From Pectobacterium brasiliense (GTDB lineage: Bacteria; Pseudomonadota; Gammaproteobacteria; Enterobacterales; Enterobacteriaceae), in NCBI RefSeq assembly GCF_013449685.1, contig NZ_JACDSF010000048.1, positions 42,724-84,173 of the forward strand: a DNA stretch of 41,450 bases, read 5' to 3'. The notes below the pieces were generated by a model, which was not told the origin of the DNA, searched no databases, and was given only the letters and a program-made list of their open reading frames with translations. Made by a program: the position numbers and the translations under genes. Positions within the stretch are counted from its first letter, which is position 1, and the number at the start of each line of letters is the position of its first letter. This document shows, in pieces, positions 1 through 41,450 of this stretch.

Positions 1-4
1 ACAA

Positions 5-28
5 GCAGCTTGAAGTATGACGGGCATA
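5..28 (+). repeat. Solo ERIC-type terminus
   Basis: The sequence gcagcttgaagtatgacggg followed by cata matches the right end of the ERIC element at 28931-28955. Similar isolated copies lie at 19815-19839 and 23839-23862. Only the terminus is visible here because the window starts just upstream, so a complete element could extend to the left. Confidence 0.6.
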
Positions 29-36
29 TAAAAAAA

Positions 37-71
37 CCGTGTCTTGTTGCCGAGACACGGTTTTTATTTTT
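37..71. terminator. Bidirectional intrinsic terminator after erpA
   Basis: An 8-bp stem (ccgtgtct at 37-44, agacacgg at 53-60) closes an 8-nt loop. A T-run follows on the plus strand (61-71) and a run of seven A precedes it (30-36), giving a T-run on the minus strand. It lies 27 bp beyond the erpA stop and can end erpA transcription as well as anything arriving from the left. Confidence 0.85.
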
Positions 72-98
72 CAGTCGGTCAATCACCGCAATGCAGGA

Positions 99-446
99 TC
101 AGACGCTGAAAGAGGAACCACAGCCGCAGGTGGATTTCGCATTCGGATTCGTCACGATAAAGCGAGAACCTTCCAGACCTTCGGTATAATCCACCGCACC
201 GCCGACCAGATATTGCAGGCTCATCGGATCAACCACCAGCGCCACACCTTGTTTCTCAATGGTCATATCGCCGTCGTTGATTTGATCATCAAAGGTAAAA
301 CCATACTGGAAACCGCTACAGCCGCCGCCTGTGATATACACACGCAGTTTCAGCTCTGGGTTTTCTTCATCAGCAATCAGGTTTTTCACCTTGCTTGCCG
401 CCGCATCGGTAAATTGCAGAGGCAGTGCTGCTATATCATCGCTCAT
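99..446 (-). CDS. erpA: Iron-sulfur cluster insertion protein ErpA
   Basis: A 115-aa A-type Fe-S carrier, near-identical along its length to E. coli ErpA (114 aa). It hands [4Fe-4S] clusters to apoproteins, including the isoprenoid enzymes IspG and IspH, in the cytosol. The three cluster-binding cysteines are present: one in GGGCSGF near residue 43 and two in the C-terminal CGCGSSF. The ATG at 446 is preceded by gggag at a suitable distance, which supports this start. It is transcribed away from hemL and ends at a strong terminator. In E. coli clcA lies between hemL and erpA; here that gene is absent. Confidence 0.97.
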
Positions 447-713
447 ATTTTTACTCCCAACTCAGGGCTTATCAGGTGATAGACCCATATTCATACGCTT
501 ATTATCCGGCAGTATGCGAAAACGTTCAAGATTTGACAGAAATTGTTGAATTAATCGCCGCATTATGCCGCCTCCTCTCCCCCACAGCCAGTACTCTCTG
601 TGGGTATGGCGCGGTGAGTTTTCAAGTGAAAACCCGCACAGCGATTTCATAACGGCGGTCAGTTCATTAGAATACCCCTACATTTTACGATCAAGACCAG
701 TCAGGACTGCGTA
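447..713. other. Divergent erpA-hemL intergenic region
   Basis: This 267-bp gap must hold the promoters of both erpA and hemL. One inverted repeat is visible at about 578-602 (cccacag ... ctgtggg) with no T-run. I cannot assign a specific promoter or operator with confidence, and no coding potential is evident. Confidence 0.4.
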
Positions 714-1994
714 ATGAACAAATCTGAAAGCCTGTATGCTGCGGCGCAACAACTTATTCCCGGCGGTGTAAACTCACCCGTTCGTGCTTTTAACGGCGTT
801 GGCGGGACTCCGCTGTTCATCGAACGGGCTGATGGCGCTTATCTCTATGACGCTGACGAGCAAGCGTACATTGATTACGTGGGATCGTGGGGCCCGATGG
901 TGCTGGGGCACAATCACCCGGCAATCCGTGATGCGGTGATCGCCGCAGCAGAACGCGGCCTGAGCTTTGGCGCGCCGACAGAAATGGAAGTGCAGATGGC
1001 GCGTCTGGTCACCTCGCTGGTGCCGAGCATGGATATGGTGCGGATGGTCAACTCCGGTACAGAAGCCACAATGAGCGCGATCCGTCTGGCGCGCGGTTAC
1101 ACCGGTCGCGACAAAATCATCAAATTTGAAGGCTGCTACCACGGCCACGCCGACTGTCTGCTGGTGAAAGCCGGCTCTGGTGCGCTGACGCTGGGCCAAC
1201 CTAACTCCCCCGGCGTTCCGGCTGATTTCGCCCGCCACACGCTGACCTGCGTCTATAACGATCTGTCATCCGTTCGCGCCGCGTTTGAACAATATCCTGA
1301 CGAGATCGCCGCGATCATTGTCGAACCTGTTGCGGGCAACATGAACTGCATCCCACCGCTGCCAGATTTCCTTCCTGGCCTGCGTGCTCTGTGCGACGAG
1401 TTTGGTGCCCTGTTCATCATCGATGAAGTGATGACCGGTTTCCGTGTGGCGTTGGCAGGTGCACAGTCGCACTACGGCGTAGTGCCGGATCTGACCTGTC
1501 TGGGGAAAATCATCGGCGGCGGCATGCCAGTCGGCGCATTCGGCGGTAAGCGTGAAGTTATGCAGGCGCTGGCACCGACCGGCCCGGTTTATCAGGCGGG
1601 AACGCTGTCCGGTAACCCGATTGCCATGGCCGCAGGCTTTGCCTGTTTGACTGAAGTCGCGAAACCCGGCGTACATGAAAAGCTCACCGCGTTGACCAAT
1701 CAGTTGGCTGATGGCCTGCTGGCTGCCGCGAAAGCCGAAAACATTCCGCTGGTGGTGAATCAGGCAGGCGGCATGTTCGGCCTGTTCTTCACCGATGCGG
1801 AGAGCGTCACCTGCTATCAGGATGTGATGAAGTGTGACGTCGAACGCTTTAAGCGGTTCTTCCACATGATGCTGGAAGAAGGTGTTTACCTCGCGCCGTC
1901 CGCGTTTGAAGCGGGCTTTATGTCGCTGGCGCATACGCCACAGGACATCGATCGCACCATCGAAGCCGCGCAACTCTGCTTCTCCCGCCTGTAA
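714..1994 (+). CDS. hemL: Glutamate-1-semialdehyde 2,1-aminomutase
   Basis: A 426-aa class III PLP-dependent aminotransferase that converts glutamate-1-semialdehyde to 5-aminolevulinate, the first committed tetrapyrrole precursor in the C5 pathway. Length matches E. coli HemL. Visible motifs are the N-terminal [10 protein letters not shown], the cofactor region [10 protein letters not shown], and [14 protein letters not shown] with the Schiff-base lysine near residue 265. The ATG has agga 7 nt upstream. The gene stands alone between divergent erpA and a glutathione transferase and is followed by a hairpin at 2009-2035. Confidence 0.97.
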
Positions 1995-2008
1995 AACGGA
2001 CTCGTACA

Positions 2009-2040
2009 CAATGGCGTCATTCAGTGACGCCATTGTTGCT
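2009..2040 (+). terminator. Hairpin after hemL
   Basis: A perfect 11-bp stem (caatggcgtca / tgacgccattg) with a 5-nt loop starts 14 bp past the hemL stop. The following ttgct is a weak T-tract, so it may act as a terminator or as a 3'-end-protecting structure. Confidence 0.6.
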
Positions 2041-2156
2041 CAATACCCGCCTCTGCTCCGCCCCCACTTTTTTCGTCAGGATTCTCGTTTGAGAATGACA
2101 AGCCCTCTTAAATTGGTTATGAGTAAGGCTATGTTCCTGAAAATAGCGGAGAGATC

Positions 2157-2780
2157 ATGTTAAAGGTTCTAGGACGCACGTCGTCAATCAACGTTCGGAA
2201 AGTGCTGTGGCTGTGTGATGAGTTGGCGATTCCCTTTGACCGCGAAGACTGGGGTGAGGGCTATCAGTCACCGCAGTCACCGGCATTTCTGGCGCTCAAT
2301 CCTAATGCCATGATACCGGTGATTCAGGACGACGATTTCGTCATGTGGGAATCGAACGCGATTATACGCTACCTCGCCAACGCGAAGGACGGTGCCTGGC
2401 TCTACCCACAGGATCCGCGTAGTCGTGCTTTGGTCGATCAATGGATCGACTGGCAGGCCAACGAGCTCAATCCCTCATGGCGTTACGCCTTTATGTCGCT
2501 GGTGCGCCAATCCCCCGCACATCAGGATCCGGCGCTCTTAGCTGCATCCTGCAATCTTTGGTCCCGCACCATGGGCATTTTGAATCAGCAATTAGAGCGA
2601 ACCGGCCACTACGTCGCAGGAAAAACGTTCACGCTGGCCGATATTCCCATCGGGCTATCGGTAAACCGCTGGTATGAAACGCCGCTGGAACACACAGACT
2701 ATCCCGCCGTCCGCGCCTACTATGAGCGCTTAAGCGAACGCGCGGGCTACCTGACCTGGGGACGCAACGGCACGCCATAA
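2157..2780 (+). CDS. Glutathione S-transferase family protein
   Basis: A 207-aa two-domain GST: an N-terminal thioredoxin-like fold (about residues 1-80, with the [10 protein letters not shown] segment where the catalytic Ser normally lies and the glutathione-binding [18 protein letters not shown] stretch) and an all-helical C-terminal domain ending at GYLTWGRNG. It probably conjugates or reduces small electrophiles with glutathione in the cytosol; the substrate cannot be inferred. The start has cggagag just upstream. It is an accessory gene relative to the E. coli gene order. It converges on the MocR-type gene, with only 2 bp between the stop codons. Confidence 0.88.
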
Positions 2781-2782
2781 GG

Positions 2783-4255
2783 CTACTCATAAAACGACGC
2801 TACGCTACCCGGCTCGATACCGCTCATCTCACAGGCCAGCGCCCCCGCGCGCTTAAGCGCATAGGTGTAGCGTTCATCAAACGGGTAGCAGCACGATAGC
2901 CGAAGCGCATGTTTACAGCGACCGCTCAGCGTGTAAAGTTCGCCGGGCGTGACGCAAATCCGCTCTTGCAGCAGGCGATGGAATAACTCAACGCCATCTA
3001 CACCGCCCGGTAACTCCAGCCAGAAGACAAAACCGCCCTGCGGCTGCGTCGCCCGTGTCCCCTGTGGGAAATGTCGGGCAATCAATCCACGCGCTTCATC
3101 CATCTGCGCGGCATAGCGGCGACGCAGGGTGCGTAGATGGTGGTCGTAACCGCCGGACTCCAGAAACTGCGCCAGCGTTTCCGATAGCAGCGCCGATTCC
3201 GCCATTGACGAGACCGCTTTCAGCCGCGCCACTTTGGCACGGAAACGACCCGATGCCATCCAGCCGATGCGGAAATCGGGTGCCAGCGTTTTCGTGAAGC
3301 TGGAGCAGTAAATCACCCAGCCGTCGCGGTCGAAGGCTTTCACCGTCGGCGACAGCGGCCAGGTAAACTGAAGTTCGCTGTATAACCCATCCTCGATCAG
3401 CGGAACCTGATAGTCGTTCACCAGCTTTGCCAGCCGTTTTTTATCCGCCAGCGTCATGCTGCATCCGAGCGGATTCTGCGCGTTCGGCATGGCAATAATC
3501 GCCTGTAATCGCTGTTCTGACAGCAGCAGTTCCAGCGCATCCAACGCAAGACCACGCTGCGGATCGGTGGGAATTTCCACCGTTTTCAATCCCAGACTGG
3601 CAAGCAGAGGAAAGAGATAAAAATAGGTTGGCGTTTCCAGCCCCACACAGTCGCCCGGCTGCGTGACCGTGCGTAGCGCAAGCTGTAGCGCTTCCATACA
3701 GCCGTGGGTGATCGTGATGTCCTCGCGGGTCAATGTCATACCCAAATCCATCGCCCGCCGCGCCACTTCGCGCCGCAGCCGTTCACTGCCCGGCGGCAGC
3801 ACATAGCGACCAATCAGGTCGGGCTGTCGCCGCAGCAAGGAAGCGGTAATACGGCTGATCTTTTCGGTCGGATAGAAATCGGCATGCTGCGGGCACGCCA
3901 GAGAAATGTTGATGTAATCTGGATGCGTCTGAGCAGCAAACACGGTATCAATCAGATCCAGTTGCTCACTGCCCGGCACAATCACCTGCGCACGGTGGGG
4001 CTTGCTCTCCGTCAGCGACGGCAGACGTCCTCGCACAAAGTAGCCGGACTGCGGCCGTGCTTCGATCAACCCGCGATCTTCGAGAATACGCCAGGCATTC
4101 AACACCGTATTCACACTCACCTGATGCGATCCGGCAACGCGGCGAATAGAAGGCAGGCGGCTCCCCGGCGCTAACGTCCCTTGATGAATCGCCGTGGCGA
4201 AGGTTTCCGCGAGCTGTTGATAGAGCGTACTTTCTTGTGAATCGATAATGGACAC
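2783..4255 (-). CDS. MocR/PdxR-family transcriptional regulator (GntR wHTH plus aminotransferase domain)
   Basis: A 490-aa fusion regulator. Residues about 10-75 form a GntR-type winged helix (PGSRLPSIRRVAG, VSVNTVLNAWRIL). The rest is a class I aminotransferase fold with the PLP-binding lysine in SSFTKTLAPDFRIGW. MocR proteins use the aminotransferase-like domain to sense PLP or amino compounds and regulate an adjacent gene. Here the divergent neighbour is a LysE-type exporter, so control of that exporter (4391-4981) is the natural inference. Two near-identical 9-mers in the shared promoter region are candidate binding sites. The effector is unknown, and I do not assign a symbol. Confidence 0.9.
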   Translation of the reverse strand: MSIIDSQESTLYQQLAETFATAIHQGTLAPGSRLPSIRRVAGSHQVSVNTVLNAWRILEDRGLIEARPQSGYFVRGRLPSLTESKPHRAQVIVPGSEQLDLIDTVFAAQTHPDYINISLACPQHADFYPTEKISRITASLLRRQPDLIGRYVLPPGSERLRREVARRAMDLGMTLTREDITITHGCMEALQLALRTVTQPGDCVGLETPTYFYLFPLLASLGLKTVEIPTDPQRGLALDALELLLSEQRLQAIIAMPNAQNPLGCSMTLADKKRLAKLVNDYQVPLIEDGLYSELQFTWPLSPTVKAFDRDGWVIYCSSFTKTLAPDFRIGWMASGRFRAKVARLKAVSSMAESALLSETLAQFLESGGYDHHLRTLRRRYAAQMDEARGLIARHFPQGTRATQPQGGFVFWLELPGGVDGVELFHRLLQERICVTPGELYTLSGRCKHALRLSCCYPFDERYTYALKRAGALACEMSGIEPGSVASFYE

Positions 4256-4300
4256 AGTTCCCCCGCCAGTCGATGAGTACAGTTAACGATTAATGCATTT

Positions 4301-4340
4301 TGTACCCATAACAATAATCGTTTTGTGTATCTGTAACCAT
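4301..4340. promoter_or_regulatory. Candidate MocR operator (two direct repeats)
   Basis: tgtacccat at 4301-4309 and tgtaaccat at 4332-4340 match at 8 of 9 positions. They lie 31 bp apart start to start, close to three helical turns, inside the divergent promoter region. MocR-type regulators typically bind spaced direct repeats. This is inference from position and spacing only. Confidence 0.35.
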
Positions 4341-4390
4341 TTCTTTTTTCTGCCTACCATAGTGTTCTCCCCCATCATCAGGATAACACC

Positions 4391-4981
4391 ATGCTCGACC
4401 CTTCTTTTTTCAGCTACGTCACCGTCATGTCTATCACGCCGGGGCCCAATAATCTGCTGCTGGCAACTTCTGGCGTCAATTTTGGCCTGCGTCGTACGTT
4501 ACCGATGATGATGGGCATTTCCGTTGGCTGCGGGATACAAACGGCGCTGATGGGCGTGGCCTTGGAACTTCTGCTGAACTGGATGAGCATGATTCGCCTC
4601 CCCCTTACCGTGCTGGGGTGCGTCTATCTGCTGTGGCTATCGTGGAAAATCGTGCGCTCATCGGCACCGGAATTACAGGGGCGAGTACAGCCGATGACCG
4701 TACTGCAAGGGACGCTATTTCAGGCGGTAAATCCGAAAGCCTGGCTGATGTCCAGTAACATCGCGCTGCTTTATGCCGCCAGCGGCGGCCTTTTCACCAC
4801 AGTAGTCGCCTTTATGGCGCTCAATCTGCCCTGTATTTTAGTCTGGGCACTACTCGGCGATCGCATCGGTAAACATCTTCAGGAACCGTGGAAATTGAAA
4901 GCCTTCAACGGCATCATGGCGCTTTCTCTGGTGCTCACCACCTTCTGGATGCTGGTCGAAGCTATTAACCTCTCCGGCTAA
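4391..4981 (+). CDS. LysE/RhtB-family amino-acid exporter
   Basis: A 196-aa inner-membrane protein with about six hydrophobic segments and the family motif SITPGPNNLLL near residues 14-25, plus NPKAWLM in the middle. The family exports amino acids or related metabolites by proton exchange. The substrate here is unknown. It is divergent from the MocR-type regulator at 2783-4255, a common regulator-exporter pairing. It converges on fhuB; the 42-bp gap holds a GC-rich stem (cggcgg 4993-4998 / ccgccg 5009-5014) without a T-run. Confidence 0.9.
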   Translation: MLDPSFFSYVTVMSITPGPNNLLLATSGVNFGLRRTLPMMMGISVGCGIQTALMGVALELLLNWMSMIRLPLTVLGCVYLLWLSWKIVRSSAPELQGRVQPMTVLQGTLFQAVNPKAWLMSSNIALLYAASGGLFTTVVAFMALNLPCILVWALLGDRIGKHLQEPWKLKAFNGIMALSLVLTTFWMLVEAINLSG

Positions 4982-5023
4982 TCACACGGCGTCGGCGGGC
5001 TTCCCTCACCGCCGAGGCTCGCA

Positions 5024-7054
5024 TTATTTCACCTGTTTCCGCAATAGATAAACAAAGTAAGGCGCACCGATAAACGTCGCGAGCAGCCCCGCCGGAATCT
5101 GCGCCGGAAAGAGAATCATCCGGCCAAACCAGTCTGCAATCACCATCAGCGCGCCGCCAATCAATGCAGAGCAGGCAATTTGCGGTAACACGCGGCTAAA
5201 GCCCAGCATCCGTGCCATATGGGGTGCCATTAACCCCACAAAGCTCATCGGCCCAACCATCAGCGTTGACATCGCGGTCAGTACCGATGCCAGGAGCAAA
5301 ACCAGCAGACGAACCGGCGTAACGGCTATTCCGAGCGCTCTGGCTGTCGTGGTGCCCAGCGGCAGAATACGCAGCCAGCGCTGACACAGCGGGACAATCA
5401 ACAATAGAAGAACGGCAATCACCGCCGTGCGTATCGCGTCCGTCGGTTCAACCGCATAGGTTGATCCCGACAGCCAGGTCAACACGGTTCCCATACGCGG
5501 ATCGCCACTGGCCAGCAGCAGCGCAATGACGGTGGTGAACGCCATGCTCAGTGCAATCCCCGCCAGCAGCATACGCTGCGTGGAGAAACCACCGCGCCCG
5601 GCGATCATCACCATGACCAACAGCGTCAGCGCCGCGCCCGCACTACCGGCAGGAAGTAGCCACACGAACGCATTGCCGGGAATGAAGAACAGCAAAATAA
5701 TGACGCCAAACGACGCGCCGGAGCTAATTCCCAGCACTTCCGGGCTTCCCATCGGGTTACCCGTCAGCTTCTGTATTAACGTTCCCGCGACCGCCAGCAT
5801 CACTCCAGCAGTTAACGCCGCCAGCACCCGAGGCCAGCGCCATGAGAGCAACTGCGTTAACACATCACCGCCGCCCCACTGCCAGCCGTCGGCATCTTTC
5901 CCTAACATCAGCGCCGTAATCACCACCATTCCCAGCAGCGTGACGCCAAGTACCAGCCACGTTCCCCACAGGCGACGTTCAGCCGTCGGCGTACTGCTGC
6001 TGTCGACCATCGCAGGTTGACCGCTATTACGCAGGCGCGGCAACAGCCACAGTAGCAGCGGCGCACCAATCAGCGCCGTCGCAGCACCCGTTGGAACGTC
6101 AAGCCACACGCGGCTCAGCCAGATAACGCCCTGATCGGTAACGCCAAGCAGCAGCGCACCCAGCAGCGGCGCTAATAAGAGACGGTGAAGTAACCGCCGC
6201 GCGCCTAGCATTTTCGCCAGCAGCGGCGCAAACAGACCGATAAAACCGATGATGCCTGCTGCATTCACTAATTGCGCACACAGGAAAATCCCCAGCCCAA
6301 GCGCGCTCAGACGAGCCAGCGACAGCCCAAGCCCCAAGTTACGTGCGACGCCGTCATCCAGCCCCAGCAAGGTTAGTGGGCGAATCAACAGCAGCGCCAG
6401 ACAGAAACACATCAGAAGACGTGGGAGAACAAACTGCACATTGCTCCAGTCCTGCTGGTTCAGCACGCCGCTGCTCCACAGGAACAGGCCTTGAAGCTGC
6501 TCATGATGGAAGAGCACCAGCAGTTGATTGACCGCGCTACAGTAGAAACTCAGCACCAGCCCCGCCAGTATCAGCGTCACCGGTGATAAACGCTTGCCCC
6601 AGGCGACGCCAAAAACCAACGCGCCAACCACCAGCGCGCCGATCATCGCCGCGGCCTGCTGGGTCCATACGCCGCCGGGCAACGCCCACAGCGTAACGAC
6701 CGTGATCCCGAGTTGCGCCCCCGTAGCGATCCCCAGCGTTGACGGCTCAGCCAGCGGATTACGCAAGACCTGCTGGAACAGTACGCCACACAGCCCCAGC
6801 CCTGCGCCAATCAGCAGCGCCAGCACCATGCGTGGCAACAGACTGTAATGGAACAGAAGCTGTTGCATATTGTTCAAGGCGGGATGGGTCAGCCCTGCAA
6901 CCCACTGTGATACCGGTAATTGCTGCTGCAAATTGTAGCTGCCCATGCCCAGCATCACGATCAGCAGCAAACCCATCACGACCACTGGCAGCACCAGCGG
7001 ATGACCAACACGCGGGTGCGCGTGCGAGGAACCGACAGACAAAGGATTAGCCAT
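5024..7054 (-). CDS. fhuB: Fe3+-hydroxamate ABC transporter permease FhuB
   Basis: A 676-aa inner-membrane permease made of two fused FecCD-type halves, matching the double-length layout of E. coli FhuB (660 aa). Each half has many hydrophobic segments and a GVLFQQVLRNPLAEP- or GTLIQKLTGNPMGSP-type motif. These contact the binding protein FhuD and the ATPase FhuC. The complex imports ferric hydroxamates such as ferrichrome across the inner membrane. The start overlaps the end of fhuD by 8 bp, indicating translational coupling in a fhuC-fhuD-fhuB operon. Confidence 0.95.
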   Translation of the reverse strand: MANPLSVGSSHAHPRVGHPLVLPVVVMGLLLIVMLGMGSYNLQQQLPVSQWVAGLTHPALNNMQQLLFHYSLLPRMVLALLIGAGLGLCGVLFQQVLRNPLAEPSTLGIATGAQLGITVVTLWALPGGVWTQQAAAMIGALVVGALVFGVAWGKRLSPVTLILAGLVLSFYCSAVNQLLVLFHHEQLQGLFLWSSGVLNQQDWSNVQFVLPRLLMCFCLALLLIRPLTLLGLDDGVARNLGLGLSLARLSALGLGIFLCAQLVNAAGIIGFIGLFAPLLAKMLGARRLLHRLLLAPLLGALLLGVTDQGVIWLSRVWLDVPTGAATALIGAPLLLWLLPRLRNSGQPAMVDSSSTPTAERRLWGTWLVLGVTLLGMVVITALMLGKDADGWQWGGGDVLTQLLSWRWPRVLAALTAGVMLAVAGTLIQKLTGNPMGSPEVLGISSGASFGVIILLFFIPGNAFVWLLPAGSAGAALTLLVMVMIAGRGGFSTQRMLLAGIALSMAFTTVIALLLASGDPRMGTVLTWLSGSTYAVEPTDAIRTAVIAVLLLLIVPLCQRWLRILPLGTTTARALGIAVTPVRLLVLLLASVLTAMSTLMVGPMSFVGLMAPHMARMLGFSRVLPQIACSALIGGALMVIADWFGRMILFPAQIPAGLLATFIGAPYFVYLLRKQVK

Positions 7055-7973
7055 GATTTCTCGCCTCCAGTGCCTGATTCAATACGCGGCAAAAGCGCAT
7101 CGCCGAGAGCGTTCCGCCATACAGCCAGACGGCAGGCACGCGTTGCACACGCTGTTGACGCACAAACGGCATCGCCTGCCAGAGCGGGTTCTTATCAAGC
7201 TGCGCGATAATGGCGCTATCGCCATGCTCGAAGCAGAGCACATTGGCATCACCGATCTCCGCCAGACTCTCAATACCCACAATCGTACTGCCCCAGAAGC
7301 TGGTTTCACCACGCCAGGCATTTTCTATCCCGATATGATCCATCACTTCCTGAAAAAGACTGTTCTTGCCAATCACTAACACATGGCGACTGTCGACCAG
7401 CGTGATCAGCAACAGCGGCCGCTGGGTATAGGGTTGAAGCGTGATTTTTTCCTGCTGGAGAAACTGCGCCAGCTCCATCAGGTGCCGTTCACCAGCCGCC
7501 TTCATATTTAGCGCATCGGCCAGCTTCATGACCGAGGACTGTGCCGCCGTCAGCGGCTTCCCCTGTTCGCTGCTAAAGCCAAACCCCAGCATCGGAGAGA
7601 TGCGGGACATTTTCGCGACCGAAGGGCCGTAGCCTTCAGAGTAAAGAATCATGGACGGGCGAATCTGCGTCAGCAACTCCAGATTTGGCTCGGTACGCAG
7701 CCCCACATCAATCACCGAGTCAGGCAGCGCAGGCTCTTTCACCCACAGGTTATAGTTATGCTTATCCGCGATCGCAAAGGGGGTAATGCCTAGCGCCAGA
7801 AGCAGCTCAACGGGCAACCATTCCAGCGCCACAATGCGGTTTACATCGGGGAATGTGGCAGTCGTTCCCCTGCTCGCCGCCGAATACACCAGCGGCGACA
7901 ATAGCAGCGCCGTCAGCAAACGACGGCGTAGCGGATCGGGAGAGGATGGAGAAGAAAAACGTTCAGGCATCAT
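7047..7973 (-). CDS. fhuD: Fe3+-hydroxamate-binding periplasmic protein FhuD
   Basis: A class III substrate-binding protein, about 308 aa from the chosen start, homologous to E. coli FhuD (296 aa): RIVALEWLPVELLLALGI, SVIDVGLRTEPNLELL and LLLITLVDSRHVLVIGKNSLFQEV are all recognisable. The N-terminus has a twin-arginine-like signal (LRRRLLTALLLSPL), so Tat export is likely. The open frame extends upstream to 8072, but that would overlap fhuC. The tandem ATGs at 7973 and 7970 lie just after the fhuC stop at 7990 and place the signal peptide normally. It delivers ferric hydroxamates to FhuB. Confidence 0.92.
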   Translation of the reverse strand: MMPERFSSPSSPDPLRRRLLTALLLSPLVYSAASRGTTATFPDVNRIVALEWLPVELLLALGITPFAIADKHNYNLWVKEPALPDSVIDVGLRTEPNLELLTQIRPSMILYSEGYGPSVAKMSRISPMLGFGFSSEQGKPLTAAQSSVMKLADALNMKAAGERHLMELAQFLQQEKITLQPYTQRPLLLITLVDSRHVLVIGKNSLFQEVMDHIGIENAWRGETSFWGSTIVGIESLAEIGDANVLCFEHGDSAIIAQLDKNPLWQAMPFVRQQRVQRVPAVWLYGGTLSAMRFCRVLNQALEARNHG

Positions 7974-7989
7974 GAGCAGAAAAACCGAG

Positions 7990-8787
7990 TTAACAAACGA
8001 AGCTGACCGGTGCGCCACCAGCCGGATGAGGCAGAATGCCCATGGGAATGCCGTAGATGCTTTCGAGCACATCCCCTTGCATCAGCGCGACAGGCTCACC
8101 CTGTGCAATCATCTTGCCACCGCGCAGTGCCACCAAGTGATCGCAGTAGCGGGCAGCCATATTGATATCATGCAACACCGCAATGACAGTGATGCCGCGC
8201 TCGCGGCTCATGCGCTGGATCAGCGCCAGCACCTCAACCTGATGGGCAATATCCAGTGCGGAGGTCGGTTCATCCAGTAACAGACAGCGGCTATCCTGCG
8301 CCACCGTCATCGCCAGCCAGGCTCGCTGCCGTTCACCGCCGGACAGGCTGTCCACCAGACGGTTGGCGAACGGTTTCAGCCCCACCAGCGTGATGGCTTC
8401 CTCGACCTTTTCCCGATCGGCGCTGCCGAAACGGCCTAATGCGCCGTGCCACGGGTAACGCCCTACGGCAACCAGCTCACGCACGGTCATCCCTTCGGCA
8501 GCGGGAAGCTGCTGCGGTAAATAAGCCACCTGACGGGCGAATAATTTGCTGTCCCAGCTTCCGGTAGCCTGTTCCCCCAGTAATGCGGTTCCGCTGCTGG
8601 CGGGCTGGTGACGGCCCAAAATTTTCAGCAAGGTCGATTTGCCCGAGCCGTTATGCCCAATCAGGCCGCACACTTTCCCGACAGGGAACGTGATAGAGAG
8701 CGGGTGTAGCAGCGTGCGTCCGGCGACGGAAAAGCTGACGTCGTCCAGTCTGAAGGTGGTATCAGGCAGTACAGTTTGATTTTGCAT
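7990..8787 (-). CDS. fhuC: Fe3+-hydroxamate ABC transporter ATP-binding protein FhuC
   Basis: An ABC ATPase of 265 aa from the ATG at 8787, the same length as E. coli FhuC. Walker A is GHNGSGKST, the signature is LSGGERQR, Walker B is CLLLDEPTSALD, and the switch histidine is in VLHDINMA. The frame stays open to 8850, but homology begins at MQNQTVLPDTTF, so the shorter start is preferred. No convincing Shine-Dalgarno site precedes either start. In E. coli fhuA precedes fhuC; here the upstream gap holds a Fur-box-like sequence and no receptor gene. Confidence 0.95.
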   Translation of the reverse strand: MQNQTVLPDTTFRLDDVSFSVAGRTLLHPLSITFPVGKVCGLIGHNGSGKSTLLKILGRHQPASSGTALLGEQATGSWDSKLFARQVAYLPQQLPAAEGMTVRELVAVGRYPWHGALGRFGSADREKVEEAITLVGLKPFANRLVDSLSGGERQRAWLAMTVAQDSRCLLLDEPTSALDIAHQVEVLALIQRMSRERGITVIAVLHDINMAARYCDHLVALRGGKMIAQGEPVALMQGDVLESIYGIPMGILPHPAGGAPVSFVC

Positions 8788-8860
8788 AGCGTGTTTGATT
8801 TTTAATGTCACTGAAGGACAGGAGTAAGCAGCGATCGCGACGCCCGTCACTATCGAATTC

Positions 8861-8879
8861 AGCCCGAAATGAACGGGCT
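8861..8879 (-). other. Hairpin in the fhuC leader
   Basis: agcccg and cgggct pair around a 7-nt loop, between the Fur-box-like site and the fhuC start. There is no T-run on either side, so it is not an obvious terminator. It may be a leader structure or the leftover end of a lost upstream gene. Confidence 0.35.
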
Positions 8880-8890
8880 AAAAGAGAACG

Positions 8891-8909
8891 ATAATGATTA
8901 CGATAAAGG
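8891..8909. promoter_or_regulatory. Fur box upstream of fhuCDB
   Basis: Three consecutive hexamers gataat-gattac-gataaa match the repeated NATWAT form of the Fur site, with 13 of 19 positions equal to the classical consensus. The site lies about 105 bp upstream of the fhuC start. Iron repression of the fhu operon through Fur is established in E. coli, and this position is consistent with it. Confidence 0.65.
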
Positions 8910-9052
8910 CAGCATGATAGGCGCAACAGAATACCAATCGCAAGACTTTTACCTGTCAGCGCTGGAATGGCATGACAGGAAAAGTGGTATCAGGCGGGAT
9001 GCGGTGCTCGTCTCAAAATAGCAGGCACAAAAAAAATACCTCCAAATTAATC
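8910..9052. other. Non-coding gap between the fhuC promoter and MITE A
   Basis: No gene is supported in this stretch. It contains one 7-bp inverted repeat (cctgtca 8952-8958, tgacagg 8973-8979) and an A-tract at about 9029-9036. No fragment resembling a TonB-dependent receptor is recognisable, so there is no visible fhuA remnant. Confidence 0.5.
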
Positions 9053-9456
9053 CTGTCCCTTATACACAAGCCTAGAAGTATCGCGGTTTTTGCCGTGGTC
9101 AGGCGTAAAAAATTATGCTGAGGAGGTAGCTGGCTTCGGATGAGCCGCAGGACGCGGCGAAAGCTTGCGCCACGTCGGACAAAAACGTCAGAGACGTTTT
9201 TGAACAGCACTCGTGCTGGCCCGAAGGGCGAGCCCCATTTATAGGGCGAGTAAACGTGTCGCAAGCGGTCCGCTAAGCCAGATACCGACGAAGGTACCGC
9301 GTCAGCGGCATAATTTCCGCCGAAAGCCTGGGGTCACGGGGCGGCGGCGTTTGAGTCGCCTCGTGTCGGGCGCGTGCTACGCGGTAGCATAAAATAACCG
9401 TATTGTAAGCGCACGAAACCGTCTCTCAGGCTGCATAAGATATAGCTAAGAGACGG
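9053..9456 (-). mobile_element. MITE-like element A with IS50-type ends and an inserted hairpin module
   Basis: The left end ctgtcccttatacacaag agrees with the IS50/Tn5 outer end ctgactcttatacacaag at 16 of 18 positions. The right end, read on the minus strand, is ccgtctcttag. The element aligns in inverted orientation with element C (31222-31473) over both ends and several internal blocks: ggcgtaaaa with ttatgc, gcggcataattt, ggggcggcg, tgctacg with ggtagcat, and gcgcacgaaaccgtctct. It encodes no transposase. About 160 bp are inserted relative to C, within the loop of an aaattatgc/gcataattt inverted repeat; most of that is the hairpin module at 9163-9266. No target duplication is evident. 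On the minus strand it starts 23 nt beyond the mrcB stop, and its first hairpin may serve as the mrcB terminator. Confidence 0.65.
9163..9266. repeat. Hairpin-array module, copy in MITE A
   Basis: An outer 13-bp helix with 12 pairs matched (gcttgcgccacgt 9163-9175, acgtgtcgcaagc 9254-9266) encloses successive hairpins. These are at 9180-9202 (10-bp perfect stem), 9205-9218 (6 bp), 9219-9229 (4 bp) and 9232-9247 (4 bp). The segment 9178-9250 shares its plan, gacaaa...tttga, hairpin, ...agggcgag, hairpin, with the two modules in the ERIC element at 28729-28797 and 28843-28915. Confidence 0.7.
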
Positions 9457-9479
9457 CAACCAGTTGAAGCAACGATAGA

Positions 9480-11960
9480 TTATTGACCAAACATTTGTTT
9501 GATCCAGTCGGCGACGCCTTCTCCATCTTGCTGTCCCTGCTGTGCGGAAGGCTGCGGCTGGCTGGACTGACATAGCGCCTGCGGGTTATCCGTCCAGACC
9601 GGCAAGACACGCCCGGCGCTGCTGCCGTTACAGATAAAGTTACCGCTGGCATCCACCGTCATGGTCGTAATGCCTTCCGGCGGCGTCAGCATTAACGGCA
9701 GCGGCGTTTGGTTTTCCAGATAGCGACGATAAATCGTCAGCGCACCGTTCGCCCCGGTCAGCTTGGCCGGACCGTTGTTATCGCGCCCTACCCAGCTAAT
9801 CGCCACTTCTTTACCGTCGATCCCCGCAAACCAGCTGTCACGCAGGTCATTGGTGGTACCGGTTTTCGCCGCCAGATGATAATTCGGGAATTTCACCGCC
9901 AGCGAGCGCGACGTACCGCGTTCGACAACCTGTTGCATGCCATACAGCGTCAGATAAGCCGCCTGCGCCGGCACCGCGCGTTCCGCCTGCGGGAAGCTCT
10001 GATACAACACCGTACCGTCTTCCGCAATCACCGAACGCAGTGAGGAAAGCGGTGCGCGGTTGCCGCCGCTGGCGATCGTCTGGTATTCCTGTGCCACTTC
10101 CATCGGTGTCAGGCTGATCGCCCCCAGCAGCATCGCCGGTACAGGCTGAATCACGTTTTCTGGGATCCCCAGACGCTTCAACGTTTCCGTAATCTGATTC
10201 AGCCCCACGGCCATACCCAGATTGACGGTCGGCACGTTCAGCGAGTTCGCCAGCGCATCGACCAGCATGACGCGGCCGCGGAACTCACGATCGTAGTTCT
10301 TCGGCTGCCACACCTGCCCGTTAGGCTGTTTGATTGACAGCGGTTCATCCGCCAGCAGGGTGTTCAGACGATAGGTGTCCGGCTGGCTCAGCGCGGTCAG
10401 GTAGGTTGGCGGCTTCGCCAGCGACCCGACAGGGCGACGCGCCTGTAGCGCACGGTTAAACCCGGCGTATTGCGTTTGGGCACCACCGACCATCGCGCGA
10501 ATTTCACCGCTAAAACGATCGACAATCACCATCGCCGCTTCCAGATCGCTCACGTTACGCCCTGCGCGCAGTGCCGGAACCCCAACTTCCACCGCTTTTT
10601 CCGCCGCATCCTGCGAGACCGGATCGAGCGTGGTAAAGATCTTCACGCCTGAGAGATCGTTAACCTTGTCGCCAAGCCGCTGTTGCAGTTCCTGACGCAC
10701 CAGTTGCATAAACGCCGGTTGCGGGCTGATGACGCCACCTTTCGGCTGTACGCCCAACGGACGCGCACTCAGCATGTTGTACAGATCGGCATCAATCACC
10801 TGCTGATTCTGCAACAGGCGCAGCACCAGATTACGTCGCTCTAACGTAATATCAGGGTTACGCCACGGGTTATACAGCGACGCCCCTTTCACCATCCCCA
10901 CCAGCAGCGCCTGCTGATCGAGGCTCAGTTCATTCACTGGACGGCCAAAGTAATACAGGCTGGCAAGCGGGAAGCCGCGGATCTGATCGTTACCGCTCTG
11001 ACCGAGATACACTTCGTTCAGATACAGCTCAAGGATACGATCCTTGCTGTAGCGATAATCCATGATCAGCGCCATATAGGCTTCGTTAGCTTTACGCCAC
11101 AGCGAACGCTCGTTAGTCAGGAACAGGTTCTTAACCAGTTGCTGCGTCAGCGTACTGCCGCCCTGAACCGCGCGTCCCGCCGTGATGTTGGCTAAAAACG
11201 CACGGCCAATGGAGTACAGGCTAATACCATCATGTTCATAAAAGTGGCGATCTTCGGTCGCGACCAGCGTATCAACCAGCAGATCGGGGAAACCGGCACG
11301 CGGCACAAACAAACGCTGTTCGCCATTCGGCGACTGCATCATGGTGATCAGCTTCGGATCGAGGCGGAAAAAGCCGAAGTTACGCTGGTTGTCCAGATTC
11401 TGGATCTGCGACAGGCGATCGTTGGCAAACGTCAGACGTGCCTGAATCTGCCCTTCTTTCCCATCGGGGAAATCAAACGGACGGCGCAGCATATCGATGC
11501 TGTTACCACGCACGCTGAATTCACCCGGACGGGTAATGCGGCTCACCTGACGGTATTGCATACCTTCCAGCAGGCTGATCATCTCTTTCTGGCTGTAGGC
11601 CATGCCCGGCTCAAGGTTGACCATGCGGCCATAGACAGCGGCCGGCAACTGCCAGACTTTGCCTTCAATACGGCTACGGATCTGGCTATCGAGATACACA
11701 CCATAGATAGCCATCGCCACGGCAAAGATCAGGAACAGCTTAATCGCCAGCCCCAGCCAGCGCCGTCTTCTCTGCGGTTTACGCGTCATAGTGTCATCGC
11801 CGTCGTAATCATCATCGTCGTCATAGTCGTCCTGATAATCGTCATAATCTTCATCATCATAGTCGTCATCCCTGCGACGTCGTATGGCCTGCTTGCGTTC
11901 AGGCTTACGTTTTGGCGCTCTCCCTTTGCGTCCGATAGGTTCGCGGTCATCCCGAGACAT
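9480..11960 (-). CDS. mrcB: Bifunctional penicillin-binding protein 1b
   Basis: An 826-aa class A PBP that polymerises and cross-links peptidoglycan in the periplasm, homologous to E. coli PBP1b. Order: basic and Asp/Tyr-rich cytoplasmic tail (residues 1-67, with an acidic run at 31-56), one transmembrane helix at about 68-90, and a UB2H region that docks the activator LpoB. Next is the glycosyltransferase domain, with [10 protein letters not shown] carrying the catalytic Glu and [15 protein letters not shown]. The transpeptidase domain has SLAKP (SxxK), SLN and KTGTT. The frame opens at a GTG at 11969, but the ATG at 11960 has ggag 11 nt upstream and aligns with the E. coli start. The tail keeps the DWIKQMFG motif. 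Confidence 0.96.
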
Positions 11961-12062
11961 TACAATCACTTCTCCGTCAGGTTGTTCACGGCTATCCGCT
12001 CTGCGCTCAAGCCGCCTACTCTGTTTCCAGCCCCTTGTTTGGGAAAGCGGAAACGTCTGAAA

Positions 12063-14531
12063 TTAGTGGTTCTGATATTTCTTGGTACGTCTCGTCGGAG
12101 CCGTATTCGCCGGATCGTCCGGCCAGACATGCTTGGGGTAACGCCCCTTCATTTCTTTTTGCACCTCGCGGTACGTACCTTGCCAGAATGCCGCTAAATC
12201 CCGCGTAATTTGTAGTGGTCGCTGTGCGGGTGATAAAAGTTCCAATACCAGCGCCACACGCCCTTCCGCCAGCAGCGGGCTCTGCTGCTCACCGAACATT
12301 TCCTGCATCCGCACCGACAGTACCGGAGGCTTATCGTCATAATAGGCGATAGGCAAGCGACTGCCGCCGGGTGCCGTGTAGTGCGTGGGCAGCGCGCTAT
12401 CCAGCCGCTGGCGCAGCGACCAGTCCAACAGCCGCAGCAGCGCCTCGCTCAAATTGATCTGGTGCAGCGCCCGTAAATCACGCACGCCGACAAGTGACGG
12501 CTGTAGCCAGATGTCCAGCGTTGCCAGCAGCGTTTCATCATCCACTTGCGGCCAGTCAAGCTCCGGCAACCACTGGCGAGCACACTGTAGCCGGGCGCGT
12601 AGCTGCAACGCCGTGGCGTCCCAGTTTAATGCATCAATCCCCTGCTCCCGAATCCAGAATAACAGCGCCTGCTGCAGTGCTTCATCGGAAGGCTTGTTCA
12701 GCGGGCGTGTTCTCAGGATCAGGCAACCTATCTGGTCACGCTGGCTGGCGCGCAGAGTACCCTTTTCTTCGTCCCAGTGCACCACGTTATGTTCATTTAT
12801 TAGTCCGGGTAGCCGCCGTTCCAGCCGCTCAATATCCAGCGGCAATGCCAGCAGGATCCGTGCCTCTGCGTTCTGATTGTTTTGTGCTGATCGATCGTTC
12901 TGTAAGAGCGCCGGAGCCAGCAACCACTCCGTACCCGACAGCGCCTCATCAGCCGACATCATCGCGCCGCTGCCGTTAGCAAGCTGGTAGCGTCCATCCT
13001 GACTGCGCCGCCGGGCGATGCGGTCGGGGAAAGCCTGTGCCAGCAGCCAGTCGGCTTCCCCGCCGTCAATGCGTCCCGAAGCCGTCGATAAACGGCGCGT
13101 CAGTTGCTTTGCCCGCCGCAGCCAGTGTGGCAATGGACGATGCAGCCAGTCAGCCAGATTGATCGACCCGCTACGCGGCGGTTCTTCGAGGATCGCCGCC
13201 AGACATCCGGCAGTTGCCAATGCATCTGAACCTTGCTGTGACGCGGCATACAGCATCGTCGCCAGTCGGGCATCGCAGCCTAACGCGGCGATCTTCCGTC
13301 CCTCGGCGGTCAGCCGATCCTGTTCATCGGTAATACCAAGCTGGCGTAGCAGCTGGCATGCGGCATAAAGCGCAGGAGCGGGTGGCGTATCCAGCCAGGT
13401 TAACTGCGCCACATCGGTACAACCCCACTGTAATAAATCCAGCCAGACGCTACTTAAATCACTGTTCAGTATTTCAGCTTCGCTTTGCGCCGCCGCGCGT
13501 TCTGCCTGTTCACGTGAGCACAGATGCCAGCACATACCGGGGCTTAAACGTCCGGCACGTCCGGCACGCTGCACCATCGACGCCTGACTGATTCGCTGCG
13601 TCACCAGTCGCGTGACGCCGCTTTTCACATCAAAGCTGGCGACACGCTCAAGGCCACTATCCATCACCAGCCGGATCCCTTCAATCGTCAGGCTGGTTTC
13701 AGCAATATTGGTGGCTAACACCACCTTACGACGACCCGGCTCCGCGGGCAGAATCGCCTTTTGCTGCTCCGCCAGCGTCAACGCACCATATAAAGGGCAG
13801 AGATCCGTCTCGCTCGATACGCTATTTTCCAGCAGCGCCTGCACACGGCGAATCTCCGCGACACCGGGCAAAAACAGCAGCAGCGAACCGTCTTCTTCAC
13901 TGAGCAAACGCCGCACCTGCCGCGCAATGCCCTCTTCCAAACGCTCCTGATTATTCAGCGGCGCATAACACCGTTCAACCGGATAGCTACGACCTTCGGA
14001 AACCACGCAGACGGCTTCCGGCAGCAGCGCCGCCAGCCGCGCATTGTCGAGCGTCGCGGACATAATCAGCAGTTTTAAGTCTTCACGCAGCCCTTGCTGC
14101 ACATCAAGCAGCAGCGCCAATGCCAAATCAGCCTGCACGCTACGCTCGTGAAATTCATCAAGGATAATCAGCGCCACGCCTTGCAGTTCCGCATCCTGTT
14201 GCAGCAAACGGGTTAACATCCCTTCGGTGACGACTTCCAGCTTCGTTGAGTCACTCACGCGGCTTTCCGACCGCATGCGATAACCTATCGTCTGCCCCGG
14301 TTCTTCACCGAGCTGCTGCGCCAGCCGCCAAGCCACGCTCTTCGCCGCCAGACGGCGCGGTTCCAGCATGATGATTCGCCCGTTCACATTGCCCTGTTGC
14401 AGCAATTGCAACGGCAGCCAGGTCGATTTCCCCGCCCCTGTTGGCGCATTAAGCAGCACCTGAGGCGCGGTATGTAGCGCCGTTATGACATCATCCAGCA
14501 CAGCGCTGACGGGCGGTAAAATCACAGACAT
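12063..14531 (-). CDS. hrpB: ATP-dependent RNA helicase-like protein HrpB
   Basis: An 822-aa DEAH-family helicase homologous to E. coli HrpB. Motif I is APTGAGKST, motif II is LDEFHERS (the DEFH variant typical of HrpB), motif III is MSATL, and motif VI is QRAGRAGRL. A C-terminal HrpB-specific region follows and ends in the GRYPKHVWPDDP stretch. The role in the cell is not well defined even in E. coli. It is transcribed divergently from thpR and lies upstream of mrcB on the same strand, with about 100 bp between. Confidence 0.95.
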   Translation of the reverse strand: MSVILPPVSAVLDDVITALHTAPQVLLNAPTGAGKSTWLPLQLLQQGNVNGRIIMLEPRRLAAKSVAWRLAQQLGEEPGQTIGYRMRSESRVSDSTKLEVVTEGMLTRLLQQDAELQGVALIILDEFHERSVQADLALALLLDVQQGLREDLKLLIMSATLDNARLAALLPEAVCVVSEGRSYPVERCYAPLNNQERLEEGIARQVRRLLSEEDGSLLLFLPGVAEIRRVQALLENSVSSETDLCPLYGALTLAEQQKAILPAEPGRRKVVLATNIAETSLTIEGIRLVMDSGLERVASFDVKSGVTRLVTQRISQASMVQRAGRAGRLSPGMCWHLCSREQAERAAAQSEAEILNSDLSSVWLDLLQWGCTDVAQLTWLDTPPAPALYAACQLLRQLGITDEQDRLTAEGRKIAALGCDARLATMLYAASQQGSDALATAGCLAAILEEPPRSGSINLADWLHRPLPHWLRRAKQLTRRLSTASGRIDGGEADWLLAQAFPDRIARRRSQDGRYQLANGSGAMMSADEALSGTEWLLAPALLQNDRSAQNNQNAEARILLALPLDIERLERRLPGLINEHNVVHWDEEKGTLRASQRDQIGCLILRTRPLNKPSDEALQQALLFWIREQGIDALNWDATALQLRARLQCARQWLPELDWPQVDDETLLATLDIWLQPSLVGVRDLRALHQINLSEALLRLLDWSLRQRLDSALPTHYTAPGGSRLPIAYYDDKPPVLSVRMQEMFGEQQSPLLAEGRVALVLELLSPAQRPLQITRDLAAFWQGTYREVQKEMKGRYPKHVWPDDPANTAPTRRTKKYQNH

Positions 14532-14617
14532 CTCCGTATAAAGTTAACTTTCAGCGGCGAGCATTGTAGCATCTGGATGAATGTAGCATCTGATGGAATC
14601 AGAACAGAGAGATCGCC

Positions 14618-15148
14618 ATGTCAGCCACACGCCGCCTGTTTTTTGCCTTATCACTGCCGGAAACCACACAGCAAGAGATTCTCCGCTGGCGTGCCGAGCA
14701 CTTCCTTCTGGAAGCCGGTCGTCCGGTCGCGGCGGCCAATCTTCATCTGACGCTGGCGTTTTTAGGCGATGTCAGCGAGCAAAAAGCGCAGGTTTTGCAA
14801 ACGCTGGCGAGCCGCATCCGTCAGCCCGCCTTTTCCCTTACGCTGAATGACGCCGGACACTGGCCGCGCCCTGGCGTGGTCTGGCTGGGCTGCCGCCGTG
14901 CACCGCGCGGGCTGTTGCAGTTGGCGGAACTGCTGCGTTCTCAGGCGGCGCGCAACGGCTGCTATCAAACGGCATTGCCGTTTCACCCGCACATTACGCT
15001 ACTGCGCGGCGCGACTCGCCCCGTTGCGATTCCCCCCGCCACCTTTAGCTGGCAGGTCGACATGACGCACTTTTCGCTTTACGAGTCACTTTTTGACAAC
15101 GGCAAAACCCGCTATCAACAGTTGGAAAGCTGGCCATTTATTAAATAA
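14618..15148 (+). CDS. thpR: RNA 2',3'-cyclic 3'-phosphodiesterase (2H family)
   Basis: A 176-aa protein, the same length as E. coli ThpR (formerly LigT). It has the two catalytic HxTx motifs of the 2H phosphoesterase superfamily, HLTL near residue 46 and HITL near residue 128. It opens 2',3'-cyclic phosphates on RNA ends and can ligate tRNA halves in vitro. The ATG follows agagagatcgcc. It heads a plus-strand run with sfsA 37 bp downstream, as in E. coli. Confidence 0.94.
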   Translation: MSATRRLFFALSLPETTQQEILRWRAEHFLLEAGRPVAAANLHLTLAFLGDVSEQKAQVLQTLASRIRQPAFSLTLNDAGHWPRPGVVWLGCRRAPRGLLQLAELLRSQAARNGCYQTALPFHPHITLLRGATRPVAIPPATFSWQVDMTHFSLYESLFDNGKTRYQQLESWPFIK

Positions 15149-15185
15149 GTGAGCAGGCGGATAAAACGAACAAAACAGGATACGC

Positions 15186-15890
15186 ATGAACTATACCCCA
15201 CGTTTACAACCTGCCCGGTTGATTAAACGTTACAAACGCTTTTTGGCCGATGTCGTGACCCCGGAAGGCGAGACGCTTACGCTGCACTGTGCCAATACCG
15301 GTGCGATGACGGGCTGTGCAACGCCCGGCGATACTGTCTGGTACTCCACATCGGATAACCCTAAGCGCAAATATGCTCAGAGCTGGGAACTGACTGAAAC
15401 GCAACAAAATCACTGGGTTTGTGTCAATACTCTGCGTGCCAACACATTATTGTACGAAGCCTTATTGGAGAATCGCATAGAAGAGCTGGCAGGCTACCCG
15501 GACGTAAAAACGGAAGTAAAATACGGTACGGAAAATAGCCGAGTCGACCTGCTTTTACAGGCGCCGGACAGGATTGACTGCTATATTGAGGTGAAATCTG
15601 TCACATTATTGCAACATGAATGTGGTTACTTTCCCGATGCGGTGACACTCAGAGGGCAAAAGCATCTGCGTGAACTGCAACAAATGGTTGCCAATGGAAA
15701 ACGCGCAGTCCTTTTTTTCGCCGTGCTCCATTCAGGTATTCAGCAGGTTTCTCCCGCCCGGCATATTGATCCACGCTATGCGGAATTATTTACAGAAGCA
15801 CAACGGGCAGGGGTTGAAATTTTATGTTACGGCTCCACCTTATGCCCTGACGGTATTACATTGACGCATAAGCTACCGTTGTTGGGATGA
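15186..15890 (+). CDS. sfsA: Sugar fermentation stimulation protein SfsA
   Basis: A 234-aa protein aligning end to end with E. coli Sfs[32 protein letters not shown], the nuclease-like core [11 protein letters not shown], and [18 protein letters not shown]. coli SfsA was found through its effect on maltose gene expression and has a predicted nuclease-like fold. The biochemical function is not settled. The start has an aggatacgc leader. It sits between thpR and dksA as in E. coli. Confidence 0.94.
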
Positions 15891-16157
15891 CGTACAAGCA
15901 TTGCATAACACGCCGAACGTACCACTAAAGGCGTAACACATTGTTTATTATTTAATGTAAGCAGGTTGTTCCTCACACTTTATCAGGCCGGTGTCAGGAA
16001 GCATTGCCAACCCCATCTTCATCTGCTATTTATAGCGGCCTGTTTTTCCCCCCTTTGGGGGCCGATATACCCAGATAGCTGAAGTTATGGCCAACAACGC
16101 CGCAATTTCACTACATAAAAGGGTATTATGCGTGTCGTGTTATGTAGGAGAAGCAAC
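15891..16157 (+). other. sfsA-dksA intergenic region
   Basis: A 267-bp non-coding gap that must include the dksA promoter and leader. A short GC hairpin (ccccc 16049-16053, ggggg 16057-16061) follows a five-T run on the plus strand and so has the wrong polarity for a terminator. The dksA ribosome site taggagaag is at about 16145-16153. I see no other supported element. Confidence 0.4.
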
Positions 16158-16613
16158 ATGCAAGAAGGGCAAAACCGTAAGACATCTTCTCTGAGCATTC
16201 TCGCAATTGCCGGAGTAGAGCCGTATCAGGAGAAGCCGGGCGAAGAGTATATGAACGACGCTCAACTGGCTCATTTCAAACGCATTCTTGAAGCATGGCG
16301 CAACCAACTCATGGATGAAGTGGATCGTACGGTATCGCACATGCGCGATGAAGCCGCTAACTTCCCCGATCCCGTGGATCGTGCAGCGCAGGAAGAAGAG
16401 TTCAGTCTCGAACTGCGTAACCGTGACCGTGAGCGCAAGCTGATCAAGAAAATCGCCAAAACCCTGGTGAAAATCGAAGAAGAGGATTTCGGATTCTGTG
16501 AATCCTGTGGCGTCGAGATTGGCATACGCCGTCTGGAAGCCCGTCCGACCGCCGATCTGTGTATCGACTGCAAAACGTTGGCAGAGATACGCGAAAAGCA
16601 AATGGCAGGCTAA
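16158..16613 (+). CDS. dksA: RNA polymerase-binding transcription factor DksA
   Basis: A 151-aa protein from this start, the same length as and nearly identical to E. coli DksA. It enters the RNA polymerase secondary channel and, with ppGpp, represses rRNA promoters and activates amino-acid genes. Visible are the coiled-coil tip residues in [14 protein letters not shown] and the four-cysteine zinc finger CESCG...CIDCK. The frame is open 10 codons further upstream, but ATG 16158 has aggag a few bases before it and matches the conserved [15 protein letters not shown] start. gluQ follows after a strongly structured 128-bp gap. Confidence 0.97.
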
Positions 16614-16615
16614 TT

Positions 16616-16664
16616 TTCCTGTCCAGAATCGGCTCCTGCCCGGCGCGGGGGCCGACTCCAGGAA
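16616..16664 (+). terminator. Nested hairpin between dksA and gluQ (possible attenuator)
   Basis: Three stems nest within 49 nt: ttcctg/caggaa (outer), tcggc/gccga (middle) and cccg/cggg (inner, 3-nt loop). No T-run follows, so it is not a canonical intrinsic terminator. A regulatory terminator between dksA and gluQ is known in Shigella, and this structure lies at the same place. Function here is inferred. Confidence 0.45.
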
Positions 16665-16741
16665 CACGACCGCTGATGAATGATGTTCATCACTCTATCT
16701 TTTGTCTGGATAAAGCGCTGACGAGATAGCATCAACCTCTT

Positions 16742-17674
16742 ATGTCTGGAACAACTGGTTTCACCGAAACGCATCGTTACGTCGGGCGTTTTGCCCCCTC
16801 TCCTTCTGGTGACCTGCATTTTGGCTCACTGATCGCCGCACTCGGTAGCTATCTGCAAGCGCGTTCCCAACAAGGGCGCTGGCTGGTACGCATTGAAGAC
16901 ATCGACCCGCCACGGGAAATTCCCGGCGCAGCCTCTCGTATCCTTGCACAATTAGAACATTACGGCCTGTATTGGGACGGCGAGGTGATGTACCAATCAC
17001 AGCGGCATGCGCGTTACCGCGAGATCCTTCAGCAGCTTCGACAGCAGGGAGTGAGCTACTACTGCACTTGTACGCGTAGCCGTATTCAGCAGCTAGGTGG
17101 ACACTATGACGGTTATTGCCGGACGCGTAACCTGCCCTCCGATAACGCCGCACTACGCCTGCACCAGACAACGCCGGTATTTCACTTTCATGATAAATTG
17201 CGTGGTGAGCTGTATGCCGACACGGCACTCGCGCAGGAAGATTTTATTATCCACCGCCGCGATGGGCTGTTTGCCTATAATCTGGCCGTCGTGATCGACG
17301 ATAACGATCAGGGTATTACGGAGATCGTGCGTGGCGCCGATCTGATCGAGCCGACAGTGCGACAAATTTCGCTCTATCAGCAATTGGGCTACGCGATCCC
17401 TACCTACGTTCATCTGCCGCTGGCGCTGAATACCGAGGGAAATAAGCTTTCCAAGCAGAATCATGCACCGGCACTACCGAATAGCGATCCGCGTCCCGTG
17501 CTGCTGGCTGCACTGCAGTTCTTGAACCAACCGCTGCCGGACAACGGTCAGGAGATGACACTTTCCGCACTTCTGGCCTGGTCTGTCGCGCACTGGTCCC
17601 TTGATGTTGTTCCGTTGCAGCCGGCAATAAACCCGTCCGCGATCACATCGGCATTCTCAAAGGGGCATTGGTGA
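16742..17674 (+). CDS. gluQ: Glutamyl-Q tRNA(Asp) synthetase
   Basis: A 310-aa truncated GluRS paralogue lacking the anticodon-binding domain. It activates glutamate and transfers it to queuosine at position 34 of tRNA-Asp, which is notable because this window carries two tRNA-Asp genes. Visible are the class I motif HFGS in [13 protein letters not shown], the KLSKQNH version of KMSKS, and the cysteine cluster [10 protein letters not shown] with a later YCR that form the zinc site. Usual lengths are about 300 aa. Start: ATG at 16742, with only a weak upstream ribosome site. It lies downstream of dksA, as in E. coli. Confidence 0.95.
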
Positions 17675-17810
17675 GCTATGATTAGCCGCTATTTTTAGTG
17701 ACGCACTCTCTTTGGCCGTCACATTTGCAGGCCGTCACTGGGTCGACGTCAAAAACGTTTCCCGGAAATTTTTTGCTGTGCCGTTGATTTATCCATCACT
17801 ATCGAGGTGT

Positions 17811-19226
17811 ATTATCTTTTCCCGAGTTGCTAATTTTTGTCGTAAGGTACTGAATCGTGAGAACGAAATGGTCGAATCAGAGGAACCGCGCCAGCGTCTG
17901 ACGGTGATTCCGCGTGACCAGCATACTATTTCACGCAGCGATATCAGCGATAACGCGCTGAAAGTACTTTATCGCCTGAACAAAGCGGGCTACGAAGCTT
18001 ATCTGGTTGGCGGCGGCGTACGCGACCTGCTGCTGGGCAAAAAGCCGAAAGATTTTGATATCACCACTAACGCCACCCCCGATCAGGTGCGCAAATTATT
18101 CCGCAACTGCCGTTTGGTCGGGCGTCGTTTCCGTCTCGCCCACATCATGTTCGGGCCAGAGGTGATTGAAGTTGCCACGTTCCGTGGTCACCACGAACAG
18201 CATCAGGAACAGCAAGAAGTCAAAAACTCCTCTCAGCAAGCCCAAAGCGGCATGCTGTTGCGCGACAATATTTTTGGTTCCGTTGAAGAAGACGCCCAGC
18301 GCCGCGATTTCTCGATCAACAGCCTCTACTACAGCATTTCTGATTTCAGTGTACGTGATTATACCGATGGCCTGAACGATCTGCGTCAGGGCGTCATCCG
18401 TATGATTGGCGATCCCGAAACACGCTACCGTGAAGACCCGGTGCGTATGTTGCGCGCTGTCCGTTTCGCCGCCAAGCTGAACATGACGGTCAGCCCGGAA
18501 ACCGCTGAGCCGATTCCTCGTCTGGCCTCATTGCTGCACGATATTCCTGCGGCGCGCATGTTTGAAGAGTCGCTGAAGCTGCTTCAATCAGGCTATGGCT
18601 ACCCAACCTATAAAATGCTGTGTGAATACCAGCTGTTCCAGCCGCTTTTCCCGCTGCTGAGCCGCTATTTCACACCAAATGGCGATTCCACATTGGAGCG
18701 CATGGTTGCACAGGTGCTGAAAAATACCGATCAGCGCCTGCAAAATGATATGCGAGTCAATCCAGCGTTTTTGTTTTCCGCCATGCTGTGGTATCCGCTG
18801 GTTGAACATGCACAAAAGCTGGCTCAGGAAAGCGGTCTGGCTTATTTCGATGCCTTCTCGCTGGCGATGAACGATATACTGGATGAACAGTGCCGTTCTC
18901 TGGCCATTCCTAAGCGCATTACATCTTTAGTTCGTGATATTTGGCAATTGCAAACGCGTCTGTCTCGTCGTCAGGGTAAACGTGCTTATAAGCTGATGGA
19001 ACACCCTAAATTCCGCGCCGCGTATGACCTGCTTTGCCTGCGTGCCGAAATCGAAAACCATCAGGAGCTGCTGCGCCTGGCTCAGTGGTGGGGTGAATTC
19101 CAGGTTGCCGCACCGCCACGTCAGCAAAACATGCTGAAATCGCTGGATGACGGCCCGACACCACACCGTCGTTCCCGCCCTCGTCGACCGCGTAAACCGA
19201 CAACGGCACACAGAGATCAAGCATGA
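17811..19226 (+). CDS. pcnB: Poly(A) polymerase I, non-canonical start codon
   Basis: Adds 3' poly(A) tails that promote RNA decay and controls ColE1-type plasmid copy number through RNA I. Core: [26 protein letters not shown] with the catalytic Dx[23 protein letters not shown], and [21 protein letters not shown]. It has a basic C-terminal tail rich in Arg. Conserved sequence begins at [12 protein letters not shown], and no ATG, GTG or TTG lies at the right place. The ribosome site gaggtg (17804-17809) leads straight to ATT (17811) and ATC (17814). E. coli pcnB is known to use AUU, so an ATT start (471 aa) is proposed. The open frame extends to a TTG at 17712 without family similarity. folK overlaps the stop by 4 bp. 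Confidence 0.93.
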
Positions 19227-19798
19227 CAATCCGTGTGTATCTGGCGCTGGGCAGCAATCTTGCCCAGCCTTTGCAACAGGTGCGCACAGCATTGTCTGCG
19301 CTGGATGCGATTCCACACACTCGCGTCGTTTGCTGCTCCTCATTTTATCGTAGCCGTCCGCTTGGCCCGCAGGATCAACCAGACTACCTCAACGCCGTCG
19401 TTGAACTGGAAACCGCATTAGCGGCCGAATCGCTACTGGATCACACACAGGCTATCGAGTTGGAACAAGGTCGTGAACGCAAGGAACATCGCTGGGGTCC
19501 GCGCACGTTGGATCTGGACATTCTGCTGTTTGGCGATGCCATCATCCAGACTGAACGTCTGACCGTGCCACATTACGACATGAAGAATCGTGAATTCATG
19601 CTCTACCCGCTCGCAGAAATCGCCCCAGAACTGACATTCCCCGACGGCGAAACCCTCGCCCAACGGTTAACCCATGTCGACCGCAACGGTTTGACCTTAT
19701 GGGATAATAAAGAACGGGATAATAAAGAGTGGGATAATACACAGCGGGATACTGAACCGTGTGATGACGATAAGCTGACCGGAACAGTCGACCACTAA
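19223..19798 (+). CDS. folK: 6-hydroxymethyl-7,8-dihydropterin pyrophosphokinase with repetitive C-terminal tail
   Basis: Transfers pyrophosphate from ATP to 6-hydroxymethyl-dihydropterin in folate synthesis. Family motifs: YLALGSNL, the substrate loop [32 protein letters not shown] with the metal-binding DxD, and [16 protein letters not shown]. The enzyme fold ends near residue 160 (E. coli FolK is 159 aa), but this protein has 191 residues. The extra tail is encoded largely by four 15-bp tandem repeats at 19701-19760 ([20 protein letters not shown]) and then an acidic end. The start overlaps the pcnB stop (ATGA), so the two are translationally coupled. Confidence 0.95.
19701..19760 (+). repeat. 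Four 15-bp tandem repeats inside the folK 3' end
   Basis: The units gggataataaagaac, gggataataaagagt, gggataatacacagc and gggatactgaaccgt are contiguous and in frame. The unit is a multiple of three, so unit gain or loss would preserve the frame. It lies outside the conserved catalytic domain. Confidence 0.9.
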
Positions 19799-19814
19799 TC
19801 ATCCCCCCCTATCT

Positions 19815-19839
19815 GTAACTTGAAGCGCGACGGGTATAT
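19815..19839 (+). repeat. Solo ERIC-type terminus upstream of panB
   Basis: gtaacttgaagcgcgacggg plus tatat matches the ERIC right end seen at 28931-28955. It ends 68 bp before the panB start. Confidence 0.6.
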
Positions 19840-19907
19840 CGCTACACGTCGGCTTACATTAGAATGTCCCCCTCAATTCTTCGCCCTATTGACATAGGAA
19901 GACCGTC

Positions 19908-20705
19908 ATGAAACCGACGACTATCTCCCACTTGCGCCAATGGAAACAAGATCAGCGAAAATTCGCTACGATTACCGCTTACGACGCCAGCTTCTCTCGC
20001 TTGTTTTTCGAGCAAGGCATCCGCGTGATGCTGGTGGGTGACTCACTGGGAATGACCGTGCAGGGTCACGATTCCACATTGCCCGTGACCACACACGATA
20101 TCGTTTACCACACGCAGTGTGTCCGCCGTGGCGCACCGCTGGCGCTGGTTCTCTCCGATATGCCTTTTATGACCTATGCCACGCCAGAACAAACGTTCAG
20201 CCAGGCCGCCGAGCTGATGCGCGCAGGTGCAAATATGGTGAAGCTGGAAGGCGGAAGCTGGCTTGCCCCGACGGTAAAAATGCTGACCGAACGTGCCGTG
20301 CCAGTTTGCGGCCATCTAGGTCTGACACCGCAGTCCGTTAATATCTTCGGCGGCTATAAAATTCAGGGCCGGAGCGAAAGCGATGCCAATCAGCTACTGG
20401 CCGATGCCCTTGCGCTTGAAGAAGCGGGTGCACAGTTGCTCGTGCTGGAATGCGTGCCTGTCGCGCTGGCAAAGCGCGTAACAGACGCCCTGTCGATTCC
20501 AGTGATCGGCATTGGCGCAGGCAACGTGACCGACGGACAGATTCTGGTCATGCATGATGCCTTCGGTATTACCGGCGACAGCACACCTAAATTTGCCAAG
20601 AATTTTCTGGCGCAAAGCGGTGGTGATATCCGCGCGGCAGTGCGTTTGTATGCACAAGAAGTCGAACAGGGTATTTACCCGGCCGAAGAACATTCGTTTC
20701 ATTGA
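19908..20705 (+). CDS. panB: 3-methyl-2-oxobutanoate hydroxymethyltransferase
   Basis: A 265-aa TIM-barrel enzyme that forms ketopantoate from 2-oxoisovalerate and methylene-tetrahydrofolate, the first committed step to pantothenate. Visible are the metal and substrate motifs [33 protein letters not shown] and [19 protein letters not shown]. Length matches the E. coli enzyme. It shares the plus-strand cluster with panC and panD. The last codons and stop lie inside a 17-bp tandem repeat (20691-20743). Confidence 0.97.
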
Positions 20706-20743
20706 GACATTCATTTCATTGAGAAATGTCGTTTCATTAAAGA
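20691..20743 (+). repeat. 17-bp tandem repeat across the panB stop codon
   Basis: cattcgtttcattgaga (20691-20707, containing the panB TGA) is followed by cattcatttcattgaga (20708-20724). A diverged third unit, aatgtcgtttcattaaaga, lies at 20725-20743. The duplication lengthens the panB-panC spacer. Confidence 0.85.
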
Positions 20744-20786
20744 ACGAGCATTCCATTAATCAGGCTATTTTTTTAGGAGTACGGGT

Positions 20787-21641
20787 GTGTTAATTATCGA
20801 AACCCCTCTGCTGCTGCGCCGCGAGGTTCGCCGCTGGCGTCAGGAAGGGAAACGCATTGCTTTAGTCCCCACCATGGGTAATTTGCATGACGGGCACATG
20901 ACACTGGTCGATGAAGCCAGAGCACGTGCCGATATCGTTATTGTCAGCGTTTTTGTCAATCCTATGCAGTTTGAGCGGCCGGATGATTTAGCCCGCTACC
21001 CCCGGACGTTGCAGGAAGACTGCGAGAAATTGAATCGCCGCGGTGCCGATCTGGTTTTCGCACCGAGCCCGGATGTGATATACCCCAATGGGCTGGAGTC
21101 GCAAACGTTTGTCGATGTGCCCGGCCTGTCTTCCATGTTGGAAGGTGCCAGCCGTCCCGGTCATTTTCGGGGCGTTGCGACCATCGTAAGTAAGTTGTTC
21201 AATATGGTACAACCGGATGTCGCCTGCTTCGGTGAGAAAGATTACCAGCAGCTAGCGCTGATTCGGCAGCTTGTCCGCGATATGGGCTATGACATTAATA
21301 TTATTGGTGTCCCTACCGTGCGTGCCAAAGACGGTTTGGCATTGAGTTCACGTAATGGCTATCTCAGTGCGGAAGAACGCCAGCAGGCACCGTATGTTCA
21401 TCAGGTAATGATGGACATGGCGACACAGTTGGACAACGGCGATCGCCAGATAGACACCTTGCTGGAACAAGCGGCAGACAAGCTGCGTGAAGCGGGCTTT
21501 ACGCCTGATGAACTGTTTATCCGCGATGCAGATACGCTGCAACCGCTGAGCGCGGCCAGCACGCGTGCAGTGATTTTGATGGCTGCCTGGTTAGGCAAGG
21601 CCAGATTGATTGATAACCACCAAGTCGATTTGACTGTATGA
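20787..21641 (+). CDS. panC: Pantothenate synthetase
   Basis: A 284-aa ATP-dependent ligase joining pantoate and beta-alanine, of the HIGH-superfamily nucleotidyltransferase fold. Motifs: [10 protein letters not shown] (HIGH-like), [34 protein letters not shown] and the KMSKS-like [13 protein letters not shown]. The start is GTG at 20787, 7 nt after aggag, and reads [10 protein letters not shown] as in E. coli. It lies between panB and panD; panD follows after 17 bp. Confidence 0.97.
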
Positions 21642-21658
21642 ACCGAGGTAACAAAGCG

Positions 21659-22039
21659 ATGATACGTACCATGCTGCAAGGCAAGCTGCACCGGGTCAAA
21701 GTGACTCAGGCTGACTTGCATTATGAAGGCTCTTGCGCCATCGATCAGGATTTTATGGATGCCGCCGGCATTCTGGAATACGAAGCGATTGATATCTACA
21801 ACGTTGATAACGGTCAGCGTTTCTCTACCTACGCCATTGCGGGCGAAAGAGGTTCACGCATTATCTCCGTAAACGGCGCCGCCGCGCGCCTTGCCTGCGT
21901 GGGCGACAAACTGATTATCTGCTCCTACGTGCAGATGTCCGACGAACAGGCCAGAAGCCACAGCCCGAAGGTTGCCTATTTCTCTGGCGATAATGAGCTA
22001 CAGCGTCAGGCCAAAGCGATTCCGGTTCAGGTTGCCTGA
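21659..22039 (+). CDS. panD: Aspartate 1-decarboxylase proenzyme
   Basis: A 126-aa pyruvoyl enzyme that makes beta-alanine from aspartate for PanC. The self-cleavage site is Gly24-Ser25 in YEGSCAID, where Ser25 becomes the pyruvoyl group. The frame is open 7 codons earlier, but the ATG at 21659 follows gaggtaacaaagcg and matches the family start [15 protein letters not shown]. Unlike E. coli, where an extra gene separates panC from panD, the two are adjacent here. It ends at a bidirectional terminator. Confidence 0.97.
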
Positions 22040-22054
22040 TCGCTTTAGATAAGC

Positions 22055-22082
22055 AAAAGGCGGTGTTACCACCGCCTTTTCA
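22055..22082. terminator. Bidirectional terminator between panD and yadH
   Basis: A 10-bp stem (aaaaggcggt / accgcctttt) with a 6-nt loop carries A and T tracts on both sides, so it can end both the pan cluster and the convergent yadGH transcripts. Confidence 0.9.
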
Positions 22083-22099
22083 TTTACAGAATTGACACA

Positions 22100-22870
22100 C
22101 TATGTCCGTAACCCGCGACCGCGTTCAATCAGCCACCAGACCAGCAGATAAAACACCACGATAAAGGCAATCAGCACCGACATTGTGAACAGCAGCGGTA
22201 CATCCTGAATCCCGAGGAAGCCATAGCGGAAGCCGCTAATCATGTACACAACTGGGTTCAGCTTGGAGACGGCCTGCCAGAACGGCGGCAACAGCGTCAA
22301 CGAGTAAAACACCCCGCCCAGATAGGTCAGCGGCGTTAACACAAACGTCGGAATCAGGCTGATATCATCAAAAGTTTTTGCAAACACCGCATTCAATAAG
22401 CCTGCCAGCGAGAACAGTGTCGCCGTCAGCAAGAGCGTCAGAACAATGATCCACCAGGCATGAACATGCAGCGGGACGAAGAACAGCGATACGGCAGTCA
22501 CCAGTACCCCGACGCACAGGCCACGTGCAATCCCCCCACCAACATAGCCCGCAATGATCACGTGAGTCGGCACTGGCGCGACCAGCAGTTCTTCAATATT
22601 GCGTTGAAACTTGGCGCTGAAAAAAGAAGAAGCAACGTTGGCATAGGCGTTGGTAATGACCGCCATCATGATCAGGCCCGGCACGATAAATTGCATGTAG
22701 GTGAAACCGTGCATGTCACCAATACGCGAGCCGATCAGGTTGCCAAAAATAATGAAATACAGCGTCATGGTGATCACTGGCGGCACCAGCGTCTGAATCC
22801 AGATACGCCCAAATCGAGTGACTTCTTTCACCCAAATACTCTGTAGCGCTACCCAATACAAATGCATCAT
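22100..22870 (-). CDS. yadH: ABC-2 type transporter permease YadH
   Basis: A 256-aa inner-membrane permease with about six hydrophobic segments and the ABC-2 hallmark near FRYGFLGIQDV. It pairs with the ATPase YadG encoded immediately upstream, whose stop it overlaps by 4 bp. The YadGH substrate is not established; membership of the ABC-2 exporter family suggests export of a drug, lipid or polysaccharide. Gene order matches E. coli. Confidence 0.93.
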   Translation of the reverse strand: MMHLYWVALQSIWVKEVTRFGRIWIQTLVPPVITMTLYFIIFGNLIGSRIGDMHGFTYMQFIVPGLIMMAVITNAYANVASSFFSAKFQRNIEELLVAPVPTHVIIAGYVGGGIARGLCVGVLVTAVSLFFVPLHVHAWWIIVLTLLLTATLFSLAGLLNAVFAKTFDDISLIPTFVLTPLTYLGGVFYSLTLLPPFWQAVSKLNPVVYMISGFRYGFLGIQDVPLLFTMSVLIAFIVVFYLLVWWLIERGRGLRT

Positions 22871-23805
22871 GCCTTTTCTCCCTTACTGTTCGCCCCGTCC
22901 CCATTAACCAAGGTGACAAACAGCTCTTCCAACCGGTTCGCTTTATTACGCATACTTAGAATCGTTATCCCCTGCGCGCTTAGCTGGCTGAATAACGCAT
23001 TCAGACCTTGCTCACGCATCACATCCACTTCCAGTGTTGACGTATCCACCAAGCGGAACACATAGCCTTCCAGCTGTGGCAGCGGGCTTTTCGCCGCCAG
23101 ATCGAAAATAAACGTTTCGGACTTCAACTGAGCAAGTAACTGCTTCATCGAGGTGTTCTCCACCAGCTCTCCCCGCTGGATGATCCCGATGTTGCGGCAC
23201 AGCATTTCCGCTTCTTCAAGATAGTGCGTCGTCAGGATAATCGTGGTGCCCTGCGCGTTCAGTTCCTTCAAAAAGCCCCACATGGAACGACGTAATTCGA
23301 TATCCACACCTGCGGTCGGTTCATCAAGAATCAGCAGCTTAGGCTCATGCATTAACGCACGCGCAATCATCAGGCGGCGCTTCATCCCGCCGGACAACAT
23401 CATCGCTTTTTCGTTGCGTTTTTCCCACAGATCGAGCTGTTTCAGGTATTTTTCGGCACGCTGCAATGCATCCTGACGTTTCACGCCATAATAGCCAGCC
23501 TGATTAACCACAATCTGTAATACCGTTTCGAAAGGATTGAAGTTAAATTCCTGCGGGACCAGCCCCAGTTGGCGTTTCGCATTCACTTTGTCCAGCTCAA
23601 GGTCATAGCCGAAGACGCGAACTTTACCAGCAGTTTTATTCACCAGCGAGCTGATAATCCCAATCGTGGTCGATTTTCCCGCGCCATTTGGCCCCAGAAG
23701 CGCATAGAAATCCCCCGCTTCCACGTTCAGGTCGATCCCCCGTAGCGCCTGGACGCCTCCCGAATAGGTTTTGGTTAGTTGCGCCAGTTCCAGTGCATAT
23801 GTCAT
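22867..23805 (-). CDS. yadG: ABC transporter ATP-binding protein YadG
   Basis: A 312-aa ABC ATPase of the ABC-2/DrrA type. Walker A is GPNGAGKSTT, the Q-loop is LVPQEFNFNPFETV, the signature is LSGGMKRRL, Walker B is LLILDEPTAGVD, and the switch histidine is in LTTHYLEEAE. A C-terminal domain typical of DrrA-like exporters follows residue 220. It forms the motor for YadH, with a 4-bp overlap. Divergent from can. Confidence 0.94.
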   Translation of the reverse strand: MTYALELAQLTKTYSGGVQALRGIDLNVEAGDFYALLGPNGAGKSTTIGIISSLVNKTAGKVRVFGYDLELDKVNAKRQLGLVPQEFNFNPFETVLQIVVNQAGYYGVKRQDALQRAEKYLKQLDLWEKRNEKAMMLSGGMKRRLMIARALMHEPKLLILDEPTAGVDIELRRSMWGFLKELNAQGTTIILTTHYLEEAEMLCRNIGIIQRGELVENTSMKQLLAQLKSETFIFDLAAKSPLPQLEGYVFRLVDTSTLEVDVMREQGLNALFSQLSAQGITILSMRNKANRLEELFVTLVNGDGANSKGEKA

Positions 23806-23838
23806 AAGAAATGGATTGCCTTATTATCAGTGAATTCT

Positions 23839-23862
23839 ACAAATTTGAAGTATGACGGAGAT
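23839..23862 (+). repeat. Solo ERIC-type terminus upstream of can
   Basis: acaaatttgaagtatgacgg plus agata matches the ERIC right end. It ends 80 bp before the can start. Confidence 0.55.
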
Positions 23863-23942
23863 AAACTATCGTTTTTCAAACGACGCATGTTGCCTTATAT
23901 TACTCCTCACTGCCCCTTGTTTGTTACAGGTCATTTACTTTC

Positions 23943-24584
23943 ATGAAAGAAATTGAAACGCTCATCGCCAATAACCAGCTTTGGTCTAAAACGATGGTGG
24001 AAGAGGATCCTGGCTATTTTGAACGTCTGGCGCAGGCACAACGTCCCCGTTTTCTATGGATTGGATGCTCGGACAGTCGCGTACCTGCGGAAAGTCTGAC
24101 CAGCCTTGAGCCTGGTGAACTGTTTGTTCACCGCAACGTCGCCAATCTGGTTATTCACACCGACCTCAATTGCCTGTCTGTCGTGCAATATGCCGTCGAA
24201 GTTCTCGAAGTCGAACATATCATTATCTGCGGTCACTACGGCTGCGGTGGTGTTCAGGCTGCGGTGGAAAACCCGGAACTGGGTTTGATTAACAACTGGC
24301 TGCTGCATATCCGTGATTTGTGGTACAAGCATAGTTCGCTGCTGGGGGAATTACCTCCCGAACAGCGGCTGAATACGCTCTGTGAAATCAACGTTGTCGA
24401 GCAGGTTTATAACCTCGGCCACTCCACCATCATGCAGTCCGCCTGGAAGCGTGGTCAGAAAGTCACGATCCACGGTTGGGTTTACGGTATTCAGGATGGC
24501 CGTCTGCGCGATCTGGAAGTGACGGCGACCAACCGGGAGACGCTGGAACAGCGTTATCGCCGCGCGATTTCCTCCCTGCCTTGA
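23943..24584 (+). CDS. can: Beta-class carbonic anhydrase
   Basis: A 213-aa beta-carbonic anhydrase that interconverts CO2 and bicarbonate for carboxylation reactions; it is essential in air in E. coli. Zinc ligands are visible: Cys and the Asp-Arg dyad in [10 protein letters not shown] near residue 42, and His and Cys in [10 protein letters not shown] near residues 98-101. HRNVANLV is also conserved. It is slightly shorter than E. coli Can (220 aa) at the C-terminus. It diverges from yadGH and converges on hpt. Confidence 0.96.
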
Positions 24585-24594
24585 TACGCTGTCT

Positions 24595-24615
24595 GACGCC
24601 CACTCGCTGGGCGTC
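24595..24615. other. Hairpin between convergent can and hpt
   Basis: A 7-bp stem (gacgccc / gggcgtc) with a 7-nt loop lies 11 bp after the can stop. There is no T-run, so a terminator role is possible but unproven. Confidence 0.45.
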
Positions 24616-24643
24616 GCTCACGGCATCGGCCTTATCTGATACG

Positions 24644-25177
24644 CTATTCCTGTGGAACAACCTTGCCGACGTAAGGTAAGTGGCGATAGTGCTGGGCATA
24701 GTCGATGCCGTAACCCACAACGAATTCATCAGGGATCGAGAACCCAACCCACTCAACTTTCACCGCCACTTCACGGCGCTCTGGTTTGTCCAGCAGCGTA
24801 CAGATAGCCAGCGATTTTGGCTCACGCAGTTGCAGAATTTCCCGCACTCTGCTCAGTGTGTTGCCCGAATCGATAATATCTTCAACGATCAACACGTCTT
24901 TGCCGCGAATATCTTCATCCAGATCTTTCAGGATTTTAACATCGCGCGTACTGTTCATACCGCTGCCATAGCTGGATGCCGTCATGAAGTCCACTTCGTG
25001 AGGGACATCAATCGCCCGACATAAATCGGCCATAAAGATAAACGATCCACGCAATAGCCCCACCAGCACCATATCGCTGCCGCTATCACGGTAGTGTTCG
25101 CTGATCTGTTGCCCCAGTTCGGTAACCCGCGCCATCACTTCCTGCTCAGAAATCATGACTTCCACGGTATGTTTCAT
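24644..25177 (-). CDS. hpt: Hypoxanthine phosphoribosyltransferase
   Basis: A 177-aa purine salvage enzyme that makes IMP or GMP from hypoxanthine or guanine with PRPP. The PRPP-binding motif is [30 protein letters not shown] and the substrate region [14 protein letters not shown] are also clear. The frame is open to 25213, but the family start MKHTVEVMI corresponds to 25177, with an ATG one codon earlier at 25180 also possible. It converges on can, as in E. coli. Confidence 0.96.
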
Positions 25178-25329
25178 CATACTGATAACTCTTTGAAGTA
25201 AGGTATTCAGCACCCTCGGTAGAATGACAGACTCATTATCGATGATGCGCCAATGCTGACTTTTGAATCAGTCTGGGCAATGCCCAAGCGCGCGAAGTAT
25301 ATCAGAAACCACACCATGAAGGAGACACC

Positions 25330-25764
25330 ATGAGCACACCACCAGTGGATGTTTGCTACAAAGTGAACGCCCCGCTTTCCAGTCAGCAGTTCATTGAGCT
25401 GTTGGCGAAAACGTCATTGGGGCCGCGCCGCCCGCTGGATGATGAGACGGCAATTGCAGGTATGCTTAAGCACGCCAACCTGCTGGTTTCCGCCTGGCAA
25501 GGAGAGACGCTGGTTGGGATCGCGCGCAGCGTGACAGATTTTCATTTTTGCTGCTATCTGTCCGATCTGGCGGTATCAGAGGACTGTCAGCACGCAGGAA
25601 TAGGCAAGAAGCTGATTCAACAAACCGCTCAGCAGCTTGAAAAAGGCTGCAAAATTATTTTGCTGGCCGCGCCGCTGGCGGTAGATTACTACCCGAAATT
25701 AGGGTTTGAAAAGCACAATAGCACGTGGATCATGCCTGCGTCAGACCTGCACACAGAGGCATAA
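25330..25764 (+). CDS. GNAT-family N-acetyltransferase
   Basis: A 144-aa GNAT fold protein. The acetyl-CoA-binding motif A is visible as LSDLAVSEDCQHAGIGKKLI (Q-x-x-G-x-G), followed by DYYPKLGFEKH, where the conserved Tyr/Gly segment of motif B is found. The acceptor substrate cannot be told from sequence. The start is preceded by aaggagacacc. Its stop directly abuts the stop of the convergent fbpC-like gene. It lies where E. coli has gcd and cueO, so this is a replaced segment. Confidence 0.85.
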   Translation: MSTPPVDVCYKVNAPLSSQQFIELLAKTSLGPRRPLDDETAIAGMLKHANLLVSAWQGETLVGIARSVTDFHFCCYLSDLAVSEDCQHAGIGKKLIQQTAQQLEKGCKIILLAAPLAVDYYPKLGFEKHNSTWIMPASDLHTEA

Positions 25765-26850
25765 TCATTTCGTTTCAGAACCGTCAACCGGAGTGCTGGC
25801 GGCAGGCAAAGCAGGATACAAGACTGGCGGATCCGTCTTAATGCTTAAACGCACCTGCTGCCCCGGTTCAAACCAGTTGCCAGTCTGCACCAGCAGCATC
25901 AGTTCTCCCATCTTCACCCGATACAAGTTTGATGTGCCCATGAATAGCCTGTCTTCGATCGACGCCGGACCATCGGGATCGAGCGCCAACGCCACGTCTG
26001 CCGGGCGTACCATCCAGTCGCATTGTGAATCCATCGGCTGATTGAGCGGATGGGTCGCCTGATGATCGCCCAATGGGCTTTGCCATTGATGGTCGCTCAT
26101 AATTTTCACAGGCAAATAGTTCGTATTCCCCATAAAATCAGCGACAAAGCGGCTATTCGGGCGATGGTACAGCTCGGATGGATAGCCCTGCTGCATAATC
26201 TTCCCTTCATCCAGCAGAATCAGATGGTCGGCGCAGGCAAAAGCTTCCTCCCGACTGTGCGTAGCGAAAACCGCCGCCACATGACGCTGTTTGAGAATCT
26301 GCCGCAATTCGGTGATCAGGCGATAGCGGGTCTGGCTGTCCAGACCGGGAAACGGCTCATCCAGCAACAGCAGTTTCGGCTCACAGGCCAGCGCGCGGGC
26401 TATCGCCAAACGCTGCTGCTGTTCATTGGATAGCTCGTGTGGATAACGTGCGGCAACCTCATCCAGTTGCAAGAGCGTCAGCATCTCCGCACAGATTGGC
26501 TTTACCTCGCTGTCTGGGCGGCCATACAACCCAAACGCAATGTTGCCTTCCACGGTGAGATGCGGAAAGAGCGCGTAGTCCTGAAAAATCAGGCCAACCT
26601 GGCGCAGCTCGGGCAGGACGTACGCTTGCGGCGAGCTGACGGGTTCACCTTCCAGAACAATCTTGCCTTGAGTAATCGGCAGCAAGCCGGCGATCACCTG
26701 TAACAGCGCCGTTTTACCACAGCCGTTTCGCCCCAACAGGCAGATCGTCTCATCATCACGCACGGTAAATGAGATGTTCTCCAGCACGGGAGACTGCTGC
26801 AACGTACAACTTACTGCCTGAACGCTCAGAATATCTATCGGCGCGGCCAT
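25765..26850 (-). CDS. Ferric-iron-type ABC importer ATP-binding protein (FbpC/AfuC-like)
   Basis: A 361-aa ABC ATPase with an extra C-terminal regulatory region from about residue 240, as in CUT1/FbpC subunits. Walker A is GRNGCGKTALL, Walker B is LLLLDEPFPGLD, and the switch histidine is in FATHSREEA. The signature is LSNEQQQR rather than LSGGQQQR, so both glycines are replaced; the nucleotides at 26419-26433 confirm this. The start ATG lies 4 bp after the permease gene. No periplasmic binding-protein gene accompanies the pair. Iron as substrate is inferred from family similarity only. Confidence 0.88.
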   Translation of the reverse strand: MAAPIDILSVQAVSCTLQQSPVLENISFTVRDDETICLLGRNGCGKTALLQVIAGLLPITQGKIVLEGEPVSSPQAYVLPELRQVGLIFQDYALFPHLTVEGNIAFGLYGRPDSEVKPICAEMLTLLQLDEVAARYPHELSNEQQQRLAIARALACEPKLLLLDEPFPGLDSQTRYRLITELRQILKQRHVAAVFATHSREEAFACADHLILLDEGKIMQQGYPSELYHRPNSRFVADFMGNTNYLPVKIMSDHQWQSPLGDHQATHPLNQPMDSQCDWMVRPADVALALDPDGPASIEDRLFMGTSNLYRVKMGELMLLVQTGNWFEPGQQVRLSIKTDPPVLYPALPAASTPVDGSETK

Positions 26851-26854
26851 GTGA

Positions 26855-28477
26855 TTATCCTTTTATATTCAGTGCGCGATTCAGCCAGAAAACAGGGATT
26901 AACCCTACCGCTACCAGCACCAGCGCAGGAAAGGCAAATGACGCAATCTGCTCATCCGCCGTAAAGCGGAAAACATACGTTGCCAACGTATCAATCCCGA
27001 AAGGGCGCAGCAGTAACGAGATATTCAGCTCTTTCATACTTTCCGTAAAAATCAGCAGTGCCCCGATGAACAGGCTGCGACGCAACAGCGGAATATGTAC
27101 GCGTGACCAGCGGCTGAGGGGAGAAGCACCCAGTACAAGACTTGCACTGTCCAGCGATCGTGGAATGCCTTCCATGCTGCGCTCAAGGCTGTCCAGCATC
27201 AGACGCCCAAATTTAACGCTATAGGCGAGGATGAGAATAAACAACGATCCCGCCAGCAAAGCCTCCGCGGGAGGTAACCCCGCCGCGTTGGCAAATAGAT
27301 TAATTCCACTGTCCACCAGCGACAGCAAAGTAAACAGTCCGACGGCAAGTACCGCGCCGGGCAAGGCAAAACTCAGGCTGACTAGCCGAACCGGTGTCTG
27401 ATTGACAAATATCCCAGCCGTGCGCGTGTAAAAGATAAACGACAGCGCCATTAGCGTAATGATGATAGTCGCGATGGCAGAGGCTAACAGGCTATTCATC
27501 ACTGCATGGAGGAACGCCATATCCCACACTGACATCATGTGTCGGAGTGCCAGAAAGAGTAGATATAGCACCGGGAACAGAAACGACAGACAAACGATGC
27601 CCCAGCAGTAACTGCGAACCACTTTGCTGCGCCACCCGCTCAACACAGGCGGAACCACCTGAGAAGGATTGGCTTGAGCTTGATAAATTCTCTGCTTGCG
27701 ACGCCAGACATTAACCAGAAACATCAAGAGGAAGATCGCGGGCAAAATCAACACGCCAACGCGTGCCGCCGCGCCGAGATCGCCCTGCTTCTGCCAGATA
27801 TCCAGCACCTGTGTTGTCATCGTTGGGGTATCAAGATAAGACGCCGCGCCATAATCGCCCAGCGTTTCAACCACCACTAGCGCGCCACCGCAGGCAATCG
27901 CAGGCAGTGCAATAGGCAAACATAAGCGGCGTAAAACCTGGGTACGTGTTTGATTCAGTAATCGAGCCGAATGAATCAAGCTGGCAGGCTGTTTCGCCAG
28001 CGCTTCACGCACCAGCAGGTAAATATAGGGATAAAGCACCAGCGCCAACACCAGACTGATGCAGCCCAGCGAAACGGGTAGCCCAGCGATGTGGGATTTC
28101 CCCCACGACGAGGCTATCTGCAGCCCGCCTTCCTGCAACAACCGGGATAGGTGCCGTAGCACATCGGTATAAAGGTAGGCGAGTAGAAACGCGGGCATCG
28201 CGAGCGGCAGGCAAAGCGCCCATTGCAGTACGCGATGACTGGGAAAACGGTACATGGCGATAAACCAGGCGGAAGGCAACCCAAACAGTAAACTGAAGAA
28301 AAGCGTGCCAATCACGATGACCACTGAATGTATCAGATAGGTGGGTAACCCGATTTGCCACAGTTGGCTAAATCCCATCCCATCGGCAAAAAAAGCCTGA
28401 TAAAAAACCGTTGCTAAAGGAAGCAGCAACAGTCCCGCCAACAACCAACTACTGACGCGCCAAACACCGGAGATCAT
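26855..28477 (-). CDS. Ferric-iron-type ABC importer permease (FbpB/AfuB-like, duplicated)
   Basis: A 540-aa inner-membrane protein with about twelve hydrophobic segments. It is two fused BPD-type permease halves, each with an EAA-like loop (SARLLNQTRTQVLRRLCLPIALPAI in the first half, LVLGASPLSRWSRVHIPLL in the second). This arrangement is typical of FbpB/SfuB-type ferric importers. The cognate ATPase is immediately downstream. A perfect 16-bp palindrome lies about 30 bp upstream of the start. The substrate is inferred. Confidence 0.88.
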   Translation of the reverse strand: MISGVWRVSSWLLAGLLLLPLATVFYQAFFADGMGFSQLWQIGLPTYLIHSVVIVIGTLFFSLLFGLPSAWFIAMYRFPSHRVLQWALCLPLAMPAFLLAYLYTDVLRHLSRLLQEGGLQIASSWGKSHIAGLPVSLGCISLVLALVLYPYIYLLVREALAKQPASLIHSARLLNQTRTQVLRRLCLPIALPAIACGGALVVVETLGDYGAASYLDTPTMTTQVLDIWQKQGDLGAAARVGVLILPAIFLLMFLVNVWRRKQRIYQAQANPSQVVPPVLSGWRSKVVRSYCWGIVCLSFLFPVLYLLFLALRHMMSVWDMAFLHAVMNSLLASAIATIIITLMALSFIFYTRTAGIFVNQTPVRLVSLSFALPGAVLAVGLFTLLSLVDSGINLFANAAGLPPAEALLAGSLFILILAYSVKFGRLMLDSLERSMEGIPRSLDSASLVLGASPLSRWSRVHIPLLRRSLFIGALLIFTESMKELNISLLLRPFGIDTLATYVFRFTADEQIASFAFPALVLVAVGLIPVFWLNRALNIKG

Positions 28478-28505
28478 AGAATAAAAACTGTATTAGATGA
28501 GATCG

Positions 28506-28521
28506 CTGTTATTAATAACAG
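28506..28521. promoter_or_regulatory. Perfect 16-bp palindrome upstream of the fbpB-like gene
   Basis: ctgttattaataacag reads the same on both strands and begins 29 bp upstream of the permease start at 28477. Symmetry and location suggest an operator. It does not match the Fur consensus well, and the cognate regulator is unknown. Confidence 0.45.
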
Positions 28522-28689
28522 AGGCTGACGGTGGCGTCATCGTATCAAACAGCGATAAATGGGCTTTAATCCTGCGATTAACCTGAGGCGATTGCCATCA
28601 CCGACTGCCACTAAAATAAAATTCAACCATTTCAATAGATTGCAATTATGCGTTTTCCGCCTTTTCACCATTCATTTTTTATCGCAATC
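28522..28689. other. Non-coding gap, AT-rich
   Basis: Between the palindrome and the ERIC element I see no gene, terminator or clear promoter. The segment is AT-rich and probably holds promoter elements of the fbp-like operon. Confidence 0.4.
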
Positions 28690-28728
28690 CCCTAAATAAT
28701 TCGAGTTGCAGGCAGGCGGCGACACAGC

Positions 28729-28797
28729 GACAAATTCGTCAGGAACGAATTTGACCAGCCAGTGGCTGGCCTCTGGTGAGAGACAGGATGTCTCTCA
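28729..28797. repeat. Hairpin-array module, left ERIC insert
   Basis: gacaaattcgt...acgaatttga (9-bp stem), then ccagcca g tggctgg, then tgagagaca gga tgtctctca (9-bp stem). The order and spacing of the first two hairpins match the module in MITE A at 9178-9220, with compensated differences in both stems. Confidence 0.72.
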
Positions 28798-28842
28798 TTC
28801 ATCCCCAGGAACTTACATAAGTAAGTGACTGGGGTGAGCGAG

Positions 28843-28915
28843 GACAAATCGGCTTAGCCGATTTGAGCGCCGCTTGCGGCGACCCTTCAGGGCGAGGCTC
28901 AGAGATGAGCCGAGT
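28843..28915. repeat. Hairpin-array module, right ERIC insert
   Basis: gacaaatcggc tta gccgatttga (9-bp stem), cgccgc tt gcggcg, ccct tc aggg followed by cgag, then ggctca gaga tgagcc. The agggcgag box between the third and fourth hairpins is shared with the MITE A copy. Confidence 0.72.
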
Positions 28916-29038
28916 ATTGCCAACGCACATGCAGCTTGAAGAATGACGGGGATATCAGATGTTTCCCGTAAGAAAACTTGGAACCTCATGGGATATCTGT
29001 GATAACGTCATCTGACAACATTTGGAACAGGTTCAACC

Positions 29039-29386
29039 ATGAAAAACTCTGCGCTGGCTCTGCTCCTGCTAAGCCTGATGAGCTTCTCTTCCGCCAGCAA
29101 GGCGCTGAATGAATTTGAAGCGGAAGATCTGGCCGATCTGACCGCGATCTTTGTTTATCTGAAAAACCACTGTGGCTATCAAGACCTGCCGAATGAACAG
29201 ATTCGTCGAACGCTGGTCGCTTTTGCTCAGCAAAACCGCTGGGATCTCAGCAATTACAGCGCGTACGACATGACGGCGATGGGTGAAGACAGCTATCGCG
29301 ATCTGAGTAACATCGCTATCCCGACACCGAAGAAATGTCAGTCTCTGGCACGTAATTCACTGGGTCTGCTCTCCTACGCACAGTAG
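29039..29386 (+). CDS. yacC: YacC-family periplasmic protein (pilotin-like, PulS/OutS-related)
   Basis: A 115-aa protein matching E. coli YacC in sequence (EAEDLADLTAIFVYLKNHCGYQ, NEQIRRTLVAFAQQNRWDLSNY, GEDSYRDLSNIAIP) and in position beside speE. The first 22 residues (MKNSALALLLLSLMSFSSASKA) form a signal peptide without a lipobox cysteine. The family resembles secretin pilotins such as OutS/PulS, but a function for YacC is not established. Two mature-region cysteines may form a disulfide. No partner secretin is in this window. Confidence 0.88.
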   Translation: MKNSALALLLLSLMSFSSASKALNEFEAEDLADLTAIFVYLKNHCGYQDLPNEQIRRTLVAFAQQNRWDLSNYSAYDMTAMGEDSYRDLSNIAIPTPKKCQSLARNSLGLLSYAQ

Positions 29387-29495
29387 CTCCCCCTCCTCCT
29401 CCGCGCTGACTGAAATTTGACCGTGCAAGCGGCAAAAGAGTCAGCTATGATGGCGCGCCAATTTTCATGGCTGTTATCGCGGAGGAAGCCCTAAC

Positions 29496-30359
29496 ATGTC
29501 CCAGAAAGAAATTTGGTATGAAACCCTGCATGCCAACTTCGGCCAGTATTTTTCGGTTGATCGCGTGCTGTATCACGAAAAGACCGATCATCAAGATCTC
29601 ATCATCTTTGAAAACGACGCATTAGGTCGCGTGATGGCGCTTGACGGCGTGGTGCAAACCACCGAGCGCGATGAATTCATCTATCACGAAATGCTCACCC
29701 ACGTTCCCCTTCTGTCACACGGCAGCGCCAAACGCGTACTGATTATCGGTGGCGGCGATGGCGGTATGCTACGGGAAGTCAGCCGGCACCGCGGCGTCGA
29801 ACATATCACGATGGTAGAAATCGATGCCGGCGTGGTGGAATTTTGTCGCCAATATCTGCCCAATCACAGTGCTGGTAGCTATGACGACCCGCGTTTTAAT
29901 CTGGTGATTGATGACGGCGTTAACTTCGTCAGACAGTGCAACGAAAAATTTGACGTCATTATTTCCGATTGCACCGACCCCATCGGCCCCGGTGAAAGCC
30001 TGTTCACCTCCGATTTCTATCAGGGCTGCGCCCGCTGCCTGAACGAAGGCGGGATTTTCGTCGCGCAGAATGGGGTGTGCTTCCTGCAACAGGATGAAGC
30101 CGTCGGCAGTCATAAAAAACTCAGCCACTATTTCAAAGATGTCAGCTTTTATCAGGCAGCGATCCCGACTTATTACGGCGGCATTATGACGTTTGCCTGG
30201 GCCAGCAATAACCCTGCGCTGCGCCAGATAGAGGCCACCACGCTGCGCAAGCGTTTTGCGCAATCCGCTATCGCTTGTCGCTATTACACGCCTGATGTTC
30301 ACATCGGCAGCTTTGCCCTGCCACAGTATCTGTTGAGCGCGTTACAAAATGCCCAATAA
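29496..30359 (+). CDS. speE: Spermidine synthase
   Basis: A 287-aa aminopropyltransferase that makes spermidine from putrescine and decarboxylated S-adenosylmethionine. Visible: [16 protein letters not shown], the nucleotide-binding [15 protein letters not shown], and the catalytic region [17 protein letters not shown]. Start ATG follows a strong ggagg site. speD, which supplies decarboxylated SAM, follows after 44 bp, so the two form the usual speED operon. Confidence 0.97.
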
Positions 30360-30403
30360 TCCATTACTTAGGGAATCACACAGCCATAAGGGGGTGACGT
30401 AAA

Positions 30404-31198
30404 TTGCACAAGCTGAAGCTACACGGCTTTAACAACCTAACGAAAAGCCTGAGTTTTTGTATCTACGATATCTGTTACACCAAAACGGCCGACGATCGCG
30501 ATGCTTATATCGCCTATATCGACGAACAATATAACGCTAACCGTTTAACAGAAATCCTCACTGAAACCTGCTCAATTATTGGTGCCAACGTCCTTAACAT
30601 CGCCCGTCAGGACTATGACCCACAAGGTGCCAGCGTGACCATTCTGGTCAGCGAAGAACCCATCGATCCACGAGATGTCGATACCTCAGAACATCCAGGG
30701 CCGTTGCCTAACTCCGTCGTTGCCCATCTGGATAAAAGCCATATCTGTGTCCATACCTATCCGGAAAGCCACCCGGAAGGCGGACTCTGTACCTTCCGCG
30801 CAGATATTGAAGTTTCTACCTGCGGCGTGATTTCACCGCTGAAAGCGCTGAACTACCTCATCCACCAGCTTGAATCCGATATTGTGACCATCGACTATCG
30901 CGTGCGGGGATTTACCCGTGATGTTAATGGCATAAAGCATTTCATCGATCACCAGATCAATTCGGTTCAGAACTTCATGTCCGAGGACATGAAAGCGCTC
31001 TATCACATGATGGACGTGAACGTGTATCAGGAAAATATCTTCCATACCAAAATGTTATTGAAAGACTTCGACCTGAAACACTACCTGTTCAACGTCAGTC
31101 CAGAAGAGCTCAGCGCTGCTGAACGGAAAAGAATCACCGATCTGCTGTATCACGAAATGCAGGAAATCTATTACGGCAGAAACCTGCCCGTTCTGTAA
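30404..31198 (+). CDS. speD: S-adenosylmethionine decarboxylase proenzyme
   Basis: A 264-aa pyruvoyl enzyme giving decarboxylated SAM for SpeE. The self-processing site is the Lys-Ser bond in [16 protein letters not shown], where Ser112 becomes the pyruvoyl group. The whole chain aligns with E. coli SpeD. The start codon is TTG at 30404, preceded by aagggggtgacg; family alignment supports it. A MITE begins 23 nt after the stop and its first hairpin may end the transcript. Confidence 0.96.
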
Positions 31199-31221
31199 TC
31201 GATACATCTCACCTCACAGGG

Positions 31222-31473
31222 CTGTCTCTTAGTCACATTTGTATGCCAACTAAGAGACGGTTTCGTGCGCGATGATGTCATCATTTTCATGCTACCACGT
31301 AGCACGCGCCCGACGCAGGGTTGCTCAATCGCCGCCCCCCTGCGAACCCTGGCTTCCGGCTAAATTATGCCGCTACGCGGAGCCATCGGTGTTCATGACC
31401 ACCGCTGCATAATTTTTACGCCAGATAAGGACAAAACCCATGATGACTCCCTGTATTTATGTATAAGGTACAG
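31222..31473 (+). mobile_element. MITE-like element C with IS50-type ends
   Basis: A 252-bp non-coding element. The left end ctgtctcttagtcacattt matches the Tn5/IS50-type end ctgtctcttatacacatct at 16 of 19 positions. The right end, read inward on the minus strand, is ctgtaccttatacataa. It aligns in inverted orientation with MITE A but lacks the hairpin module. Internal pairs include gtctcttag/ctaagagac (31224-31232, 31250-31258) and tgcta/tagca (31290-31304). No target-site duplication is seen. The first hairpin is placed and oriented to terminate speD. Confidence 0.62.
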
Positions 31474-31806
31474 CGCCTGAGGAAGATTGAGGTGTAGTGA
31501 GTTCATATGTCTTTCATTTCTTCGCACACTATTTCGTCAAAAATGCTGCGCGTCACATTTATTTCTTTCTGCATTTTTTGCTTGCATTCTCTCCCAGCCT
31601 TGCTGCATCTGGGTTCGCGTCAATAGGTATAAGGTCAACTAAAAATCATATATCTTGTGTGGTTGAAATTCAAAACACCCACATCTAGTATTCTTTGTGT
31701 AGCGCTCGCGTAACGGGTCGCTGCCCAGTGGATCGGTTCGGGTGAACACGCCCTGAAGATAGCCGCTCCGATAGACTTTTTTCACGCTAAAGGGTAAATA
31801 CGAATC
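31474..31806 (+). promoter_or_regulatory. nrdHIEF upstream region with candidate NrdR boxes
   Basis: A 333-bp non-coding stretch. atcatatatcttgtgt (31645-31660) matches the NrdR box consensus at 12 of 16 positions, and ctagtattctttgtgt (31685-31700) is weaker, at 10 of 16, 40 bp downstream. NrdR repression of nrd operons is established in enterobacteria. Near the start codon, aatacg (31797-31802) and cgtatt (31810-31815) pair around the ATG. No credible small gene is present. Confidence 0.42.
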
Positions 31807-32046
31807 ATGCGTATTACTATTTTCACTAAGCCAGATTGTGTTCAATGCAACGCCACATGCCGTGCGCTGGACAAGCAAGGAATTCACTATCAACTGGTCG
31901 ACTTAACTGAAGATGAACAGGCGTTGCAGCAGGTAAGAGCGTTGGGCTATCAACAGGTACCCGTCGTGATGACGGCCGACGATCATTGGAGCGGCTTCCG
32001 CCCGGATAAGATCAGTACTCTGAACGCAGCCCTGCAATTGCAGTAA
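31807..32046 (+). CDS. nrdH: Glutaredoxin-like protein NrdH
   Basis: A 79-aa redoxin that passes electrons to the class Ib ribonucleotide reductase. The redox motif CVQC is at residues 11-14, and WSGFRPDKI near the C-terminus is characteristic of NrdH. Ribosome site aaaggg lies about 12 nt upstream. It leads the nrdHIEF operon, with nrdI 9 bp downstream. Confidence 0.96.
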   Translation: MRITIFTKPDCVQCNATCRALDKQGIHYQLVDLTEDEQALQQVRALGYQQVPVVMTADDHWSGFRPDKISTLNAALQLQ

Positions 32047-32055
32047 GGGGGCAAT

Positions 32056-32463
32056 ATGAACCCGCTGGTCTATTTCTCCAGCCAGTCGGAAAACACGCAT
32101 CGCTTCATTTCCAGGGTTGGCTTGCCAGCCCTGAGAATCCCGATAGCGACAGAACAGCCTGCATTGAAAGTTGATCGCCCCTATATTCTGGTTGTCCCCA
32201 GCTACGGCGGAGGCAGCACGAAAGGGGCGGTGCCGCGTCAGGTCATCATCTTTCTCAACGATCCTCATAATCGCGCTTATCTGCGCGGCGTGATTGCCGC
32301 AGGCAATACCAATTTCGGTGCAGCGTACTGTATCGCTGGCGACATCATTGCGCAGAAATGTCAGGTGCCTTACCTGTACCGCTTTGAATTGCTCGGCACG
32401 GCAGAAGACGTTGCAAACGTGCGTAAGGGAGTCACTGAATTTTGGCAACAACAGACCACGTGA
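32056..32463 (+). CDS. nrdI: Class Ib RNR flavodoxin-like maturase NrdI
   Basis: A 135-aa flavodoxin-like FMN protein that supplies the oxidant for assembling the Mn(III)2-tyrosyl radical in NrdF. Visible: [11 protein letters not shown] (phosphate loop region), [11 protein letters not shown] and [15 protein letters not shown], all typical of NrdI. The nrdE start lies 22 bp inside its 3' end. Confidence 0.96.
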
Positions 32464-34622
32464 GTGCAAAGGCAACCAAGGCCGATGCAGATGCTCACTC
32501 ACTCGATTACCATACACTCGACTACCATGCGCTGAACGCGATGCTCAACCTCTACGACACAGAGGGGAATATCCAGTTCGAGATGGATAAGCTCGCGGCG
32601 CGCCGTTATTTCCTACAGCATGTAAACCAGAACACCGTGTTTTTCCACAATCTGGAAGAAAAGCTGCGTTATCTGGTGGAAGAAGGCTACTACGAAGCGG
32701 AAGTGCTGGATCAATATCAGTTCGATTTCATCAAGAGTCTTTTCCAGCAGGCCTACGCTCACAAGTTCCGCTTTCAAACCTTTCTGGGTGCGTTCAAATA
32801 CTACACCGGCTATACGCTGAAAACCTTTGACGGCAAGCGCTATCTGGAGCGCTACGAAGATCGCGTCTGCCTTGTGGCGTTGACTCTCGCTAAAGGGGAC
32901 ACGGCACTCGCTAGCGCGCTGGTCGATGAAATCATCAGCGGACGCTTCCAGCCCGCCACCCCCACGTTCCTCAACTGCGGTAAAAAGCAGCGCGGCGAAC
33001 TGGTTTCCTGCTTCCTGCTGCGCATTGAAGACAATATGGAGTCGATTGGCCGAGCAATTAACTCCGCGCTTCAGCTCTCAAAACGCGGCGGCGGCGTGGC
33101 CTTCATGCTCAGCAACATCCGCGAAACCGGTGCGCCGATCAAACGTATTGAAAACCAGTCGTCCGGCATTATCCCTATCATGAAAATGCTGGAAGATGCG
33201 TTTTCCTACGCCAACCAGCTTGGAGCGCGTCAAGGTGCGGGGGCGGTATACCTCAATGCACACCACCCCGATATTCTGCGTTTTCTAGATACCAAGCGGG
33301 AAAATGCCGATGAGAAAATCCGCATCAAGACGCTGTCTTTAGGTGTGGTCATTCCCGATATCACGTTCCAGTTGGCGAAGAATAATCAGGTGATGTACCT
33401 GTTCTCGCCCTATGATGTCGAGCAGGTTTATGGCGTGCCGCTGTCAGAAATTAGCGTCACCGAAAAATACCATGAGATGGTCAACGACAAGCGCATCCGT
33501 AAATCCCAAATTAAGGCGCGCGAATTTTTCCAGATCCTCGCCGAAATCCAGTTCGAGTCCGGTTATCCCTACATGATGTTTGAGGATACGGTGAATCGCG
33601 CGAACCCGATTCACGGCCGTATCAATATGAGTAACCTGTGCTCTGAGATTTTGCAGGTCAACGAGGCCAGCCTGTACGACGACGATCTTGGCTACAGCCA
33701 CATTGGCAAGGATATCTCCTGTAACCTCGGCTCAATGAATATTGCCAACGCGATGGCCTCGCCCGATTTCGGCCAGACGGTTGAAATGGCAATCCGCGCG
33801 CTGACTGCCGTTTCCGATATGAGCCACATCAGCTCTGTGCCGTCCATCGAAAAAGGCAACGACCAATCGCACGCCATTGGTTTAGGTCAGATGAACCTGC
33901 ATGGCTATCTGGCGAAAGAACGGATTTTTTACGGCACAGAAGAAGCCGTCGATTTCACTAACATTTATTTCTATACCGTCGCTTTCCACGCAATTCGGGC
34001 ATCGAATGCGTTAGCGATAGAGCGGAACCAGCGCTTCTCAGGCTTTGAACTCTCAAAATATGCTACGGGTGAGTATTTTGATAAGTACATCGAGCAAATC
34101 TGGGAACCCACAACAACACGCGCACGTGAACTGTTTGAACAGGCAGGCATCCACATTCCCACTCAGCAGGACTGGACGGCACTGCGCGAATCCGTGATGG
34201 CGCACGGTATTTACAACCAGAACCTGCAGGCGGTTCCGCCGACCGGTTCGATTTCGTATATCAACCACTCGACGTCTAGCATCCACCCGATTGTGTCACG
34301 TATCGAAATTCGTAAAGAGGGCAAGATTGGTCGCGTCTACTACCCTGCCCCTTACATGAACAATGACAATCTCGAGTATTACCAGGATGCCTATGAAATC
34401 GGGCCGCAGAAGATTATCGACACCTATGCCGCCGCGACGCAGCACGTCGATCAGGGGCTTTCGCTGACGCTGTTCTTCCGCGATACCGCCACCACGCGCG
34501 ACATCAATAAAGCGCAGATCTACGCCTGGACCAAGGGCATTAAGACTATTTATTACATTCGCATACGGCAGATGGCGCTGGAAGGCACCGAAGTTCAGGG
34601 CTGTGTGTCCTGTGCGCTCTAA
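32442..34622 (+). CDS. nrdE: Class Ib ribonucleoside-diphosphate reductase alpha subunit NrdE
   Basis: A 726-aa catalytic subunit that reduces ribonucleoside diphosphates; E. coli NrdE has 714 residues. Active-site features: [38 protein letters not shown] and the C-terminal relay GCVSCAL. The start is TTG at 32442, within nrdI, about 11 nt after aaggga, and reads MATTDHVS, like the E. coli MATTT start. The N-terminus is longer than E. coli and contains a 15-bp duplication giving [10 protein letters not shown] (32502-32531). Confidence 0.95.
32502..32531 (+). repeat. 15-bp in-frame duplication in the nrdE N-terminus
   Basis: ctcgattaccataca is followed directly by ctcgactaccatgcg. It encodes two copies of LDYHx just before the conserved [10 protein letters not shown] block and explains part of the longer N-terminus. 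Confidence 0.7.
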
Positions 34623-35609
<987 letters not shown>

Positions 35610-35614
35610 AAAAA

Positions 35615-35646
35615 TGGCCGCTGCTTTTCGGGTGGCCACATTTTTC
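35615..35646 (+). terminator. Terminator of nrdHIEF
   Basis: tggcc (35615-35619) pairs with ggcca (35634-35638), extended by G-U and G-C pairs, and a ca-ttttt tract follows. Confidence 0.65.
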
Positions 35647-35691
35647 TCCAAAACGCTTCTCTACAGTCTTTTTTCGATAAACCCAGAAATG

Positions 35692-35721
35692 AAAAAACCC
35701 TGAACCATTTCTGATTCAGGG
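35692..35721 (-). terminator. Terminator of tRNA-Asp (35734-35810)
   Basis: Read on the minus strand, ccctgaa and ttcaggg form a 7-bp stem with a 10-nt loop followed by six T. It lies 12 nt beyond the CCA end. Confidence 0.9.
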
Positions 35722-35733
35722 CCTTCATATAAG

Positions 35734-35810
35734 TGGCGGAACGGACGGGGCTCGAACCCGCGACCCCCTGCGTGACAGGCAGGTATTCTAACCAACTGAA
35801 CTACCGCTCC
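35734..35810 (-). tRNA. aspV: tRNA-Asp (anticodon GTC), aspV position
   Basis: A 77-nt tRNA with encoded CCA. Read on the minus strand: acceptor ggagcgg/ccgttcc, anticodon loop ctgtcac with GTC, T-loop ttcgagc with the conserved C56. It differs from the second copy at 41305-41381 in the T-loop. Position upstream of dnaQ matches E. coli aspV. It has its own promoter and terminator, so it is a monocistronic unit. Asp tRNA is the substrate of the GluQ enzyme encoded at 16742-17674. Confidence 0.97.
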
Positions 35811-35834
35811 ACTCGTGCTCACTGAGCGGGATGA

Positions 35835-35863
35835 ATACTAAGATGACGGCACTATTACGTCAA
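35835..35863 (-). promoter_or_regulatory. Sigma-70 promoter of tRNA-Asp
   Basis: On the minus strand ttgacg (35858-35863) and tagtat (35835-35840) are separated by 17 bp, followed by a cytosine-rich discriminator and the tRNA 5' end about 25 bp downstream of the -10. The hexamers match consensus at 5 of 6 and 4 of 6. Confidence 0.75.
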
Positions 35864-35982
35864 TGCTTTTTATAACTAACCGTTTCTGTTTGCTTATAAT
35901 TTCATCTTGCTGGCTATTCTCTCACCCGCAGTGCGATCAGCCGATTCTTTTTACTGCGCAAAAGGCGAATATCACGGCGATG

Positions 35983-36720
35983 CTATTCTGCCCGCCAAAG
36001 GCAACTCCCGCCTTTTTTAGCAATCAGATCCAGACGTTGTTCATGCGCTAATAGCTCTGACTCATCAGCGTAAAGTACCTTTAACGCCGATTGAGGGCGG
36101 ACGATTCTCTGGATCGTTTCGGTATTCTCATTCTTCTGCTGCGTTTCACCTTCCATCGAAAAAGTCAGTGACGTCTGACCACCGGTCATCGCCAGATAAA
36201 CTTCTGCCAGAATCTCGGCATCGAGCAATGCGCCGTGCAGCGTACGCTTGCTGTTATCTATCTGGTAGCGATCGCAGAGCGCATCCAAACTGTTACGCTT
36301 ACCGGGGAAGATCTTCCGCGCCATTAACAGGCTATCGGTAATCTTACAGAACGTCTCCGTTTTAGGAAGATCTCGGTTCAGCAGCCGAAATTCGTAATCC
36401 ATAAAGCCGATATCAAACGTTGCGTTATGGATGACCAGCTCTGCGCCACGGATAAAATCGAGAAAATCATCCACGATATCCGCATACGTCGGCTTGTCAG
36501 CCAGAAACTCATCGCTAATACCGTGTACGTTATACGCTTCGGGATCCACTAAACGATCGGGTTTGATATAGACGTGAAAATGACGGCCCGTCAGGCGGCG
36601 GTTAATCACTTCAACTGCACCGATCTCGATAATTTTATGCCCTTCATAGTGAACCCCCAGCATATTCATACCGGTGGTTTCTGTATCCAGGACGATTTGT
36701 CGCGTAATTTCAGTGCTCAT
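35983..36720 (-). CDS. dnaQ: DNA polymerase III epsilon subunit (proofreading exonuclease)
   Basis: A 245-aa DEDDh exonuclease that proofreads replication as part of the Pol III core. Catalytic residues: Asp and Glu in VLDTETTG (residues 12 and 14), FDIGFMDYE, and [16 protein letters not shown] with the active His and Asp. The C-terminal segment ending GGSCLWRAE binds the alpha subunit. No strong Shine-Dalgarno site precedes the ATG. Divergent from rnhA with 55 bp between start codons, the same arrangement as E. coli. Confidence 0.97.
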
Positions 36721-36775
36721 CGTTTTCGTTTATGTCAGACTTGCCGTTTTTATCATAAGGGAGAGTCTACCAGAG

Positions 36776-37240
36776 ATGCGCAAACAGGTAGAAATTTTCA
36801 CCGACGGATCTTGCCTCGGTAATCCCGGCCCCGGCGGCTATGGCGCCCTGCTGCGCTACAAGCAGCACGAAAAAGCATTGAGTGCTGGTTATCGTCTTAC
36901 GACGAATAACAGAATGGAGCTAATGGCCGCAATTGCAGCGCTTGAAACACTGACCACCGACTGTGAGGTCGTACTCAGCACAGACAGTCAATATGTTCGT
37001 CAGGGAATCACCAGTTGGATTCATAACTGGAAAAAGCGGGGTTGGAAAACCGCCGATAAAAAACCGGTCAAGAACGTCGATCTCTGGCAAAGACTGGATA
37101 CCGCGATTCAACGCCATTCCGTGCGCTGGGAATGGGTAAAAGGGCACGCTGGGCATCCAGAAAACGAGCGCTGTGATGAACTTGCTCGCGCCGCCGCCAG
37201 TGCACCAACGCTTGATGACACCGGTTATCAGGCTGAGTAA
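36776..37240 (+). CDS. rnhA: Ribonuclease HI
   Basis: A 154-aa enzyme that cuts RNA in RNA-DNA hybrids. The catalytic residues are at the expected places: Asp10 in [12 protein letters not shown], Glu48 in NRMELMAAI, Asp70 in [10 protein letters not shown], and Asp134 in [12 protein letters not shown]. The frame is open upstream to 36674, but this would run into dnaQ, and the family starts at [11 protein letters not shown]. Converges on yafS after 19 bp. Confidence 0.97.
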
Positions 37241-37259
37241 ATCACCGTAGGCGTCCGCC

Positions 37260-37970
37260 TTATCTTCGATATATCTTTGTTGCGCCCACCGTGCGGCGCA
37301 CTGATGCTTTGCGCAATCTCGCCCTCATCGGCGTAAACGTCAGCGGAATTGTGCGCTTCCGGGCAATAATCAGCGTCAGACACCCCAACATCGGAATATG
37401 TTTATTCAACTTCCCTTTGTTTCTTCGCCATGGCGTAACGTGAAAATGGGTCTGTTCGATAACCTCATAGTTCAATAGCCCCAGCCAGTCCGTAATACGC
37501 ATTTGAGTAAACATGCGGCTGCAATAAGGATGTTTTTTATTGAGTCTGGGGATCAGTTTACCCAAGCCAACCAGACTGATCGGATTAAACGTGCTCAGGA
37601 TTAACCAACCATCATCGATCAAGACACGATCAACCTCCCGCAGAATACGATGCGGGTCCGATGAATATGACAGCGTTTGAGCAAGCAGGCAGGCGTCGAT
37701 CGACTTTTCAGAGAACGGTAATTGATGAGCATCTGCGATGACATGAAGATTATCGCCGTGTGGAGCAACATTAACCTGATGCGCAATCGCACACTCTGTT
37801 ACATGGATTTCCGCGCTTAGCGCCCCTACCTTGATAAGATGAAAACCAAAGAGTTTTGGCCACCATGGCAACAAAGCCAGTTCAATCGACTCGCGATAAA
37901 ATTGCCCACAGGTGATATCATCCCATGAATCAGGTGCAACAATGGTCTGAGGGGTTCGTGCCAATTTCAT
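37260..37970 (-). CDS. yafS: SAM-dependent methyltransferase YafS
   Basis: A 236-aa class I methyltransferase matching E. coli YafS in sequence and place. The central region carries DAHQLPFSEKSIDACLLAQTL (post-motif II) and ILREVDRVLIDDGWLILSTFNP (motif III). The N-terminal glycine-rich SAM motif is poorly formed (FHLIKVGALSAEI), so activity is uncertain. The substrate is unknown. Divergent from gloB. Confidence 0.88.
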   Translation of the reverse strand: MKLARTPQTIVAPDSWDDITCGQFYRESIELALLPWWPKLFGFHLIKVGALSAEIHVTECAIAHQVNVAPHGDNLHVIADAHQLPFSEKSIDACLLAQTLSYSSDPHRILREVDRVLIDDGWLILSTFNPISLVGLGKLIPRLNKKHPYCSRMFTQMRITDWLGLLNYEVIEQTHFHVTPWRRNKGKLNKHIPMLGCLTLIIARKRTIPLTFTPMRARLRKASVRRTVGATKIYRR

Positions 37971-38013
37971 CTTCTGTTCTCGTCCTCAGGCTGCTAGAAA
38001 AAAGAGGTGATGA

Positions 38014-38769
38014 ATGAATCTTATCAGTATCCCCGCACTTCAGGACAACTACATTTGGCTATTGAGCAATAAAGAAAATCGCTGTGTGATCGTCGATCCT
38101 GGTGAGGCGCCCCCGGTGCTTAATGCGCTCGATCAGCATTCACTTTTCCCCGAAGCAATCTTGCTCACCCACCATCATAACGACCATGTAGGAGGCGTCA
38201 GCGTGCTCCTCAAGCATTACCCTAATCTGCCTGTTTTTGGCCCAAAAGAAACCGCTAAATGCGGCGCGACCTACCTGGTGGAAGAAGGAAATGCCGTCTC
38301 TTTGTTAAATTCGGAATTTTCTGTAATTGAGGTTCCAGGGCACACATCTGGTCATATTGCTTACTACAGTGCGCCATTTTTGTTCTGTGGCGACACCCTA
38401 TTTTCAGCGGGATGCGGTCGTATTTTTGAAGGCAGCCCGAGACAAATGCATGAATCTATTCAAAAAATAGCAAAACTTCCTGATGATACGATAGTGTGCT
38501 GCGCTCATGAATACACGCTATCAAACTTAAGATTTTCTAATGCGATATTGCCAGAAGATCCCATTATTGAAGCTTATCTCCATGAAATCAGTCAGATACG
38601 AGAAAAATCGCAGTCTAGTTTACCAACGACATTAGGGCTGGAGAGAAAAATCAACCTATTCCTCCGCTGTCATGAAATTGATTTAAAAAGGAAATTATCA
38701 AAGGAACCTGAAAATATAGAGAATTGGCAAGTTTTTGAGATGCTACGTAGCAAGAAAGACTGCTTCTGA
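38014..38769 (+). CDS. gloB: Hydroxyacylglutathione hydrolase (glyoxalase II)
   Basis: A 251-aa metallo-beta-lactamase fold enzyme that hydrolyses S-lactoylglutathione, the second step of methylglyoxal detoxification. Metal site: [11 protein letters not shown] near residues 53-60, [33 protein letters not shown]. The start has agaggtgatga upstream. The second half uses noticeably more A/T-ending codons than the neighbouring genes, while the protein remains full length. Confidence 0.95.
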
Positions 38770-38839
38770 AGGTTTAGGTTGTGCTATTCCTCTAATCAAA
38801 GTATCCTTGCTCGTCTTTTAAGCAACTATTGACCAACAT

Positions 38840-40213
38840 ATGAAGGCTAAAGCGATACTTATCGCCTCAGTCTTGCTGGCGGGTTGTCAGGTCTCACCAC
38901 ATGACACCTCTCAACCCAAGCAGCATGCACAGAGTTTGTCTTCGGCAAGTCAAAGTGAAGCAGGAAAGTACACAGATGGTCGAGAGGCCTCCGCGCGATG
39001 GCTAGATGACGATAGCCTCGCGCAACGAAATCTGTGGAACTTCATTGGCGACGAGCTGAAGATGGAGGTTCCGGAAAACGCCCGGATCCGCGAGCAAAAA
39101 ATGCGTTATTTGAACAATAAGAGCTATCTCCACGATGTAACATTACGGGCAGAGCCGTACATGTACTGGATAGTCGAGCAGATTAAGCAACGTAAAATGC
39201 CGATGGAACTGGTACTGCTACCCATAGTGGAGAGCGCTTTTGATCCAAGTGCCACATCATCCGCCAATGCCGCTGGGCTATGGCAGATTATCCCTGGCAC
39301 AGGACGCAATTATGGTTTGAAACAAAACCAGTGGTACGACGGACGTCGCGACGTGATTGCGTCTACGACGGCTGCGCTGGATATGATGCAACGACTCAAC
39401 ACGATGTTTGATGGCGACTGGTTATTGACCGTTGCCGCATACAACAGTGGTGAAGGCCGGGTTATGCAGGCGATGAAAGCGAATAAAGCAAAAGGAAAAT
39501 CAACCAGCTTCTGGGCGCTGGCGTTACCACGGGAAACGTCAATCTATGTTCCTAAGATGCTGGCTTTGAGCGATATTCTTAAAAACAGCAAGAAGTATGG
39601 CGTGAGTCTGCCGCAACCCAATGAAAGCCGCGCATTAGCAAAGGTTGAGCTGGGTCAGCAGATAGAGTTGACGCAAGCTGCTGAGATGGCTGGTTTGTCG
39701 TTGAATAAGCTGAAGAGCTATAACTCGGGCTATAAACGTAATGTTACCGCGCCAAATGGCCCACATTACATTATGGTTCCTAAAGCTCACGTTGAGCAGT
39801 TGAAAGATTCACTGGCTGATGGTGACATCGCAGCGGTTCAACCAACACGCTTAGCGCAAACGCAGCCAACGCCAGCATCACAGCAGTATAAGGTACGCTC
39901 AGGTGATACCTTATCAGCCATTGCGGCACGGCTTAATGTCAGCGCGAAAGATTTGCAGAGCTGGAACAATCTGCGTAGCGCTGGTGCGCTCAAGGTTGGC
40001 CAGACGTTGCAAGTAGCCAAAGCGTCAGGCAATAGCAGTTCTATCACCTACCAGGTTAGGAAGGGTGATTCACTGGCAAGTATTGCTAAACGGCATGGCG
40101 TAAATATCGCTGATGTGATGCGTTGGAATACGGTTATCAACAAGAATGCCAACATCCAGCCAGGCGATCGTCTGACGCTTTATGTTAGCAGCAACATAAA
40201 ACCTGATTCTTAA
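38840..40213 (+). CDS. mltD: Membrane-bound lytic murein transglycosylase D
   Basis: A 457-aa lipoprotein that cleaves peptidoglycan glycan strands. The lipobox is LLAGC, so Cys16 is the lipidated residue. The SLT domain has the catalytic Glu in VESAFDPSA and the AAGLWQIIPGTGRNYGL and AAYNSGEGRV motifs. Two LysM repeats at the C-terminus (starting QYKVRSGDTLSAIA and TYQVRKGDSLASIA) bind peptidoglycan. Same layout and similar length as E. coli MltD. An intrinsic terminator follows. Confidence 0.96.
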   Translation: MKAKAILIASVLLAGCQVSPHDTSQPKQHAQSLSSASQSEAGKYTDGREASARWLDDDSLAQRNLWNFIGDELKMEVPENARIREQKMRYLNNKSYLHDVTLRAEPYMYWIVEQIKQRKMPMELVLLPIVESAFDPSATSSANAAGLWQIIPGTGRNYGLKQNQWYDGRRDVIASTTAALDMMQRLNTMFDGDWLLTVAAYNSGEGRVMQAMKANKAKGKSTSFWALALPRETSIYVPKMLALSDILKNSKKYGVSLPQPNESRALAKVELGQQIELTQAAEMAGLSLNKLKSYNSGYKRNVTAPNGPHYIMVPKAHVEQLKDSLADGDIAAVQPTRLAQTQPTPASQQYKVRSGDTLSAIAARLNVSAKDLQSWNNLRSAGALKVGQTLQVAKASGNSSSITYQVRKGDSLASIAKRHGVNIADVMRWNTVINKNANIQPGDRLTLYVSSNIKPDS

Positions 40214-40240
40214 CGTCATATCAGAATCAGTGACGATAAG

Positions 40241-40274
40241 CAGCCCTCTACATCTGTAGATGGGCTGTTTTTTT
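40241..40274 (+). terminator. Terminator of mltD
   Basis: cagccc/gggctg plus tctac/gtaga form a bulged 11-bp stem with an atct loop, followed by seven T. Confidence 0.88.
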
Positions 40275-40281
40275 ATAGCGA

Positions 40282-41070
40282 TTAACTCAGGCTAAATTCA
40301 ACGAGCAGTGGGTTATGATCTGAGGCCTGAGTCACCAATACAGAAGACTGGTTAACGGTCAGCTCACGGTAAAAGACGAAATCGAGCGGGCGACCAAACG
40401 CCTTTCGCCGTTGGTCATCAACGAAATGTACCTCCTGCAACCCCATACTTATCGCAAACCGATTAAGTGCGTTAATACGCTGCTGACTCCACGCATTAAA
40501 ATCTCCGGCCATAATAGCTGGCCCCTGATGATGTACGAGTTGTTCCCCAATCGCAGCCAACTGCTTGGTATAAACCTCAACACCAAAACTAAAGTTAACC
40601 GCATGGATATTGATAACCATCAGCCTCTGGCCATTCTGAAGCGCGTAGACCGTCACCAAAGAGGACTTAGCCAAACGCAACAGGGGTTCCCTTTCACGTA
40701 AAGGACAGCAATATACTGGCTGAGCTGCTGATAGCGTCATCACACCAGATGGATGCTGCGGGAGAATAATGGCAGGAACCTGATCGGCAGAAAGGTAGTT
40801 AGTGGTTGCGAAACGGATGAGTTCTGGCGTGCTTTGCGCTTCCTGCAACAGAACTAGCTGGGTACCTTTACCGAAATTCTGCAACACGGAAAGCCAGTTC
40901 ACTCGTTGTTGCTTAAAAATATTCCACACCATGACGCGTAACACATCACCCTCCAGCAACAATGAGCCTGTCGGTAGCACTTGTCCCGGATAATGCATTT
41001 CCCCAGGAGGAAAGATACGTTCAGCCGGTTGGCCGGCAACATACCTCATTGCATAGGTTCTTTTCCGCAC
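40282..41070 (-). CDS. yafD: Endonuclease/exonuclease/phosphatase family protein YafD
   Basis: A 262-aa protein matching E. coli YafD (266 aa). EEP-fold motifs: [18 protein letters not shown], the metal-binding [11 protein letters not shown], and the C-terminal [11 protein letters not shown]. The substrate is not established. The start [19 protein letters not shown] matches E. coli. The E. coli neighbours yafC and yafE are absent here, leaving yafD next to mltD and the rRNA operon end. Confidence 0.93.
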
Positions 41071-41264
41071 GCCTAATCCACTATCGGTTTTAATACTCTA
41101 AATACCCTATCAAAAAAGAGTACTCTTCTGTTATAGAATTTTATCGCAGACTTACAATGTACGCTCGGCGATAGGGTAGGAAAAATGAAGTGATCGGCAA
41201 AAACAAAAAAGAAGAGAAGGAGAAAGGAACGAACTTATATACAAACTCTAATATTCAGAAACGA
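41071..41264. other. Gap between yafD and the rRNA operon end
   Basis: AT- and purine-rich sequence with no supported gene. It should contain the yafD promoter. A purine-rich stretch (about 41200-41232) has no assigned role. Confidence 0.4.
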
Positions 41265-41297
41265 AAGAGCCCCAAGGGTTAACTTAGGGCTTTTTTA
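41265..41297 (-). terminator. Terminator of the rRNA operon/tRNA-Asp
   Basis: agccc and gggct pair, extended by three more pairs past one mismatch, around a ggttaa loop. On the minus strand it lies 8 nt past the CCA end and is followed by ctttcgtttctg, a T-rich tract. Confidence 0.65.
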
Positions 41298-41304
41298 CAA
41301 TAAG

Positions 41305-41381
41305 TGGCGGAACGGACGGGGCTCTAACCCGCGACCCCCTGCGTGACAGGCAGGTATTCTAACCAACTGAACTACCGCTCC
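41305..41381 (-). tRNA. aspU: tRNA-Asp (anticodon GTC), rRNA-operon distal copy with altered T-loop
   Basis: A 77-nt tRNA with encoded CCA, identical to the copy at 35734-35810 except for one base in the T-loop: minus-strand ttagagc instead of ttcgagc. That is C56 to A, a position conserved in essentially all tRNAs because it pairs with G19 of the D-loop. Location 50 nt after the 5S end matches E. coli aspU in rrnH. It may be impaired; a sequencing error cannot be excluded. Confidence 0.93.
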
Positions 41382-41431
41382 ACCGAATTTCTCTACAACC
41401 ACCAGATTGCTCCGGCTTACTGCTTAATTTG

Positions 41432-41450
41432 ATGCCTGGCAGTTCCCTAC
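41432..41450 (-). rRNA. rrf: 5S rRNA, 3' end only
   Basis: Read on the minus strand, the last 19 nt of the window are gtagggaactgccaggcat, the conserved 3' end of enterobacterial 5S rRNA. The rest of the rRNA operon lies beyond the right edge. Confidence 0.92.

What the first reader, a model, noticed from the sequence alone, without database searches (positions are those of the whole stretch)
9178..28915. A sequence-variable, structure-conserved hairpin module shared by two unrelated repeat families
Three segments of about 70 bp, 9178-9250, 28729-28797 and 28843-28915, share one plan: gacaaa-NNN hairpin NNN-tttga, a second GC-rich hairpin, and further hairpins (two of the copies keep an agggcgag box). 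The stems differ between copies but stay paired. Stem I is caaaaacgtc/gacgtttttg, caaattcgt/acgaatttg and caaatcggc/gccgatttg. Stem II is cagcac/gtgctg, ccagcca/tggctgg and cgccgc/gcggcg. Several positions therefore change on both sides at once, the mark of selection on folding or of a copying mechanism that regenerates palindromes. One copy sits inside a MITE with IS50-type ends and two sit in the arms of an ERIC element, so the module seems able to enter different repeats. The copies may be RNA structures, cruciform sites or protein-binding arrays.
Basis: partly seen in the sequence, partly recalled or inferred. Interest (0 to 1): 0.72.

Follow-up and report, generated by a model that had tools for sequence, protein, structure and literature searches.

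The report
Mobile four-hairpin repeat nesting in repeats
A 70-74 base stretch of bacterial DNA that folds into four hairpins turns out to be a discrete insertable unit, found alone beside gene ends and nested inside several other small repeats, whose letters change while its folds are largely kept; the enzyme that moves it and its role for the cell are unknown.

Summary
The three segments are real copies of one family. A covariance model found 63 copies in this genome (lower bound) and copies in 25 of 25 genomes of the genus. A phylogeny-aware covariation test gave 9 significant pairs among 2556, all in stems I, II and IV; a structure-blind alignment gave 8, again all in stems. Copies occur beside terminator T-tracts (some in tandem), at three sites of ERIC, in a YPAL-like element and in a larger MITE-like repeat.

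Orthologous loci show a discrete insert. At 28.7 kb, relatives have no ERIC, plain ERIC, ERIC plus the left module, or both modules. At 9.18 kb, six genomes have the host element without the module. E. coli shows three such states between dxs and yajO. Nested copies mostly start after GA (37 of 41).

I read it as a non-autonomous, MITE/REPIN-like hairpin element whose folding is maintained. Gain versus loss was not polarised; no mobilising enzyme was identified; gene conversion may spread nested copies. ERIC insertions of about 70 bp are, from memory, already published; the shared family, nesting and covariation appear new.

The parts
9077..9460 (+). Host element of the first copy: a ~380 bp MITE-like repeat with many relatives in the genus (limits approximate)
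   Evidence: Widest common matches of other copies are about query 378-761 of window 8700-9760; present with and without the module
9180..9252 (+). Four-hairpin module in the loop of the host's central palindrome (CACGT/ACGTG)
   Evidence: Absent from the orthologous element in six genomes, which read CACGT-AGGGA-ACGTG (five) or CACGT-CGGGA-ACGTG (one); model match 66.6 bits
28687..28954 (+). ERIC element carrying two modules
   Evidence: Related copies across the genus match about query 188-455 of window 28500-29240; plain ERIC at the same locus in G020 and G011
28731..28800 (+). Module in the left ERIC arm (clean 70 nt insert after ACACAGCGA)
   Evidence: Present without the right module in G018, absent in G020 and G011; model match 45.7 bits
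28801..28844 (+). ERIC central hairpin and short flank between the two modules
   Evidence: Letters shared with plain ERIC copies
28845..28918 (+). Module in the right ERIC arm (after GAGCGAGGA; replaces AA; net 72 nt)
   Evidence: Present in G000 and G008, absent in G018, G020 and G011; model match 53.7 bits
17697..17775 (-). Degraded module copy resembling the standalone type
   Evidence: Model match 26.9 bits, E 9.3e-5

Best explanation
The module is a small non-autonomous mobile element, like a MITE or REPIN in behaviour: a 70-74 nt unit of four hairpins (I, II, III, IV). Shown: it is a discrete unit present or absent at orthologous loci; most nested copies start directly after GA; most standalone copies lie between a TA and an A-tract beside a terminator; stems change in step on both sides. 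Inferred: the folded single strand, read I to IV, is what an unidentified trans-acting enzyme recognises, so mainly copies that still fold spread, and this keeps the stems paired. Its favoured targets are palindromes: loops of other repeats and terminator tracts. Once inside ERIC or the larger element, the composite probably spreads with its host or by gene conversion between host copies.
For: Counts: 63 matches in the own genome with 150 of 1853 candidates scored; 18 matches in 800 kb of evenly spaced stretches of two genomes. Covariation: 9 of 9 significant pairs in the structure, of 2556 tested; 8 of 8, of 2628, in a MAFFT alignment; 30 cells changed on both sides against a shuffled mean of 10.7 in nine copies found by plain sequence search. 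Empty and filled sites: ERIC locus, 9.18 kb locus, terminator locus with a direct repeat and six empty relatives read, E. coli dxs-yajO. Tandem arrays of period 74. Modules cluster by host context (10 changes; shuffled mean 35.9). G.T wobbles exceed A.C mismatches 71 to 36, pointing to the I-to-IV strand as the one that folds (relatedness of rows not corrected).
Against: No mobilising enzyme identified: the one PF01797 gene of the own genome is an IS200/IS605 transposase (NF033573 139.8 bits, cut-off 55; REP-associated model 27 bits, below its cut-off of 80) with no module near it. Other enzyme families and the relatives were not searched. Gain and loss were not polarised. No constant target duplication: the terminator site shows a direct repeat, the nested sites none. 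No inverted ends: best 12-base end match median 5, same as shuffled. One of five covariation measures (further pair types) did not exceed shuffles (13 against 14.9; 26 against 24.4). In the right-arm modules of G000 and G008 at one locus, a stem I pair reads G-C in one and A.A in the other. Old copies decay: 24 of 75 unique standalone sequences had no contiguous 5-bp stem IV by my rule. Clustering by host context also fits spread with the host.
Confidence: 0.62

Rival explanations
1. The hairpins are RNA-level sites for RsmA/CsrA: hairpin IV often has a C-A-N-GGA-T-G loop and hairpin I an NNGGA loop, so scattered copies could bind or titrate RsmA/CsrA or tag the mRNAs that carry them.
For: Among unique standalone sequences, GGA lies in loop I of 57 of 75 and loop IV of 60 of 75; YPAL-nested 4 of 4 in both. 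The review PMC7652899 (passages read) gives the SELEX consensus RUACARGGAUGU and the ANGGAN loop. Of four E. coli ERIC-nested copies read, my rule found a GGA loop in hairpin IV of 3, the base before GGA varying. Excess of G.T over A.C on the I-to-IV strand.
Against: Nested copies often lack GGA: ERIC 11 of 29 in loop I and 8 of 29 in loop IV have it, the larger element 0 of 5 in both, yet stems stay paired. Of 61 standalone rows beside an A-tract, the gene on the hairpin I side runs towards the module in 28, away in 31, none found in 2 (orthologues not removed), so many are not obviously in a transcript of that strand. No binding was tested.
Confidence: 0.15
2. The module is hardly mobile by itself: a few old insertions founded ERIC and larger-element lineages, and filled states at a locus arise by gene conversion from a filled copy elsewhere.
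For: Host sites tend to have their own module lineage (the five copies of the ERIC site before the central hairpin form one group at SH-aLRT 100; 10 context changes in all). ERIC and the larger element are abundant, so donors exist.
Against: The terminator locus shows no host repeat at the empty sites read, yet is filled in 8 and empty in 14 of 25 genomes by match pattern, 1 rearranged and 2 undetermined.
Confidence: 0.35
3. A transcription terminator, attenuator or mRNA-stability element, kept because it helps 3' ends of genes.
For: Standalone copies lie beside terminator hairpins: 61 of 81 rows are followed by an A-tract. ERIC is reported to alter mRNA stability in Yersinia (passages of PMC2229807).
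Against: At the terminator locus read, the terminator exists at the empty sites without the module. The same module also sits inside other repeats. The gene on the hairpin IV side converges on the copy in 39 of 61, which puts the module beyond that gene's own terminator.
Confidence: 0.1

Closest known systems
ERIC elements with insertions of about 70 bp (Wilson and Sharp 2006, recalled; not held)
   Same: The E. coli and Pectobacterium copies inside ERIC are very probably these insertions: similar size, fixed internal sites, polymorphic between strains
   Different: Here the insert is also found outside ERIC, alone, in tandem, in a YPAL-like and another element, with compensatory stem changes
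YPAL / RU-2 (De Gregorio 2006 as told in PMC2229807 and PMC2759123, passages read)
   Same: Short palindromic repeat; its targets are reported to span or lie next to dyad symmetry, as here; four matches here sit in a YPAL-like host
   Different: Different sequence and size (~168 bp); YPAL is a host of the module, not the module
REPIN / RAYT system (PMC3116915, passages read)
   Same: Small hairpin units in many copies, tandem clusters of near-identical copies, compensatory changes in hairpins
   Different: No RAYT above cut-off in the own genome by PF01797 and NCBIfam; no inverted pair of halves; insertion after GA or beside TA/A-tracts
Pneumococcal BOX, RUP and SPRITE (PMC3049150, passages read)
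   Same: Modular or terminator-like, structured intergenic repeats judged parasitic, with slow transposition
   Different: BOX modules are parts of one element, whereas this module enters several unrelated elements; sequences not compared by a call
CsrB/RsmB-type GGA hairpin loops (PMC7652899, passages read)
   Same: GGA in loops of hairpins
   Different: Not an sRNA gene; many nested copies lack GGA; binding untested

Membership tests
MITE (non-autonomous miniature element) | Short unit, many copies, present or absent at orthologous sites | tested here: met
MITE (non-autonomous miniature element) | Terminal inverted repeats | tested here: not met
   Best 12-base match of start to reverse complement of end: median 5, shuffled median 5, 113 rows
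MITE (non-autonomous miniature element) | Ends shared with an autonomous transposon | not tested
   Only PF01797 was searched in the own genome
MITE (non-autonomous miniature element) | Target site duplication | tested here: inconclusive
   Direct repeat TAAAAAAACG at the terminator locus; none at ERIC or the larger element
REPIN mobilised by a RAYT | RAYT gene flanked by copies | tested here: not met
   The one PF01797 gene of the own genome is IS200-type with no module match in its 3.4 kb locus at E<=10. Relatives not checked
REPIN mobilised by a RAYT | Two similar sequences in inverted orientation | tested here: not met
   Left half against reverse complement of right half: best 16-base match median 9, shuffled 9; four consecutive hairpins
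ERIC | ERIC ends and central hairpin | tested here: met
   Met by the host at 28687-28954, not by the module itself
CsrA/RsmA-binding RNA | GGA in hairpin loops | tested here: inconclusive
   Common in standalone and YPAL copies, often lacking in ERIC copies, absent in 5 of 5 of the larger element
CsrA/RsmA-binding RNA | Protein binding and transcription | not testable with these tools
   Needs gel-shift and RNA-seq
Rfam families | Score above gathering threshold | tested here: not met
   Window: only two tRNAs. Five loci at relaxed threshold: Ysr224 61.6 bits (cut-off 70) mostly on the YPAL part, AaHKsRNA22 31.3 bits (cut-off 39.8) on a module

The most novel reading that the evidence does not exclude
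An unknown enzyme recognises GGA-loop hairpins as folded single strands, both in the moving unit (hairpins I and IV) and in its targets, and inserts the unit into the loop directly after GA. Hairpins thus enter the loops of other hairpins and build nested palindromes. Support: the empty loop of the larger element is AGGGA, CGGGA or ATGGA, the published YPAL/RU-2 sequence reads GGA at the insertion point, and the module's own loops often carry GGA.
Probability: 0.2. Interest if true: 0.8.

Novelty: new variant of a known kind. Interest (0 to 1): 0.6.

Why it matters
Small structured repeats such as ERIC are used for typing, but how they move is not established (review passages). A short unit that keeps its folds by compensatory change, enters several unrelated repeats at defined points and is polymorphic within E. 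coli gives a tractable system: filled and empty sites are known to the base, including a laboratory strain with the plain ERIC (BL21). It also places the internal insertions of ERIC in a wider family and offers a clear covariation case in DNA not known to be an RNA gene.

Tried and rejected
Chance similarity of short strings: rejected by genome-wide search and covariation.

Known RNA family: no Rfam match to the module above threshold.

RAYT-driven REPIN in the own genome: the one Y1 gene is IS200-type and has no module nearby.

A purely 3'-UTR RNA element: the gene on the hairpin I side runs towards the module in 28 of 61 A-tract rows, away in 31, none found in 2; orthologues and tandem copies were not removed from that count, and genes were called by a simple ORF rule.

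IS50-type ends: only one end resembles the recalled mosaic end.

Literature: the listings of searches showed no paper on this module as a family shared by several repeats; Wilson and Sharp 2006 and De Gregorio 2005 are not held, so this is no proof of absence. Two searches concerned CsrA.

Limits of counts: context classes are heuristic; five rows were re-labelled by hand (84 standalone rows became 81). One search covered 100 of the loci held, only 5 of the 35 named stretches, at E<=0.001; cmsearch also drops one of two overlapping tandem copies. One search used 113 unique of 122 rows and 75 columns under 50% gaps; one search left out the outermost stem I pair; one search left out rows under 64 nt and duplicates (110 of 122 kept), and 69 of 107 inner branches were unresolved. 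In one search the loop I count used positions 9-22 and all rows, so I quote instead. The covariation test is my own version of the R-scape idea, not R-scape. Most copies were found with a structure model, which favours paired copies; the nine copies came from plain sequence search. One search folded one stretch (L227) at wrong coordinates; it is not used.

Full report
What was claimed and whether it is there. The three segments fold as described and better than dinucleotide shuffles (z -4.39, -3.52, -3.69). The AGGGCGAG box is in the first and third segment. Plain sequence search with the first segment found 13 matches in the own genome and with the ERIC region 32, some of them to ERIC alone. 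Their letters show the same plan in different surroundings.

A family, not three copies. A model built from nine sequence-found copies matched 52 places in the own genome; a broader one from 20 copies matched 63 at E<=0.01 with 150 of 1853 candidates scored, so this is a lower bound. Of 59 genomes, own included, 37 matched, in 13 of 35 genera; all 25 of the genus matched, with 31 to 81 matches where 81 candidates were scored. In evenly spaced stretches of two genomes, 800 kb held 18 matches. One exact pattern of the standalone type occurred in 35 stretches of the named genome collection, 33 Pectobacterium and 2 Brenneria, including a P. polonicum array with 10 matches at a period near 74. The window has a fourth, degraded copy at 17697-17775.

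Structure is kept while letters change. In the nine sequence-found copies, 96.9% of pair cells were standard pairs and 30 cells had changed on both sides (shuffled mean 10.7, none of 500 as high); of five measures, the number of further pair types did not exceed the shuffles. I then aligned 122 matches to the model and ran a test in the manner of R-scape: substitutions counted by parsimony on a tree and thrown back at random on its branches, 60 times. Nine of 2556 column pairs were significant at E<=0.05, all in stems I, II and IV; stem III hardly varies. With a structure-blind MAFFT alignment of the 113 unique sequences, 8 pairs were significant and all 8 in the structure; 2 of 2 in standalone copies alone and 3 of 3 in nested copies alone. 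Over unique rows 2406 pair cells were Watson-Crick, 71 G.T, 36 A.C and 106 other (outermost stem I pair left out); the excess of G.T over A.C (58 to 30 counting distinct stems) points to the I-to-IV strand as the one that folds, though the rows are related. Against this: 24 of 75 unique standalone sequences had no contiguous 5-bp stem IV by my rule, and the right-arm modules of G000 and G008 at one locus differ at a stem I pair as G-C and A.A. Compensation at fixed orthologous copies was not studied further.

Where it sits. Of 59 own-genome rows, 24 stand alone before an A-tract, 7 alone elsewhere, 20 in ERIC, 5 in the larger element and 3 in a YPAL-like element; in the even sample of 17 rows these were 4, 4, 8, 0 and 1 (heuristic, five hand corrections). 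ERIC has three kinds of site: near the left end, just before the central hairpin, and just after it; single ERICs hold two of them in every pairing. Of 41 nested rows 37 begin with GA, 36 of them GAC. Standalone copies abut an A-tract with hairpin IV in 61 of 81 rows; all 61 end in TA and 46 begin with TA. The gene on that side converges on the copy in 39 of the 61, so there the A-tract is the complement of its terminator's T-tract. The YPAL-like assignment rests on the RU-2 letters in PMC2759123 and a sub-threshold Rfam match to Ysr224 on the same stretch.

Occupied and empty sites. At the ERIC locus of the window, my script could read 7 of 25 genomes: no ERIC in G005; plain ERIC in G020 and G011; ERIC with the left module only in G018; both modules in G000 and G008; a degenerate ERIC-like element with a module near its left end in G006. 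The left insert is a clean 70 nt after ACACAGCGA; the right insert follows GAGCGAGGA and replaces AA. At 9.18 kb, G000, G021 and G007 are filled, while G008, G009, G024, G004, G015 and G005 have the same element without the module, with a hairpin loop AGGGA or CGGGA where the module lies. The other 16 of 25 genomes had no comparable element there or were not resolved; among them G003 has the element inverted, with loop ATGGA and no module, and G001 a truncated copy. At a terminator locus, 8 of 25 genomes match across the module, 14 show the split match expected of an empty site, 1 is rearranged and 2 are undetermined. In the letters read, six empty genomes have one TA-A-tract-CG and the own filled copy has TAAAAAAACG on both sides of a 74 bp insert; the other filled one read (G009) has one A fewer on one side. 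In E. coli, 674 of 5426 genomes match an ERIC-nested module as query; the four regions read lie in ERIC. One standalone copy as query found none. Between dxs and yajO one species shows no ERIC, plain ERIC (BL21) and ERIC plus module.

How it probably works. Shown: a discrete unit, present or absent at defined points; start after GA in most nested sites; association with palindromes and terminator tracts; folds kept. Inferred: an enzyme acting in trans on the folded strand. Modules cluster by host context (10 changes on a tree of 110 sequences, shuffled mean 35.9, most branches unresolved), so host sites were probably entered a few times and the composites then spread with the host or by gene conversion; the terminator locus is not explained by conversion between hosts. 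The only Y1 transposase found in the own genome is IS200-type and has no module nearby; other enzyme families were not searched. Whether the unit was gained or lost at any one site was not polarised.

RNA reading. Hairpin IV often reads C-A-N-GGA-T-G and hairpin I NNGGA: among unique standalone sequences 60 and 57 of 75 have GGA in these loops, close to the CsrA consensus quoted in PMC7652899 (passages). But of 29 unique ERIC-nested sequences only 8 and 11, and of 5 in the larger element none, have it, and the strand is not consistently downstream of a gene. I keep it as a rival.

Relation to the known. The E. coli and Pectobacterium copies inside ERIC are very probably the ERIC insertions of about 70 bp that I recall from Wilson and Sharp 2006, which I could not read. 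New here, as far as the listings of searches show, is that this insert is an independent family with standalone and tandem copies, several unrelated hosts, base-exact empty sites and covarying stems.

Noticed in passing
L052 and L190 (own genome C79:128332 region): Reverse nesting: an ERIC element lies inside hairpin IV of a standalone module (GGCAGAC ... GTCTGCC arms kept).
   Followed up: partly
L034:1626-1692: An ERIC with a full module near its left end carries only hairpin I of a module at its right-arm site, a partial copy.
   Followed up: no
   Followed up: no
L239 (G003, 9.18 kb locus): The same larger element sits at this place in inverted orientation without module, apparently an independent insertion into the same gap.
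   Followed up: no
L282 (E. coli plasmid pH222-1): An ERIC carrying a module lies on a plasmid between ybtP and ybtA.
   Followed up: no
window 9053-9068: CTGTCCCTTATACACA, one mismatch from a recalled mosaic-end string, at the left border of the larger element; the copy in L002 does not show it.
   Followed up: partly
L101:430-530: Runs of AAATCA and GCTAACA repeats between two modules in another genus.
   Followed up: no
L283 (E. coli, bsmA-yjfN): An E. coli ERIC with modules near both its left-end and right-arm sites.
   Followed up: no
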